A stretch of 64,000 bases of DNA from Pseudomonadota bacterium (GTDB lineage: Bacteria > Pseudomonadota > Gammaproteobacteria > Steroidobacterales > Steroidobacteraceae). The DNA is taken from the NCBI GenBank assembly GCA_018241505.1, contig JAFEDS010000004.1:124001-188000 (forward strand), in the 5' to 3' direction. How positions within the stretch are numbered: the stretch's first letter is position 1; the number at the start of each line of letters is the position of its first letter. The position numbers and the translations under genes were made by a program. Shown here piece by piece: positions 1-64,000 of this stretch. The notes beneath the pieces were generated by a model, which did not search any database, was not told the origin of the DNA, and was given only the letters and a program-made list of their open reading frames with translations.

Positions 1-654
1 GAGAGCCTGTGGAGTGTCGTCCGCCACGATCCGGCCGCGGGCAATGATGATTGCGCGACTGCAGACCGCGTCGACTTCTTCGAGAATGTGGGTCGAGATC
101 ACGATGATCTTGTCGCGCGACATCTCGTTGATGAGGGTGCGCACCTCGTGCTTCTGGTTGGGATCCAGGCCGTCGGTGGGCTCATCGAGAATCAGGACCG
201 GTGGGTCGTGAACAATGGCCTGCGCCAGCCCTACGCGGCGGCGGAAGCCTTTTGACAGTGTCTCCACGGTCTGGTCGAGCACCCGGGCAAGCTGCAGGCG
301 CTCAATGACATAGTCGAGGCGCCGGCGGCGCTGCTCGCCCTCGAGGTGGCGCAGGTCGGCAATGAATTCCAGGAAGCGGCGCACGCTCATTTCGCCGTAG
401 GTCGGCGCGCCTTCGGGCAGGTACCCGAGGCTCGCCTTCGCGGCCATCGGGTCCGTGGTGATGTCGTGCCCACAGATGCTCGCCTTGCCGGCGGTCGGCG
501 TAATGAAGCCGGCCAACATCCGCATGGTGGTGGTCTTGCCGGCACCGTTCGGGCCGAGGAACCCGAGCACTTCGCCCGGGGCCACCTGGAAGCTCACATC
601 GTCTACGGCGACGAGGGAGTCGTAGCGCTTGCTGAGATGTTCAGTCTTGATCAT
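1..654 (-). CDS. ABC transporter ATP-binding protein (GldA/NosF-like), 3' end cut by window edge
   Basis: The gene reads leftward and runs off the window, so only the first 218 codons are present. The product is the cytoplasmic ATPase of an ABC exporter. It has Walker A (GPNGAGKTT, near residue 38), the signature LSKGFRRRVGLAQ, Walker B with LILDEPTDGLDP, and the switch histidine in ISTHILEEV. This pattern fits the GldA/NosF/CcmA-like group that pairs with ABC-2 permeases; the permease would lie to the left of the window. The start is the ATG at 654 (MIKTEHLSKRYDSL). The substrate cannot be told. Confidence 0.9.
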   Translation of the reverse strand, partial: MIKTEHLSKRYDSLVAVDDVSFQVAPGEVLGFLGPNGAGKTTTMRMLAGFITPTAGKASICGHDITTDPMAAKASLGYLPEGAPTYGEMSVRRFLEFIADLRHLEGEQRRRRLDYVIERLQLARVLDQTVETLSKGFRRRVGLAQAIVHDPPVLILDEPTDGLDPNQKHEVRTLINEMSRDKIIVISTHILEEVDAVCSRAIIIARGRIVADDTPQAL

Positions 655-722
655 ACGTTGGCGCTCTAGAGGGAGGGTGAGGCCAAAAAGTTCCCTCCCG
701 TTCCTTTCGGGCGCGGATTGTA

Positions 723-1670
723 TCAGTTGAAATTCACTGCGGAAGTGTTGCCGCCGCAGATGACGACCCCAACTCGCTCGCCCGGTGCCGGTACATAGCG
801 ACGGCTCAGCAACGCCGCGAATGCCGCTGCACCGCCTGGTTCTGCTGCAATTCGCAGGTTTTGCCAGAGCTGTTTCTGCGCGTCGCGGATGGCGTCGTCT
901 TCGACCAGAACGGTTTCGCTGACGAATGATTTCGCTAGAGGAAACATAAGTTCTCCTACACGCCTCGGTGCGAGCGAGTCGGCCGCAACGCCTCCGGCCG
1001 GGGCATCGACGGGACGACCCGCCGCAATGGCCCGCTCGAGCGTGGGAGCCGTCTCCGGTTCGACCGAGACGAGCTTGATCCGGCCGCGGTACCACGCGGC
1101 AATGCCACCTATCAACCCGCCGCCACCCACGGCAACCAGCAGTGTGTCGAGCCGCGGACACTGGCGTTCCATTTCCAGGCCGAGAGTTCCCTGGCCTGTC
1201 AGGGTCTCGAGCTGATCGTAGGCATGCACCTCCAACGCGCCCGAGGATTCGATCCACTGCTGGCTGGCCGCGAGCGCATCGGCATAGCGCTCGCCGCCGA
1301 TAATGAGCTGTGCCTCCAGCCGCCGGATCTGCTCCTGCTTTGCTTGCGAGGCGACGGTCGGTACAAAGATTTTCGCGGGCACCCGCAGTTTTTGCGCTGC
1401 ATAAGCCACCGCGACACCATGGTTGCCGCCGGAGGCCGCGACCACACCGGCCGCCGGAACCTGACGAGTGAGAAGCTGGGTGAAGGCGCCGCGCGTCTTG
1501 AATGAACCGCCATGCTGAAGAAGCTCGAGCTTCAGGGCCAACACCCGCGGCGGCAGGCCGAAGTCGGCCGCATCGACTTCGATGACCGGAGTGCGGCGGA
1601 TGTGGGATTGGATGAGCTCGTAGGCGGCCTCGATGCGTTGGGTTGACGGCTCGTCAGTAGGTTCGGCCAC
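723..1670 (-). CDS. PLP-dependent threonine/serine dehydratase-like enzyme
   Basis: This 315-residue protein is a fold-type II PLP enzyme of the threonine dehydratase / serine racemase group, which deaminates hydroxy-amino acids to 2-oxo acids. Lys58 in SFKTRG would bind PLP, SGGNHG (80-85) would hold the substrate carboxylate, and the glycine-rich GGGGLIGG (182-189) would bind the PLP phosphate. There is no C-terminal ACT domain, so it is of the catabolic or racemase-like size rather than biosynthetic IlvA. Its start lies inside the end of the upstream rhomboid gene (17-base overlap), so the two are probably translated together. The exact substrate is unknown. Confidence 0.85.
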   Translation of the reverse strand: MAEPTDEPSTQRIEAAYELIQSHIRRTPVIEVDAADFGLPPRVLALKLELLQHGGSFKTRGAFTQLLTRQVPAAGVVAASGGNHGVAVAYAAQKLRVPAKIFVPTVASQAKQEQIRRLEAQLIIGGERYADALAASQQWIESSGALEVHAYDQLETLTGQGTLGLEMERQCPRLDTLLVAVGGGGLIGGIAAWYRGRIKLVSVEPETAPTLERAIAAGRPVDAPAGGVAADSLAPRRVGELMFPLAKSFVSETVLVEDDAIRDAQKQLWQNLRIAAEPGGAAAFAALLSRRYVPAPGERVGVVICGGNTSAVNFN

Positions 1671-2262
1671 GATTCGAGGATCTCCAGATCAGGATCATGA
1701 TGGCGCCGCCCAGCATGCCGCCCAGGTGCGCGAAATGGGCAACACTGTCCTGCCGGCCGGTCACTCCCAGCCACAGCTCGATGGCACCGTAGATGGTGAC
1801 CAGCAGCCACGCCGAGACGGGCACCGGAATCGGCAGCACAATCAGCTTGCTGCGCGGAAAAAACCAGGCGAAACCCAGCAACACCCCGAACACGCCGCCG
1901 GAGGCGCCGATGACCGGTTCCACCACCTTCGATTGAGTCAATACCAGCAGCTCGGTGCCCGCGGCCGCCAACACGCTGGCGAAGTAATAAAGCACGTAGA
2001 AACTCGCGGCACCCCGTTCGCGCCAGTACAGCTCCAGCGCGCCGCCAAACATGTAGAGCGCGAACATATTGAAGACGATGTGCATGAGTTGGTTGGGCTC
2101 ATGCAAAAACGCGTAGGTGATGAGCTGCCAGGGATGGAAGAGGGGGCCCAGTGGCCACAGCGCACACCACTGGATCAGGCCCGGGAGCACCCATTCCAGC
2201 AGGAACACCGCCACATTGATGAGGATCAGGGTCCGGGTGATGGGCTGCAGCGGTGGAAACAT
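1654..2262 (-). CDS. Rhomboid family intramembrane serine protease
   Basis: The protein has 202 residues and about six membrane segments. The catalytic serine is Ser121 in GASGG, and the partner histidine is His179 in AHLGG late in the protein. HIVFNMFALYMFG is the usual rhomboid histidine/asparagine helix. Rhomboids cleave transmembrane substrates within the membrane. It overlaps the downstream dehydratase gene by 17 bases. Family assignment is firm; the substrate is not known. Confidence 0.92.
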   Translation of the reverse strand: MFPPLQPITRTLILINVAVFLLEWVLPGLIQWCALWPLGPLFHPWQLITYAFLHEPNQLMHIVFNMFALYMFGGALELYWRERGAASFYVLYYFASVLAAAGTELLVLTQSKVVEPVIGASGGVFGVLLGFAWFFPRSKLIVLPIPVPVSAWLLVTIYGAIELWLGVTGRQDSVAHFAHLGGMLGGAIMILIWRSSNRGRTY

Positions 2263-2291
2263 CCCACCAGTTTACCTGCCCCGGGGGCGTT

Positions 2292-3683
2292 TCAGGCGGC
2301 GCTCTTCAGGTATCGGATGAGAGGCGGTGCCGTGCTGTGCGCCACGTTGAAGCGTAGCCATTGGCGAGACTCCTTCGTCGGGGAGAAAAGAGCGCCCTTC
2401 GCCAAAAGAATCGATTGTTCCCTGGCCCCCCTGACGAGCTCGTCAATGGCGGTTGTGTCCGGCACGCGGCCCCAGAGAAAAATGCCTTCACCGGTCGGGT
2501 TGTCGAAGCGGATGCCGGCGCCGGTCAGAGCCTGGACGGCGTCGCGCCGCATTCGAGACAGGCGGTTGCGGAGCGTTTCCAGGTGTTTGCGGTAACGGCC
2601 GCTGTCCAACACTTCGGCGACGAAGCTTTCCAGCAGCGCGGAATGGGTGAGCACCGACAGTACCTTGCGCTCGACTATCCGGGTAATCATGGCCGGGTCG
2701 GCGGCAATGTAGCCGACGCGCAAGGCCGGTCCGATCAGCTTGGTGAAACTGCTGACAAAAATGACGTGCCGCAGGCCGTCGATCTGGGCGAGCCGCACGG
2801 CGGGACCGCTGTGCAGGTCGCCGTAGACATCATCCTCGATGATGGCGAAGCCGAACTGTTCGGCACAGGACAGAATCCGATGACAGACTGCGGGCTCGGT
2901 GTTGGAGCCGGTGGGATTGTGCAACAGGGTCTGTGTGAAGAACGCCCGGGGCCGGTGGGTCCTGCAGGCCGCCTCCAGTGCCGCGAGGTCGGGTCCGGTG
3001 GGCGTACGCGGGATGGGAATGAGATTGACGTGTTGGCCCCGAAGCTGTTCGAACAACACGAAGTAGCCCGGATCCTCCACGAGCACCACATCGCCCGGCG
3101 CAAACAGGATGCGCCCCAACAGGTCGAAGGCTTGGGAGGCGCCGAAAGTGGTCACAATGTTGGCGGCGCTCGAGGCGATGCCGTGTTGGACCAGGCGCGC
3201 GGCAATCTGCTCACGCAACTCAACCAGGCCCTGGGGCGGGCACTGCAGCCACGCCTGCGGCCGCCGGCCGCGCGACAGGCGGTTGAGAACCGCGCCCGGG
3301 ACTGCCTCCATCAGCCAGTTTTCGGGCAGGAATCCCGAACCTGCCGCAATGACCTCGGAGGAATAGGTCAGTGACAGGCGCGCCAGGGCCAGTGCATCCG
3401 ACCCCGGGTCCGTCAGCGCTTCAATCGAAAGCAGTGGGGTTGCGAGGCGGCGGTTGCAAACAAAGAAGCCGCGCCCCGCACGCGACTCGATGATGCCGCG
3501 CGCGACGAGGCGGTCGTATGCATCAACAATGGTGAAAGGGCTCGCGCCCACGAGAGTCGCGAGCTTGCGTATGGACGGCAGCTTGGCGCCGGCCGGTAAT
3601 TGGCCGTGCTCGACCAGGCTCGTGATGCGGTCGGCGACCTGGTCGACCAGGGGTATGGTGGAATCGCGGGACAGCTCGAACAT
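2292..3683 (-). CDS. MocR-type regulator (GntR HTH fused to class I aminotransferase)
   Basis: Residues 1-78 form a GntR winged helix (LPSIRKLATLVGASPFTIVDAYDRL). The rest is an aspartate-aminotransferase fold with NPTG (256-259), the PLP-ring aspartate in IIEDDVYGD (284-285) and the PLP lysine Lys315 in SSFTKLIGPALRVGY. Such MocR/PdxR proteins usually sense PLP or an amino acid and control a neighbouring gene. The gene begins 10 bases after the LysE-type exporter on the same strand, so it may regulate that exporter. A true aminotransferase role is not excluded, because the PLP residues are intact. Confidence 0.9.
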   Translation of the reverse strand: MFELSRDSTIPLVDQVADRITSLVEHGQLPAGAKLPSIRKLATLVGASPFTIVDAYDRLVARGIIESRAGRGFFVCNRRLATPLLSIEALTDPGSDALALARLSLTYSSEVIAAGSGFLPENWLMEAVPGAVLNRLSRGRRPQAWLQCPPQGLVELREQIAARLVQHGIASSAANIVTTFGASQAFDLLGRILFAPGDVVLVEDPGYFVLFEQLRGQHVNLIPIPRTPTGPDLAALEAACRTHRPRAFFTQTLLHNPTGSNTEPAVCHRILSCAEQFGFAIIEDDVYGDLHSGPAVRLAQIDGLRHVIFVSSFTKLIGPALRVGYIAADPAMITRIVERKVLSVLTHSALLESFVAEVLDSGRYRKHLETLRNRLSRMRRDAVQALTGAGIRFDNPTGEGIFLWGRVPDTTAIDELVRGAREQSILLAKGALFSPTKESRQWLRFNVAHSTAPPLIRYLKSAA

Positions 3684-3693
3684 GGCGTGCTGA

Positions 3694-4281
3694 TTAAACC
3701 ACCATTGCGATGCCCGTCACCACCAGGGCGAGCGACAACACAATGTTGAAGGTCAACCGGCCCCGCGGTTTCGCCAGGAAGCCGCGCATGGAGCTGCCAA
3801 ATAGCGCCCACACCGTAATGCACGGCAAATTGGTGGCCGCCATGACTCCAACCATGTAGCTGCTGGCTGCCATCAGTCCCAACTCGCGCGGCAGGAACAT
3901 CGCCGCCGCCGTCAGTGTCATCATCCACGCCTTGGGATTCAGGAATTGAAAGCCTGCCGCTTCCAGCGCGGTGAGTGGCTTGCGGCTCTCCACGTCTTTG
4001 GCTTCTCCGGAGCGCAGGATGCGCCAGCCGAGATACACGAGATACGCCGCGCCGACCCAACGTAGCACCGCCTGGATTTCCGGCCAGCGGGTGAAAACGG
4101 CATCCAGGCCGGCGCAAACGAGGAACAGCACCACACTGAAGCCGCTCAAGACCCCCAGGATGTGCGGGATGGTTTTCCTGAAGCCGAACGTGGCGCCGGA
4201 CGCTGTCAACATCACGTTGTTGGGTCCCGGTGTGATGGACATGACGAAGGAGTAGGTTGCGAAGGGCATTGGGTCGATCAT
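3694..4281 (-). CDS. LysE/RhtB-family amino-acid exporter
   Basis: This is an inner-membrane protein of about six helices with the family signature near the N terminus (FVMSITPGPNNVMLTASGA). The family exports amino acids such as lysine, homoserine or threonine. I chose the ATG at 4281 (MIDPMPFATYSF) because family members start close to this motif; the upstream in-frame ATG would add an unlike polar stretch. It is directly followed by the MocR regulator, which suggests ligand-controlled export. The substrate is unknown. Confidence 0.88.
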   Translation of the reverse strand: MIDPMPFATYSFVMSITPGPNNVMLTASGATFGFRKTIPHILGVLSGFSVVLFLVCAGLDAVFTRWPEIQAVLRWVGAAYLVYLGWRILRSGEAKDVESRKPLTALEAAGFQFLNPKAWMMTLTAAAMFLPRELGLMAASSYMVGVMAATNLPCITVWALFGSSMRGFLAKPRGRLTFNIVLSLALVVTGIAMVV

Positions 4282-4366
4282 GGTAGGAGACACACTACGC
4301 ATGGATCGGCCGGCGTGGCATATACACACGCCGCAGACTGTACTGGGCCGCTGCCAATACAGAGCT

Positions 4367-4460
4367 CGGCCAACGCGCCGCAGGCGCCCTTGCCACTGTC
4401 GCAGCCGGGCTGGGGGCGGAAAAGGACCCGGGCTCCGCGCGGCCAGTGCCGCGCCAATTA
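4367..4460 (-). repeat. Intergenic structured repeat, copy A (sense to the IclR gene)
   Basis: Read on the minus strand, this begins directly after the IclR stop codon with TTAATTGGCGCGGC. It forms hairpin 1, with arms GCGCGGC/GCCGCGC (4437-4454) and a 4-base loop, then GGAGCCCGGGTCC, and ends in a GCGCC/GGCGC element followed by GTTGG. The same blocks recur near 7.65, 21.60, 24.98, 26.57 and 45.61 kb. The A-rich second hairpin seen in copies D and E is not clear here. Confidence 0.8.
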
Positions 4461-4461
4461 A

Positions 4462-5319
4462 CTAGCGGGGTGGTAGCAACTGGCTACTCAGCTTGTCAGC
4501 GGCATTGCGCAACACGGGCAAACACCGTTCGAGCAACTCCCGCCGCGACACGCGCGAGGCCTGGCTGCTGACATTCATGGCCGCCACCACGGTGCCCACG
4601 ACATTCCGCACCGGTACGGCAATCGAGCGCAACCCGATCTCCAGCTCCTGGTCGTTGATGGCATAGCCCTCGTGCCGCACCTCGACCAGCAACTCTTCGA
4701 GCCGCGATCGCGAAGTGACCGTGTGCTTGGTGTGTTGGGTCCAGTCGACTTTGGACAACTCGATGTCAACCTGACTGTCGGTCAGGTGAGCCAGCAGCAC
4801 CCGGCCCAATGCCGTGCAGTAGGCGGGCAGGCGGCTGCCCACTCCCAGGTTGACCGACATGATCCGCTTGGTTGCGGCACGGCCCACATACACAACAGCG
4901 CCGTCATCCAATACGGCGACCGATGAGGCCTCCCCCAGCGTCTCGCTCATTTCCTCGAGAACCGGTTGGGCCGCAATCGGTACGGGAGCCGTCGAGAGAT
5001 ACGAGTAGCCGAGGTTCAAAATCCGCGGCTGTAGAAAGTACATGCGGCCATCGGTGCCCGCGTAGCCGAGCTCCTTCAAGGTGTACAGGCAGCGGCGGAC
5101 GACGGCACGGGTCAATCCGGTTGCGCGGCTGACGTCCGCGATGGTCAGCCGGCGATCGACACCGGCAAATGCCCGTATCACGTGCAGACCGCGGGCCAGA
5201 GAGGTCATGAAGTCCGGGTCGCCGCCTCGAAAGAGCGCATTGTCCGGGTCGGTTGCGCTCATTACACGCTGCGCGATAAACGCACCCGAGGTTTTTGGTA
5301 GAGTTTTGGGGGGCAACAT
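4462..5319 (-). CDS. IclR-family transcriptional regulator (PcaR/PobR-like)
   Basis: The protein has an N-terminal winged helix (LTIADVSRATGLTRAVVRRCLYTL) and a C-terminal IclR effector domain (LGRVLLAHL, RSIAVPV). It matches the PcaR/PcaU/PobR branch that controls beta-ketoadipate and hydroxybenzoate genes. I place the start at ATG 5319 because it has a purine-rich AGAAGAG upstream; a longer reading would run into the divergent thiolase gene. Divergence from a pcaF-type thiolase, 66 bases away, supports a PcaR-like role. A structured repeat abuts its stop codon. Confidence 0.88.
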   Translation of the reverse strand: MLPPKTLPKTSGAFIAQRVMSATDPDNALFRGGDPDFMTSLARGLHVIRAFAGVDRRLTIADVSRATGLTRAVVRRCLYTLKELGYAGTDGRMYFLQPRILNLGYSYLSTAPVPIAAQPVLEEMSETLGEASSVAVLDDGAVVYVGRAATKRIMSVNLGVGSRLPAYCTALGRVLLAHLTDSQVDIELSKVDWTQHTKHTVTSRSRLEELLVEVRHEGYAINDQELEIGLRSIAVPVRNVVGTVVAAMNVSSQASRVSRRELLERCLPVLRNAADKLSSQLLPPR

Positions 5320-5385
5320 GGCGCGCTCTTCTAGTATAGTAGGCGAGTGCGTTAATCGTACCACTAAACCATCCGGATGCGACTC
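5320..5385. promoter_or_regulatory. Divergent promoter/operator region between IclR gene and pcaF
   Basis: The 66 bases between the two starts must hold both promoters and probably the IclR binding site. An imperfect dyad with arms AGTG and CACT surrounds GTTAATCGTAC near 5346-5365. The placement is inferred from gene layout; no box was confirmed. Confidence 0.35.
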
Positions 5386-6591
5386 ATGACTGAAGCCTTT
5401 ATTTGCGATGCCGTTCGAACCCCCATTGGCCGATACGGCGGTGTGCTTGCATCCGTCCGCGCCGACGATCTGGCCGCAATTCCGATCGCAGCGCTCATTG
5501 CTCGCAACCCATCCCTGGATCCCAAGGCAATTGACGATGTCTTCTTCGGTTGTGCCAATCAAGCCGGTGAAGACAACCGGAACGTCGCGCGTATGGCCAC
5601 CCTGCTGGCTGGCCTCCCTGTCGATGTACCCGGTGCCACGCTGAATCGCCTCTGCGGCTCCGGAATGGACGCCATTGGAATGGCGGCGCGGGCCATCAAG
5701 GCCGGGGACTCGGACCTGATTGTTGCCGGTGGAGTCGAGTCGATGTCACGGGCGCCGTTTGTCATGCCGAAGGCGGACGCGGCCTTCAGTCGAACGGCCG
5801 AAATATATGACACCACCATCGGATGGCGCTTCGTCAACGCGCGCCTGAAGGAAAAGTACGGTGTCGACTCCATGCCCGAAACGGGCGAGAACGTTGCGGC
5901 CGATTTCAAGGTGTCGCGCGAGGACCAGGACCGATTCGCGTTGCGCAGCCAGCAGCGCACAGCGGCTGCCTATGAGCGGGGCTTCTTCGAGTCGGAGTTG
6001 GTTCCGGTTGAAATTCCACAGCGCAAGGCGAAGCCTCTCGTTGTTTCGCGTGACGAACATCCGCGTCCCGAAACGACGTTGGAGCAACTCGCCAAGCTTC
6101 CAACTCCTTTCCGTGCCAACGGCACAGTGACGGCTGGGAATGCATCTGGAGTCAATGACGGCTCCTGCGCGTTGATTATTGCGTCCGAGCAGGCCGCAAA
6201 GCGGTTTGGGCTCACGCCGCGTGCGCGGATCATTACAACAGCGACGGCGGGAGTTGCGCCGCGGATCATGGGAATCGGCCCAGTGCCCGCAAGCCGCAAG
6301 GCGTTGAGCCGTGCCGGGCTCGAGATCGGGAAGATGGATACGATCGAGCTGAACGAAGCGTTTGCTTCGCAGGGCCTGGCCGTCCTGCGCCAGCTCGGCC
6401 TGGCTGACGATGCTGAGAACGTCAATCCGAATGGTGGCGCGATCGCGATCGGTCATCCGCTGGGCATGACAGGCGCGCGTCTCGTAACCACGGCGCTATA
6501 TCAACTCGCGGCGACCCGCGGCCGTTACGCGCTTTGCACAATGTGCATCGGCGTCGGCCAGGGTATTGCCATGATCATCGAGCGCCTGTGA
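5386..6591 (+). CDS. pcaF: 3-oxoadipyl-CoA thiolase
   Basis: This thiolase of about 401 residues performs the last step of the beta-ketoadipate pathway, cleaving 3-oxoadipyl-CoA to succinyl-CoA and acetyl-CoA. The N terminus TEAFICDAVRTPIGRYGG is characteristic of PcaF/PaaJ. The nucleophile is Cys90 in LNRLCGSG, and GHPLGMTGAR and CIGVGQG carry the other catalytic histidine and cysteine. I chose ATG 5386 over 5377 because family members begin MTEAFICDA. No other pca genes are adjacent, which is unusual. PaaJ (phenylacetate pathway) carries out the same reaction and cannot be excluded. Confidence 0.9.
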   Translation: MTEAFICDAVRTPIGRYGGVLASVRADDLAAIPIAALIARNPSLDPKAIDDVFFGCANQAGEDNRNVARMATLLAGLPVDVPGATLNRLCGSGMDAIGMAARAIKAGDSDLIVAGGVESMSRAPFVMPKADAAFSRTAEIYDTTIGWRFVNARLKEKYGVDSMPETGENVAADFKVSREDQDRFALRSQQRTAAAYERGFFESELVPVEIPQRKAKPLVVSRDEHPRPETTLEQLAKLPTPFRANGTVTAGNASGVNDGSCALIIASEQAAKRFGLTPRARIITTATAGVAPRIMGIGPVPASRKALSRAGLEIGKMDTIELNEAFASQGLAVLRQLGLADDAENVNPNGGAIAIGHPLGMTGARLVTTALYQLAATRGRYALCTMCIGVGQGIAMIIERL

Positions 6592-6596
6592 GCTGA

Positions 6597-7640
<1,044 letters not shown>

Positions 7641-7647
7641 TTTTTTG

Positions 7648-7690
7648 ATTGGCGCGGCACTGGCCGCGCGGAGCCCGGGTCCTGGTCCGG
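7648..7690 (+). repeat. Intergenic structured repeat, copy B (sense to ddl)
   Basis: A run of six T, then GATTGGCGCGGC, follows the ddl stop. Hairpin 1 (7652-7669) has arms GCGCGGC/GCCGCGC and loop ACTG, followed by GGAGCCCGGGTCC. The copy is truncated after that and merges into the upstream region of the methyltransferase gene. Confidence 0.8.
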
Positions 7691-7714
7691 CGGTGCCGGT
7701 GGCATAATGCTGCC

Positions 7715-8473
7715 ATGCACGAGGCGGCCGCCAAGGGATTTGCAAAGGAAGCGCTGACGTACGCGCGTGGCCGTCCGGAATATCCTGTGGCGGTCGATCA
7801 GTGGCTGAGCGATTCGCTGCTGTTGGATGAGACGCGCACCGTCATCGACCTGGGCGCCGGTACAGGCAAGTTCACTCGCCGGTTGCTGGCAACCGGAGCC
7901 AACATAATAGCCGTCGAGCCGGTGGCGGAGATGTTGGCCCAACTCACCCGGATCCTTCCCAATGTGGCCGCGCGCTCCGGCACCGCGGAATCCATTCCCG
8001 TCAATGACGCGGCGGTCGACGCCGTGGTGTGTGCGCAATCCTTCCACTGGTTTGCATCAAAGGCCGCGCTCGCGGAAATCCATCGCGTGTTGAAACCGGG
8101 CGGTCGCCTGGGTTTGATCTGGAACGTTCGCGACGAGTCATTCGACTGGTGTGCCGCGATGACGGCCATCATGGATCCGTACGAGGGCAGCGCGCCGCGC
8201 TACCGAAGCGGTGAGTGGCGCAAGTTGTTTCCCGCGGAGGGATTCGGTCCGCTGCATGAAGAGCAGTTTCGCAACGGCCACACTGGACGTCCGGAGCAGG
8301 TGATTGTCGAGCGAGTGTTATCCACCAGCTTCATAGCCGCGCTTCCGCGGCCACAACAATTGGTAGTCGCGGCCCGACTCCGCGACCTGATTGCGATGAC
8401 ACCCTCGCTCAACCGACGCGAGGAAGTGACTGTCCCGTATCGGACAGTCGCGTTCAGCTCCGAGCGCTACTAA
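7715..8473 (+). CDS. Class I SAM-dependent methyltransferase (methyltransf_11 type)
   Basis: Motif I, VIDLGAGTGKFTRRL (near residue 40), binds SAM, and the VVCAQSFHWF and LKPGGRLGLIWN stretches are the usual later motifs of this family. The start is ATG 7715 (MHEAAAKGFAKEA); an upstream extension would be translated repeat DNA. The substrate is unknown. The C terminus overlaps the convergent aldo/keto reductase gene by 20 bases. Confidence 0.85.
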   Translation: MHEAAAKGFAKEALTYARGRPEYPVAVDQWLSDSLLLDETRTVIDLGAGTGKFTRRLLATGANIIAVEPVAEMLAQLTRILPNVAARSGTAESIPVNDAAVDAVVCAQSFHWFASKAALAEIHRVLKPGGRLGLIWNVRDESFDWCAAMTAIMDPYEGSAPRYRSGEWRKLFPAEGFGPLHEEQFRNGHTGRPEQVIVERVLSTSFIAALPRPQQLVVAARLRDLIAMTPSLNRREEVTVPYRTVAFSSERY

Positions 8474-9497
8474 CCAACCCCAGCCGATCGGCCGACAGCC
8501 GCTCGACCATCCAACCCGGGAACTCGTTGGGCAGCGCCGAAACTTTGTCCAGCGTGGCCATCTGTTCGGCCGTCAACTGAAGATCCACCGCGGCAATGTT
8601 GTCGTTCAACTGTTCGACGTTCTTGGCGCCGATGATGACCGACGTGACCGGCGCCTTGTGCAGCAGCCACGCGATTGCAATTCGCGCCACCGACACATTG
8701 TGAGCTTTCGCGATCGGCCGCATGGAATCGATCACTCGCCACGCCCGCTCCTTGTCCACAGGCGGAAAGTCGAACTGCGCGCGCCGCGAGCCTTCCGGCC
8801 CCTGCGAATCACGTGAATATTTGCCGCTCAACAAACCGCCCGCCAACGGGCTCCAGGGCAGGATGGCCAGTTGTTGATCGTTGCACAGGGGTACGATTTC
8901 CCGCTCCAGGTCGCGGCCGGCGATGGTGTAGTAGGCCTGCACGCTCTGGAAGCGCTCGTACTGGTGTTTGTCGGATATCCAAAGTGCCTTGGTAATCTGC
9001 CAGGCGGCGAGGTTGCAAACACCGATGTATCGGACCTTGCCTGCGCGCACACAATCGTTGAGCGCGCCCAGGGTTTCCTCCATCGGGGTCAACGCATCGA
9101 AGCCGTGGAGTTGGTACAGGTCAATGTAGTCGACCTGCAGGCGCCTCAGGCTCGCATCTATTGCGTGCAGGATATGCACCCGCGAGAGGCCGGATTGATT
9201 GGGTCCCGGACCCATCCGTTGGTGGACCTTGGTGGCAAGCACAAACTGGTCGCGGGCGATACCCAGGTTGAGCAGCGCCTGTCCGGTCATGACCTCCGAG
9301 CGTCCGGCGTGATAGACATCCGCGGTATCGACGAAGTTGATACCGTGGTCGAAGGCCGCCCGGACGATGCCATCGACCGCCGGCTGCTCCAGCCGGCCGA
9401 TACTGCGCCACAGGCCGTCCCCTGTCCCGAAAGTCATGGTACCGAGGCACAGCTCTGAAACGAGCAGGCCGGTGTTGCCGAGTTTCTTCAGTCGCAT
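8454..9497 (-). CDS. Aldo/keto reductase
   Basis: This cytoplasmic NADPH-dependent reductase has a TIM-barrel fold. It begins MRLKKLGNTGLLVSELCLGTMTFG and contains the catalytic Asp/Tyr pair in FVDTADVYHAG, Lys in LATKVHQRMG and His in YQLHGFD. Its length of 347 residues is normal for the AKR11/12-like group. Start ATG 9497 has GCGGAG upstream. The physiological carbonyl substrate cannot be inferred. Its 3' end overlaps the convergent methyltransferase gene. Confidence 0.9.
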   Translation of the reverse strand: MRLKKLGNTGLLVSELCLGTMTFGTGDGLWRSIGRLEQPAVDGIVRAAFDHGINFVDTADVYHAGRSEVMTGQALLNLGIARDQFVLATKVHQRMGPGPNQSGLSRVHILHAIDASLRRLQVDYIDLYQLHGFDALTPMEETLGALNDCVRAGKVRYIGVCNLAAWQITKALWISDKHQYERFQSVQAYYTIAGRDLEREIVPLCNDQQLAILPWSPLAGGLLSGKYSRDSQGPEGSRRAQFDFPPVDKERAWRVIDSMRPIAKAHNVSVARIAIAWLLHKAPVTSVIIGAKNVEQLNDNIAAVDLQLTAEQMATLDKVSALPNEFPGWMVERLSADRLGLVSSARS

Positions 9498-9600
9498 TCG
9501 GGTTCTCCGCAAGGCGTGCGCTCGCGCGATCAGCAACAAACGCGCCTGCTGGGGGAGACTAGGCGAATCGCGGCGCCTTCGGTACAGTCGCCACATCGAG

Positions 9601-9640
9601 GGGGTGTCGGGTCGGACCTTCGGGTCCGGCCGGGCACCTC
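9601..9640. other. Long hairpin with UUCG tetraloop between two minus-strand genes
   Basis: Arms 9601-9618 and 9623-9640 pair over 18 positions, with a few G-T wobbles and one G-G mismatch, around a TTCG loop closed by C-G. On the plus strand this is an extra-stable RNA tetraloop. There is no T-run on either side, so it is not a standard intrinsic terminator. It lies between the subtilase stop and the aldo/keto reductase start. Confidence 0.6.
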
Positions 9641-9680
9641 GCGCGCCTTCTGTCCTCGCCGCTCGATCCTGATGCGGGTT

Positions 9681-10952
9681 TCAGCGCCCCGAACGGGCCA
9701 GACGGCCGGCTTTTTCCCCTTCCACCTTGGCCAGTGCCGCATTGACATCGATCGCCAAGGGTTGGTTCGCCGATGCCGGCGTGCTTTTCAGCAACGACAC
9801 AATCGAGTCGGCCGTGAGGTGGTTGTTGGCGCTGAGCAACAGCGCAATCATGCCAGTCACTTCGGCGGCGGCGACCGAAGTACCGGATTCGAAGTCGTAT
9901 TCAGCGCCGGGTCGAAGTGTCATCACGTGAGTCGCCGGTGCGGTGAGAGTGGCGCTGCCGTGATTGCCTTCGCTGTTGCCCACGCCGATGACGCCGCTGA
10001 TGTTGGTGGGAAATGAGCCGGCCTCGCTGGTAGTCGAGCCTACGAAAATCACCCCCCGCTTGAGGCCTGCCTGCACCAATGCGGAGAGCAGGGGGTCGGC
10101 GGGGCCCCCAATGCTCATGTTGATCAGCGGGACATTGGCGTCGATGGCGGCCGCGATCGCTTGCGCCAGCGTGAAGGTATTGCAGGCGGCGTCGTCCGCG
10201 TTCGGGTTGAGCTGCCAGCAGGCTTCAAACACTTCAATTTGCGCCAGTGGCGCGATTCCTACGATACCCACCTTGTTGTTGGCCACGGCGGCGATCAATC
10301 CCGCCATCGCGGTCCCGTGCCGGTAGGCGCCGGCCGTCGTCCCGGCGCGAGTGGTGACAAACGAGCGGGTGGTGACGATCCGATCCTGGAGGTCCGGGTG
10401 TTTGCGGTCCACGCCGGTGTCAATCAAGGCAACCTTGATTCCTGCGCCCTGGGCCCGCTCGTGAGCGGCCGCGATATCCAACGACACGAGATTCGTCTGC
10501 AGGCCGTACAGCGGGTCGTTGTAGACAGTCGTAGGCGCGCTGCTCAGGGTGTGGAATTGTTGGAGCGGCTGCGCCAGCGTGATCTTCGGATCCTTGGTCA
10601 GCGCGGCCAGCACTTCCGCCACCGGGCGATTATCCGGAATTTCGTACACCACGCAGTGCACACCGAGCTGCTTGATAGGCCAGCTCGCAACCTGCTTCAG
10701 GGAGTAGGTGTCGGCGACCCGCTGGGCATTGTTGTGGGCACCCTGGGCGACCCGGTAGGTACCGCTCATGTAGCGGCGGCCGGTTGAGCCGGCCCGTGAT
10801 GTCGGGCGGACCGGATCGTTCGCGAAGGTCACGACCACAAAGCGGTGGCCGTCATCGAAGGTGGTCGCTGCCGTGTCAGCCGATGCGGGCGCACCGATCC
10901 AGACTGACAGGACCAGTGCAGCTAGAGCGCTCGCACGCGCAAGGAGGCGCAT
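9681..10952 (-). CDS. Exported S8 (subtilisin-like) peptidase with altered active-site surroundings
   Basis: The 423-residue protein has a signal peptide (cut probably after APASA, residue 25), a propeptide-like region (about 35-135) and a subtilase domain. Catalytic Asp178 (ALIDTGVDRKHPDL), His212 (YRHGTAMAGL) and Ser359 (ESGTSVAAAEVTG) are present. The oxyanion-hole asparagine normally found in a GN motif is replaced: the sequence reads VIFVGSTTSE, with Ser306 there. The usual GTSMAAPH has become GTSVAAAE. It is the last gene of an ECF sigma / anti-sigma operon, starting on the anti-sigma stop (TAATG). It may be a weak protease or a binding protein. Confidence 0.88.
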   Translation of the reverse strand: MRLLARASALAALVLSVWIGAPASADTAATTFDDGHRFVVVTFANDPVRPTSRAGSTGRRYMSGTYRVAQGAHNNAQRVADTYSLKQVASWPIKQLGVHCVVYEIPDNRPVAEVLAALTKDPKITLAQPLQQFHTLSSAPTTVYNDPLYGLQTNLVSLDIAAAHERAQGAGIKVALIDTGVDRKHPDLQDRIVTTRSFVTTRAGTTAGAYRHGTAMAGLIAAVANNKVGIVGIAPLAQIEVFEACWQLNPNADDAACNTFTLAQAIAAAIDANVPLINMSIGGPADPLLSALVQAGLKRGVIFVGSTTSEAGSFPTNISGVIGVGNSEGNHGSATLTAPATHVMTLRPGAEYDFESGTSVAAAEVTGMIALLLSANNHLTADSIVSLLKSTPASANQPLAIDVNAALAKVEGEKAGRLARSGR

Positions 10953-11665
10953 TAGTGCTCCAGGGCATCCGGCGCTCGCTGCTCAGCCGGTGTGCCCTCA
11001 TCCGCAAGGGGTTCTATCCACAACACGCGCGGATCCGTCCGCAGCCGCTCCGCAAGGGCGTGCAACTGCCTCGTCGAGCTTTTCCCACTGGCGCCCACTG
11101 GCGTCACACCCAGCACACCCGTGCTATCCGGACCGTGCACAATCTGCGCACCACCGGCTCGCAGGAGCTCCTCCACCTCGCCGATGGGGATGTTGCGATC
11201 GAGTGCGACATGCAGAACGGTTGGCGCCGGCGCCGTGTCCGTGTGTGTCGCGTACAGTGGCTGGGACCAGCGATACGCCTGGACCATCATGCCGGTAATG
11301 CCAAACATCAACAGGAAGCTGGCTGCCCAGGCGAGTCCGGGCGGGCGCCACAGTGAAACGTGGCTCAGCCTCGAAATCCACGACGGCTGCGACTTCGGAC
11401 GTCGTACGGACTCCGTACCTTCTTCGCTGTCGATGCGATCCATCAGCTTGCGAAACGACGGTCCCGGCGCGTAAGTCACCCGATCGGGCTCGGTGAAACC
11501 CTTCCCCATCAGATGTTGCACGGCCAACTCCTGCTCGCAGGCACTGCAGTGCCGCACATGCTCCTCCGCCACCTCGCGTTCAGACGCGGATAGCCGGCCG
11601 GTCGCGAGCCACGGCAACAGGAGCCAGATTTCCTCGTGCCGGTTGTGTTCATTGGAAGCGATCAT
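10952..11665 (-). CDS. Membrane anti-sigma factor with subtilase-propeptide-like periplasmic domain
   Basis: Residues 1-50 contain a zinc-binding anti-sigma motif (His36-x3-Cys40-x2-Cys43). A single membrane helix follows at about 111-128. The periplasmic part (149-220) reads like an inhibitor-I9/subtilase propeptide: a strand VLHVALDR, a helix EVEELLRAGGAQIV, then LAERLRTDPRVLWIEPL. The gene overlaps the sigma gene by 4 bases and the subtilase by 1 base. By family knowledge it holds the ECF sigma at the membrane. That the periplasmic domain binds the neighbouring subtilase is my inference. Confidence 0.85.
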   Translation of the reverse strand: MIASNEHNRHEEIWLLLPWLATGRLSASEREVAEEHVRHCSACEQELAVQHLMGKGFTEPDRVTYAPGPSFRKLMDRIDSEEGTESVRRPKSQPSWISRLSHVSLWRPPGLAWAASFLLMFGITGMMVQAYRWSQPLYATHTDTAPAPTVLHVALDRNIPIGEVEELLRAGGAQIVHGPDSTGVLGVTPVGASGKSSTRQLHALAERLRTDPRVLWIEPLADEGTPAEQRAPDALEH

Positions 11666-12309
11666 TTCCCACCTCGTGTCTCGGTAGGAGGAGAGCTACC
11701 GCCCAGCACGGGAAGCAGCTTCTGCAACTTTGCCCGCGCATGAAACAAGCGCGTCTTCACCGTGTTGACAGGACAACCCATAATTGACGAAATCTCCTCA
11801 CAGGAATAACCCAGCTCGTAACAGAGCTCAACGGCGAGCCGTTGCTCGATCGGAAGCTGTCCCAGGGCCTGCACGAGCCAGTCCCTCAGTTCCTCGGTCC
11901 GCATCGGTTCATCACTCGTAGGTGGCTCGAGCAGGACATCGAGGTTCTCCTGGGAACCCGCGCGTGCCGCGGATCGGAACGCGTTTCTCGCCCGTCGATA
12001 CGCGATGCCGAGAATCCAGGTAGAGGGCTGGGAATCGCCGCGGAAGTCCGCTGCCTTCTTCCACACAATCCAGAAGGTGTCATTGATGACTTCTTCGGCG
12101 ACGTCATAGCGTCGCGTCAGGCGCGTCAGGAAACGCGCGAGCCGGCGGTGGTAGAGATTGTAAAGCTCTTCAAATGCCCGCCGGTCGCCACGGGCGATTT
12201 TGGCAATGAGCTCCGACTCGCGGGCCGCGGATGCGCCACTTCGGTAGCCGGGCTCCGCCGCTGCCGGCGTGCCATGTGTCTCGTTTTGGTTCGGGCCTCT
12301 CACGCGCAT
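11662..12309 (-). CDS. ECF sigma factor
   Basis: The 215-residue protein has region 2 (AFEELYNLYHRRLARFLTRL, DVAEEVINDTFWIVW) and region 4 (LPIEQRLAVELCYELGYSCEEISSIMGCPVNTVKTRLFHARAKL). Such factors direct RNA polymerase to stress or envelope regulons. It is the first gene of the operon with the anti-sigma factor and subtilase. Start ATG 12309 follows AAAGGATAGGA. No clear autoregulated promoter was recognised in the 71 bases upstream. Confidence 0.92.
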   Translation of the reverse strand: MRVRGPNQNETHGTPAAAEPGYRSGASAARESELIAKIARGDRRAFEELYNLYHRRLARFLTRLTRRYDVAEEVINDTFWIVWKKAADFRGDSQPSTWILGIAYRRARNAFRSAARAGSQENLDVLLEPPTSDEPMRTEELRDWLVQALGQLPIEQRLAVELCYELGYSCEEISSIMGCPVNTVKTRLFHARAKLQKLLPVLGGSSPPTETRGGK

Positions 12310-12380
12310 TCCTATCCTTTATCGGTCAGTGTCGCGCGGATTCCTCCTGGTTCAAACCGGGGCCTCAAAAAGATGATAGA

Positions 12381-13118
12381 TCAAAAATGCCAGCTCACCG
12401 AGCCGGCGAAGCGGCTGCCGGCCCGGCCGTAGGGCGACAGGATCTGCGCCCGCTCCTGGGCGGCGTAGTACCCGGCATCGATCCTCAAGCCCTTGAATTC
12501 AAAGGCAAGGCCGGCGTTTCCATAAAAATAGTCGTCGCTGTCCAGGACGTAGTAGCCCACTCCCGCGGTCAAAAACAGCCGGCCGAGCAGCGGCAACTGG
12601 GTGACAGAATCGACCGAATAGGCTGGGTAACGTCCGAGGCGATAGCCGGACTGGAAGCGCACGGCGTTCGGGCTGTAGGCCACAGTCAGGGTCCAGGAGT
12701 CGAGGTACGAAACAGCGACAGACAGCTCCTGGTAATCATTGTTGAGGGGCACATTCCCGTGCTTGTACTGGTAGCTGACGCCGGTGAGCGTGGTGCTCCA
12801 CGCAGGCGAAAGGTCGAAGCGGTGCCCGATGTATTCCTGGAGCTCGTAGTTCCACCCGAGTGTGATGTATTCCCTGTGCCAGGTACGGTTGAGTGTCGAG
12901 GCGAATACCCCTACGAAAGTCCCATCACTGGTTGCCATGTGCAGATCCAGTTGGCCGGCGGGGCGGCCACCGGTTTGAGATACGCCCCGGTAGATGTAAT
13001 CGCTCGTGTAGGTGACATCGGCATTGAAAGTGATGGCAACAGCCGTCCGGGGCGCCAGCGCCGCGACCGCGATCAGAAGGCAGAAAACTGCGATTCGTGA
13101 CGGTAAAGATGGACCCAC
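12381..13118 (-). CDS. TorF-family putative outer-membrane porin (TIGR02001 type)
   Basis: The protein has a signal peptide (cut probably after RTAVA), the family hallmark FNADVTYTSDYIYRGVSQTGG at the mature N terminus (starting about residue 31), alternating beta-strand pattern and a terminal aromatic (SWHF) expected for outer-membrane beta-barrel insertion. Length 245 is normal for the family. It lies next to an aromatic-acid MFS importer on the same strand, so it may help solutes across the outer membrane; that link is inference. Confidence 0.85.
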   Translation of the reverse strand: MGPSLPSRIAVFCLLIAVAALAPRTAVAITFNADVTYTSDYIYRGVSQTGGRPAGQLDLHMATSDGTFVGVFASTLNRTWHREYITLGWNYELQEYIGHRFDLSPAWSTTLTGVSYQYKHGNVPLNNDYQELSVAVSYLDSWTLTVAYSPNAVRFQSGYRLGRYPAYSVDSVTQLPLLGRLFLTAGVGYYVLDSDDYFYGNAGLAFEFKGLRIDAGYYAAQERAQILSPYGRAGSRFAGSVSWHF

Positions 13119-13154
13119 TATGTCCCTCGAAACGCCCGTGACAATTGTTCGTTG

Positions 13155-14507
13155 TCAGGAGTTTAGAGGTAATTGGGAACGAGTTGGCCATTCGTGCGCC
13201 TTTTCTGACGCCGGTGGGCGGCAGGACAGCAGGGCCAGGACGGCGGCCGCGAGCAACGATCCCAGCGCTATGGCCGTTGCGACTGCCGGCAGCGAATAGC
13301 CCGCGGTGAACAGGAAACCGGCGGCAATCGGCCCCAGCGCGGCCCCGCCGCGACCCAAACCGATTGAAACTCCGGTGCCCGTGGCCCGCACCTGTGTTGG
13401 AAACACCTGGGCGTAGATCGCATACAGTCCGACGATCCCGGCATTGGTGCAAAATCCGGCTACGGCGCACAGCGCGGATAATTCGTTCAGGTCGGGACTG
13501 GCGCGGCCGAACAGAACCACCATGACGGTCGACAACAACATGACGCCGATGGTGAGCGGCTTCAGTCCGATCTTCTGGCTGAGAACTCCCAGAAGGGCAC
13601 CGCCGGTGGCGCCGCCGACATTGGCCCACACGAGCACGCCCGCCGCGGCGGCTGCCGGGAAGTGCATGTCCACTACGATCTTGGGAATCCATTTCAAGAT
13701 GAAATAGAACGTCATCATGTGGAGGAAGCAGGCGAGGGCGCACAGGATCGTGGTGAGTCGCAGCGCCGGCGAGAAGAGGTCGGCGAGGGCGCGCTGGCGT
13801 AGCTGTGTCACCGGTGGAGGCAGGGTTGCGAGGGTGGCGTGTCCCATGCGGGCCAGTGCTTTGTTGATTCGCTGCAGGGCGTTGGCTGGTTGCTTCAGCG
13901 CGAGCCAGTGAACTGATTCGGGCATGACGAACAGCAGCAGCGGAATGAACAACGCGGTGACGGTTCCACCGAAATAAAACACCGAGCGCCAGCCATGGTC
14001 CTGCAGCAGGATTTTGACCACGGAGCCGCCCACGACCGCGCCGATGGGATAGCCGTTGGCCATCAATGCAACACTCAGGCTGCGCCGCCGCAGGTTGGAA
14101 AATTCCGCCGCGACCGCGTTCGCAGTGGCGAGCAGCCCGCCGATCCCCAGTCCCGTCGTGAATCGCCAGACCTGCAGCCCGGGTATCTGTTTCACTCCGG
14201 TCACCATGAACATGCCAACGCTCATCAGCACCAGGCAGATGAGCATCGTGGGGCGGCGGCCGATGCGGTCGGCCATCCTGCCCAGCACGAGCGCCCCCAA
14301 CGCCATGCCAAACAGCTCCATCGACAGCACGACGCCCAGGGCCGCGCGGTCGATGCCCCATTCGGCGGCAATGCCCGGGGCGGCGAAACTGATCGACAGG
14401 ACATCGAATCCGTCCAGAGCCGTGAGGCCGACGGTCATTGCAACAGCCACGATTTGCAGCGCGCTCATGGGCGCGCTGAACAGAGTTTCGCGAGGATCGG
14501 TGCTCAT
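13155..14507 (-). CDS. MFS transporter, aromatic acid:H+ symporter-like (PcaK/BenK type)
   Basis: A 450-residue, 12-helix inner-membrane carrier. Its first loop signature GRMADRIGRRP and the first-helix DGFDVLSISFAAPGIA fit the AAHS family, where an aspartate pair in helix 1 (ALDGFD) is needed for 4-hydroxybenzoate, vanillate or protocatechuate uptake. The gene is near S-formylglutathione hydrolase and 10 kb from a LigM-like demethylase, consistent with import of methoxylated aromatic acids. The substrate is inferred from family only. Confidence 0.85.
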   Translation of the reverse strand: MSTDPRETLFSAPMSALQIVAVAMTVGLTALDGFDVLSISFAAPGIAAEWGIDRAALGVVLSMELFGMALGALVLGRMADRIGRRPTMLICLVLMSVGMFMVTGVKQIPGLQVWRFTTGLGIGGLLATANAVAAEFSNLRRRSLSVALMANGYPIGAVVGGSVVKILLQDHGWRSVFYFGGTVTALFIPLLLFVMPESVHWLALKQPANALQRINKALARMGHATLATLPPPVTQLRQRALADLFSPALRLTTILCALACFLHMMTFYFILKWIPKIVVDMHFPAAAAAGVLVWANVGGATGGALLGVLSQKIGLKPLTIGVMLLSTVMVVLFGRASPDLNELSALCAVAGFCTNAGIVGLYAIYAQVFPTQVRATGTGVSIGLGRGGAALGPIAAGFLFTAGYSLPAVATAIALGSLLAAAVLALLSCRPPASEKAHEWPTRSQLPLNS

Positions 14508-14715
14508 GCGGCGATTCTCTGTAATCGCTACGCACTAGAAAAGGCCGGCAGGCGATGATCGCACACCGGCTGGGGCGTCAGCCGGGCACTGAAGCGTTCC
14601 ATTCCTAGAACGGCGGTTGCGGCCGGCCATGGCGGCAGGGCGCCCGAGCGGTGCTCTGGTCCATAATGGGGTCGTTTCCGCATGCCCCCTTCCCGAGCGA
14701 GCAAAGGTAAAGGTA

Positions 14716-15579
14716 ATGACCGGCCAACCCGCGTTTGAAGTCATCAGTCAACACAAGTGTTTCGACGGCACCGTCGGTTTTTACAAGCACAATTCCACGA
14801 GCACCGGCACGTCCATGCGCTTTTCGGTGTTTGTCCCCCAACAGGGCCGCGCGGGCCGCACCCCTGTGTTGTATTACCTCGCCGGACTCACTTGCACGGA
14901 AGAGACTTTCATGATCAAGGCGGGCGCGCAGCGCGTGGCGGCCGAGCTGGGCCTGATGCTGGTGGCGCCGGATACCAGCCCGCGCGGTCTCAACATTCCG
15001 GGTGACAGCGAATCCTGGGATTTTGGGGTGGCGGCCGGGTTCTACCTGGATGCAACACGGGAGCCGTGGGCCAGGAACTATCGCATGTACAGCTACATCA
15101 CGCGGGAGCTGCGTGAGTTGATTGAGGCGCAGTTCCCGGCCGATCCCGCCCGTACCGGGATCTTCGGGCACTCCATGGGAGGCCACGGTGCTCTGGTGCT
15201 GGGAATGCGCAACCCGGGCATCTACAAGTCGATCTCCGCGTTCGCGCCCATCTCCGCCCCCAGCCAGGTACCGTGGGGTCAGAAGGCCTTCGGCGGTTAC
15301 CTGGGCGATGACAAGAGTCAGTGGGCCGAGTATGACGCGACCGAAATCGTCTCCCGCCTGAAGGATGCCGCGCGCCGGCCGCCCCTGTTGATCGACCAGG
15401 GCCTCGGCGACCAGTTCCTCGACAAGCAGTTACCGCAACACGTGTTTGAAGCGGCGGCCGGCAAGGCTGGATATCCGCTGACGCTGCGGCGTCACGCAGG
15501 TTATGACCATGGCTACTACTTTATTTCCACCTTCATGGAGGACCACCTGCGCCATCACGCGAAGATCCTTGGGAAGTAA
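14716..15579 (+). CDS. fghA: S-formylglutathione hydrolase
   Basis: The 287-residue esterase hydrolyses S-formylglutathione to formate and glutathione, the last step of glutathione-linked formaldehyde detoxification. It begins MTGQPAFEVISQHKCFDGTV and has the nucleophile serine in GHSMGGHGAL, an aspartate in LIDQGLGDQFLD and histidine in GYDHGYYF. Start ATG 14716 follows AAAGGTAAAGG; longer readings lack family similarity. The formate produced is the substrate of the fds gene products downstream. No AdhC/FrmA dehydrogenase lies beside it. It overlaps the convergent LysR gene by 47 bases. Confidence 0.93.
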   Translation: MTGQPAFEVISQHKCFDGTVGFYKHNSTSTGTSMRFSVFVPQQGRAGRTPVLYYLAGLTCTEETFMIKAGAQRVAAELGLMLVAPDTSPRGLNIPGDSESWDFGVAAGFYLDATREPWARNYRMYSYITRELRELIEAQFPADPARTGIFGHSMGGHGALVLGMRNPGIYKSISAFAPISAPSQVPWGQKAFGGYLGDDKSQWAEYDATEIVSRLKDAARRPPLLIDQGLGDQFLDKQLPQHVFEAAAGKAGYPLTLRRHAGYDHGYYFISTFMEDHLRHHAKILGK

Positions 15580-16489
15580 CCGCTGAGATCAGTATTTCAC
15601 GCAGCCACGCGTGTCCCGGGTCGGGTTCGTTGCGCCTGTGCCAGATGACCACCTCGTGTGTGTCAGGTGTTTCAAAAGGCACCGGCAGCAACTTCACGGG
15701 TGCCAGCTTCGCGAGCGTGCGCGCGAGATCTTCCGGGAGCGTTGCAACCAACTGTGTGCCCGCGAGCAGGAATGGAATCTCGAGCAGCCCCTGCGTGGTG
15801 GCACGGACATCCAGGTCCGCGCTCAACAGGCGCCGCACCAGCTCTTCGAGTGGAATGGTATGACCGCTCGGCCAACCAAACAGGTGGGGCAGGCGCAGGT
15901 ACTGTTCCGCGGTGATTGTGTCGCCCACGGAGGGATGATCCTGTGCGACGGCACACAGCCAGCGCACCGGCCGCAGGTCGACGATGCGCAGCGACTCGGG
16001 GAACTCGCGCAGCCCGAAGAGTCTCAGACTGTTGAGCCCGATGAACAGGTCGGCATCCCCGTACTCGAGGCGCGAGAGGGTTGTTTCGGAAAAGTGTTCG
16101 ATGTGACAACGGATGCCCGGCGCCTCGTTGGCGAGACGTTGGAATACCGCCGGCATCACGCGCAGCAACGCGTCTGCCGAGACAATCAGGGTAAAGGTCC
16201 TCTGCACGGTCCGCGGATCGAACGTCGGCTGAGAGCCGATGGTGGCCTGGATCTGCAGGAGCGCCTCCCGGACCGGGCCGACGAGCGACAGCCCGCGCGG
16301 GGTCAACTGAAGGTCGCGGCCGACTCGGACCAGCAGCGGGTCGCCGAAATAGTCGCGCAGCCTCTGCAGGGCGGCGCTCATGGCCGGCTGCGAGACAAAG
16401 ACCCGTTCGGCCGCCCGGGTGACATTTTTTTCCTGAAGCAGGGCGTCCAGGGCAATCAAGAGATTGAGATCGAAGCGGTTGAGCTGCAT
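15533..16489 (-). CDS. LysR-family regulator (NodD-like), divergent from fdsG
   Basis: Residues 1-60 are a LysR helix-turn-helix (ALLQEKNVTRAAERVFVSQPAMSAALQRLR), followed by a substrate-binding domain. The start at 16489 is 42 bases from fdsG on the opposite strand. That arrangement, and the known use of LysR-type regulators for fds operons in other bacteria, suggest control of the formate dehydrogenase genes. The effector is unknown. Confidence 0.88.
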   Translation of the reverse strand: MQLNRFDLNLLIALDALLQEKNVTRAAERVFVSQPAMSAALQRLRDYFGDPLLVRVGRDLQLTPRGLSLVGPVREALLQIQATIGSQPTFDPRTVQRTFTLIVSADALLRVMPAVFQRLANEAPGIRCHIEHFSETTLSRLEYGDADLFIGLNSLRLFGLREFPESLRIVDLRPVRWLCAVAQDHPSVGDTITAEQYLRLPHLFGWPSGHTIPLEELVRRLLSADLDVRATTQGLLEIPFLLAGTQLVATLPEDLARTLAKLAPVKLLPVPFETPDTHEVVIWHRRNEPDPGHAWLREILISAVTSQGSSRDGAGGPP

Positions 16490-16531
16490 GGCGGCGTCAT
16501 CTTACAAGCGAGGCGTATAATGGGCGGACCT

Positions 16532-17014
16532 ATGAAATCAATGCTCCCCGAAGAACGCGAGACAGTCCGTCGTATTGTTGCGGACATGAAGGACCGTCCC
16601 GGTCCTCTCATTGAGGTGCTGCATTCGGTGCAGGCCGCGCTGGGGCATGTGCCCTCTGACGCAGTGCCGATCATGGCTGAGGCGCTGAACCTGTCTCGCG
16701 CAGAGGTACACGGAGTCGTGACCTTCTATCACTTCTTCCGCGAAACCCCACCGGGTAAGCACACGGTGCAGATATGCCGGGCCGAAGCGTGTCAGTCAAT
16801 GGGGGCCGACGCTCTGGTTGCGCATGCAAAGAAGCGCTTGGGAGTCGACTTCCACGAGACAACACCCGACGGTGTATTTTCATTGGAGCCGGTTTTCTGT
16901 TTGGGAAACTGCGCGTGCTCGCCCGCGGCGATGATTGACGGCCGCCTCTACGGACGTGTGAGTCCGCAGCGTTTTGACGAGCTCGTGGCGGAGAACAAAT
17001 CATGCGCGCGGTGA
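16532..17014 (+). CDS. fdsG: NAD-dependent formate dehydrogenase gamma subunit (NuoE-like)
   Basis: This protein of about 160 residues carries a thioredoxin-like [2Fe-2S] domain with the NuoE pattern C-x4-C (CRAEAC) and C-x3-C (CLGNC). It begins MKSMLPEERETVRRIVADMK; ATG 16520 is an alternative in-frame start, and TATAAT at 16516-16521 could be a -10 box. In FdsGBA complexes this subunit passes electrons between the molybdenum subunit and the NAD-reducing beta subunit. It overlaps fdsB by 13 bases. The catalytic fdsA is not nearby. Confidence 0.88.
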   Translation: MKSMLPEERETVRRIVADMKDRPGPLIEVLHSVQAALGHVPSDAVPIMAEALNLSRAEVHGVVTFYHFFRETPPGKHTVQICRAEACQSMGADALVAHAKKRLGVDFHETTPDGVFSLEPVFCLGNCACSPAAMIDGRLYGRVSPQRFDELVAENKSCAR

Positions 17015-18561
17015 CGGTTTACGTGCCGTGCGATGCGGCGGCGCTGTCAATTGGCGCTGAGGAAGTTGCCAACGCGATTTCCAAGGAATGCTCGGCTCGC
17101 GGTATCGAGTTGAAGCTCATCCGCAATGGCTCGCGCGGCGCCTGCTGGCTCGAGCCTTTGGTTGAAGTGGTTACACCCGTGGGCCGTGTTGCCTATGGTC
17201 CGGTGACTGCCGCGGATGTGCCCGGACTGTTTGCGGCCGACTTCCTGAACGGCAAGGGACACCCGTTATTCCTCGGGCCGACGGCCGAGATTCCGTGGTT
17301 GGCATCGCAACAGCGGCTCACCTTTGCGCGTGTGGGTATCGTCGATCCCGCCAGCGTCGCCGACTTTGTGGCCAACGGCGGTTACCAGGGATTGCGGCGC
17401 GCGCTGTCGATGGCGCCGCAAGAGATCGTGCAGGCGATCCTCGATTCGGGCTTGCGCGGCCGCGGGGGTGCCGCATTTCCCACTGGTATCAAGTGGAAGA
17501 CCGTTCTCGATCAGGCAGTCGAACAGAAGTACGTTACCTGCAACGCGGACGAAGGCGACTCGGGGACGTTCTCCGATCGTATGTTGATGGAGGGGGATCC
17601 CCTCTGTTTGATTGAAGGCATGACCATCGCCGGCATCGCAGTCGGTGCCACGCAGGGTTATATCTATCTGCGCGCGGAATACCCGCATTCCTATCGTGCG
17701 CTCAACGCTGCCATCGCCGCGGCCTACCAGGCTCGCTACCTGGGCTCCGACGTGCTGGGCAGCGGCAAGCGATTCGACCTCGAAGTGAGGCTCGGTGCCG
17801 GCGCCTACGTGTGCGGTGAAGAGACCTCCATGCTTCAGAGTCTCGAGGGCAAGCGCGGTGAGGTCCGCGTTCGTCCGCCATTGCCCGCTATCAACGGTTT
17901 GTTCATGAAGCCGACCATAGTGAACAATGTCATGACGTTTGCGAGCGTGCCCACGATCCTGCACCGTGGCGCGGAGTTCTATAAAAACTTCGGTATGGGC
18001 CGCTCCCGCGGCACGCTGCCGCTGCAGCTTGCCGGCAATATCAAACGCGGCGGTCTCATTGAACGGGCGTTTGGAGTCAGCCTGCGCGAGCTGTTGTACG
18101 ACTACGGGGGTGGTTCGGCGACGGGCCGCCCGATCCGTGCCGTGCAGGTCGGCGGTCCGCTGGGCGCCTTCATTCCGGCCTCACAGTTCGATGTGCTGAT
18201 TGACTACGAAGCCTTGGGGGCCATCGGGGCGCTGTTGGGACACGGGGGTATCGTCGTGTTTGACGACACGGTCGACATGGCCCGCATGGCACGTTATGCG
18301 CTGGAGTTCTGCGCGATCGAATCCTGTGGCAAGTGCACGCCATGCCGTATCGGCTCGACGCGCGGCGTGGAAGTCATCGACAAGATCATGAGCGGCATCG
18401 ACAGTGAACGGAACCTCGCGCTGTTGGAAAATCTCTGTGACACCATGGTGGTCGGATCGCTGTGCGGCCTGGGTGGCATGGCGCCTTTCCCGGTGCAGAG
18501 CGCCATCAAGCATTTCCGCGCTGACTTCAGGGCGAAGGCACCGCTGAAGCGGGCAGGGTAG
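17002..18561 (+). CDS. fdsB: NAD-dependent formate dehydrogenase beta subunit (NuoF-like)
   Basis: The 519-residue protein has an N-terminal thioredoxin-like part and a NuoF core. GRGGAAFPTG binds FMN/NADH, CNADEGDSGTFSDR is typical of NuoF, and ESCGKCTPCR with the later GSLCGLGG cysteine coordinates a [4Fe-4S] cluster. It is the diaphorase that reduces NAD with electrons from formate oxidation. The gene overlaps fdsG and is followed by fdhD rather than the expected large molybdenum subunit. Confidence 0.92.
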   Translation: MRAVTVYVPCDAAALSIGAEEVANAISKECSARGIELKLIRNGSRGACWLEPLVEVVTPVGRVAYGPVTAADVPGLFAADFLNGKGHPLFLGPTAEIPWLASQQRLTFARVGIVDPASVADFVANGGYQGLRRALSMAPQEIVQAILDSGLRGRGGAAFPTGIKWKTVLDQAVEQKYVTCNADEGDSGTFSDRMLMEGDPLCLIEGMTIAGIAVGATQGYIYLRAEYPHSYRALNAAIAAAYQARYLGSDVLGSGKRFDLEVRLGAGAYVCGEETSMLQSLEGKRGEVRVRPPLPAINGLFMKPTIVNNVMTFASVPTILHRGAEFYKNFGMGRSRGTLPLQLAGNIKRGGLIERAFGVSLRELLYDYGGGSATGRPIRAVQVGGPLGAFIPASQFDVLIDYEALGAIGALLGHGGIVVFDDTVDMARMARYALEFCAIESCGKCTPCRIGSTRGVEVIDKIMSGIDSERNLALLENLCDTMVVGSLCGLGGMAPFPVQSAIKHFRADFRAKAPLKRAG

Positions 18562-18570
18562 TCCGCCCAC

Positions 18571-19380
18571 GTGGCCACCGAACCCGGATCGCCGGTCAGC
18601 TCCGAGGTCAACGTCGATCGCTGGTCGCGGGGCGAAGTGACGCACGTCGCCGATCAGGTCGCGGAGGAAAGACCGATTGCACTCGTGTATCACGGCGTGC
18701 CGCACGTGGTCATGCTGGCAACACCCGCCGATCTCGAGGACTTTGCTGTTGGTTTTACCCTGAGCGAGGGCCTGGTCGAGCGTCCTGATGAGATCCGCTC
18801 CGTTGAGGTTACGCAGGGACCTGAAGCGGCGGATGTCAAAATCGCTGTGGCCTGGGAGCGGTTTTCCGGGCTCCTGCAACGCAGGCGCAATCTCACAGGC
18901 CGCACCGGGTGCGGCCTGTGCGGAGCCGAAACGGCGGAAGACGCCATCCGCGAGATTCCGCGTGTTGCGCCAGGTCCTGAAGTGTCAGTCGCAGGTCTGC
19001 ACGAGGCCATTGAGCAGTTGTCGACTCTGCAGCCCATCAACGCGCGCACTGGAAGCGTTCACGCCGCGGCGTGGGTCATCCCCGGGAAGGGGGTTCAGTT
19101 TGTTCGCGAGGATGTGGGGCGCCACAATGCCCTCGACAAGGCGATTGGCGCCCTCGTGCGCTCGGGCGCGGAACGTAGCGAGGGTTATATGTTGATAACC
19201 AGTCGCGCGAGCTTTGAGATGGTGCAGAAGAGTGCCACGGTTGGGATTTCGTTCCTGGCGGCCTTCTCGGCGCCCACCGCTTTCGCGGTACGGCTGGCGC
19301 ATAAGACAGGGCTGACACTGGTTGCATTCGCGCGGCGCGACCGGCATGTGGTATACGCCCACCCGGAGCGATTAGTCTGA
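18571..19380 (+). CDS. fdhD: Formate dehydrogenase accessory sulfurtransferase
   Basis: FdhD transfers sulfur to the molybdenum cofactor so that formate dehydrogenase becomes active. The sequence has the catalytic Cys-x-x-Cys (Cys114 and Cys117 in RTGCGLCGAE), the VREDVGRHNALDKAIG block and a C-terminal ITSRASFEMVQKS. GTG at 18571 is the only plausible start. Its presence behind fdsGB shows that a molybdenum formate dehydrogenase alpha subunit is expected somewhere in the genome. Confidence 0.93.
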   Translation: MATEPGSPVSSEVNVDRWSRGEVTHVADQVAEERPIALVYHGVPHVVMLATPADLEDFAVGFTLSEGLVERPDEIRSVEVTQGPEAADVKIAVAWERFSGLLQRRRNLTGRTGCGLCGAETAEDAIREIPRVAPGPEVSVAGLHEAIEQLSTLQPINARTGSVHAAAWVIPGKGVQFVREDVGRHNALDKAIGALVRSGAERSEGYMLITSRASFEMVQKSATVGISFLAAFSAPTAFAVRLAHKTGLTLVAFARRDRHVVYAHPERLV

Positions 19381-19392
19381 TGAGGATTTCAA

Positions 19393-20331
19393 GTGGCTGG
19401 AAAAAGTGCGCTGATTTGTGGCTCGATGGCCTGGGACACCATCATGGTGTTCAAGGACCGGTTCAGTAATCACATACTTCCCGACAAGATTCATCGGCTG
19501 AACGTGTCCTTTCTGGTGCCCGGGCTGCGGCGCGAGTTCGGCGGTTGCGCCGGCAACATTGCCTACAACCTCAAGCTTCTCGGCGATACCGGCTATCCCA
19601 TGGCGACGGTGGGCCGCGACTTCGGGCCGTACCGGGAATGGATGGCGCAGACGGGTGTGCCCGCTGAGCACATCAAGGTGTTTGAGTCCGAGCACACGGC
19701 GCAAGCGTTCATTACCACCGACCTGGATGACAATCAGATTACGGCTTTTCATCCCGGCGCCATGCAGCAAGCGCACGCCAACAAGGTGTCGGATGCGAAG
19801 GATGTGGCCATTGGCATCGTGGCCCCGGACGGACGCGATGGCATGATCCAGCATGCGCAGCAATTCGCGGCGGCGAACATCCCCTTTATTTTCGATCCCG
19901 GCCAGGGCCTGCCCCTGTTCGGGGGCGATGACATCAAGCGCTTCGTGGAGCAGGCCACCTGGGTGGCGGTCAATGATTATGAATGGGAGCTGGTCCAACA
20001 GAAGTCCGGCTGGACGGTCCGCGATATCGTGCAGCGGGTGAAGGCCCTGATTGTGACCCGGGGTGCCCAGGGCTCGGTGATCTACACCCCGGAAGGGGAA
20101 ATCCAGGTTCCCTGTGCCAAAGCCCGGGCGGTGGTGGACCCTACCGGCTGTGGCGATGCTTACCGGGCGGGCTTATTACATGGATTGCTGCACGGACTCG
20201 ACTGGCAGGCCACCGGCAGAATTGCCTCGCTGCTCGGGGCCATCAAGATCGAGTCGCTGGGTACCCAGAATCACCGCTTTACCCAGGCCGAGTTCCAGGC
20301 CAGGCTGAAACAGAGCTTCGGTCCGGGCTGA
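19393..20331 (+). CDS. PfkB-family kinase, probable adenosine kinase
   Basis: The 312-residue protein is a ribokinase-fold enzyme with the GGCAGNIAYNLKLLG substrate motif and DPTGCGDAYRAGLL, whose aspartate is the catalytic base. It begins at GTG 19393 with GAGG 7 bases upstream. It sits directly before metK and ahcY. Since AhcY releases adenosine from S-adenosylhomocysteine, an adenosine kinase that removes it fits this position well. Sequence alone does not exclude a sugar kinase. Confidence 0.82.
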   Translation: MAGKSALICGSMAWDTIMVFKDRFSNHILPDKIHRLNVSFLVPGLRREFGGCAGNIAYNLKLLGDTGYPMATVGRDFGPYREWMAQTGVPAEHIKVFESEHTAQAFITTDLDDNQITAFHPGAMQQAHANKVSDAKDVAIGIVAPDGRDGMIQHAQQFAAANIPFIFDPGQGLPLFGGDDIKRFVEQATWVAVNDYEWELVQQKSGWTVRDIVQRVKALIVTRGAQGSVIYTPEGEIQVPCAKARAVVDPTGCGDAYRAGLLHGLLHGLDWQATGRIASLLGAIKIESLGTQNHRFTQAEFQARLKQSFGPG

Positions 20332-20394
20332 GTCCCGGTAAACTGCGGGACCCCGGCGGACGGCCAGTCCCCCCAACCCTATTGCTGCGATGGA

Positions 20395-21579
<1,185 letters not shown>

Positions 21580-21595
21580 CGATTTGGTTGATTTT

Positions 21596-21613
21596 GCGCG
21601 GCGTCAGCCGCGC
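21596..21613 (+). repeat. Degenerate copy F of the intergenic repeat (hairpin 1 only), after metK
   Basis: The same 7-bp stem GCGCGGC/GCCGCGC is found here 17 bases after the metK stop, preceded by GATTTT and followed by GAACCCG, with loop GTCA instead of ACTG. A second small hairpin (CCGCGA/TCGCGG) follows at 21621-21636. It may act as the metK 3' end or shield the riboswitch. Membership of the family is weaker than for the others. Confidence 0.55.
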
Positions 21614-21643
21614 GAACCCGCCGCGAGGTCTCGCGGCAACGCG

Positions 21644-21711
21644 CGCCTTCGAGGAGCGTTGCGACAGGCGGTACAGGGCTCCCTGTACCGGACCTGCCAG
21701 GCTCGAAGGCG
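21644..21711 (+). promoter_or_regulatory. S-adenosylhomocysteine (SAH) riboswitch upstream of ahcY
   Basis: A perfect 10-bp closing stem (CGCCTTCGAG at 21644-21653 with CTCGAAGGCG at 21702-21711) encloses the conserved core GAGGAGCGTTGCGAC on the 5' side and CCAGGCTCG on the 3' side. A GGTACAGGG/CCCTGTACC hairpin lies between them. These are the hallmarks of the SAH riboswitch, which turns on SAH-removing genes when SAH accumulates. It ends 47 bases before the ahcY start codon. Downstream purU and folD follow closely, so it may affect them too. Confidence 0.93.
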
Positions 21712-21758
21712 TCGCGATTCGTCAATACGGCGCTCGTTCTTTAGTGGAGCATTTAATA

Positions 21759-23177
21759 ATGAACGCCAGTCTCAAACCCAAGTCGACGCACGATTACAAA
21801 GTTGCCGACATCAAGCTCGCCGGTTGGGGCCGCAAGGAAATCCTCATCGCCGAGACCGAGATGCCGGGCCTGATGGCCATTCGCGAGGAGTTCGCCCCGG
21901 TGCAGCCCTTGAAGGGTGCCCGGATCACCGGCTCTCTGCATATGACCATTCAGACCGCGGTTCTCATTGAGACACTGCAGGCCCTGGGTGCCCAAGTCCG
22001 CTGGGCTTCCTGCAACATCTTCTCGACCCAGGACCATGCCGCCGCCGCCATCGCCGAGCGCGGCACTCCGGTGTTTGCCTGGAAGGGCGAGTCGCTGGAG
22101 GACTATTGGGACTACACCCACCGTATCTTCGAGTGGAGCGACGGTGGCTTCACCAACATGATCCTGGACGACGGCGGCGATGCAACGCTGCTGTTGCACC
22201 TGGGTGCCCGGGCCGAGAGCGACGCCAGCCTGATCTCCAAGCCCACCAGTGAGGAAGAAACGGCGCTGTACGCCGCCATCAAGGCGAAGTTGAAAGTCGA
22301 TCCGACCTGGTACTCCACGCGCCTGAAACACGTGAAGGGCGTAACGGAAGAGACCACGACGGGCGTCCATCGTCTGTACGAGATGGCGAAGGAGGGGAAG
22401 CTCGCTTTCCCCGCAATCAATGTCAATGACTCGGTGACCAAGAGCAAATTCGACAACCTGTATGGCTGCCGCGAGTCGCTCGTGGACGGCATCAAGCGCG
22501 CCACCGACGTCATGGTGGCCGGTAAGATTGCCGTCGTCTGCGGTTATGGCGATGTAGGCAAGGGTTCGGCACAGGCGCTGCGCGCCCTGTCGGCCCAGGT
22601 GTGGGTGACCGAAGTCGACCCGATCTGCGCCCTGCAGGCGGCGATGGAGGGTTACCGGGTCGTCACAATGGACTACGCCGCCGACAAGGGCGACATCTTC
22701 GTGACCTGCACCGGCAACTTCCATGTGATCACGCACGATCACATGGTGAAGATGAAGAACAACGCCATCGTCTGCAACATCGGTCACTTCGACAACGAGA
22801 TCGACGTCGCCGGCATGAAGAAGTACAGTTGGGAAAACATCAAGCCGCAGGTGGACCACATCAGCCTGCCCAGCGGCAATCGCATCATCCTGTTGGCCGA
22901 AGGCCGTCTCGTGAACCTGGGTTGCGGCACGGGCCACCCCAGCTACGTGATGAGCTCCAGCTTCGCGAACCAGACCATCGCGCAGATCGAGCTGTTCACC
23001 AACACGAGCAAGTACCCGGTCGGCGTCTATGTGTTGCCCAAGCACCTGGATGAGAAGGTGGCGCGCCTGCAGTTGAAGAAGCTGAATGCGCAGCTCACCG
23101 AGCTCACGGACGTGCAGGCTCGCTACATCGGCGTCGACAAGGCCGGCCCCTACAAGGCCGATCACTACCGATACTAA
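21759..23177 (+). CDS. ahcY: Adenosylhomocysteinase
   Basis: AhcY hydrolyses S-adenosylhomocysteine to adenosine and homocysteine, relieving methyltransferase inhibition. The 472-residue sequence has [14 protein letters not shown], the NAD-binding [16 protein letters not shown] and the C-terminal [10 protein letters not shown] that ends the family. I chose ATG 21759 ([18 protein letters not shown]) with GGAG 10 bases upstream; a longer reading would translate the riboswitch. It is preceded by an SAH riboswitch and followed after 19 bases by purU. Confidence 0.97.
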
Positions 23178-23196
23178 AAACTGAAGAGAGAGGCCT

Positions 23197-24111
23197 ATGT
23201 CCCTTGCGACCAGCGAAGAGCGTTCACAGCGTGCCGCCAACCCGGCGCTCACGCCCAGATCGTTCATTCTGACCACAGCGGCCCCGGATACCACGGGGAT
23301 CGTGGCTGGAATCTCGGGATTTCTGGCTTCTCACAATGCCCTGATCACCGAAGCGCAGCACTACGACGACCCTCACGGGAACACGTCGTTCATGCGCACG
23401 GTGTTTCATGACAACGGCAGGGATATGCCGACCCTGGAGGCTCTGAACGACAAGTTCGGAGCCTCCGTGGGCAAGCAATTCAACATGACGTGGCACTTCC
23501 ACGAAGTGCAGCGCAAATGCCGGGTGCTGCTCGCTGTCTCCCGCCATGGACACTGCCTGAACAGTATCCTGCATCGCTGGAGCACGGGGACGTTGCCCAT
23601 CGAAGTCGTGGCGGTTGTATCCAACCACCAGGACATGCGCAGTCTTGCCGAGTGGCACGGCGTGCCGTATCACTATCTGCCGATCATCGACGGCCGCAAG
23701 GCCGAGCAGGAAAAGCGCATGTTCGAGCTGTTCGAGCGTTCCGACTCGGAGCTCATGGTTCTCGCCCGCTACATGCAGATCCTGACTCCGGAGGCGTGCC
23801 GCTATTTCGAAGGCCGCGCCATCAATATTCACCATTCCTTCCTGCCCGGCTTCAAGGGCGCGAAGGCGTATCACCAGGCTTTCACGCGCGGCGTGAAGCT
23901 CATTGGCGCCACCGCCCACTACGTCACGACCGACCTGGATGAAGGCCCGATCATCGAGCAGGAAGTGGAGCGCGTCGATCACACGCAGTCGGCTGAGGAT
24001 CTCACGGTCATCGGCAGCGAGCTCGAGACTGTTGTGTTGAACCGGGCGATCAAGTGGCATGCCGAACGCAGAGTCTTCCGCAACGGCAACAAGACTGTTG
24101 TTCTGAGGTAA
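23197..24111 (+). CDS. purU: Formyltetrahydrofolate deformylase
   Basis: PurU hydrolyses 10-formyl-THF to formate and THF. Residues from about 20 to 100 form an ACT regulatory domain (FILTTAAPDTTGIVAGISGFL). The formyltransferase-fold domain has the catalytic Asn/His in INIHHSFLPGFKGAKAYHQA and the aspartate in TTDLDEGPII. Length 304 is slightly above the usual 280-290. Lying between ahcY and folD, it would recycle THF and feed formate to formate dehydrogenase. Confidence 0.95.
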   Translation: MSLATSEERSQRAANPALTPRSFILTTAAPDTTGIVAGISGFLASHNALITEAQHYDDPHGNTSFMRTVFHDNGRDMPTLEALNDKFGASVGKQFNMTWHFHEVQRKCRVLLAVSRHGHCLNSILHRWSTGTLPIEVVAVVSNHQDMRSLAEWHGVPYHYLPIIDGRKAEQEKRMFELFERSDSELMVLARYMQILTPEACRYFEGRAINIHHSFLPGFKGAKAYHQAFTRGVKLIGATAHYVTTDLDEGPIIEQEVERVDHTQSAEDLTVIGSELETVVLNRAIKWHAERRVFRNGNKTVVLR

Positions 24112-24116
24112 CCCGC

Positions 24117-24974
24117 GTGAGCGCGATTGTGATGGACGGCAAGGCCGTCGCCGCTAAAGTGCGCTCCGAGGTTGCAGTGCGCGCAAAGGAGTTTGCGAGC
24201 AAGTACGGACGGCGTCCGGGACTTGCCGTCGTGCAAGTGGGGCAGGACGCAGCGTCCACTGTGTATGTGCGCAACAAGCGCAAATCCTCCATCGAAGCGG
24301 AGATTGAATCCTTCGCGCACGATCTGCCGGCAACCACTACACAGGCGGAGCTTCTCGAGTTGGTGCAGGGCTTGAATCGCAATCCGCGTGTCGACGGGAT
24401 CCTGGTACAGATGCCGCTTCCCAAGGGGCTCGACAGCGATGCCATCATGGATGCGGTGGATCCGGCCAAGGACGTGGATGGTTTTCATCCAACCAACACC
24501 GGATTGCTCGCGCAGAAGCGTCCGCGGCTGCGCCCGTGCACGCCGTTCGGCGTGATCCGGCTGGCAAAGGAATACGGTATCGACCTGACCGGCTTGCGCG
24601 CGACGGTGGTTGGGGCTTCCAACATTGTCGGCCGGCCCATGGCGCTGGAGTTGTTGCTGGCGCGGTCCACGGTCACCGTCTGCCACACTGGAACCAGGGA
24701 TCTCGAGTCCGAGGTGTCACGAGCCGATGTGGTCGTGGCCGCTGTTGGCAAGGCCGGGTTTGTCCCAGGTGCATGGATCAAGCCGGGCGCGGCGGTCTTC
24801 GATGTGGGTATCAACCGCACGGCCGAGGGCAAACTGGTCGGTGACGTTGAGTATTCCAAGGCTGCCGAGCGGGCCGGCTGGATTACGCCGGTGCCGGGTG
24901 GTTTGGGGCCGATGACCATTGCGATGCTGTTGTCCAATGCCGTGGACGCCGCATTCAGACGGGCGAATGTTTGA
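24117..24974 (+). CDS. folD: Methylenetetrahydrofolate dehydrogenase / methenyltetrahydrofolate cyclohydrolase
   Basis: The bifunctional FolD oxidises 5,10-methylene-THF to 10-formyl-THF. Catalytic lysine lies in YVRNKRKSS, with VQMPLPKGL, DVDGFHPTN, RPCTPFGVI, the NADP loop VVGASNIVGRPMALELL and PVPGGLGPMT. I start it at GTG 24117 (VSAIVMDGK), 5 bases after purU, because GAGG lies 8 bases upstream. Its stop codon TGA forms the first bases of repeat copy C. Confidence 0.94.
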   Translation: MSAIVMDGKAVAAKVRSEVAVRAKEFASKYGRRPGLAVVQVGQDAASTVYVRNKRKSSIEAEIESFAHDLPATTTQAELLELVQGLNRNPRVDGILVQMPLPKGLDSDAIMDAVDPAKDVDGFHPTNTGLLAQKRPRLRPCTPFGVIRLAKEYGIDLTGLRATVVGASNIVGRPMALELLLARSTVTVCHTGTRDLESEVSRADVVVAAVGKAGFVPGAWIKPGAAVFDVGINRTAEGKLVGDVEYSKAAERAGWITPVPGGLGPMTIAMLLSNAVDAAFRRANV

Positions 24975-25013
24975 TTGGCGCGGCATTGGCCGCGCGGCGC
25001 CCGAGTTCTCTTT
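24974..25013 (+). repeat. Intergenic structured repeat, copy C (sense to folD)
   Basis: The repeat begins on the folD stop codon (TGATTGGCGCGGC). Hairpin 1 occupies 24978-24995 with loop ATTG, followed by GCGCCCGAGTTCTC, a variant of the family's GGAGCCCGGGTCC. The rest of the 147-base gap to the ligM-like gene shows no further family blocks. Confidence 0.78.
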
Positions 25014-25076
25014 GCGCCGCGCGGACCGCGTTCGCGCCGGCGACTGATATTCGTCTTGCTGATGACACTCATTTGA

Positions 25077-26522
<1,446 letters not shown>

Positions 26523-26529
26523 AAGACGA

Positions 26530-26566
26530 AGGGTGCGGGGGAATCGTCTCCCGTGCCCTTTTTTAT
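26530..26566 (+). terminator. Rho-independent terminator after the ligM-like gene
   Basis: A GC-rich hairpin with arms GGGTGCGGGG and CTCCCGTGCCC (including G-T wobbles) around a GAATCGT loop is followed directly by six T. It starts 8 bases after the stop codon and would end the long fds-to-ligM gene run. Repeat copy D begins within its T-tract. Confidence 0.8.
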
Positions 26567-26762
26567 TGGCGCGGCGTTGGCCGCGCGGAGCCCGGGTCCT
26601 TTCACGCCACCAAAAAGCGTGGTTTTTGGTGGCTGCGTTGAGGGGCATTGCGCCTGCGGCGCGTTGGGGGCGCGGAGCCCGGGTTCTTTCACGCCACCAA
26701 AAAGCGTGGTTTTTGGTGGCTGCGTTGAGGGCATTGCGCCTGCGGCGCGTTGGGGGCGCGGA
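26566..26762 (+). repeat. Intergenic structured repeat, copy D, with internal tandem duplication
   Basis: Hairpin 1 (26569-26586) is followed by two tandem units of 87 and 86 bases (26584-26670 and 26671-26756), each starting CGCGGAGCCCGGGT. Each unit holds hairpin 2 (26607-26632 and 26694-26719: arms CCACCAAAAA/TTTTTGGTGG, 10 perfect pairs) and then GCGCCTGCGGCGCGTTGG, which can form hairpin 3. This is the most complete copy in the window. Confidence 0.88.
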
Positions 26763-26775
26763 GGCGGGGGCTTTT

Positions 26776-27147
26776 TCAGCGCCGGCCGCGGAGCAACGGT
26801 CCCAGGACCGGGGCGAATGCCAGGGTTAGACCTATTGCCGTGAAGACAATTGGCACGGCGGCCCGAATCTGCTCCGCCGACCAGGCGGAACTCACCATCA
26901 AGGCCGCCAGTGCCGAGATTCCGATTGACTCCAGGGTCACCCAACGCTGCAAAGCCTGCTTCCAGGGGTGCAGGCCGGTCTGCGCAGTCCGGTGTCTGAG
27001 TTGTTCCAGTCTGCGCGCCTCATCGGTCCGCAATGCTTCCTGGGCGATTTCCTCGTTGAGGCGCTCCATGAGGCGGGCATTGAATTGCGGGCGGGTGTCC
27101 AGGCCGCGGAACAGGGCCGATAAATTCGCGTGGACCGGATCGTTCAT
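26776..27147 (-). CDS. Small two-helix membrane protein paired with an ECF sigma factor (putative anti-sigma)
   Basis: The 123-residue protein has a polar N-terminal half (FNARLMERLNEEIAQEALRTDEARRLEQL, probably helical) and two membrane segments (about 73-92 and 97-117). It overlaps the upstream ECF sigma gene by 4 bases (ATGA), the arrangement of sigma/anti-sigma pairs. It has no zinc-finger cysteines and I recognise no family. An anti-sigma role is inferred from position only. Confidence 0.7.
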   Translation of the reverse strand: MNDPVHANLSALFRGLDTRPQFNARLMERLNEEIAQEALRTDEARRLEQLRHRTAQTGLHPWKQALQRWVTLESIGISALAALMVSSAWSAEQIRAAVPIVFTAIGLTLAFAPVLGPLLRGRR

Positions 27148-27686
27148 GTGGAGACACCCAGGCTGGAGGCACCCAGGCGCGCCCGAGCGCGATGCAATAG
27201 TGTTTTCACCGTACCGATGGGCATAGCCAACATGGCCGACACTTCCTCATGCGACTGTTCCTGCATGTAGAACAACATCACCACCTGTCGTTGTTTGGAC
27301 GGCAGCGCATCGACCATGCGTAACAAAGCGGCAGCGTCAACTGCGGTCTCCGCGGACGAGTCATCAACCGTCGTGTCGACTTCCGCCATCACCCCCAGAT
27401 CGCTCAAAGAGGCGTGCGGTCTCTGGGCTCGCAACGCGGACAGGCTCGCGTTGCGCGTAATTGCATAGATCCACGTCGACAAGGAGGCCCTGCCGTCATA
27501 GGAGGGGAGGGCACGCCATATTTTGATGAATACGTCCTGTGTCACGTCTTCCGCCGTGTCGCGGTTGCGAAGGTAGCTGTATGCGAGCCCGAAAACGCGG
27601 CGCCGGTACAAGGGCAGCAGAGCCGTGATCGCTTCATTGCGACAATCTTGCCGTACCAGCTCCAGAATGCGGCTTTCCGTCAGCAC
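27144..27686 (-). CDS. ECF sigma factor
   Basis: This 180-residue sigma factor has region 2 (YRRRVFGLAYSYLRNRDTAEDVTQDVFIKIWRAL) and region 4 (LPSKQRQVVMLFYMQEQSHEEVSAMLAMPIGTVKTLLHRARARL). It heads a two-gene unit with the small membrane protein. The start region faces the divergent small ORF at 27803 across 116 bases, so the two transcripts may share control. Confidence 0.92.
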   Translation of the reverse strand: MLTESRILELVRQDCRNEAITALLPLYRRRVFGLAYSYLRNRDTAEDVTQDVFIKIWRALPSYDGRASLSTWIYAITRNASLSALRAQRPHASLSDLGVMAEVDTTVDDSSAETAVDAAALLRMVDALPSKQRQVVMLFYMQEQSHEEVSAMLAMPIGTVKTLLHRARARLGASSLGVST

Positions 27687-27802
27687 CGGGTATCCGTAGC
27701 GGGTGGCCTCATGGGTTGATACGCGGCAGGGTCCTTCCGCGTTTCAATATTTTTTCCTCTGCCTGACGAAACCCGCCGCCGGGTGGTTGCGTATCAAATT
27801 CC

Positions 27803-27925
27803 ATGAGCGAAGATGCGTCTGTCAGACAGAATGCTACTGCCGCGTTGCTGGGCGTGGTAGTCGGTTACCTGGTGCACGGCCAGTGGCCCGCCATCGAGTC
27901 CCTGATTCGCGCGTGGGTGGGATGA
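27803..27925 (+). CDS. 40-residue membrane peptide, translationally coupled to the DUF6249-type protein
   Basis: ATG 27803 opens a 40-codon frame (MSEDASVRQN..., then a hydrophobic ALLGVVVGYLV stretch and IESLIRAWVG). Its TGA overlaps the ATG of the next gene in an ATGA (27922-27925). The overlap and the hydrophobic helix suggest a real small protein made with its neighbour. I do not recognise a family. Confidence 0.55.
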   Translation: MSEDASVRQNATAALLGVVVGYLVHGQWPAIESLIRAWVG

Positions 27926-28359
27926 TGAATATGAACCTGGATGTCAACGAAGCGCTCGGCATGTTGATCCCCCTGGTGGCGGTGGTCCTGGGGATCGCGC
28001 TGGCCATAGTGGCGATAGTGACCAAGCATCGCCGCCAGATGCAGGAGCTGGATCACCGGCACAAGGAGCGGATGGCTGCGATCGACAAGGGCCTCGATCT
28101 ACCGCCCGATCCTCTTGTGGAGCAGGCCGCGGTCGCGGAGCGGCTCACGGCCCGCCGCCGCCCCGGCTCCAACTACCTGCTGCGCGGCCTCATCTGGCTG
28201 GGAGTTGGAATCGCCCTCGTGGGCTCGAACAGCATCCTGGGTAGCGACAATCGCGCGTTCGCCTGGATCGCCGTGGCAGTCGGGGTGGCGTACCTGATTT
28301 ATTACGCCTTCGAAGGGCGTTGGGAAGGGCCTCCGCCTGGGGGCCCTCCAAACCAGTAG
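27922..28359 (+). CDS. DUF6249-like membrane protein
   Basis: The 145-residue protein has a membrane helix (LGMLIPLVAVVLGIALAIVAIV), a charged stretch ELDHRHKERMAAIDKGLDLPPDP typical of this group, two further helices (about 88-105 and 112-128) and a proline-rich tail. Proteins like it often lie beside ECF sigma genes, as here. Function is unknown. I start it at ATG 27922, which overlaps the stop of the 40-residue peptide gene. Confidence 0.75.
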   Translation: MMNMNLDVNEALGMLIPLVAVVLGIALAIVAIVTKHRRQMQELDHRHKERMAAIDKGLDLPPDPLVEQAAVAERLTARRRPGSNYLLRGLIWLGVGIALVGSNSILGSDNRAFAWIAVAVGVAYLIYYAFEGRWEGPPPGGPPNQ

Positions 28360-28642
28360 ACGAGTTGTCCTTCATTTACAACTCGACATTGCCGCTTCAC
28401 CCAACTCAACAACGCAACATCGTTCAGCGCGGTGGAGCGGCACGCATCATGTTCCCCCACCCCGTGAGATCTTGCCGACCCGGAACGGATAGTCACCTCA
28501 ATCAGACTTTGGTCTGCCCAGCGGCTGTACAAGCTGCCAGCGGCAAGGAACCCGGCAATCAGGTACGGTGAACGGGTGCAACCTCGGCAATCGGCGCGCA
28601 TGTAGATGACGCCGGTTTCCCTCTTTCAGGATATTAAGTCAA

Positions 28643-29461
28643 ATGAATGATGCCATCGCAGAACAGTTCGTCCGTGCCCGCCTCGATGCGACCGCATTGG
28701 CGGATTTTCCGGGGACTATGCCTGCGACACTCAATACGGCCTATTCCTACCAGGATCGGGCGATCGCGCTGTGGCCGGACTTTGTTGCCGGCTGGAAAGT
28801 GGGCCGCATCGGCGCGCCCTGGCTCGAGCGCCTGGGTGAGGATCGTCTCGTCGGTCCGATTTTCCGACGTGGCATCCGACTCGCACCTCCGGAGCAGTTG
28901 GTGGAGTTCCCGGTTTTCGAAGGCGGGTTTGCCGCGGTGGAGGCGGAGTTTGTATTCCGGCTCGGCGCCGATGCGCCTTCCGACAAGGTGCACTGGACGC
29001 CGGAGGAAGCCTCCAGGTTGGCGATGGCCCTGCACATCGGTATCGAGACTGCGGGCAGCCCGTTGGCCAGCATCAATGATCTCGGGGGTGCGGTTGTCAT
29101 TTCCGATTTTGGTAACAATGCCGGCCTGCTGCTTGGGCCGGTCATTCCCGACTGGCGCAAAGTCGCGTTTGATTCGCTGCACACCGAGGTTTTCATCGAG
29201 GGCAAATCGGTGGGTAGGGGCGGCGCGATGTCGCTGCCCGGAGGCCCGCTCGCAGGCCTTGCATTCGCGTTGTCACGCTGTGCACGTCGCGGACTGCCGA
29301 TGAAGTCAGGTTATGTGGTGTCCACGGGCGCGACGACGGGTGTGCATAACATTCGTATCGGACAGGAGTCGCGCGTGGTGTTTGCGGGATGCGGCGAGCT
29401 GCTGTGCCGGGCTGTTCCCGCGCAAAAAGCACCTTCCGCGCAGAAGGCCTTGCGCACTTAG
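28643..29461 (+). CDS. 2-keto-4-pentenoate hydratase / fumarylacetoacetate hydrolase-fold enzyme (MhpD-like)
   Basis: The 272-residue protein has the FAH-fold metal motif EAEFVFRL (near residue 98), MALHIGIETAGSP, and a late GYVVSTGATTGVHNI block typical of 2-hydroxypenta-2,4-dienoate hydratases of aromatic meta-cleavage pathways. It stands alone, 283 bases downstream of the DUF6249-like gene, in a gap where I see nothing else. It could act on other 2-oxo-alkenoates. Confidence 0.82.
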   Translation: MNDAIAEQFVRARLDATALADFPGTMPATLNTAYSYQDRAIALWPDFVAGWKVGRIGAPWLERLGEDRLVGPIFRRGIRLAPPEQLVEFPVFEGGFAAVEAEFVFRLGADAPSDKVHWTPEEASRLAMALHIGIETAGSPLASINDLGGAVVISDFGNNAGLLLGPVIPDWRKVAFDSLHTEVFIEGKSVGRGGAMSLPGGPLAGLAFALSRCARRGLPMKSGYVVSTGATTGVHNIRIGQESRVVFAGCGELLCRAVPAQKAPSAQKALRT

Positions 29462-29593
29462 GGGCGGTCTCTGTCGGCGCTGTTGGGGCCAGGGCTGGGC
29501 TTGCGGCCGGGTAGCTGGGAATAAACGTCTCCACTCGCTAGTCTTAGCTTCTGGAACGCGAGTGAGGCGCTGTGTGCGCCGGACGGTGCCAGT

Positions 29594-30184
29594 TTGGGGC
29601 AGGGATTCGAGGACCTTTTCCTTCCGTATCTGGACGCGGCTTACAGTCTCGCGCGCTTTCTGGCGCGCGACCCTGTCGCTGCGGACGATATCGTGCAGGA
29701 GTCATTTCTACGGGCGTTCCGTTCCTTCGGGACCTACCGCGGTGGCGATGCAAAATCGTGGTTGCTGGCCATTGTCCGCAACTGTTCATTTGACTGGTCC
29801 AAGTCGAGCCGCCGCGCTGCGGGATTGCCTGTCGGCCCCGACGCGACCGGTGCTGGTGCAAAGGAGCCCTCGTTGTCGGCGCGTGTGAGTGACAACTCAG
29901 TCGGAGAATCGTTGGAGAGGTGGATTCCCAATCCTGACGAGCTGGGTGATTGCACCCAGGACGGACCGGAGACTGCCGTGTTACGCCAAAGCGAGATCGA
30001 AGAGGTGCGGGCGATGATTCGCCGGCTGCCCGAGCCGTTTCGCGAAACGTTGGTGCTGCGCGAGCTGGAAGAGTTGTCATACAAGCAGATTGCCGAAGTC
30101 ACAGGGGTTCCGGTGGGAACGGTCATGTCACGGCTCGCGCGTGCACGGCAGATGCTGGGCGTCGAGCTGGAGCAAACGCGATGA
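29594..30184 (+). CDS. ECF sigma factor (start uncertain)
   Basis: Region 2 ([37 protein letters not shown]) and region 4 ([44 protein letters not shown]) are clear. A long region 2-4 linker (about 75-125) is richer in Gly, Ala and Ser than usual. The first start-like codon is TTG 29594; no ATG or GTG is available in frame, so the true start may be a few codons away. It overlaps the following anti-sigma gene by 4 bases. Confidence 0.88.
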
Positions 30185-31113
30185 GCGCTTGTGCCGACAA
30201 AGAGCTGCTGCTGCACGGGTTGCTCGACGGTGAGCTCGATGCGGCTAACACACTGACCTGCGAGGCACATTTGCAGGAGTGCGCGGGGTGTGCGGCTGAG
30301 TTTGCGCGGCTGCAGGCACTTCGCTCCCGGTTGCGAACACCTGGCGTTGCGTTTGAAGCACCGGCGGCATTGCGGGCACGGATTACGGCTGCACTGGGCG
30401 CCGCCGCGGGCACAGTGAGATCTCCGGCGGATGCGGGCGTTGATGTTGGCGCAAGCGCTGGCGTTGGCGGATTGGGGCCGGTGACTCAACACGCCGACGC
30501 GTTGGCGACCGGCGCTCATCATCCGGCGGAAGATATTGGTTCAAGCCGCCGTGCGGACGTTGTCGATATCGGGGCGGCCACCCGTTTGGGTGGGACAGGG
30601 CGTCAGCAGCGGCGGTGGGTTGCCTGGGGCTGGGGCGGTTCCGTAGCAGCACTCGCCGCCTCGTTGGCGTTTGTCCTCTTTATTCACCTGCCGCAGGTGA
30701 ATGTATCGGACGAGTTGGTGGCGAGCCACGTGCGCTCGCTGCTGGCGACTCACCTGGTTGACGTACAAACGTCAGACCGTCATGTGGTCAAGCCGTGGTT
30801 CGCGGGCAAAGTGGACTTCTCGCCCCCTGTGCTCGAGCTTGCCGACCGCGGATTTCCGCTGGTGGGCGGCCGCCTGGACTACATTCATGAACGGGTAGTT
30901 GCGGCCATCGTATACAAACGACGACAACACATCATCAACGTGTTTGTGTGGCCGGCCGGCAGCCGGGAGGCGGTTCCGGTGGCCGAGCGCCACGATGGCT
31001 ACAACGTTCTGGGTTGGACTCAGCGTGGACTCGAGTTCTATGCGGTTTCCGACGTCGATGCCGCCGACCTGCGGCAGTTGCAGGCCGCATTCACCGAACA
31101 GACGGCCCAGTAG
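30181..31113 (+). CDS. Zinc-finger anti-sigma factor with periplasmic domain
   Basis: The 310-residue protein starts [20 protein letters not shown] and carries the HC2 zinc finger ([11 protein letters not shown]). An Ala/Gly-rich linker follows, then a membrane helix at about 156-176 and a periplasmic domain with [20 protein letters not shown]. That last block is common in anti-sigma factors of this class. It should bind the ECF sigma encoded just upstream (ATGA overlap). The signal sensed is unknown. Confidence 0.88.
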
Positions 31114-31489
31114 CCTCAGCTAAGGCTCGCAGCCCGACAGCCTCGCAGCCGACAACCTCGCGGCTTCAGAGCCTCGAGCTCACATTGTCACCGCCTCACC
31201 GCCTCGCGGTCTCACGATCTGACGGTCTGCAACCCATACGCGCCGGTCGGTAACCCGACAGCACTCGCCGCGCCGACGCTGAACGACGCCCGTCATATGT
31301 TGCCAAGGCCGGCCGTCTGTTGCCAACCCGGCCCACTGGCGCCAACCGACGCGCGGCAACACCCGCCAACATCACCACAAACACAAACCAATACAACATG
31401 TCAATCCACCATGTTGGGCGCGCGCGCGGCGCGGCGAGCCGTTATCATCCTGAAGATGCCCTGATTGGGTATTAACGGAGAATTGACTA
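31114..31489. other. Gene-free stretch with degenerate short repeats
   Basis: I see no credible gene. The left half is built of imperfect CCTCGCAG/CCTCGCGG-like words spaced 8-20 bases apart; the middle repeats GTTGCCAA-like words. AACATG/CATGTT arms flank a 9-base spacer near 31396, followed by a GCGC run. The last 40 bases should hold the promoter of the Myb-like gene. Confidence 0.5.
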
Positions 31490-31693
31490 ATGGCAAAGCG
31501 TCCTTCGAATGACGGTGCGGGCTGGAGCGCCGCCGAACTGCGTACACTGAAGCAACTCGCCAAGGCGGGAACTCCCACCAGCCAGGTTGCCAAGGAGCTC
31601 GGCCGTACGGCCGCTGCGGTTCAGCAGAAGGCAATGCGGGCTGGAATTTCCTTCCGTGCAGCGAAGAAGTCCGCTGCTCGCAAGAAGAAGTAA
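31490..31693 (+). CDS. Small Myb/SANT-like HTH protein with basic tail
   Basis: The 67-residue protein has a helix-turn-helix-like core (WSAAELRTLKQLAKAG, QVAKELGRTAAAVQQKAMRAG) resembling Myb/SANT domains, and a lysine-rich end AAKKSAARKKK like histone-H1 tails. It probably binds DNA. ATG 31490 follows GGAG at a proper distance. A stable hairpin lies after its stop. The specific role is unknown. Confidence 0.75.
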   Translation: MAKRPSNDGAGWSAAELRTLKQLAKAGTPTSQVAKELGRTAAAVQQKAMRAGISFRAAKKSAARKKK

Positions 31694-31705
31694 GCCTGGA
31701 TTTGC

Positions 31706-31732
31706 GATGCCGGGCACTCGTTGCCCGGCGTC
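31706..31732 (+). terminator. Hairpin after the Myb-like gene, possible terminator
   Basis: Arms 31706-31716 and 31722-31732 (GATGCCGGGCA / TGCCCGGCGTC, one G-T pair) form an 11-bp stem 13 bases after the stop codon. No T-run follows, so it may be a Rho-dependent end or RNA-stabilising hairpin rather than an intrinsic terminator. Confidence 0.5.
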
Positions 31733-31864
31733 ATGCAGCCGATCGTGCGCGCTCGAGTAATTCAGCTCGCGCGCTGGCTGCCAGTCATAGGTTTTCTCGA
31801 GATACGTGATCCCCGGCTCACAGGCCGTAAGGATCACGCGCAGTGTTGACCCGACGTGTTGAAA

Positions 31865-31966
31865 TCAGCGCGCGTCGGCGAAGAAGCGGTTGCGCACGAC
31901 GACTGCGAGATGGCCGATGAGCAGGGCTGCGGTCGCGAACAACTGCGTTACAACAATAAAGTACAC
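31865..31966 (-). CDS. 33-residue membrane peptide (putative small gene)
   Basis: On the minus strand, GTG 31966 opens a 33-codon frame beginning VYFIVVTQLFATAALLIGHL and ending in a basic VRNRFF tail before TGA. AGAGGA lies 7-8 bases upstream, a good ribosome-binding site. One hydrophobic helix with a positive C-terminal flank suggests an inner-membrane microprotein. TTG two codons earlier is an alternative start. It lies downstream of, and on the same strand as, the MBL-fold gene. No family recognised. Confidence 0.5.
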   Translation of the reverse strand: MYFIVVTQLFATAALLIGHLAVVVRNRFFADAR

Positions 31967-32052
31967 GATCAAATCCTCTGGATGTTTCAGGCGCGCGCAG
32001 TTTACGTATCGCGGCTAACACCACGATGATTCACCTCACGTTTCTGACGAGG

Positions 32053-32070
32053 AAACCGCCCTTCGGGCGG
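32053..32070 (-). terminator. Likely Rho-independent terminator after the MBL-fold gene
   Basis: On the minus strand a CCGCCC/GGGCGG stem (32056-32061 with 32065-32070) is followed by TTTCC. It begins about 46 bases after the MBL-gene stop. The T-run is short, so termination may be partial, leaving read-through into the 33-residue ORF possible. Confidence 0.5.
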
Positions 32071-32115
32071 ACGGTGTCGTTGAATCGCGACGTTGAGTAG
32101 CGTTATTGCGCCGCG

Positions 32116-33084
32116 TCACCGCGACGTGAGTCCGGATCGAATCGCGAAGCACTGCAAATCGTCAGCAAAATGCACCGCTCCACCATACGATGAGCGGATC
32201 GCCGCCAGCGTCTCAGTTTCGTGCCCGAGAGTCCGCAGCATCCGATGCGACAGTACGAGATGCTTCACCTCGGCAGTTGCGGCAATCTTCCCAATCACTC
32301 CCGGAGGCATGTGCAGGTCGCGCCAGACGCCGGTAGCACCTTCGGGCACCGCGTTGTGGGCGACAAACAGATCGACGTTTCGGGCGATCTGTTCCAGGTT
32401 GCCGTTATTGCCGTCGGTGTCGCCGCTGAAGGCGATGCTGGCGTGATCCAGCTCCACCCGATACGCGATTGCCGGAACGCCACCGTGCACGACGCGCGTC
32501 GCAAAAACTCGGATGCCGCCTGCATCGTGGATTTTGCGAACTTCGTGTGGACCGGGTGCCACGTTGTGGGCTTCGAGCAGGTACGCGTCGGTTCCGGTCG
32601 CACCGGGGGTGACATAGTCACTGAGGTACCGGTACGCACCGTTGCCGGCGCCGAACTGATCCTGGACGAAGCGAGTGGTTGACGGAAAGCTTTCATTGCC
32701 TTCCGGGCCGAAGAGCGGCAGAGGGCGCTTGCGTTCCTCGAAATACGACGACTTGACCAGTGCGGTGAGGTCGGCAGTGTGATCGATGTGGAGATGTGTG
32801 AACAGGATGACATCTAGATCTGACATCGTCGCGCCGCTTTCGCCGAAGCGCAGTGCCGAGCCGCCGCCGCTGTCAACGAGCACTCGCGGTACGCCGTTGC
32901 GCCAGATCAGATAGCTGGCGGACGCGCGCTTGTCCTGCAGTTCCGGTCCGCCGGAGCCGAGAACCTGCAGTGCCACGCCGGTCGGACCGCAGTCCGCACG
33001 ACGCGCATCAGCCGAAGCGGACGCAGCAGCGCCCAGGCAACCCACTGCAACCACCATCTGCTGGATACATTTCGGAATTCGCAA
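32116..33084 (-). CDS. Exported MBL-fold metallo-hydrolase
   Basis: The protein has the zinc motif THLHIDHTADL (HxHxDH), a later GDTDGN aspartate and LSHRM histidine, as in the RNase Z/arylsulfatase-like metallo-beta-lactamase superfamily. I place the start at TTG 33084 because GGAGG lies 8 bases upstream and it gives a normal signal peptide (RIPKCIQQMVVAVGCLGAAASASA, cut before DARR). Longer readings would enter the divergent GFA gene. The substrate is unknown; the protein is probably periplasmic. Confidence 0.82.
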   Translation of the reverse strand: MRIPKCIQQMVVAVGCLGAAASASADARRADCGPTGVALQVLGSGGPELQDKRASASYLIWRNGVPRVLVDSGGGSALRFGESGATMSDLDVILFTHLHIDHTADLTALVKSSYFEERKRPLPLFGPEGNESFPSTTRFVQDQFGAGNGAYRYLSDYVTPGATGTDAYLLEAHNVAPGPHEVRKIHDAGGIRVFATRVVHGGVPAIAYRVELDHASIAFSGDTDGNNGNLEQIARNVDLFVAHNAVPEGATGVWRDLHMPPGVIGKIAATAEVKHLVLSHRMLRTLGHETETLAAIRSSYGGAVHFADDLQCFAIRSGLTSR

Positions 33085-33158
33085 AATCGGTGCCTCCAGT
33101 TGAGTGGACACTGTACGCTCAACCGTGGAGAAGAGGCGTTTGAGCAGGAGAGGTGAGC

Positions 33159-33620
33159 ATGAGTGAATGGAATTTGCCCTGGCAGGGCGGGTGCCGCTGC
33201 AACCAGGTGCGCTTTGAGATAAAGCTGCCGCCGCTGCTGACAATGGCGTGTCATTGCACTGGTTGCCAACGCATGAGCGCTAGCGCGTTCTCGCTGAGTG
33301 TGGCGATCCCGACCGCTGGTTTCGGTGTCACGACTGGCGAGCCGGTTATCGGCGGCTTGCACGGCAATCCCCGCCATTTCTTTTGTCCGCACTGTCTGAC
33401 GTGGATGTTCACGCGCCCTGACGGCCTGGACTTCGTGAACGTGCGCGCCACACTTCTGGATAACTCGCGTTGGGTTACGCCCTTTATTGAGACCTATACG
33501 AGCGAGAAGCTGCCCTGGGCCGGCACGCCGGCCGTGCACAAGTATGACGCTTTTCCGCCTCCCCAGGACTACGGCCGCTTGATCGCCGAGTTTGCAGCGA
33601 GCTCACCCCGGCCCGGGTGA
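33159..33620 (+). CDS. GFA-family protein (Mss4-like zinc fold)
   Basis: The 153-residue protein has the GFA zinc pattern: CRCNQV, CHCTGCQR, then CPHC. Founding members were called glutathione-dependent formaldehyde-activating enzyme, though that activity is disputed and many members have unknown roles. ATG 33159 has GGAGAGG just upstream; GTG 33153 is an alternative. It is divergent from the MBL-fold gene with only 74 bases between starts. Confidence 0.85.
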   Translation: MSEWNLPWQGGCRCNQVRFEIKLPPLLTMACHCTGCQRMSASAFSLSVAIPTAGFGVTTGEPVIGGLHGNPRHFFCPHCLTWMFTRPDGLDFVNVRATLLDNSRWVTPFIETYTSEKLPWAGTPAVHKYDAFPPPQDYGRLIAEFAASSPRPG

Positions 33621-33764
33621 GCGACTTGCATTGCTCTGATTTCAAACACCGTGAACAGCGCAACACTGTGGGGCTCATGGCTGTTGCGGACGGCTTTCGG
33701 GTTTATCAGGTCCGCGAGCAAGCCCCTGGCGACCTGTGAACACAGTGCTCCCGTCACATCTTTG

Positions 33765-35024
33765 ATGACTATCGCGACGTATGATGCAGCGGTGACCATA
33801 GCGAAGCCATTTCACACCGATAGTCTCGCGAATTCGCCCTACGCTCGGGAGTTGCAGGGCGGTGTGAGTCATTTACGCTTCGCGGAGCCATTGGAGACGC
33901 AATACATCCAGGAGCGCCTGTCCGATAGCCGGGTGCTGATTCGCCTTGCCTGCATGCTGTCGGCGCTGATTGCTTTCCTGCGTGCCGCCGAGAAGGTGTT
34001 TGCGGGTACCGGGGATCTGTGGTCGCTGACCGACCTGGGATTTGTGACAGTGATCTCAATCGCATTGGCGGGGCTTGCCTGGGGCCCTCAATACCAACGG
34101 GTGTACATGTCGTGGGCTCGTATTCTTGTGCCGGCCCGGAACTCGGTTGTGGCGTTTCAAGTGGCCGCGGCCGCCGCTCACGGGCAGCTCGAGATGCTCA
34201 TGGTGTTGCCGATCATGCTGTTCGGCCCGTTCTTTTTCCTTGGCTTGCGGTACCGGGCGGCCCTGGTCTGCAGCGTTCTGACGGTGCTTGCCTATGTGAT
34301 TTCAGCCTCTGCCTGGAACATGCCCCTGTCAGTCGCAACTCGCTCGTACGCCTTCCTGTTGATCGGGCTCATCGCCTTCATGGTGGCCGGCCGGCATCTC
34401 GAGAAAAGCTCCCGTCTGGCGTTTCTCAAAGGCCGGCTCATTGCGACTCTGGCCCAACATGACAGTTTGACCGGTGCGAAGAATCGCAGGGTGTTCGACG
34501 AGCACCTGTCTTCCCTGTGGCGGCGTGCGGCTGAGGAGCATCGGGGCATCGCCGTCCTGTTGATCGATATCGACTACTTCAAAGTCTACAACGATTGCTA
34601 CGGACACCAGGCGGGTGACCGGACGTTGCGCCAGGTCGCCCATGCAATCGGCAGTTTGGTTTGCAGTCCCACGGACGTACTCGCTCGCTACGGTGGCGAG
34701 GAATTCGCCGCGGTCCTCTACGATGCCGACATCAGGGACGCCAGGCAGATGGCGGAGAAAATGCGGTCCGCGGTCGCTGAATTAAACATCAATCATCACG
34801 GCTCCGGTGTCGAGCGGTTCGTGACCATCAGCGTGGGAGTCGCTGCGGTCTGTCCCAACCTGAGTCGCAGCCCGGGCGGGGCGCTGCAACTTGCCGATGA
34901 AGCGCTGTATGAGGCAAAGGTGAGCGGGCGCAATCGTGTCGAGATCAGGGATGAAAGAGAGCACGACATGGTGGTGACCGGGGTATTTGGCGGCTGCCCG
35001 CAGCCACGCAGCGCAAGAGCGTAA
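33765..35024 (+). CDS. Membrane-bound diguanylate cyclase (GGDEF domain)
   Basis: The N-terminal part has about six membrane helices (roughly residues 50-205) and the C-terminal part a complete GGDEF domain: DSLTGAKNRRVFDEHL, LLIDIDYFKVYNDCYGHQAGD and RYGGEEFAAVLY. It should make cyclic di-GMP. The inhibitory I-site RxxD before GGEEF is not conserved (SPTD), so feedback inhibition may be absent. ATG 33765 is my preferred start; GTG 33651 would add 38 residues. No ribosome site is clear for either. Confidence 0.88.
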   Translation: MTIATYDAAVTIAKPFHTDSLANSPYARELQGGVSHLRFAEPLETQYIQERLSDSRVLIRLACMLSALIAFLRAAEKVFAGTGDLWSLTDLGFVTVISIALAGLAWGPQYQRVYMSWARILVPARNSVVAFQVAAAAAHGQLEMLMVLPIMLFGPFFFLGLRYRAALVCSVLTVLAYVISASAWNMPLSVATRSYAFLLIGLIAFMVAGRHLEKSSRLAFLKGRLIATLAQHDSLTGAKNRRVFDEHLSSLWRRAAEEHRGIAVLLIDIDYFKVYNDCYGHQAGDRTLRQVAHAIGSLVCSPTDVLARYGGEEFAAVLYDADIRDARQMAEKMRSAVAELNINHHGSGVERFVTISVGVAAVCPNLSRSPGGALQLADEALYEAKVSGRNRVEIRDEREHDMVVTGVFGGCPQPRSARA

Positions 35025-35071
35025 CCAGGCCGGACCACGGGTTGCGTCCCATGGTCCAACCCGGTGGAAGT

Positions 35072-36574
35072 CTACTTGCTCACGGCCGCCAGTGCATTGA
35101 CCTGGCCGTGACCATTGAACGAGTTGTAGCCCGGTCCACCGTCGCAAACCTGCGGGGCCCCGTTGGACACAGACGGGAAGAATGCATAGATGGACACGTC
35201 CGCGGGGCAAGGCTGCGGATCGGCGGTGTTACTCACTTTAGCCGCAATCGCCCCCGGCGAAGTTACTCCAGTGCTAGCTATCAGTGCAGCAACTCCGGCG
35301 ACATGCGGTGAAGCCATCGAAGTACCCTGCAGGTAGCAATAAGTCGCGGCGCCATCGAAGACCTTACGGGCGCAGCCGCCGATCAATGCCGCCGGATACG
35401 TGGACAAGACACGACCATTGGGTGCCGCGGCGGTCAGTTGCAAAATCGAGTCTCCGCCCGGCGCGATTACCTGAACGCTGCCTACGCCATAGCTGGAATA
35501 GAAGGACTTCAGCATCTTGTTGCCGTTTGCGGTTACACCGATCACGCCGGAAATCTCGGTCGGAACGACTGCGCAGGCGTTCGTAATCTCTCGAGTGATG
35601 GGAGTGGAGTTGTCTGGACTGGTTACATCCTGAGTTGGATGGGCGAGGTCATCGGCCTCGTTGCCTTCGGCTGCGACAACCACCGTCCCGTTTTGCATGG
35701 CGTAGCGGATTGCCCGGCGCTCTGCTTCCCAAAGCGCGCGTTGCCCGGCATCGTTACGGCAGTTGAACAGCCACGGATCCGCGAAGTAGCTGTTGTTGGT
35801 TACCTGGATGTGATGGGAGCCCGCCCACATGAATGCGCAGACGACCGCCTCAGGAAAGAAGAAACCATCGGCATTCCCGGCTTTGATTGCGGCGATGCGC
35901 ACGTTAGGCGCTATGCCAACGATGCCGATACCGTTCCGCGCCGCGGCGATGGTGCCCGCAGTGTGGGTTCCGTGACCGTTGTCATCGTTCCAGGCAGCAG
36001 GGTCCTGGTTTGGAACACCACCGAGACACGACACGCTGTTGGCAAAGTCAACGTTTGGAGCCAGATCCGGATGCGTGTAGTCGAGTCCAGTGTCGATATC
36101 GCCAACCAGGACCGATGGGCTGCCACCGTTGACGGCGCGCGCCTGCGGTGCGGAAATCTGCGCCATGTCCCACTGCAAGGCCGACAGATTGTCGTCGCCA
36201 GCCGCGGGAGCACCCGCTATCGGATCCGCCGCCGATGCATCCAACGCCGCCGCGATCGCCAGACCGCCGCCGTCTACTTTCATACCCAGTCCGGAAGTCG
36301 CCGCGGCTCCCTGAACGTCCGCGAGCTTGCGGGCCTTGACGGCGAAATTCGCATCGCTCGACTGCGCAATCGCCACGCCGATCTCGCGATAGCTCCATAC
36401 CAGCTTCCCGCCGGCTGCACTCAACGCCGCAGCCGCACTGCTGGGTACCGAGTTGCTCTTGTATAGAAGAATGTATGTGTCCTGACCCGCGCTTGCCGGC
36501 GCGGATATCAGCAATGAGAAGCAGGTGGCTAACGAAACGATTAGCAGACACGCCGGTTCAGACAGCTTGTTCAT
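35072..36574 (-). CDS. Secreted S8 subtilisin-like peptidase
   Basis: The 500-residue precursor has a signal peptide (MNKLSEPACLLIVSL..., cut probably after APASA at residue 29), a propeptide (about 30-145) and a subtilase domain. Asp161 (GDIDTGLDYTHPDL), His201 (NGHGTHTAGTIA), the oxyanion Asn305 (AAEGN) and Ser419 (GTSMASPHVAGVAAL) are all present, unlike the ECF-linked subtilase at 9.7-10.9 kb. Four or more cysteines in the catalytic domain suggest disulfides. Starts at 36574 and 36580 are both possible behind AAAAGGGG. It is probably an extracellular nutritional protease. Confidence 0.92.
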   Translation of the reverse strand: MNKLSEPACLLIVSLATCFSLLISAPASAGQDTYILLYKSNSVPSSAAAALSAAGGKLVWSYREIGVAIAQSSDANFAVKARKLADVQGAAATSGLGMKVDGGGLAIAAALDASAADPIAGAPAAGDDNLSALQWDMAQISAPQARAVNGGSPSVLVGDIDTGLDYTHPDLAPNVDFANSVSCLGGVPNQDPAAWNDDNGHGTHTAGTIAAARNGIGIVGIAPNVRIAAIKAGNADGFFFPEAVVCAFMWAGSHHIQVTNNSYFADPWLFNCRNDAGQRALWEAERRAIRYAMQNGTVVVAAEGNEADDLAHPTQDVTSPDNSTPITREITNACAVVPTEISGVIGVTANGNKMLKSFYSSYGVGSVQVIAPGGDSILQLTAAAPNGRVLSTYPAALIGGCARKVFDGAATYCYLQGTSMASPHVAGVAALIASTGVTSPGAIAAKVSNTADPQPCPADVSIYAFFPSVSNGAPQVCDGGPGYNSFNGHGQVNALAAVSK

Positions 36575-36940
36575 GTCCATCCCCTTTTGGAGCGCGTTAT
36601 TGATGTGATTTCTAGGAACAAACAGCGTCAATGCAACCGGGCGGTGCTCACGGCCCACTTTGTTCCCCTGATGCTGGCGACCATACGCCTCATTGCCGCC
36701 AGTGGGCAAATTTGTTCCACTGGCGGCGCTCCGCGCCACCGCAGCTTCGAATCCGTGTTGGATCGCGGAATTGGGGGGCGTCCCGAGGCCGGGAGGGGGG
36801 ATCCTCGGCTGGGTGAATCAGCTCGCGTGAGCCTGTATGCTCCCGCCGCGCTTTTTGGAAACTCCGTCAGCTATATCCGTATGATTCCCGTCCGAAGTGT
36901 CCTGGAAATTGAAGTGCAAGGCCTAACTGCTTGTTTTTAT
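36575..36940. other. Gene-free upstream region of the subtilase gene, with an inverted repeat
   Basis: No convincing gene is present in these roughly 365 bases. The region holds the subtilase promoter, a perfect 11-bp inverted repeat (listed separately) and G-rich runs around 36772-36800. Its base composition is a little lower in GC near the tRNA end. Nothing else is recognised. Confidence 0.5.
36695..36727. promoter_or_regulatory. Perfect 11-bp inverted repeat, possible operator
   Basis: GCCGCCAGTGG at 36695-36705 and CCACTGGCGGC at 36717-36727 are exact complements around an AT-rich 11-base spacer. It lies about 115 bases upstream of the subtilase start. Two arms with centres two helical turns apart suit a dimeric regulator; a terminator is less likely because no T-run follows on either strand. 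Confidence 0.4.
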
Positions 36941-37016
36941 TGGCGCTCCCGACCGGATTCGAACCGGTGTACTAGCCTTGAGAGGGCTATGTCCTGGGCC
37001 TCTAGACGACGGGAGC
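36941..37016 (-). tRNA. tRNA-Glu (anticodon CUC)
   Basis: The minus strand reads GCTCCCG ... CGGGAGC with a 7-bp acceptor stem, discriminator G and an encoded CCA end; total length is 76. The anticodon stem AGCC/GGCT encloses the loop CTCTCAA, giving anticodon CTC for the glutamate codon GAG. The T-arm CCGGTTCGAATCCGG is complete. The gene lies alone between the subtilase and pcnB. Confidence 0.95.
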
Positions 37017-37046
37017 GGAAATGCAGGGCTCTTGCAAGAGCGCGGT

Positions 37047-37074
37047 ATTATAGGGATCCCAGTCGATTGCTCAA
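37047..37074 (-). promoter_or_regulatory. Sigma-70 promoter of tRNA-Glu
   Basis: On the minus strand, TTGAGC (37069-37074) and a perfect TATAAT (37047-37052) are 16 bases apart. They are followed by a GC-rich discriminator (ACCGCGC), a feature of growth-rate and stringently controlled stable-RNA promoters. A 14-base perfect palindrome GCTCTTGCAAGAGC (37028-37041) lies between promoter and tRNA. Confidence 0.85.
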
Positions 37075-37089
37075 GCTGAAAGCCTCTCC

Positions 37090-38916
37090 TTGAACGCGTC
37101 CTCCGCGTCCGTAGTGACGCCCACCTCAACGCCCCGAGTCATTACGCGATCTGAGCACATCATTTCGCGGCAGCACATTTCGCCCAACGCCTTGCGTGTC
37201 CTCTACCGCCTGCGCGACGCCGGATTCATGGCATTCCTCGTTGGCGGTTGCGTACGTGATCTCTTGATCGGCATCGAGCCCAAGGATTTCGACGTAGCCA
37301 CGGATGCGCTCCCCGAGCAGGTGCGCAAGCTTTTCCGCAACTGCCGCCTCGTCGGCCGACGCTTCCGGCTGGCCCATGTGTTTTTCGGGCGCGAAATCAT
37401 CGAGGTCGCGACGTTCCGAGCGGCAACGGCGCCGTCGCCGGGTGAGGAACCGCTGGGTGAGGCCGAAGTGGCAGTGGCGGAGGCTGCGTTGCGGGATATC
37501 GACGCCGCGCCCGGCGAGTTGAGCGGCGCGGACTCGAACGATGATCTGCTGGATGACGCCGACTCGGACGAGGGCGATGATCCATTGAGCGAGGCCGATT
37601 CGGAGGCCGTCGCCGGTGCGGGCATGGGTGAAGACACTTTGCGTATACGAGCCGCCCCGGTGGCCGTTGACGACCCATTTGATGACGATGACGCAACGGC
37701 CGAGGTTCAGGCGTTCGCAGAAGCCGATGCGCAGATCACAGGTGCCGTCAGGCGCGGCGAAGCGGGCGATGATGTCGACGACGAGGACGACGAGTTGGGG
37801 GACGACGCCGGTAACCCTCAGCCTGTAGTTGTGCCGCGCCGTGCTCGACGGTACGAGCAACGCTCCGCCATGGCGAATGGCGATGAAAGCGCGGCTGACC
37901 TGGACGTCGATCCGAACGCTGAGCGTATGTTCGACGAGACCGGGCGGATTCTGCGCGACAACGTGTACGGCACGATTGACGCGGATGTTTGGCGTCGCGA
38001 TCTCACGGCAAATGCTCTTTATTACAACATCGCCGACTTTTCCATCTGGGACTATGTCGGGGGCTTCGAGGACATTGCGACCCGCAAGCTCAAGTTGATT
38101 GGTGACCCTGAGACGCGGTTCCGCGAGGATCCGGTCCGGATGCTGCGTGCGGCCCGATTCGAGGCCAAGCTGGGATTTGAGATCGATCCCACCACATCCG
38201 AGCCGATTGCGCGTCTGAAGGCGCTCATGGGCGGCGTTCCGCCCGCCCGGTTGTTTGATGAAACTCTGAAACTGTTTCTGACCGGGCATGGCCGCAAGAG
38301 CTTCGAGGTCTTGCGCAAGCGCGGGTTGCTGTCGGCCCTGCTGCCGACGGTGGATGATTATTTCAACAGGCATCCGGGCAGCCTCGTTGAGCAGCTCGTC
38401 ATGCGCGGCCTGGAAAATACGGATGCCCGCGTGATGGCGGACCGACCGGTTACACCGACCTTTCTGTTTGCACTGCTGCTGTACGGACCGATTGCCACGA
38501 TCATCGAGTCCACGCCGCCGGAACGCTGGCATGAGCTGTCGACCATCCTCGATGCCTGCGACCGTGCGGCCAGACAGGTTCAATCTCACATCACCCTTCC
38601 GAAGAGATTCTCTTTGGGGATGCGTGAAATGTTCGCTCTGCAACCGCGCCTGGAGCATCCGCGTGGGCGGCGGGCACTGCGAGTCCTCGAGCATCCGCGA
38701 TTCCGGGCGGCATACGACCTGTTGCTGTTGCGAGCGGAGTTTGGAATGGCTCCCACTGAGATCACCGAGTGGTGGACCAAGGTGCAGGAAGTCTCCGCAG
38801 AAGAACGCGCCAGGATGGCGGATGCATTGACGGGCCAGTCGCTGCGGTCAGAAGGTGCGCCGCGCCGCGGTGGCCGCCGACGCCGCCGTCGCCGCGGTCC
38901 GTCGAATTCCGGCTGA
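37090..38916 (+). CDS. pcnB: Poly(A) polymerase I with a large acidic insertion
   Basis: PcnB adds poly(A) tails that promote RNA decay. The head domain has LVGGCVRDLLIG and the metal-binding aspartates Asp66/Asp68 in EPKDFDVATDA, then LFRNCRLVGRRFRLAHVFFG. After VATFR (residue 110) a stretch of about 175 residues, rich in Asp, Glu and Ala with runs such as DDVDDEDDELGDD, precedes RDNVYGTIDADVWRRDLTANALYYN, where E. coli PcnB has only some 30 residues. The C terminus is very basic (RRGGRRRRRRRG). TTG 37090 or GTG 37114 are possible starts. Total 608 residues against about 465 in E. coli. Confidence 0.92.
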   Translation: MNASSASVVTPTSTPRVITRSEHIISRQHISPNALRVLYRLRDAGFMAFLVGGCVRDLLIGIEPKDFDVATDALPEQVRKLFRNCRLVGRRFRLAHVFFGREIIEVATFRAATAPSPGEEPLGEAEVAVAEAALRDIDAAPGELSGADSNDDLLDDADSDEGDDPLSEADSEAVAGAGMGEDTLRIRAAPVAVDDPFDDDDATAEVQAFAEADAQITGAVRRGEAGDDVDDEDDELGDDAGNPQPVVVPRRARRYEQRSAMANGDESAADLDVDPNAERMFDETGRILRDNVYGTIDADVWRRDLTANALYYNIADFSIWDYVGGFEDIATRKLKLIGDPETRFREDPVRMLRAARFEAKLGFEIDPTTSEPIARLKALMGGVPPARLFDETLKLFLTGHGRKSFEVLRKRGLLSALLPTVDDYFNRHPGSLVEQLVMRGLENTDARVMADRPVTPTFLFALLLYGPIATIIESTPPERWHELSTILDACDRAARQVQSHITLPKRFSLGMREMFALQPRLEHPRGRRALRVLEHPRFRAAYDLLLLRAEFGMAPTEITEWWTKVQEVSAEERARMADALTGQSLRSEGAPRRGGRRRRRRRGPSNSG

Positions 38917-38939
38917 CCCCCGCACGTCTGTCTGCAGCT

Positions 38940-39605
38940 ATGACAACAGCGTCCAGCGAGCCCGCACATAAGTTCATTGTGGTGGAAGGCCCCATCGGCG
39001 TGGGCAAGACCAGTCTTGCGCGACGTCTATGCACCAGCCTCAGTGCGGAAGCCGTGTTGGAGCAGGCGTCCGAAAATCCATTCTTGGAGCGCTTCTACCG
39101 CAATCCGCGTGCCGGTGCGCTGCCCACCCAGTTGTATTTTCTGTTTCAGCGTGCCCAGCAGCTTTCCGCTCTGAAGCAGCAGGACCTGTTTGCTCCGGTG
39201 CGGGTCGGCGACTACCTGCTGGACAAGGATCGGCTGTTTGCGCGAGTGACTCTCGATGATGCCGAGTACGCGCTGTACGAGCAGGTCTACACCAAGCTCG
39301 ATATTCAAGCACCGAAGCCCGACCTGGTGGTGTACCTGCAGGCCCCGGTCGATGTCCTGCTCGAGCGAATCGGCAAACGCGGCATCGGCTACGAGCAGCA
39401 CATCGAGCGGCAGTACCTGGAGCGCTTGAACGAAGCGTATGCGCGCTTCTTTCACGAGTTCGAAGCGGCGCCACTGCTCATTGTAAACGCGGCGGCCATT
39501 GATCCGATCAACAACCAGTCGGACTACGACGAGCTGCTGGCGGCGATTCAGCGGATGAAGCGCGGCCGCCTCTACTACAATCCGCTGCGCAGCCGCAGCC
39601 TCTGA
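38940..39605 (+). CDS. Deoxynucleoside kinase-family protein
   Basis: The 221-residue protein has a P-loop (VEGPIGVGKTSLARRL), the QLYFLFQRAQQL helix and DYLLDKDRLFARVTL, as in dGK/dCK-type deoxynucleoside kinases. It would phosphorylate deoxynucleosides in salvage. The start ATG 38940 lies 23 bases after pcnB. In many gammaproteobacteria this slot between pcnB and panB is held by folK, so the kinase is a local substitution. Confidence 0.88.
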   Translation: MTTASSEPAHKFIVVEGPIGVGKTSLARRLCTSLSAEAVLEQASENPFLERFYRNPRAGALPTQLYFLFQRAQQLSALKQQDLFAPVRVGDYLLDKDRLFARVTLDDAEYALYEQVYTKLDIQAPKPDLVVYLQAPVDVLLERIGKRGIGYEQHIERQYLERLNEAYARFFHEFEAAPLLIVNAAAIDPINNQSDYDELLAAIQRMKRGRLYYNPLRSRSL

Positions 39606-39622
39606 AGCGGCCAAGGGGACTC

Positions 39623-40450
39623 ATGTACACACACCTGCAACTTCGCGGTTCCGACCGGCCGCCGGTGACTTTGAGCACCCTCGCCAAAATGAAGGAAGAC
39701 GGCCGGAAGATCGCCAGCCTGACCTGCTACGACGCCAGTTTTGCGGTGCTGCTGGATTCGGCTGACGTTGATGTTGTATTGGTCGGCGACTCGTTGGGGA
39801 TGGTGATCCAGGGATATGACACGACGGTCCCCGTGACCATGAACGATGTCATCTATCACTGCCGCGCAGTTGCCCGCGGCTTGCATCGGCCCTTCCTGAT
39901 GGCTGACCTGCCGTTCATGAGCTATCCATCGAAGGCGGAGGCCCTGAGCAACTCCGTGCGCCTGATGCAGGAAGGCGGCGCGAAAATGATCAAGTTGGAA
40001 AGCGGCGCCACGCAGATCGAGATTGTTGAGTTCCTCGCGGCACATGACATTGCCGTGTGCGCGCACCTGGGGCTGAAGCCTCAGTCGGTACACAAGACCG
40101 GTGGTTTCCGCGTGCAGGGACGCGCTGACGATGCGGCGGAGCTGATGATTGCCAACGCCAAGCGGCTCGAATCGGCCGGCGCCGACATTGTGCTGCTGGA
40201 GTGCATCCCGTCCGCGCTCGGCAAACAGATTACCGAGGAGCTGCATGTTCCCGTGATCGGCATTGGCGCGGGACCCGACACGGACGGCCAGATTCTCGTC
40301 CTCTATGACATTCTCGATATCACGACGGGACGCAAGCCGCGCTTTGTGCAGAACTTCATGCAGGGCGCGGGCAGCAACCAGGAAGCGCTTGCCAACTATG
40401 TGAAGGCGGTGAGAGAAGTTCGGTACCCGGCCGCCGAGCACGAGTTCTGA
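39623..40450 (+). CDS. panB: 3-methyl-2-oxobutanoate hydroxymethyltransferase
   Basis: PanB makes ketopantoate from 2-oxoisovalerate using 5,10-methylene-THF, in pantothenate/CoA synthesis. VVLVGDSLGMVIQG, AVCAHLGLKPQSVHKTGGFRVQG and VIGIGAGPDTDGQILVLYD are diagnostic. The 275-residue length is standard. Its stop overlaps the panC start (TGATG). Confidence 0.96.
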   Translation: MYTHLQLRGSDRPPVTLSTLAKMKEDGRKIASLTCYDASFAVLLDSADVDVVLVGDSLGMVIQGYDTTVPVTMNDVIYHCRAVARGLHRPFLMADLPFMSYPSKAEALSNSVRLMQEGGAKMIKLESGATQIEIVEFLAAHDIAVCAHLGLKPQSVHKTGGFRVQGRADDAAELMIANAKRLESAGADIVLLECIPSALGKQITEELHVPVIGIGAGPDTDGQILVLYDILDITTGRKPRFVQNFMQGAGSNQEALANYVKAVREVRYPAAEHEF

Positions 40451-41298
40451 TGGAGACTGTCACCACCATTGCGGCCGTTCATGCGCGCGTGCGCGCCTGG
40501 CACAAGGAAGGATTGCGGGTTGCATTCGTTCCCACAATGGGCAACCTGCATCCCGGCCACGTCAGTCTGATTGAAGCGGCCCGCCGCCACGGCGAGCGCT
40601 TCGTGGCCAGCATTTTCGTCAACCCGATGCAGTTCGGGCCGAACGAAGACTTCGCGCACTATCCGCGCACGCCGACACAGGATGAACGGATGTTGGCCGA
40701 AGCGGGCTGCAACCTGATGTTCATGCCGGATGTGGCTGAGATCTATCCGAATGGCGCCGAGCGGGCGACGCGCATCGATGTGCCGGGCCTGTCACGGATT
40801 CTGTGCGGCGAGTTCCGGCCCGGTCATTTCGAGGGCGTGGCGACGATTGTTGCCAAGTTGTTCCACATCGTCGAGCCCGATGTGGCCGTGTTTGGCGAGA
40901 AGGACTTCCAGCAGTTGACGGTGATCCGACGGATGGTGGCGGATTTGTGTATCCCCGTGCAGGTGATCGGGGCTCCGACGGTCAGGGATGCGGATGGGTT
41001 GGCGATGAGTTCCCGCAATCAATACCTGACGCCGCAAGAGCGCGCGCTTGCACCCCGTATCTACGAAATTCTGACGGCGACGGCGAAGCGGCTTCAGGCG
41101 GGCGACAACGAGTTCGCAAGCATGGAGCGTGCGGGCTGCCAGGCGCTGGAGGCGGCAGGATTCAAGCCGGACTATTTCGCAGTCAGGCAGGCGGTGGATT
41201 TGAGTGCGCCCAAGCCGGACACGAGTCACCTGGTGGTGTTGACCGCGGCGCGGTTGGGCAAGGCACGGTTGATAGACAACGTGCAGGTGAGGCGCTGA
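40450..41298 (+). CDS. panC: Pantothenate synthetase
   Basis: PanC joins pantoate and beta-alanine with ATP. It shows VAFVPTMGNLHPGHVSLIEAA (HIGH-like motif), FVNPMQFGPNEDF, VFGEKDFQQLTVIRRMV and GLAMSSRNQYL, all typical. Length 282 is normal. It is coupled to panB; panD is not in the window. Confidence 0.96.
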   Translation: METVTTIAAVHARVRAWHKEGLRVAFVPTMGNLHPGHVSLIEAARRHGERFVASIFVNPMQFGPNEDFAHYPRTPTQDERMLAEAGCNLMFMPDVAEIYPNGAERATRIDVPGLSRILCGEFRPGHFEGVATIVAKLFHIVEPDVAVFGEKDFQQLTVIRRMVADLCIPVQVIGAPTVRDADGLAMSSRNQYLTPQERALAPRIYEILTATAKRLQAGDNEFASMERAGCQALEAAGFKPDYFAVRQAVDLSAPKPDTSHLVVLTAARLGKARLIDNVQVRR

Positions 41299-41304
41299 GG
41301 CGCC

Positions 41305-42369
41305 TCAGGCGCCATGGCGCGCCAACGCCCACTCCACGTGCTCCCTCACCAACGCCGACGAATCCTCGCACCGCGCACGCAGCGCAGCAATCACATCGGT
41401 TGAGGTCGGCGCGTTGCCCAACGCAACGGCAATATTCCGCGACCAGCGCTCATATCCGATCCGATAAATCGCCGATCCCCGCATCCGCTCGTCAAACTCC
41501 GCCTGCGTCCAGGCAAACAACTGCGTGAGCTGCGTTGCATCCAGCCGGTGGCGCACCTTGAAATCCGGATGCGCCGCCGCCTGGGCAAACTTGTTCCACG
41601 GGCACACGAGCTGACAATCATCACACCCATAGATCCGGTTGCCGAGCGCGGGACGCAGCTCGGGCGGAATCGCGCTTTTGTGCTCAATGGTGAGATAGGA
41701 AATACATCGCCGTGCATCCAACTGGTGGGGCGCGACAATCGCACCCGTTGGACACGCCGGAATGCACGCCGAGCAGGTGCCGCAATGCGCGGTCGCAGCT
41801 TCATCCACGGGCAAAGGCAGGTCGGTGAGGAGCTCCCCGATGAAAAACCACGAGCCGGCATCGCGGGCGATCAGGTTGGTGTGTTTGCCGATCCAACCGA
41901 GGCCCGCGTTGCGGGCAAAGGCTTTCTCCAGCACCGGCGCGCTGTCGACACAAACACGGTAACCGAACGGGCCGATGCGCCGGGCTGTTGCTTCCGCCAG
42001 GCGCGCGAGCGCTTGCCGCATGACCTTGTGATAGTCGCGTCCCAGCGCATACCGCGAGATGTATCCGAGGGTTGAGTCAGCCAGCACCGCTTCGGCATCC
42101 GCACTATCACCGGGCCAATAATCCATTCGCACGCTGAGCACACGTACAGTGCCCGGCGCCAGTTCCTGCGGGCGCGTCCGCATGGATCCATGCCGTTGCA
42201 TGTATTCCATTTCGCCATGATAGCCGGCCGCGAGCCAACTCAGCAGGTGCCGTGCATCTTCGGGGATCTCGACACTGGCAACACCCAGTCGACTGAAGCC
42301 GAGGGCGCGGGCGCCCTCGATCAGCGACTGCTTTGTGGCGTAGAGGTCAAGAATTTCAAACTCCTTCAT
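41305..42369 (-). CDS. queG: Epoxyqueuosine reductase
   Basis: QueG reduces epoxyqueuosine to queuosine in tRNA, using cobalamin and two [4Fe-4S] clusters. The clusters are held by CGTCSACIPACPTG and CDDCQLVCPWN. The family motif DSAPVLEKAFARNAGLGWIGKHTNLI is present. A C-terminal HEAT-like segment follows (VREHVEWALARHG). I start it at ATG 42369 (MKEFEILDLYATKQSL), the last ATG before the divergent nnrED gene. Confidence 0.94.
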   Translation of the reverse strand: MKEFEILDLYATKQSLIEGARALGFSRLGVASVEIPEDARHLLSWLAAGYHGEMEYMQRHGSMRTRPQELAPGTVRVLSVRMDYWPGDSADAEAVLADSTLGYISRYALGRDYHKVMRQALARLAEATARRIGPFGYRVCVDSAPVLEKAFARNAGLGWIGKHTNLIARDAGSWFFIGELLTDLPLPVDEAATAHCGTCSACIPACPTGAIVAPHQLDARRCISYLTIEHKSAIPPELRPALGNRIYGCDDCQLVCPWNKFAQAAAHPDFKVRHRLDATQLTQLFAWTQAEFDERMRGSAIYRIGYERWSRNIAVALGNAPTSTDVIAALRARCEDSSALVREHVEWALARHGA

Positions 42370-42401
42370 GGCGAAGCCGCCGCTGTCAGTATAATCACCC
42401 C

Positions 42402-43880
42402 ATGGCGCTGCCGATTGCACTCTACTCAACGTCACAAGTTCGCGCGCTCGATGCTCATGCCATCGATGTGCAAGGCATTCCCGGCTACACGTTGATGAAA
42501 CGTGCCGGCGAAGCCGCTCTCAGATATCTGCGTACGCGCTGGCCAATGGCTCATCGCATCGTGATTGTGTGCGGCGGAGGAAACAACGGCGGTGATGGCT
42601 ATGTTTTGGGCCGTTTCGCCCAAGCCGCTGGGCTGACGGTCGCGGTGCTGTCGGCGGTGGCACCCGATGAGCTGAAGGGCGATGCGCGCCAGGCCTGCGA
42701 TGACTTTCGCGGCAGCGGCGGACAGCTACGGCCTTTCTCTCAGGAACTGTTGCGCGAAGGCGAGGTGATTGTCGATGCGCTGCTGGGCACCGGCGTCAAG
42801 GGCGCTGCCCGGCCCGAAATTGCAAAAGTCATCACCCGGATCAACTCGGCGGGCAGGCCGATATTCGCGCTCGACGTACCGTCGGGCCTCGACAGTGACA
42901 CGGGGGTGCCGCTCGGAGAAACCGTGCGCGCCGACTGCACTGTCACGTTTGTAGGACTGAAGACGGGTTTGTTCATCGGCGACGGTCCTGAGTTTGCCGG
43001 AACCGTGTTTTTCGATGATCTCGAAGTCGTGGCCCCTCAGGCCAAGGGTTTCGAGCCGCGGCTCGAGCGCATCATGGAGACGGAAATCCTCCAGGCGCTG
43101 CCGCGGCGCCGCCGCTCTTCCAACAAGGGCGACTTCGGCCGCGTGCTGATAGTCGGCAGCGGTCCCGGCTTTCCCGGTGCCGCGCGCCTGGCGGGTGAGG
43201 CGTGTTTGCGCGTCGGTGCCGGGTTGGTCACTGTTGCCGTTGCACCGGAAAACGTGGCGCCGATTTCCGCGGGCCGTCCGGAGTTAATCTGCCTGGCGTT
43301 GGTTCACCAGGGCGAGCTCGAGGACGCCATTGAGCGCGCCGATGTCATTGCCATCGGCCCCGGACTCGGACGCACTGATTGGGCGCGTAAAGCGCTCACG
43401 GCGGTACTGAATTCCCGCAAGCCGCTGGTGATCGATGCGGATGCACTGAATCTCGTGGCCGAAGCGGGCACCCGTGCTCGTGACAACTGGATATTGACGC
43501 CTCACCCGGGCGAGGCCGGGCGATTGCTGGGTATCAAGACGGATGATGTGCAGAACGACCGTCTTGCGGCCCTCGAACATTTGATTGAGCGTTATCACGG
43601 AACAATTGTGCTGAAGGGCGCGGGGACCTTGGTAGGTACGGCCAACCGGATTCCGGCACTCTGTGAGCGGGGCAACCCGGGCATGGCGACTGCTGGAACC
43701 GGAGATGTACTGACCGGCGCTGTTGCGGGAATCCTTGCCCAGTGCCCCGATACGTCATTAGCCGCCAGGGTTGGTGTATTTGTGCACGCGATGGCGGGCG
43801 ATGCTGCAGCGCGGGGCGGTGAGCGGGGATTGCTCGCGAGTGACCTCACGCGTGAGTTACACAACTGCGTAAACCGTTAG
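42402..43880 (+). CDS. Bifunctional NAD(P)HX epimerase / ADP-dependent dehydratase
   Basis: This YjeF-type fusion repairs hydrated NAD(P)H. The N-terminal epimerase domain has VCGGGNNGGDGYVLGR and LDVPSGLDSDTG. The C-terminal dehydratase domain has AIGPGLGR, VIDADALNLVA, LTPHPGEAGRLLG and NPGMATAGTGDVLTGAVAGIL. Length 492 is standard. TATAAT at 42390-42395 may be its -10 box. It precedes tsaE as in many gammaproteobacteria. Confidence 0.95.
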   Translation: MALPIALYSTSQVRALDAHAIDVQGIPGYTLMKRAGEAALRYLRTRWPMAHRIVIVCGGGNNGGDGYVLGRFAQAAGLTVAVLSAVAPDELKGDARQACDDFRGSGGQLRPFSQELLREGEVIVDALLGTGVKGAARPEIAKVITRINSAGRPIFALDVPSGLDSDTGVPLGETVRADCTVTFVGLKTGLFIGDGPEFAGTVFFDDLEVVAPQAKGFEPRLERIMETEILQALPRRRRSSNKGDFGRVLIVGSGPGFPGAARLAGEACLRVGAGLVTVAVAPENVAPISAGRPELICLALVHQGELEDAIERADVIAIGPGLGRTDWARKALTAVLNSRKPLVIDADALNLVAEAGTRARDNWILTPHPGEAGRLLGIKTDDVQNDRLAALEHLIERYHGTIVLKGAGTLVGTANRIPALCERGNPGMATAGTGDVLTGAVAGILAQCPDTSLAARVGVFVHAMAGDAAARGGERGLLASDLTRELHNCVNR

Positions 43881-43915
43881 CCTGGCTGGCAAAAACCGCT
43901 GACGATACTGAGGCC

Positions 43916-44353
43916 TTGGGTGCACGGCTCGCAGCAGCGAGGCCCCCAGGCAATGCCCTTGGAATTATTTACCTCACGGGCGACCTCGGCGCAGGCAAGA
44001 CGACTTTCGCTCGCGGTTTCCTGAACGGGTGCGGAGTGAGCGGCCCGGTCAAGAGCCCGACCTACACTTTGGTCGAAATGTATGAAACCCCCGCTGTGTC
44101 CGTCATACACCTCGACCTGTATCGAATGCTCGATCCCGAAGAGCTCGACCCGCTGGGGCTGCGGGAGCTCGCGCGGCCTGGTTACCTTTGGCTGGTTGAA
44201 TGGCCGGAGCAGGGAACCGGCCGGTTGCCGCCGCCGGATCTGGTGGTGAGTCTGTCCGGCGGTTTGACTGGGCACGACATCAATGTGATCGGGGCATCCG
44301 CGTTGGGTGAATCATGGCTGTCTGGAGTTGAAAACCAACCGTCCGGAACGTAG
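43916..44353 (+). CDS. tsaE: tRNA threonylcarbamoyladenosine biosynthesis ATPase TsaE (start uncertain)
   Basis: TsaE is the small ATPase that helps TsaB/TsaD make t6A in tRNA. Walker A is TGDLGAGKTTFARGF, followed by SPTYTLVEMYE and HLDLYRM. TTG 43916 is the only start-like codon near the core, but the in-frame codons before it (back to 43856) read like a normal TsaE N terminus (AKTADDTEALGARLAAA). The true start may therefore be an unusual codon overlapping the end of the upstream gene. Confidence 0.88.
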   Translation: MGARLAAARPPGNALGIIYLTGDLGAGKTTFARGFLNGCGVSGPVKSPTYTLVEMYETPAVSVIHLDLYRMLDPEELDPLGLRELARPGYLWLVEWPEQGTGRLPPPDLVVSLSGGLTGHDINVIGASALGESWLSGVENQPSGT

Positions 44354-44382
44354 ATTACGATACAGCTTATTTCCTGAACCTC

Positions 44383-45600
44383 ATGATAAAGAAGGCGTTT
44401 CAAGTCACGAGCCTCGGGGTGCTCCTGGCTTCCAGCAGTGCCGCGATGGCCGCAAGCGCCGAGCTCCGGGAGGCTCGCCTCACGGCAACGGGGACATCTG
44501 CCCAATTGACCCTGGATGTGGCGGGCACCACGAACCAGAAGGTTTTCACGCTGGATAAGCCACGCCGAGTGGTAATTGACCTCCCACGGACGAGCATCGC
44601 CCGTGGGTTCCGTACACCTGAGGGAGAAGGGGTCGTCTCCGATATCCGGACGGGGCACCAGCTCGGCGGTACGCTTCGAATCGTTGTACGACTGAAAGCG
44701 CCAGCTCCCGCACGAAGTACATGGATGCCCGAAACCCGTCCGGGCCGACGCCAGTTGATCATCAATTTCGGCGACGCTGCTCCGGAAGCCGATACAACTC
44801 CGCGGGTAGTACGCGCACCGCACGCGCCCGCCGACTCGGACCGCGATGTCGTCATAGCAGTGGACGCGGGTCACGGCGGACAGGACCCCGGAGCTACAGG
44901 CCCGGGTGGGACGCACGAGAAAGATGTGGTGCTTCCTATCGCTCGATCGCTCGCCGAACGGATCAACAGAGAGCCGGGCATGCGGGCGGTATTAACGCGC
45001 AATCGGGATGAATTTCTGGTGTTGCGCGATCGAATCCGCCGGGCGCGCGTCGCGAAGGCCGACATGTTCATCTCGGTCCATGCCGACTCAATCGCGAACC
45101 ATGATGTAACAGGCGCTTCGGTGTATGTGTTGTCCGAGCGGGGTGCTACGAACGAAGCGGCGCGGTGGCTGGCCGAACGTGAAAACGCGGCGGACCTCAT
45201 GGGTGGCGTGTCGTTGGACGACAAGGACAACACGCTGGCGTCTGTGCTGCTGGATCTGTCCAACTCGGCGAATATCAGCGCGAGCATGACGGCCGCGCAG
45301 CGTGTGCTGACAGCACTTGATAATGTCGGGCAGGTTCGCAAGTCGCAGGTTCAACAGGCGGGATTCGTCGTGCTGAAGTCGCCGGATATTCCGTCGATGC
45401 TGGTGGAGACCGCGTATATCTCCAATCGGAGCGAAGAGACGCGGCTGAAGAGCCCGAGATATCAAGGCAATCTGGCAGACGCCATTTTTACCGGCGTCCG
45501 CAGCTACTTCGAGCAGAACCCGCCGGTGGGCACGCGCTTCGCTCAGGCCCGACGTGCCACCATCGCCAGCGTCGAAACCGCCACCGCCGATACGCACTGA
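44383..45600 (+). CDS. amiC: N-acetylmuramoyl-L-alanine amidase with AMIN domain
   Basis: The exported protein has a signal peptide (ends near SSAAMAAS), an AMIN domain (about 25-130) that binds the septum, and an Amidase_3 domain. The zinc ligands are in AVDAGHGGQDPGA, GTHEKDV and SVHADSI, and the catalytic glutamate in VETAYISN. It cleaves peptidoglycan stem peptides during cell separation. No LysM domain follows, unlike some AmiB/AmiC. Its regulator loop (about 245-300) is present. Repeat copy E follows its stop. Confidence 0.93.
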   Translation: MIKKAFQVTSLGVLLASSSAAMAASAELREARLTATGTSAQLTLDVAGTTNQKVFTLDKPRRVVIDLPRTSIARGFRTPEGEGVVSDIRTGHQLGGTLRIVVRLKAPAPARSTWMPETRPGRRQLIINFGDAAPEADTTPRVVRAPHAPADSDRDVVIAVDAGHGGQDPGATGPGGTHEKDVVLPIARSLAERINREPGMRAVLTRNRDEFLVLRDRIRRARVAKADMFISVHADSIANHDVTGASVYVLSERGATNEAARWLAERENAADLMGGVSLDDKDNTLASVLLDLSNSANISASMTAAQRVLTALDNVGQVRKSQVQQAGFVVLKSPDIPSMLVETAYISNRSEETRLKSPRYQGNLADAIFTGVRSYFEQNPPVGTRFAQARRATIASVETATADTH

Positions 45601-45605
45601 CTGAT

Positions 45606-45720
45606 TTTATTGGCGCGACACTGGCCGCGCGGAGCCCAGGTTCTCTTCCGCCAGCAAAAAGCGCGGTTTTTGCTGGCTGCGTTCGTGCAAGGCGCCTGCG
45701 TCGCGTTGGGCCGCGCGGAC
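45606..45720 (+). repeat. Intergenic structured repeat, copy E (sense to amiC)
   Basis: It starts 6 bases after the amiC stop. Hairpin 1 (45613-45630) has one A-C mismatch. Hairpin 2 (45651-45676) has arms CCAGCAAAAA and TTTTTGCTGG; compared with copy D the fourth base has changed from C to G and its partner from G to C, so pairing is kept. GGCGCCTGCGTCGCGTTGGGC then replaces the hairpin-3 block. The rest of the gap to mutL shows nothing further. Confidence 0.85.
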
Positions 45721-45819
45721 CGGTCCACTACTGCCTAGCTTCCAGCCGCGCCGCACGTCCACCCCCGGAACCGTTAGACTTCCGCTCCGTCGCCAGCCGG
45801 GCGACCGTCCTGGACCCCT

Positions 45820-47673
45820 ATGCCCATCCGTGTCCTCCCCAACGAGCTCGTTGACCAGATTGCCGCAGGCGAGGTCATCGAGCGCGCGGCTTCGGTGGTG
45901 AAAGAGCTCGTTGAGAACAGCTTGGACGCCGGCTCCCATCGCATCGAGATCGATATTGAGCGCGGCGGCGTTGGATTGATACGGGTGCGCGATGACGGTG
46001 GCGGAATTTCTGCGGAAGAGCTGCCCATTGCCATATCCCGTCACGCCACGAGCAAGATCGCGTCCTTGGACGACCTCGAAGCGATCACGACGCTCGGCTT
46101 CCGTGGTGAAGCTCTACCTTCAATAGGATCGGTTTCACGTTTGCGCGTGGCGTCTCATCCAACAGGAGCGCCTCACGCTTCTGAGATCCACGTCGATGGT
46201 GGCGCCGTAAAGGAAGTTCGGCCGTGTGCCCACCCGAACGGTACGACAATTGAAGTACGAGATTTGTTTTTCAACGTGCCGGCGCGACGGAAGTTCGTGC
46301 GCAGTGACGCGACGGAACTGGGCCACATCGCGCGCCTGGCCGAGCGGATCGCACTGTCCCGTTTCGACGTCGGCTTTCGACTTCGCAGCGGCGAGCGTGT
46401 GTTGCTCGATGTGCAGGCAGCAAAGGAGGGCATCGACGAAGGCCGATTGGGGCAGATACTCGGTAAGGACTTTCTCGTGCGCTCGGTGCCGATAGAGCAT
46501 CACGCGGGACCGGTTGAGATTGCCGGTTGGGTGGGCCTGCCCACGGCGTCACGGGGACAACCGGATCAACAGTTCTGGTTCGTCAACGGCCGTGCCGTAC
46601 GCGACAAACTGTTGATGAATGCCGTCCGTGTTGCCTACCGCGACGTGCTGTATGGCGGCCGGCATCCTGCGTATGTCCTGTATTTGACAATCGATCCGAA
46701 ACTGGTGGATGTGAACGCGCATCCTCAAAAGCTGGAAGTGCGGTTCAGGGACAGTCGCCAGATACATGAGTTTGTGTTCCGGGCAATCGAGCGTGTGTTG
46801 GCCAACACGAAGCCGGATGCCGCGGCCACGCCCGCCGCCGTCGCGGGTTTTGTCTCGGGCGGACAAAATGGTAGCGGCAAATATGGTGGCGGCAGCCAGT
46901 ACGGCGGTGGGGCCAGCGGTTACAACAGCGGCGTTGCCTCGGGCGGCCAATACAGCGCCCCGCTTCCGTTCTACCAGGCGTCACGCGATCCCTGGGCCGT
47001 TGAAACCGCCGTGCGTAATGCCGCCGTGTCGGAACCGGGAACGGCTTTCGACAACCTGTCCAACCGAGCCCAAAGTCCAGGTTCGGGTGATCATCCGTTG
47101 GGCGTGGCGTTAGCCCAACTCCACGGCATCTACATTCTGTCGCAAACCCGTGATGGGTTGGTTCTAGTCGACATGCACGCGGGCCATGAGCGCGTCCTCT
47201 ACGAGCAGCTCAAAGCCGCCCACGCGGCGTCGGCGCCAGCGTCTCAGCAATTGCTGGAGCCCATTGTCGTGGAGCTGAAACCTCACGAGCTGGAAGCCAT
47301 TCTCGAAAGCCGGGACGACTGGGAGAAGGCGGGTTTTGAGCTGGACGCGCTGGGGTCCACGCGCCTGGCGCTACGGCGGGTGCCGGCGCTCCTGACGGGA
47401 CAGAACGTCGGAGAGATCGTTACTTCAGTCGTTCGAGATATGGAAACTGATGTGCACGGCCACCATCTGGATGGCGCGGCGGACAAGTTCCTGGGGACGT
47501 TGGCGTGCCGGACGGCGATTCATGCGCATCGCCGGCTCACCGTCCCTGAGATGAATTCGCTTTTGCGACAGATGGAATCTACGGACAGGGCTAATCAGTG
47601 CAATCACGGTAGACCGACTTGGACCCGATTATCGTTACCCGAGCTAGACCAGCTATTTCTGCGGGGCCGTTGA
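45820..47673 (+). CDS. mutL: DNA mismatch repair protein MutL
   Basis: The N-terminal GHKL ATPase has ELVENSLDAGSHRIEID, VRDDGGGI and TLGFRGEALPSIGSV. A Gly/Ser/Tyr-rich linker (about residues 345-385) joins it to the dimerisation domain. The C-terminal part has DMHAGHERVLYE, matching the DxHA-x2-E-x4-E endonuclease motif, and CNHGRPT. It is therefore probably an endonuclease-type MutL as in Pseudomonas, not the E. coli MutH-dependent type. Its stop overlaps the miaA start. Confidence 0.96.
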   Translation: MPIRVLPNELVDQIAAGEVIERAASVVKELVENSLDAGSHRIEIDIERGGVGLIRVRDDGGGISAEELPIAISRHATSKIASLDDLEAITTLGFRGEALPSIGSVSRLRVASHPTGAPHASEIHVDGGAVKEVRPCAHPNGTTIEVRDLFFNVPARRKFVRSDATELGHIARLAERIALSRFDVGFRLRSGERVLLDVQAAKEGIDEGRLGQILGKDFLVRSVPIEHHAGPVEIAGWVGLPTASRGQPDQQFWFVNGRAVRDKLLMNAVRVAYRDVLYGGRHPAYVLYLTIDPKLVDVNAHPQKLEVRFRDSRQIHEFVFRAIERVLANTKPDAAATPAAVAGFVSGGQNGSGKYGGGSQYGGGASGYNSGVASGGQYSAPLPFYQASRDPWAVETAVRNAAVSEPGTAFDNLSNRAQSPGSGDHPLGVALAQLHGIYILSQTRDGLVLVDMHAGHERVLYEQLKAAHAASAPASQQLLEPIVVELKPHELEAILESRDDWEKAGFELDALGSTRLALRRVPALLTGQNVGEIVTSVVRDMETDVHGHHLDGAADKFLGTLACRTAIHAHRRLTVPEMNSLLRQMESTDRANQCNHGRPTWTRLSLPELDQLFLRGR

Positions 47674-48644
47674 TGTCCGTCCCCGGCGGGCGGCCCGGGC
47701 AAGGCGAAAAACTGCCGGTTTTTGTCCTGACAGGACCCACGGGAGCCGGCAAGAGCGGGTGGGCCGAACGCCTCGCGGAAAGTGCTCCGGTCGAGATCGT
47801 CAGCGTGGACTCGGCTCTCGTCTACCGCGGAATGGACATTGGCAGCGCCAAGCCCGATCGCCAACTACGGCGCAGGTTGCCGCACCATCTCATTGATATC
47901 TGTGAGCCCACGGAGAGCTACTCGGCCGGCCGGTTCGTTGCGGACGCCACGGCGGCGATCGAGGCGGTCCACGCGCGCAGCAAGGTGCCGCTGCTCGTTG
48001 GCGGCACGATGCTCTATTTGCGTGCACTACTCCACGGCCTGGCGCAGTTGCCGGAAGCTTCGCCGGACATACGTCGCGAGATCGACGAGCGTGCGGCCCG
48101 CGAGGGTTGGTCATCCCTCCACGCGGAGCTGGCGCGGCTGGACCCCGCGGCGGCGGCCCGGATCAGCCGTGCGGATCCGCAGCGGATTCAGAGAGCACTC
48201 GAAGTTTGTTACATGACCGGCCGTCCCATTTCGGAGTTGCAGCGTGACACTGTCAGCCCGTTGAAAGGTTGTCCGGTGCATTCCTGGGCGTTGTCACCTG
48301 AGCGGTCCGTGTTGCACCAGCGCCTGGAAACCCGCTTTCACAGCATGCTGACAGCAGGATTCCTGGATGAGGTGCGGTCGTTGCGCGCGCGAGGTGACCT
48401 TAACGCACGATATTCCTCCATGCGCGCCGTCGGATACCGACAGCTCTGGGGACACCTGGAGGGTGAGTATGATCTGGCGGAAGCCACGCGCCGCGCCATT
48501 ATCGCAACGCGCCAGCTTGCCAAACGACAGCTCACGTGGCTGCGTTCTGAACGGTCGCTCGAGTGGCTCGATCCGGACATATCATCGTCACAAGCGTCGT
48601 GGAATCGCGACGTGAGTCAGAACCTTCGAGAGCTTGGGCTTTGA
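47673..48644 (+). CDS. miaA: tRNA dimethylallyltransferase
   Basis: MiaA adds a dimethylallyl group to A37 of tRNAs that read UNN codons. The P-loop is LTGPTGAGKSGWAERLAE, followed by SVDSALVYRGMDIGSAKP, GGTMLYLRAL and the QLAKRQLTWLR C-terminal motif. I start it at ATG 47673, overlapping the mutL stop (TGATG); the in-frame upstream ATG lies inside mutL. Confidence 0.96.
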   Translation: MSVPGGRPGQGEKLPVFVLTGPTGAGKSGWAERLAESAPVEIVSVDSALVYRGMDIGSAKPDRQLRRRLPHHLIDICEPTESYSAGRFVADATAAIEAVHARSKVPLLVGGTMLYLRALLHGLAQLPEASPDIRREIDERAAREGWSSLHAELARLDPAAAARISRADPQRIQRALEVCYMTGRPISELQRDTVSPLKGCPVHSWALSPERSVLHQRLETRFHSMLTAGFLDEVRSLRARGDLNARYSSMRAVGYRQLWGHLEGEYDLAEATRRAIIATRQLAKRQLTWLRSERSLEWLDPDISSSQASWNRDVSQNLRELGL

Positions 48645-48675
48645 AGGAAACCGCATGTTAAGATGCGCGTACGGT

Positions 48676-48694
48676 CCCTCGCTGACCGCGAGGG
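48676..48694 (+). other. Hairpin in the miaA-hfq gap
   Basis: CCCTCGC (48676-48682) pairs with GCGAGGG (48688-48694) around TGACC, in the 142-base gap before hfq. It may be the miaA 3' end or part of an hfq leader. No T-run follows. Confidence 0.4.
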
Positions 48695-48786
48695 CACGGA
48701 GTTTGCTGAATCGCGGGACAGGGAAGTTCGCTTGCGATTCTTTTTCGAACAATTAGAAGCTGTGTGTGGAAAACAAGGAGAACCCG

Positions 48787-49044
48787 ATGGCCAAAGGCCA
48801 ATCGTTGCAAGACCCCTTTCTGAATGCATTACGCAAGGAGCGGGTCCCCGTCTCGATCTATCTCGTCAACGGCATCAAGTTGCAGGGCCAGATCGACTCG
48901 TTCGATCAATTTGTCGTCCTGTTGAAAAACAGCGTCAGTCAGATGGTCTACAAGCACGCCATCTCAACGGTCGTTCCGGCCCGCAATGTGCGGCTGGCGT
49001 CCGAGGAAGGTGGCGCCGTGCCGGAGACGACCCCCGCCGAATGA
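48787..49044 (+). CDS. hfq: RNA chaperone Hfq
   Basis: The 85-residue protein begins [46 protein letters not shown] (shown here in outline) with the Sm1 motif, and its Sm2 motif is [18 protein letters not shown] precedes ATG 48787 at the right distance; GTG 48766 is a poorer start. The C-terminal tail is short and acidic ([11 protein letters not shown]). It anneals small RNAs to mRNAs. Confidence 0.97.
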
Positions 49045-49072
49045 GCCTCGATCGTAGTCGGACCGCCAGCCC

Positions 49073-50428
49073 GTGAAGAGCTTCGAGCGCCCCCGCACGG
49101 GTGAGCGCGCGGTGCTCGTGCGCCTCGGGCTGGGAACACCGGTCGACTCTGAAGACCTGCAGGAATTCCGGGCGCTCGCAACTTCCGCGGGCGCCATTCC
49201 CGTTGCCACCGTAACAGGCCGCCGCGATCGTCCCGATCCGCGGTACTTCATGGGTAGCGGCAAGGCTGAGGAGTTGCGTGCGGCCGCGGAAGTCCACGAG
49301 GCAGAAGTTGTACTCGTGGATCACGCGTTGTCGCCGAGTCAGGAACGCAACCTGGAGAAGTTGGTCGGGCGGCGCGTACTGGATCGCAACGGCCTGATAC
49401 TCGATATTTTCGCGCAGCGTGCGCGCAGCTTCGAAGGCAAATTGCAAGTCGAGCTCGCGCAACTGAAGCACATCAGCACGCGCCTGGTGCGCGGCTGGAC
49501 CCACCTGGAGCGGCAAAAAGGCGGTATCGGCATGCGCGGGCCCGGCGAAACGCAGCTCGAGACCGACCGGCGCCTCATCGGCCAGCGCGTCAAGGTGCTG
49601 ACCAAACGCCTCGAGAAGATCACCCGGCAACGGGACACCGGCCGCCAGGCGCGCGCCGAGATCCCCGTGCCGTCACTGGCGCTCGTGGGTTATACCAACG
49701 CCGGCAAGTCCACCTTGTTTCGTTCCTGGACGGGTGCCGATGCGTATGTCGCCGACCAGTTGTTTGCGACGCTCGATCCGACCGTGCGCCGTATAACATT
49801 GCCCGGTGGAACGCTGGTGGTGGCGGCGGACACTGTTGGTTTCATTCGCGAGCTGCCGCACGAGTTGGTCGCTGCGTTTCAATCAACACTCACGGAAGCC
49901 CGTGAGGCAACCTTGCTGCTGCATGTCATCGATGCGAGCGACGCGCGCCGCGACGAGCACATTGCACAAGTGGATGCCGTGCTCGCACAGATCGGCGCCG
50001 AGCGCATTCCGCAAATCCTCGTCTACAACAAGATCGATCGCCTCGAAGCGCAGCCGCGCATCGACCGCAATGCCAACGGCCAGGCGGGGGCGGTGTGGAT
50101 TTCGGCCGAGCGGCGCCTGGGTCTCGACCTCCTGGCGGACGCGGTCGCCGAGCGGCTCACGCGTTTTGCCCGCAAAGCCCGGATCCGGATTCAGCCGAGC
50201 GCGGGAGCCGTGCGCTCCCGGCTCTATGCCGCCAAGGCCGTTCGCGAGGAGAAAGCGGCGGATGATGGTTCGATCGAGCTGGTAGTCGAGCTGCCGGACG
50301 TGGAGCTGATCGCCCTGGCGCGTGCGCCGGGGGTGCAAATCCTGCAAGCGCCGGAAGATGCGCCTTGTGCCCCCGGGACGCCGTACCTACAATCGACGCC
50401 CGTTTCGGGGCCGAAGCACGCCTCATGA
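49073..50428 (+). CDS. hflX: Ribosome-associated GTPase HflX
   Basis: The 451-residue protein has the HflX N-terminal domain (PRYFMGSGKAEEL, VLDRNGLILDIFAQRARSFEGKLQVELAQL), GGIGMRGPGETQLETDRR, and a G domain with GYTNAGKSTLF, DTVGFIRELP and NKID. HflX rescues stalled ribosomes under stress. GTG 49073 is the start. It lies between hfq and hflK as in E. coli. Confidence 0.95.
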   Translation: MKSFERPRTGERAVLVRLGLGTPVDSEDLQEFRALATSAGAIPVATVTGRRDRPDPRYFMGSGKAEELRAAAEVHEAEVVLVDHALSPSQERNLEKLVGRRVLDRNGLILDIFAQRARSFEGKLQVELAQLKHISTRLVRGWTHLERQKGGIGMRGPGETQLETDRRLIGQRVKVLTKRLEKITRQRDTGRQARAEIPVPSLALVGYTNAGKSTLFRSWTGADAYVADQLFATLDPTVRRITLPGGTLVVAADTVGFIRELPHELVAAFQSTLTEAREATLLLHVIDASDARRDEHIAQVDAVLAQIGAERIPQILVYNKIDRLEAQPRIDRNANGQAGAVWISAERRLGLDLLADAVAERLTRFARKARIRIQPSAGAVRSRLYAAKAVREEKAADDGSIELVVELPDVELIALARAPGVQILQAPEDAPCAPGTPYLQSTPVSGPKHAS

Positions 50429-50441
50429 GCAATTTCATCTA

Positions 50442-51590
50442 ATGGCGTGGAATCAACCAGGTCAGAATAATCCTTGGGGCCGCCGCCCCGGCGGTCAGGG
50501 CAACGGTCCGGACCTCGATGAGCGGGTAAAAAGCTGGCAGCGCCGCCTGGAATCGCTGTTCCGGCCCGGTGGCGGGCGCGGCGGTGAGGGCCGCTCGGTC
50601 TTCATTCTAGTCGGCGTCGTGGCGCTGGCGCTCTGGCTGGCCAGTGGCATATTTCAGATCAAGGCGGCCGAGCAGGGCGTGATCCTGCGATTCGGCAAGC
50701 TCGTGGACATCCGCCAGCAGGGCGCCGGCTGGCGCTGGCCCTGGCCGATTGAGCAGCTAGTCAAGGTCAATGTCGCCAGCATCCAGTCGAGCGAATACAA
50801 GTCCAAGGTCCTCACCTCGGATGTGAACCTCGTGGAGCTGCGGTTCGCTGTCCAATACCAGCTCACCGACCCCCAGAAGGTGCTGTTCCAGGTGAAGGAC
50901 CCCGAAGCGACGCTGAGTGAAGTCAGCGAAATGGCCATCCGCGAGGTGGTGGGGCGCAGCGAGCTGGACAACGTGCTCGTCGGCAAGACCCGCCCGGAAA
51001 TCACGCGGCGCACGAAAGAGCTCATCCAGAAGACCCTGGACGCCTACAACACCGGCATCACGATCACGACGGTGAACCTCACGGATGTGCAGGTTCCCGA
51101 GGCCGTCATTCCGTCCCAACGCGATGCCAACAAGGCCCTCGCCGACCAGGAGCGCTTCGTCAAGGAGTCGCAGGCGTACGCCAACAGCATCATTCCCGTG
51201 GCGCAAGGTGCCGCTGCCCGCATGCAGCAGGATGCGGAAGCCTACAAGGCCCAGGTGACCGCGATTGCGGAAGGCCAGGCAGCTCGCTTCTCGGAGCTCG
51301 AGCAGGCCTACGCACAGGCGCCTGAAGTAACGCGCAAGCGGTTGTACATGGACACCATCGAGAACGTGTTGACACGCGCTCACAAGGTGTTGATTGACAC
51401 CAAGCAGGGCGGTTCCGGCGGCAACATGTTGTACCTGCCGCTCGACAAGCTGTTGGAGAAGGCGAACACCCGTGAGGATAACACGCCGACCACGGTGATT
51501 TCCGGACGCGATGACAGCGGCAGCGCGTCCGCGTCGAAGCAGGAGCCGGATTCGGTGACTGTCGAGGCACGTGCAAGGGGAGATCGCTGA
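50442..51590 (+). CDS. hflK: FtsH protease modulator HflK
   Basis: HflK has a Gly/Pro-rich cytoplasmic N terminus (MAWNQPGQNNPWGRRPGG), a membrane helix (VFILVGVVALALWLASGIF), and an SPFH/band-7 domain (AEQGVILRFGKLVDIRQQGAGWRWPWP). With HflC it forms a large periplasmic-side cage around FtsH. ATG 50442 is chosen; longer readings translate the hflX end. Its stop overlaps the hflC start. Confidence 0.95.
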   Translation: MAWNQPGQNNPWGRRPGGQGNGPDLDERVKSWQRRLESLFRPGGGRGGEGRSVFILVGVVALALWLASGIFQIKAAEQGVILRFGKLVDIRQQGAGWRWPWPIEQLVKVNVASIQSSEYKSKVLTSDVNLVELRFAVQYQLTDPQKVLFQVKDPEATLSEVSEMAIREVVGRSELDNVLVGKTRPEITRRTKELIQKTLDAYNTGITITTVNLTDVQVPEAVIPSQRDANKALADQERFVKESQAYANSIIPVAQGAAARMQQDAEAYKAQVTAIAEGQAARFSELEQAYAQAPEVTRKRLYMDTIENVLTRAHKVLIDTKQGGSGGNMLYLPLDKLLEKANTREDNTPTTVISGRDDSGSASASKQEPDSVTVEARARGDR

Positions 51591-52459
51591 TGCCCTCGCG
51601 TGTGGCTCCCATCGTCGTTGTCATCGTGGCGTTGCTGATTGCGTTGACGGCACCGTTCACCGTGAACCAGGCACAGGTGGCGATCCGGACCGAATTCGGC
51701 GCAATCATGGGTATCTACACCGAGCCGGGGTTGCATTGGAAATGGCCCTGGGACCAGGTTGTGAAGTTTGATCGCCGCGTGCTGTCCCTGTCGTACACGG
51801 GTGAGACCTTTCTCACCAATGACAACCGTGGCTTGATTGTCGACTTCTACGTCAAGTGGAAGGTCAACAATGCGTCGCGCTACTTCCAGGCGACGGGCGG
51901 CCGCGAGGACTTCGCCGGCGAGCGCATCGCCGAGATTGTCAAGGACGGCATCAAGAGTGTCGTTGCCCAGCGCACGCTCGAGCAGATCGTGTCCGCCGAT
52001 CGTGCGGCCGTGACGGAGGAAATGATCGGCCAGGCAACGCGCAACGTGTCCGGTCTCGGTGTGGACCTGGTGGATGTGCGCGTTCAGCGCATCGACCTGC
52101 CCGATGATGTGGCCACCCGCGTTTACGAGAGCATGAAGCAGAACTTCGTGAAGATCGCGAGCAAGCTGCGCGCCGAAGGCCAGAGTGCCAGTGTCCGGAT
52201 TCGCGCCGCTGCCGAGCGCTCCCGAACTGAAATACTCGCCGATGCCGAGCGCGATGCACTGCGTGTCCGCGGTGATGGCGATGCCGCGGCGACGCAAATT
52301 TACGCGAAAGCCTACTCCAAGAACCCCGAGTTCTACGCTCTGTACCGCAGCTTGCAGGCGTATGAGCGCTCGTTGGGTAAGGACGGCGATCTGCTGGTCA
52401 TCTCGCCGGACGGCGAGTTCTTCAAATATCTGAAGGATCCCAGCCCGGGCAAGCGCTGA
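51590..52459 (+). CDS. hflC: FtsH protease modulator HflC
   Basis: The 289-residue SPFH protein has an N-terminal membrane helix (APIVVVIVALLIALTAPFTVN) and a band-7 domain (VAIRTEFGAIMGIYTEPGLHWKWPW), ending in YALYRSLQAYERSL and SPDGEFFKYL typical of HflC. It starts at ATG 51590 in the hflK stop (TGATG). Confidence 0.95.
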   Translation: MPSRVAPIVVVIVALLIALTAPFTVNQAQVAIRTEFGAIMGIYTEPGLHWKWPWDQVVKFDRRVLSLSYTGETFLTNDNRGLIVDFYVKWKVNNASRYFQATGGREDFAGERIAEIVKDGIKSVVAQRTLEQIVSADRAAVTEEMIGQATRNVSGLGVDLVDVRVQRIDLPDDVATRVYESMKQNFVKIASKLRAEGQSASVRIRAAAERSRTEILADAERDALRVRGDGDAAATQIYAKAYSKNPEFYALYRSLQAYERSLGKDGDLLVISPDGEFFKYLKDPSPGKR

Positions 52460-52475
52460 GGGCTGAAATACTCGC

Positions 52476-52670
52476 GTGTCCGTGAATTTCTCCGACCTGC
52501 TCGCCGCCCTGGCGCTATTCTTCGTGTTCGAGGGAATCGCCCCGTTTCTGCATCCGCGTGGCGTCAAGCGCGCCTTTGCGCGGCTGCTGGACGTAACCGA
52601 TCGCGAGTTGCGGATCGCGGGGCTGGGAAGCATGCTGGTTGGGGTGATCCTGTTGTTTCTCGTTCGCTAA
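52476..52670 (+). CDS. DUF2065 (YjeT-type) small membrane protein
   Basis: The 64-residue protein has two membrane helices (LAALALFFVFEGIAPFL and GLGSMLVGVILLFLV) separated by a basic loop. This is the DUF2065 family commonly found between hflC and purA. GTG 52476 is the start. Function unknown. Confidence 0.9.
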   Translation: MSVNFSDLLAALALFFVFEGIAPFLHPRGVKRAFARLLDVTDRELRIAGLGSMLVGVILLFLVR

Positions 52671-55588
<2,918 letters not shown>

Positions 55589-56869
55589 TTGCGCGATGCG
55601 CTCCGTTGCCGGCGGATGCGAGTAGTAGAACGTGGAGTAGAGCGGGTCAGGGGTGAGAGTCGTGGCATTATCCCGGTACAGCTTGACGAGCGCAGTCGCC
55701 AGATCAGCGGCACTGGCGTGGTTTGCTGCAAACGCATCAGCTTCAAACTCGTGGCGTCGCGACCATAACGAGCCCAGCGGGGTCGCGAAGAACCCGAATG
55801 CGGGCATCACAAACATGAACAGCAGGAGCGCGGCGTGCGATGAGGGTACGGCCACGCCGAATGCCGTATAGAACGGTGTTTGTACGGTCAGCCAGCCGAG
55901 CAGCGCCAGGGCTCCCAGCGAGCCGGCCATGGTCACCAACAGCCGCTTGCGCACGTGTTTGAGCTTGAAGTGTCCCAGCTCGTGAGCCAATACCGCCTCC
56001 ACTTCGGAGTGACTGAGCCGTGCCAAAAGGGTGTCGAAAAAGACGATCCGCTTGTGGCGTCCCATCCCGGTAAAATAGGCATTCCCATGCGCTGAGCGGC
56101 GTGAGCCGTCAACGACGAACACACCTTCGGACTCGAAGCCGCAGCGCCGCAGCAGGGCCTCGATCCGCCTGCCGAGCTCCGCATCGGCCAGCGGGGTGAA
56201 CTTGTTGAACCACGGCGCAATGAACGCCGGCCAAGCCCAGGTCATGAGCAACATCAGGCCCATCCACCCCACCCATGCGTACAGCCACCAGAACCGGCCG
56301 GCACGCTCCATCAGTGTCATGGCCGCCAACACCACCGGGCCGCCAATCAACACACCCAACAAACAGCTCTTGGCCAGGTCGGCCAGGAACAGGGCGGCGG
56401 TCATGCGGTTGAAGCCGAAATTCGCCTCGATCCGGAACGTGCGCCACAGGGAAAAGGGCAGGTCGATGATCCCCGTCAGGAGCACGACCGAGAGGATTAC
56501 CAGGGCACCGGTTAAAAGGCCCGGGCCCATGCTGCGTTGCCACAGCGTGTCAATCATGCCAATGACGCCGCCAACCGTAAGGGCGAGCGTCACCAGTACA
56601 TCGACTACCAGCGACTTGCGGCCGAAACGCAGAGTCGCAACGGTGTAGTCGGCCGCCTTCTGATGCTCAGCCAGGGAAACACGGTCGGTGAATTCGGCGG
56701 GTACGCGGTCCCTATGGCCTGTAACGGCGGCGAGTTGGCGGGAAGTGAGCCACAGGCGCAGGACAGTGCCTGCGAGCAGGGTCACTACAAAAATACCGGC
56801 GCACAGGGCAGTCAGAGGGAATGAGCTCATCCCCTCATTATGCCCTGCCGCCCGCGAAGATACGGCGCG

Positions 56870-57022
56870 CTAGGCGCGACGCAGAAAAGTCAGAACTGCC
56901 AGGATCAGAAATACAAAGAACAGCACCTTCGCGACTCCGGCGGCTCCCGCGGCAATACCGCCGAAGCCCAGAATCGCGGCGATGATGGCAATGATGAAAA
57001 ACACGACTGCGTAGTGAAGCAT
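56870..57022 (-). CDS. DUF1328 small membrane protein
   Basis: On the minus strand ATG 57022 opens a 50-residue protein ([16 protein letters not shown]..., [23 protein letters not shown], ending TFLRRA) that matches the YtjA/DUF1328 family of two-helix membrane proteins, often stress induced. GGGAGAGA precedes the start. It is too short for default gene callers in some settings. Confidence 0.88.
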
Positions 57023-57493
57023 TTGGGTTCTCTCCCGCCGCCCGCGATCGATTCGTTGGCGTTGTGTGCCGCATCGTCTCCCGAGCGCCGATTTGACGTT
57101 ATCGGATACGGCCCCGCTGGGTTGTCAGACGGGTCTGACGACGCCCGTGCGGCGCGAATAGCCCCCAGAAGTCCGTAGGCGCCTGCGTACAGACGATATG
57201 TCGCCGCCGTTCATTTCGCGACAGCCCCGCCTGTGTTGCCATCACCCAACGGATGATCAATGGCGGACACAGGCGCGCGGTCATGATTAAATTCGATGGC
57301 GCGATCCAATTAATCCGCTTGAAAGGCAGTTGCTGAAGTGAAAGTTTGAGCCGGGGGTGCCGCTCGCCGAGGGCCGTGTTGTATGTGCGCGACGACGTGC
57401 AACAACGCCGGGCCAAGACATGGGCAATAGGGCTCCGGTGGTTCTTCCAGGCGATTATTTTCAACTATTCAAATATCTGGCGGGGAGAGCAGC
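57023..57493. other. 471-base upstream region of the TonB receptor gene
   Basis: I see no gene here. It includes a GTCAGA/TCTGAC dyad around CGGG (57124-57139) and a GATTAA/TTAATC dyad with a 19-base spacer (57285-57315), either of which could be regulator sites. The last 60 bases become AT-richer (GATTATTTTCAACTATTCAA) and probably hold the receptor promoter. Confidence 0.45.
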
Positions 57494-60190
57494 TTGAAAG
57501 CAAACCGTAAAGTCTACTGCGCCGTCGCGGCCATCCTGGGCGCCTGCTCGGCTGCCGCCAATGCCGCCGCGCCGGCGGACACACCTGCAGCAGAGGCTCC
57601 AGCAGCACAGCCCGATGAGAGCCTCACAATTGGCGAAATCGTCGTCACGGCTCAGCGCCGCGAGCAAAGGTCCCAGGACGTACCGATCACCATTCAGGCT
57701 CTGTCGGGTGATGCGCTCGGCAAGCTGAACGTCACGACTTTCGACGATTTCGTGAAGTATCTGCCCAACGTCACCTCACAGGGTGGCGGTCCCGGCCTGA
57801 ATAACATCTACATGCGCGGCCTCGCTGCTGCCGTCGGCGGCGTGCAGGCGGTAGGCGTGGTGGGGACATTCCCGAACGTCGCCATCTATCTCGACGAACA
57901 GTCGGGACAGTTGCCCGGGCGAAATCTCGACATTTACGCTGCCGACATGGAGCGGGTCGAGGTGCTGGAAGGCCCCCAGGGTACGTTGTTCGGCGCGGGC
58001 GCCCAGGCAGGTGTGGTCCGCTACATTACCAACAAGCCGAAGCTGAACGTGACCGAGGCGAATTTCAACGCCGGTTACGCCACCACGGCGCACGGCGCCA
58101 ACAGCAGCAACATTGATGCAACCATCAACCTGCCGCTGATCGACGATCACCTGGCCGTGCGTGCGGTCATCTACAACGAGAGCCGCGGCGGTTACATCGA
58201 CAACATCCCCGGCACCTTCGCCCGTACCCCCAACGAGCCGGGTGCCGCGTACCAGTACCACGCCTGCCCGGCCAACTGCGCGACGGTCAGCAACAGCAAC
58301 CTCGTCGCCAATGACATCAATCCGGCCTACTACAAGGGCATTCGTGGCGAGGTCCTGTACAAGATCAACGACGACTGGAATGTACTGCTCACCCAGTCAT
58401 ATCAGAACCTCGAGGCGGACGGTGTGTTCGCTGAACAGAAGATTGCCTCGGACGGCACGCCCCAGCCCGATCTGACCGTCCAGTTGTACAACCCGTCCTA
58501 CAACAAGGACAAATTTGAAAACACCGCCTGGACATTGAACGGTCGCGTCGGTCCGCTCAAGGCTGTGTATACCGGCGGATACCTGGTCCGCAACATCGAG
58601 CAGGTGCAGGACTACACCAACTATACGCGCGGCAAGTACGCCAACTACTACCAGTGCGTGAGCTCGGGTACCTCGACCACCGGCCAGGCACAGTGCTTCT
58701 CCCCGAGCGCCACCTGGCACGACATCGAGCGCAACACGCACATGAGCCATGAATTCCGGCTCAGCACACCCGATGATCTGCGCATCCGCGGGCTCGCCGG
58801 CGCATTTTACGAGGACTACAAGATTGACGAGCAGGTCGACTGGCTCTACAAGACCGCCAGCGACTACTTCGGCAATATCGCGCCTCCGACTGGTTACTAC
58901 ACGCTGAATGGCTCGGCGCTGCTGCCTGACGGTCATCCCGTGCGCTACACCACTCCGGGTGCGGTACTAACCCCGCTGACGCCATCGGTTAACAATCCCA
59001 ACGTCCGTAACAACAACGACGGCTTCTTCGATGACATCCAGCGTGGCTACACGCAGACGGCGGGCTTCGGCTCCGTGGACGTTGATATCATTCCGAAGGT
59101 GCTGACCATCACCGGCGGCACTCGTTACTACCGGATCGACACCACGGAAAAGGGTGCGGTGGTAGGCAGCTTCGGCTGTAAGGATTTCTCGGGGACTGCC
59201 ACGCCCGTCAGCCCCTGTGTCAATCATTCCAACTTCACCAACCTGGATGCCCTGCACCTGGACAAGGTGTACAAGGGATTCAAGAGCCGCGCCAACGTCA
59301 CCTGGAAGATCACCCCGGACATGATGGTGTACTACACCTGGTCACAGGGCTTCCGCGCCGGCGGTTTCAACCGCCCGAACTCGGTTGAAAGCTCATCGCC
59401 CCTCACCGGCGGCTGGGCACCGCCCATCGCCTTCGGTCCCGACAACCTGACCAATAACGAGATCGGCTGGAAAACCGAGTGGCTGGACCATCGCGTGCAG
59501 TGGAACGGCGCCATCTATCGGGAAGATTGGAAGGGCACGCAGATCTCCCTGTTCGATCCGGGCGTGACGGGTAACCTCACATTCAATGCCAACGGCAGCG
59601 ATTACCGCGTGAAGGGCCTCGAGACGACCCTGGCCGCCATTATCGTGCGTGGCTTGACTGTCAATATCGGTGCATCCTGGAACCACAGCGAGCTCATCAA
59701 GGAGTCCTCGTTCACCTGGGAATTCGGACCGCTGAAAGGGCAGCCGATCGATTTCGCCACCTTGACCGATCCGAAAACCGGTGCGGCATTGAACCTGGCG
59801 AACCCCGGCGGCCAGTTGGGCGATCCGCTGGCGGGCTCGCCGCCGTTCCAGGGCAACATCCACCTGCGATACCAGTTTGAGTACGGCTCATACCAGCCGT
59901 TCGTGCAGGCGGGCGCCGTGCATCAGGCCCATTCGTTGTCCTCAACTGATCGTCTGACCAAGGATCTGCAAGGCAATTCGATCGCTTACGACAATCCCGG
60001 CTTCACCACCTACGATGCCGCGCTGGGCGTCAACAAGGATGCATGGATGGTGCAGGTCTATGGCGAGAACCTGACGGACACGCGGGCGGAGCTGTTCTCC
60101 AACTACCGGCAGTGGTACAAGGCAGTCACGATCAATCGCCCGCGCACGGTCGGCGTGCGGTTCAGCTATAGGTTCTCCGGGAGCAAGTAA
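57494..60190 (+). CDS. TonB-dependent outer-membrane receptor
   Basis: The 898-residue precursor has a signal peptide (MKANRKVYCAVAAILGAC..., cut near AANA, residue 24), an Ala/Pro-rich spacer, a TonB box region (IGEIVVTAQRREQRSQDVP), a plug domain (IYMRGL, VEVLEGPQGTLFGAGAQAGVVRYITNKP) and a large beta-barrel ending in aromatic-rich RTVGVRFSYRFSGSK. TTG 57494 follows GGGGAGAG. The plug and barrel resemble receptors of Sphingomonads and Steroidobacter-like bacteria that import organic substrates rather than siderophores; the ligand is unknown. Confidence 0.93.
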   Translation: MKANRKVYCAVAAILGACSAAANAAAPADTPAAEAPAAQPDESLTIGEIVVTAQRREQRSQDVPITIQALSGDALGKLNVTTFDDFVKYLPNVTSQGGGPGLNNIYMRGLAAAVGGVQAVGVVGTFPNVAIYLDEQSGQLPGRNLDIYAADMERVEVLEGPQGTLFGAGAQAGVVRYITNKPKLNVTEANFNAGYATTAHGANSSNIDATINLPLIDDHLAVRAVIYNESRGGYIDNIPGTFARTPNEPGAAYQYHACPANCATVSNSNLVANDINPAYYKGIRGEVLYKINDDWNVLLTQSYQNLEADGVFAEQKIASDGTPQPDLTVQLYNPSYNKDKFENTAWTLNGRVGPLKAVYTGGYLVRNIEQVQDYTNYTRGKYANYYQCVSSGTSTTGQAQCFSPSATWHDIERNTHMSHEFRLSTPDDLRIRGLAGAFYEDYKIDEQVDWLYKTASDYFGNIAPPTGYYTLNGSALLPDGHPVRYTTPGAVLTPLTPSVNNPNVRNNNDGFFDDIQRGYTQTAGFGSVDVDIIPKVLTITGGTRYYRIDTTEKGAVVGSFGCKDFSGTATPVSPCVNHSNFTNLDALHLDKVYKGFKSRANVTWKITPDMMVYYTWSQGFRAGGFNRPNSVESSSPLTGGWAPPIAFGPDNLTNNEIGWKTEWLDHRVQWNGAIYREDWKGTQISLFDPGVTGNLTFNANGSDYRVKGLETTLAAIIVRGLTVNIGASWNHSELIKESSFTWEFGPLKGQPIDFATLTDPKTGAALNLANPGGQLGDPLAGSPPFQGNIHLRYQFEYGSYQPFVQAGAVHQAHSLSSTDRLTKDLQGNSIAYDNPGFTTYDAALGVNKDAWMVQVYGENLTDTRAELFSNYRQWYKAVTINRPRTVGVRFSYRFSGSK

Positions 60191-60232
60191 ACGACGAGTC
60201 GAGTCGAACAGGAAGTCCTTCGTTTACGGGGA

Positions 60233-62170
60233 TTGCTCGAGGCGCGGCAGTTCGCACAGTGCGAGACTGCCGCGCGCTCCGTGCTCAACGAAGTCCCTGA
60301 AAACCGCGACGTCCTGTACCTGCTGGCGGTCAGTCAGCGCTATTGCGGCAAAATCGCGGATGCACTGCGGACACTGGAGCAGTTCGAGCCCCTGCATCCG
60401 GACTACGGGCGCCTGTTCCAGGAAAGAGGCCATTGCCTGCGCACGGTGGGGCAAATCGGGCCGGCCGTCGCGGCCTATCAGCAAGCTGTCATGCTCAATC
60501 CGACGTTGTCAGCTAGCTGGCAGGCGTTGCAGGGCCTGTACACCGGTCTCGGGGACGGGGAGAACGCACGGCTGGCGGGCGCCAATGTTGCGAAGCTTGC
60601 AACATTGCCGCGCGCGGTGCGCGAAGCGACCAATCTTTTCTCCGAAGGCCAGACCTATACGGCTGAAGAGGTCATTCGCCGCCATCTGCTGGAAAACCCA
60701 ACCGACATCGAGGCCATGCGGCTGCTGGCGCGCATCGGTGTGCGGCTCGAGATTCTCGACGATGCGGAATACCTGCTCGAGTGTGTGTTGCTCGCCCACC
60801 CGGACTATCACGCCGCCCGCTTTGAGTACGCGAATGTGCTGGCCCAGCGGCACAAGTTCGTGCAGGCCCTGGAGGAGGCGCAGCGTCTGATTGCAATCGA
60901 CCCCGGCAACCGCAGCTTCCGCACCATATCCGCCAATGCCTTTGTCGGGCTCGGCCGCCACGAGCAAGCGCAGGCGATCTACCGCGAATTGTTGGAAGGG
61001 GCGCCCCAGGATGCCGATCTGCACCTGTCGATCGGACACGCTCTGAAGACTTTGGGCCGACAGACCGAAGCCATTACCGCCTACCGGCAGGCGGCGAGCG
61101 CCCGTCCCGATTTTGGCGATGCGTACTGGAGCCTCGCTAATCTGAAGACCTATCGATTTCCCGAGGAAGAGGTGGCGCGCATGCGCCTGCATGCACAGGC
61201 CCGGGCGACCGCCGTAACCGACCAGTTTCACCTGTGTTTTGCGCTGGGTAAGGCCCTGGAGGATCGGGGCGATTTCGCCGAGTCGTTCGCTTTCTACTCC
61301 CGGGGCAATGAGCTGAAGAAGAGTGAGAGTCGCTACCGGATCGAGACTTTCGAGCGGTCAGTGCTGCGCCAGGAAGAAGTGTGTACTGCCGATTTCTTCG
61401 CGGCGCGCCGCGGTGTAGGTTGCGCGAGCCCCGATCCGATATTCATCGTGGGACTGCCGCGTGCGGGCTCGACGTTGCTCGAGCAGATCCTGGCTTCGCA
61501 TTCGCAGGTCGAGGGCACCATGGAGCTGGCGGAAATACCGCGCCTCGCGCTTCATCTGTCCGGCCGTGAAGGCAACACGCAAGAGTCGCGCTACCCGGCC
61601 GTGCTCGCCGAAATGGCCCCGGAGCGCCTGCGCGAGCTGGGTGAGAAATACCTCGATGATACCCAGGTGCTGCGCACCAGCGGCAAGCCCCGCTTCATTG
61701 ACAAGATGCCGAACAACTTCCGGCACATCGGCCTGCTGCACCTGATGTTGCCCAATGCCCGGATCATCGATGCCCGCCGCGAGCCCATGGCCTGTTGTTT
61801 CAGCAACTTCAAGCAGTTGTTCGCCAGTGGCCAGGAGTTCACTTACAGCCTCGATGATATTGGACGCTACTACCGCGCCTACCTGCGGCTGATGGATCAC
61901 TGGGACCGGGTACTGCCCGGCAAGGTCCTGCGGATTCAACACGAGGCGGTGGTAGCCGACCTCGAGGGCAATGTGCGCCGTTTGCTGGATTTCTGCGGCC
62001 TCGAATTTGAAGGTGCCTGCCTGGAGTTCTGGAAGACCGAGCGCAACGTGCGCACCGCGAGCTCGGAGCAGGTACGCCGGCCCATTTACACCGAGGGCCT
62101 GCAACAGTGGCGCAACTTCGAGCCCTGGCTCGGCCCCCTGAAGGAGGCTCTCGCGGGCGCGACGCAGTGA
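60233..62170 (+). CDS. TPR-repeat sulfotransferase-family protein (start uncertain)
   Basis: About residues 1-370 are tetratricopeptide repeats; the rest is a sulfotransferase fold with the PAPS-binding loop IFIVGLPRAGSTLLEQILASH (starting near 403) and a later FIDKMPNNFRHIGLLHLMLP. Such genes often follow TonB receptors. TTG 60233 is the first start-like codon, but the frame is open and in phase right back to the receptor's TAA (60188-60190). The 14 intervening codons read as a helix (RVEQEVLRLRG), so the real start is unclear. Confidence 0.83.
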   Translation: MLEARQFAQCETAARSVLNEVPENRDVLYLLAVSQRYCGKIADALRTLEQFEPLHPDYGRLFQERGHCLRTVGQIGPAVAAYQQAVMLNPTLSASWQALQGLYTGLGDGENARLAGANVAKLATLPRAVREATNLFSEGQTYTAEEVIRRHLLENPTDIEAMRLLARIGVRLEILDDAEYLLECVLLAHPDYHAARFEYANVLAQRHKFVQALEEAQRLIAIDPGNRSFRTISANAFVGLGRHEQAQAIYRELLEGAPQDADLHLSIGHALKTLGRQTEAITAYRQAASARPDFGDAYWSLANLKTYRFPEEEVARMRLHAQARATAVTDQFHLCFALGKALEDRGDFAESFAFYSRGNELKKSESRYRIETFERSVLRQEEVCTADFFAARRGVGCASPDPIFIVGLPRAGSTLLEQILASHSQVEGTMELAEIPRLALHLSGREGNTQESRYPAVLAEMAPERLRELGEKYLDDTQVLRTSGKPRFIDKMPNNFRHIGLLHLMLPNARIIDARREPMACCFSNFKQLFASGQEFTYSLDDIGRYYRAYLRLMDHWDRVLPGKVLRIQHEAVVADLEGNVRRLLDFCGLEFEGACLEFWKTERNVRTASSEQVRRPIYTEGLQQWRNFEPWLGPLKEALAGATQ

Positions 62171-62177
62171 GGGCTTT

Positions 62178-63296
62178 TCAGCCGATACGTGTCTGTGCCA
62201 GCCGGTCTTCGTCTACGGTGTAGCCCATGCCCGGGGTGTTGCCCAGGTTCAACCAACCGTGGGCATCGACCTTCAGCGGCTCAGCCATGATGTAGTCACG
62301 GCGGTCGAGGGTCCACTCGGGGGGATCGTAGGGGAACTCGATAAAGGGCGCTTGTCCGACCCCCGCGACCAACTGAGTGTTGGCCGTGACCCCCATGCCG
62401 TTGGTCCAGGTATGCGGAGTGAACACAATGTTATGTTCCTGGGCCATGATGGCTGTGCGCCGCAATCCGGTGATGCCGCCTACCAGCGCTGCGTCGGGTT
62501 GCAGGACATCCACACAGCCACGGCTGATCAATTCACGCAGCTCGTGCGCCTGCCGGGTCATTTCACCGCCGGCAATTCGAACATCGACCGACTCCCGAAG
62601 TGCCCGCATGCCATCGTAATCGGCGCGGTGCAAAGGTTCTTCCATCCAATAGACCTCGAGCCGCTCCAACTCGCGGGCAACGGCGATTGCGTCCTTCAAG
62701 CTCCAGGGTGCCTCCGTGTCCCAGGACATGCGCCAACCCTGGTTGCAATCAACCATCAACTCGAGACGGTTTCCCACGCGCGCACGGACGGCTTCGAGTG
62801 CTTTCACATCATCGCGCCAGTCCCCACGGTGAAAGCGCAGCTTCAGTGCTGGAAATCCCTCGGCCAGATAGCGTTCGGCCGCTTCGGCCGTGGCGCCAGG
62901 ATCACGGAGCGTCCCGGACGAAGCGTAAGCGCGGACTCGATTGGACAGCCCGCCCAGCAGCTTCCACACGGGCTGGCCGGTAATTTTGCCGGCGAGATCC
63001 CACAGGGCCAGATCCAGGGGCCAGCAGCGTCCATAGTGGAAGTCGATATTCGACAGAACGCGGTAATGGCGCTCGAGGGCCAGCGGGTCCTCGCCAATGA
63101 ACAGCTTCTCGTGGCCGGCGAATCCGACCATGAGGTCGCCGGAGCCGTAGCCCACGAGCCCCGTATCGGTGCTCACGCGGACCAGGGTCGCATCGAAATG
63201 CACCCGCGGCTTTGTGTCCCAGCTCGCATTGAAAGGAGGATGAAGGCCCAGGCGATGCTGGGTAATCTCAATGGCGGCTATCTTGTGGTCCGGCAT
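62178..63296 (-). CDS. Mandelate racemase / muconate lactonizing enzyme-family (enolase superfamily) protein
   Basis: The 372-residue protein has an enolase-like cap and a barrel with Lys152 (LKLRFH), metal ligands Asp183 (VDCNQGW), Glu219/220 (MEEP) and Glu245 (AGGE), and His295 (TPHTW). The KxR plus His pattern resembles sugar-acid dehydratases and mandelate racemase. ATG 63296 (MPDHKIAAIEITQHRL) is chosen; longer readings enter the divergent LysR gene. The substrate is unknown. Confidence 0.85.
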   Translation of the reverse strand: MPDHKIAAIEITQHRLGLHPPFNASWDTKPRVHFDATLVRVSTDTGLVGYGSGDLMVGFAGHEKLFIGEDPLALERHYRVLSNIDFHYGRCWPLDLALWDLAGKITGQPVWKLLGGLSNRVRAYASSGTLRDPGATAEAAERYLAEGFPALKLRFHRGDWRDDVKALEAVRARVGNRLELMVDCNQGWRMSWDTEAPWSLKDAIAVARELERLEVYWMEEPLHRADYDGMRALRESVDVRIAGGEMTRQAHELRELISRGCVDVLQPDAALVGGITGLRRTAIMAQEHNIVFTPHTWTNGMGVTANTQLVAGVGQAPFIEFPYDPPEWTLDRRDYIMAEPLKVDAHGWLNLGNTPGMGYTVDEDRLAQTRIG

Positions 63297-63428
63297 GCAC
63301 AGGAGACTTTCATATCGGGCCGCGCGGTACAAAGCCGAGAAATTGGCTACCCGCATCGAAAAAAGGCATCGGATTCCCTTAGGTTGCCCGCCTGCCGGGC
63401 ACGTTAGAATCCGCTGCAAAGGCAGTCT

Positions 63429-64000
63429 ATGAGCAAAAAAAGTATTGATCGGCGCTGGTTGCCCCTGAATGCACTGCGTGCCTTCGAGGGGGTGGCCAAG
63501 CATGGTAGTTTCACGGCTGCGGCCAATGCGCTGCTCATATCCCAAAGCGCGCTTTCGCGGCATGTGATTGCCCTCGAGCGCCTGGTGGGGGTGCAGCTTT
63601 TCGATCGCAAACCGCACGCCTTGTCGCTCACCAAGGCAGGTCAACATCTGCTGCCGGCCGTCGTGAAGTCATTCGATCGGCTGGAATATGCCCTGGATGA
63701 CATTCGCAACGACGGTGCTCCTGTGCAACGGACATTGCGGGTGCAGATGCCTCCCAGTTTCGCCGTGCAGCTCGCCGTTCCGATCCTGCGTGATTTCCGC
63801 GATGCAAGCACGGAAGTCGATATTGACCTCATCAGTCCGTACGGAGTGGGACCGCCGCTCGGCGATGTCGATGTGGCTGTTGTGTATTCGAAACCGACCG
63901 TCACCGACCTGGTGGCTGACTTGTTGTGGCCGGCCCGGCCTACGCTGCTGTGCCATCCCAACATTGCGGCGAAGCACGCGGGCGGCGATCTCGCGGCGTT
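63429..64000 (+). CDS. LysR-family regulator (GcvA-like), cut by window end
   Basis: ATG 63429 opens a frame that continues to the window edge without a stop. The start MSKKSIDRRWLPLNALRAFE is followed by the LysR helix-turn-helix (SFTAAANALLISQSALSRHVIALERLVGVQLFDR, residues about 25-58) and the beginning of the effector domain. WLPLNALRAFE is a signature of the GcvA/AmpR branch. It is divergent from the enolase-superfamily gene, 132 bases apart, and probably regulates it. Confidence 0.9.
   Translation, partial: MSKKSIDRRWLPLNALRAFEGVAKHGSFTAAANALLISQSALSRHVIALERLVGVQLFDRKPHALSLTKAGQHLLPAVVKSFDRLEYALDDIRNDGAPVQRTLRVQMPPSFAVQLAVPILRDFRDASTEVDIDLISPYGVGPPLGDVDVAVVYSKPTVTDLVADLLWPARPTLLCHPNIAAKHAGGDLAA

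Follow-up and report, generated by a model that had tools for sequence, protein, structure and literature searches.

Repeat copies in the window and their host genes

The window, a 64,000-nucleotide stretch of contig JAFEDS010000004.1 from a member of the Steroidobacteraceae, harbors copies of a short hairpin repeat at or behind the 3' ends of genes. The copies are scored here with a model, R1, that was built from 31 copies and searched against the 7.88-Mb source genome. The features are as follows.

4405 to 4466, minus strand: repeat copy 3' of the IclR-type gene (77.6 bits, model R1)
4462 to 5262, minus strand: IclR-family regulator, host gene (PF01614, PF09339)
6636 to 7640, plus strand: D-Ala-D-Ala ligase, host gene (PF07478, PF01820)
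7640 to 7701, plus strand: repeat copy 3' of the Ddl gene (72 bits, model R1)
21596 to 21613, plus strand: metK hairpin flagged earlier, not a demonstrated family member (12.4 bits, E 0.34)
24117 to 24974, plus strand: FolD, host gene (PF02882, PF00763)
24966 to 25027, plus strand: repeat copy at the folD end (58 bits, model R1)
25122 to 26522, plus strand: aminomethyltransferase folate-binding domain protein ("ligM-like"), host of the tandem copies (PF01571)
26528 to 26561, plus strand: terminator-like hairpin of 15 pairs, its T-run merging into the leader of the next copy
26557 to 26618, plus strand: repeat copy that opens a tandem pair (73.5 bits, model R1)
26647 to 26705, plus strand: second copy in this tandem pair (33.2 bits, model R1)
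44383 to 45600, plus strand: AmiC-type amidase, host gene (PF01520, PF11741)
45601 to 45662, plus strand: repeat copy 3' of amiC (72.4 bits, model R1)

In the IclR copy, the hairpin (4437-4454) has the TAG stop of the gene 7 nt ahead of it, and a downstream module, GGCGCCTGCGGCGCGTTGG, extends to about 4370. The Ddl copy lacks a second hairpin, and its only one (7652-7669) is found 11 nt past the stop. At folD, the hairpin (24978-24995) lies 3 nt past a TGA stop that falls within the element leader, TTTGATTG; the FolD protein here ends in RRANV, and its orthologues end in RRAAAGHAGD and RAGGKN. The first tandem unit carries its hairpin at 26569-26586, which is 46 nt past the stop of the GCV_T protein and directly 3' of the intrinsic terminator, and the second-hairpin cores of the two units are at 26611-26628 and 26698-26715. 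The amiC copy, with its hairpin at 45613-45630, 12 nt past a TGA stop, and its second-hairpin core at 45655-45672, extends as a whole element to about 45710 and is missing at the orthologous locus L093.

A preliminary description had assigned six hairpin sites in the window to one family. All six hairpins are present and five of the sites score between 58 and 78 bits, but the metK hairpin, which was taken for a degenerate copy, falls outside the 75 genome matches and cannot be counted as a member at its score. The stop-to-hairpin distances are 7, 11, 3, and 12 nt, with 46 nt behind the GCV_T gene and 16 nt for the metK hairpin.

Family size and distribution

Within the window alone the hairpin is no more frequent than chance, as six occurrences with up to two mismatches compare with a shuffle mean of 4.92. 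Across the genome, the exact hairpin is found at 54 sites, against 2 for a reversed control, and the core GGCCGCGCGGAGCCCGGGTYCT, allowing two mismatches, at 38 places, against 0 for its control. The hairpin repeat family is real. Model R1 recovers 62 copies at E<=1e-5 and 75 at E<=0.05 in the source genome; in 57 further genomes of the genus that were searched, nothing reaches E<=1e-5. An order-wide search of the other 395 genomes also returned no copies, under stricter filters that recovered just 13 of the copies in the source genome itself, such that weak copies may escape. An exact 32-base pattern gave no matches in genome_contigs and viral_contigs, a search that diverged copies would escape and from which the source genome was possibly excluded. 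Rfam returned nothing above the gathering score at the window copies or at seven scanned loci, no paper on this repeat family was found in the literature searched, and nothing was found in the accessible part of PMC5009743.

Architecture of the element and a cousin in a sister species

The modules of the element come in a characteristic order. The leader TTTATTG is followed by hairpin 1, with arms GCGCGGC and GCCGCGC around the loop ACTG, then by GGAGCCCGGGTYCTTTTCCGCC, by hairpin 2 around CAAAAAGCGYGGTTTTTG, and by GCGCCTGCGGCGCGTTGG. The whole reaches about 104 nt, with the 3' part frequently absent. In the alignment of 31 copies, TTTATTG precedes hairpin 1 and GGAG lies behind it; no T-run is found directly 3' of hairpin 1, where GGAGCCCGGG comes next. 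A T-rich stretch does occur some 15 nt past hairpin 1, and a terminator scan finds that hairpin 2 partly fits the pattern. The arms of hairpin 2 vary in a matched fashion, with the observed pairing reached by none of 1000 shuffles; hairpin 1 displays no covariation among the copies within this genome, and folding gives the consensus RNA only a small gain in stability over shuffled sequences (z -1.33).

The sister species G068 contains a cousin repeat that has the same module order and a similar placement but a different hairpin 1. Here, a stop is found no more than 15 nt ahead of 10 of 24 cousin copies (p 5e-7, against a null taken from the 7.88-Mb source genome), and the first hairpin retains at least 7 of its 8 base pairs in 24 of the 25 copies. 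The hairpin thus differs between the two genomes and is kept by compensatory changes, which bears out the earlier view of a structured repeat.

Several simple descriptions of the element were set aside. It does not look like a MITE bearing terminal inverted repeats, since the consensus of 26 copies has none by eye and no target-site duplication was found either. For the latter, words ending in the stop were compared in 31 copies with permutations for their recurrence downstream; a few sites were suggestive, but the permutations gave p 0.10 for 4-mers and at least 0.39 for 5- to 7-mers. The absence of stops from all six frames does not indicate an ORF-neutral design, as 54% of shuffles are likewise stop-free. 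A readthrough element is also rejected, on the reasoning that the two common spacings give different frames past the stop and hence no shared peptide.

Placement relative to genes and stop codons

By our own gene calls, 60 of the 62 strong copies are intergenic and 2 lie inside called genes. The intergenic copies comprise 41 in sense behind a gene, 16 in antisense between co-directional genes, and 3 between divergent genes. The earlier claim that the repeat always follows a stop in sense is therefore true of all six sites in the window but not of the genome, where 19 of 60 are antisense or divergent. The strong bias that underlay it stands: 38 of the 60 lie no more than 17 nt past the stop of a same-strand gene, where random placement puts 5.9% within 20 nt (p 9e-32), and 22 have the hairpin exactly 7-8 nt past the stop, against 0.6% at random (p 2e-33). 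Another 22 of the 60 break the placement rule. Near starts, the antisense and divergent copies show no clear excess, with 8 of 19 within 50 nt and a null of 31%.

A stop trinucleotide occupies the position 7 or 8 nt ahead of the hairpin in 24 of 41 sense copies and in only 2 of the 19 others, so the stop belongs to the gene rather than to the element. TAG is enriched among the copies at 7-8 nt (14 of 22, compared with 137 of 540 genes), yet copies elsewhere mostly lack TAG, and TAG as a DNA target is accordingly rejected. By eye, the sites have no common DNA motif beyond the stop.

Convergent gaps hold 26 of the 60 copies, against 13% expected, an excess that would suit a transcription terminator cassette that spreads by ending transcripts. 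The T-rich stretch and the partial fit of hairpin 2 are in keeping with such a cassette. However, we consider it improbable, given that no T-run adjoins hairpin 1, that many copies have no hairpin 2, and that some copies come after another terminator-like hairpin: the first tandem copy in the window is directly 3' of a better terminator, and 3 of 25 cousins in G068 follow T-tract hairpins, as judged by eye. The termination role proposed in the preliminary description is likewise weakened by the missing T-run and by the terminator-like hairpin ahead of the first tandem copy.

Orthologous sites without the element

Orthologues of the host gene could be aligned for 28 of the 33 genes queried, of which 21 have a stop-to-hairpin distance, d, of at least 7 nt and 7 have a d of 3 nt or less. 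At the greater distances, the protein ends within 2 residues of the end of its nearest orthologue in 18 of 21 cases, and these element-free orthologues show that the gene's own stop predates the element. At the 7 close sites, the stop falls in the leader or on the opening base of hairpin 1, the last residues are unlike those of the orthologues in 6, and two host proteins are 5-6 residues shorter than their orthologue in genome G005. Here, insertion hit the last codons, with the element supplying the stop. That the element carries its own stop is hence rejected at a d of at least 7, in view of the native stops in orthologues and the scarcity of stops in copies that are not behind genes, but accepted at a d of 3 or less.

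Comparison with known repeats

The family resembles the REP repeats of other bacteria, with an unusually strict placement rule, and its intergenic copies agree with the description of REPs as multi-copy extragenic palindromes. REP/RAYT elements carry a GTAG or GTGG head 5' of the palindrome (PMC2817692). For E. coli, an earlier study is cited as having linked 260 of 496 REPs with translational control close to stops, whereas the citing paper itself counts only 446 of 4,072 within 15 nt of a stop, and REPs within 15 nt behind a stop are reported to lower translation (PMC12306157, in its accessible part). The E. coli REP and BIME elements are likewise short, palindromic, intergenic, and multi-copy, with a share within 15 nt behind stops. 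In contrast to them, the present family has no GTAG head and no RAYT match, mostly adopts one orientation relative to the gene, often has its hairpin exactly 7-8 nt past the stop, and has different modules behind.

A classical REP/RAYT element of this lineage might be expected to look much like this, with short intergenic palindromes in tens of copies, species-specific sequence, and occasional tandem arrays. It is nevertheless a very improbable identity. The GTAG/GTGG head is absent from the 31-copy alignment, and PF01797 (Y1_Tnp, RAYT), which matches in 13 of 58 genomes of the genus, has no match in the source genome, whose assembly is 93.9% complete and may miss a gene, nor in G005 or in G068, which is 98% complete and has 30 cousin hairpin-2 sites.

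The GGGAATC repeats of Xanthomonas prefer the sense strand within 50 bp of stops or the antisense strand up to 50 bp ahead of starts, with few between divergent genes (PMC4692102, as far as accessible). Together with the E. coli data, this makes the contrast with REPs weaker than the preliminary description had claimed. The Xanthomonas repeats are tandems of a G-rich heptamer that are able to form quadruplexes, have no hairpin modules, and fall into much wider distance classes; unlike them, the antisense copies here show no clear preference for starts.

The MIRU of mycobacteria are unidirectional repeats that have been reported as inserted at stop codons, and they sit at stop/start overlaps in operons. 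No paper stating MIRU insertion at stop codons was found in the literature searched. The present family differs in the large share of its copies that lie between convergent genes.

Insertion or retention at the stop codon

The explanation we prefer, at a probability of roughly 55%, is that some 62-75 dispersed, apparently non-autonomous, REP-like mobile repeats land at stop codons, so that a hairpin in the RNA comes to lie next to the terminating ribosome. The comparisons show that the copies lie at stops, or a few codons away from stops, which element-free relatives share; mostly in sense, they have the leader directly past the stop and hairpin 1 at 7-8 nt, or else the element supplies the stop. 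The mobilizing mechanism would prefer the stop-codon region. In the mRNA, the hairpin would then abut the terminating ribosome, where it could hinder 3' exonucleases and slow ribosome release, effects of the kind reported for E. coli REPs no more than 15 nt from stops; any effect of the element on the mRNA is one that we infer. Weighing against this explanation, no mobilizing enzyme came to light, PF01797 having no match in the source genome or in the two relatives compared. No target-site duplication was found, hairpin 1 does not covary within the genome, the consensus RNA is just a little more stable than shuffled sequences, and 22 of 60 copies depart from the rule.

Selection could produce a similar pattern if insertion were random and sense copies right behind a stop were retained because a hairpin 7-8 nt past the stop benefits the gene, through protection of the 3' end, termination, or ribosome pausing. 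The exact spacing in 22 of 60 copies fits this, and such a structure lies approximately where a ribosome with the stop in its A site would meet the hairpin. The matched changes that keep the hairpins within and between species also fit, as does the effect described for E. coli REPs close to stops (PMC12306157, accessible part). Against it, copies near stops are no less diverged than the others (mean mismatches 1.63 and 2.27, p 0.58) and no richer in hairpin 2 (15 of 38 against 10 of 22), and the copies that break the rule persist, equally well preserved. Furthermore, 7 of 28 near-stop copies, those with a d of 3 or less, are at or in the last codons, in two cases with a shortened protein, which selection for spacing would disfavor. 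We regard retention by selection as a tentative and rather doubtful alternative. Since preservation is no better near stops than elsewhere, insertion bias is favored over selective retention, and the equal divergence speaks for biased insertion no less than for an mRNA function under selection.

Biased insertion may also be cast more specifically, as RAYT-free transposition that recognizes gene 3' ends at the stop itself, perhaps via translation termination or the mRNA. This is suggested because, by eye, the sites share no motif beyond the stop and because no stop occupies that position in 17 of the 19 copies located elsewhere than behind a gene, but we judge it unlikely.

REP-like repeats adjoin stop codons in several bacteria, where either targeted insertion or selective retention may account for them. 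The present family provides a sharp test case: its spacing is exactly 7-8 nt, orthologous sites lack the element, and a similar rule applies to another hairpin in a sister species, so that insertion bias and selection can be distinguished.

The repeat family and its members

The repeats form a real REP-like family, specific to this lineage, that follows an unusually strict rule of placement at stop codons. All six hairpins named in the preliminary description, behind IclR, ddl, metK, folD, ligM-like and amiC genes, are present in the window. Within the window alone, a loose hairpin pattern occurs at chance level (6 sites against 4.92 in shuffles), and the whole genome containing it, G000 (7.88 Mb in 46 contigs, 93.9% complete, 5.67% contamination), was therefore searched. 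There are 54 exact occurrences of the hairpin and 2 of the reversed control, each site counting on both strands because the pattern reads the same on either; the element core is found at 38 places, against none in the control. A model, R1, built on an alignment (A1) of 31 copies, was run on the genome and its relatives, and the family proved real, with 62 matches in G000 at E<=1e-5 (the strong copies) and 75 at E<=0.05. In the window, five of the six named hairpins score 58-78 bits and belong to one family as first supposed; the metK hairpin (12.4 bits, E 0.34) is not a demonstrated member. R1 also matches a second tandem unit in the window, at 26647-26705. Another tandem pair of hairpin-1 units lies on contig C8 at 4446-4526, the first unit 7 nt behind a stop. 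The metK hairpin sits just ahead of a SAH riboswitch (RF01057, 52 bits; window 21645-21742, plus strand) between metK and ahcY.

In the 26 aligned copies that have hairpin 2 (25 strong copies plus the second unit of the window's tandem pair), the order of modules is leader TTTATTG, hairpin 1 (GCGCGGC, loop ACTG, GCCGCGC), GGAGCCCGGGTYCTTTTCCGCC, hairpin 2, TGCGTTGGTGCAAGG and GCGCCTGCGGCGCGTTGG. Later modules are missing from many copies, hairpin 2 being kept in 25 of 60, and the near-universal presence of hairpin 1 is due in part to how copies were found. When hairpin-2 sites are found independently, 24 of 25 adjoin an R1 match by comparison of coordinates. Hairpin 1 hardly varies in sequence within G000, and the two arms of hairpin 2 change together: of the 26 copies, 13 have C-G and 10 have G-C at pair 7, and pair 8 is A-T in 10, G-C in 5 and unpaired in the other 11. 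At positions 7-11 of hairpin 2 the pairing is 0.81, compared with 0.70 in shuffles, none of 1000 of which reached it.

Placement relative to genes

Genes were called with our own coding-potential script on 0.71 Mb around the copies plus the window. Sixty of the 62 strong copies are intergenic: 26 convergent, 15 sense co-directional, 16 antisense co-directional and 3 divergent. One of the two inside called genes is also at a gene end, with the stop in the hairpin loop. The preliminary description held that copies always follow a stop in sense. Tabulation of orientation and distance places 41 of the 60 behind a same-strand gene, with its stop within 17 nt of hairpin 1 in 38; the rule thus holds for this majority, but not for the antisense and divergent copies. 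Distances among the 38 near-stop copies are 8 nt (14 copies), 7 (8), 3 (6), 12 (4) and 11 (2), with one each at -1, 2, 9 and 17. The three sense copies further out lie at 38, 46 and 47 nt; the copy at 38 is the downstream member of a tandem pair that has its first unit at 7, and that at 46 sits behind a terminator-like hairpin. If copies were placed at random in the gaps of these stretches, gaps that contain copies included, the expectation would be 5.9% within 20 nt (observed 38/60, p 9e-32) and 0.6% at 7-8 nt (observed 22/60, p 2e-33). Thirteen weaker R1 matches (22-33 bits) were excluded from these counts: five lie at most 13 nt downstream of a stop on their own strand, two at 104 and 136 nt behind one, four behind opposite-strand genes and two inside called genes.

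Origin of the stop codon

Of the 41 sense copies, 24 have a stop trinucleotide at 7 or 8 nt; of the 19 others only 2 do, and the stop is therefore the gene's own. TAG is over-represented at 7-8 nt (14/22, against 137 of 540 genes). Orthologues were queried for 33 of the 38 near-stop host genes (gene score 20 or more), and 28 were aligned with one from the relative G005 or the sister species G068. At distances of at least 7 nt, 18 of 21 proteins end no more than 2 residues from the end of their nearest orthologue; the exceptions (C42:24685, C5:69781 and C41:24889) end 4-7 residues early. At the seven sites of 3 nt or less, the stop falls within the leader (TTTGATTG and TTTAATTG are examples) or on the opening base of hairpin 1, and the last residues are unlike those of orthologues in six; at the seventh, C17:152055, the protein ends as in G068. 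The native tail of folD appears to lie behind the element. From these orthologue ends, insertions seem to fall before as well as after the native stop, no more than a few codons away.

The near-stop class fits two models, biased insertion and selective retention. Retention predicts that near-stop copies should look older or be more complete, but no such difference was found: mean mismatches out of 28 are 1.63, against 2.27 in other copies (p 0.58), and hairpin 2 is kept in 15/38 against 10/22. Because near-stop copies are neither more diverged nor more complete, biased insertion is moderately preferred, on small samples, and selective retention is less favored. No PF01797 protein was found in G000, G005 or G068, nor any target-site duplication, and no terminal inverted repeats were seen by eye.

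Relatives and a cousin element

R1 has no match in the 57 other genomes of the genus at E<=1e-5, or in the other 395 of the order at E<=1e-6, both under stricter filters that lose weak matches. Among 40 genomes including G000, three others have one weak match each at E<=0.01. The nearest named relative, MAG RYN_606 (G412), has none at that threshold; G412 and G005 appear to be one genome, since the places matched in the two coincide. One exact pattern searched against each of genome_contigs and viral_contigs gave no match. The closest AmiC relative in genome_contigs is that of RYN_606 (86%), followed by uncultured bacteria at 60% and less, including Steroidobacteraceae MAGs. Behind its amiC stop, RYN_606 (L093 from 4212; L269 from 1807) carries three repeats of another kind, spaced 26 bp (CCAAACTGA...), with the stop inside the first; this pattern was not seen in the other retrieved loci.

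In G068 too, R1 finds nothing at E<=1e-5. Thirty places there carry a cousin of hairpin 2 (CAAAAGGCGCGGCTTTTG, at most one mismatch), and 24 of the 58 genus genomes have such places, not including G000, whose own version differs. In 20 stretches containing 25 of the G068 places, the module order is the same: a leader that frequently ends in ATTGG or ATGGG, a hairpin GCTGAAAG...CTTTCAGC, and the cousin hairpin 2. The first hairpin is unrelated in sequence to hairpin 1 of G000. With its 5' arm picked by pattern and the best partner sought downstream, 24 of 25 copies form 7 or more of the 8 outer pairs, against 8.9% in the shuffled control, and pair exchanges include T-A to C-G and G-C to C-G.

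Of 24 cousins with a called gene upstream, 14 are on the same strand, 6 antisense co-directional and 4 divergent. A stop lies within 15 nt before the hairpin in 10 of the 14 (three at 7 nt, five at 4 or less; p 5e-7 under the null of G000). With 10 of 24 near a stop, the rule is therefore weaker in G068 than in G000. At the IclR gene, the same stop has an element in both species; the leader, TAG TTAATTGG, is shared but the hairpins differ, and the G068 element (L277, around 1746) is possibly a hairpin replacement in place. Three cousins (L320, L323 and L324) directly follow the T-run of a terminator-like hairpin, judged by eye, as does the window copy at 26557.

Possible effect on the mRNA

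Transcription termination, a role proposed in the preliminary description, is less likely because hairpin 1 has no T-run behind it and one copy sits behind a pre-existing terminator-like hairpin. A near-stop copy would give the transcript a GC-rich hairpin close to the position of a ribosome at the stop codon. In E. coli, REPs so placed are reported in one study to lower translation (PMC12306157), and by analogy copies of the element in G000 may do the same.
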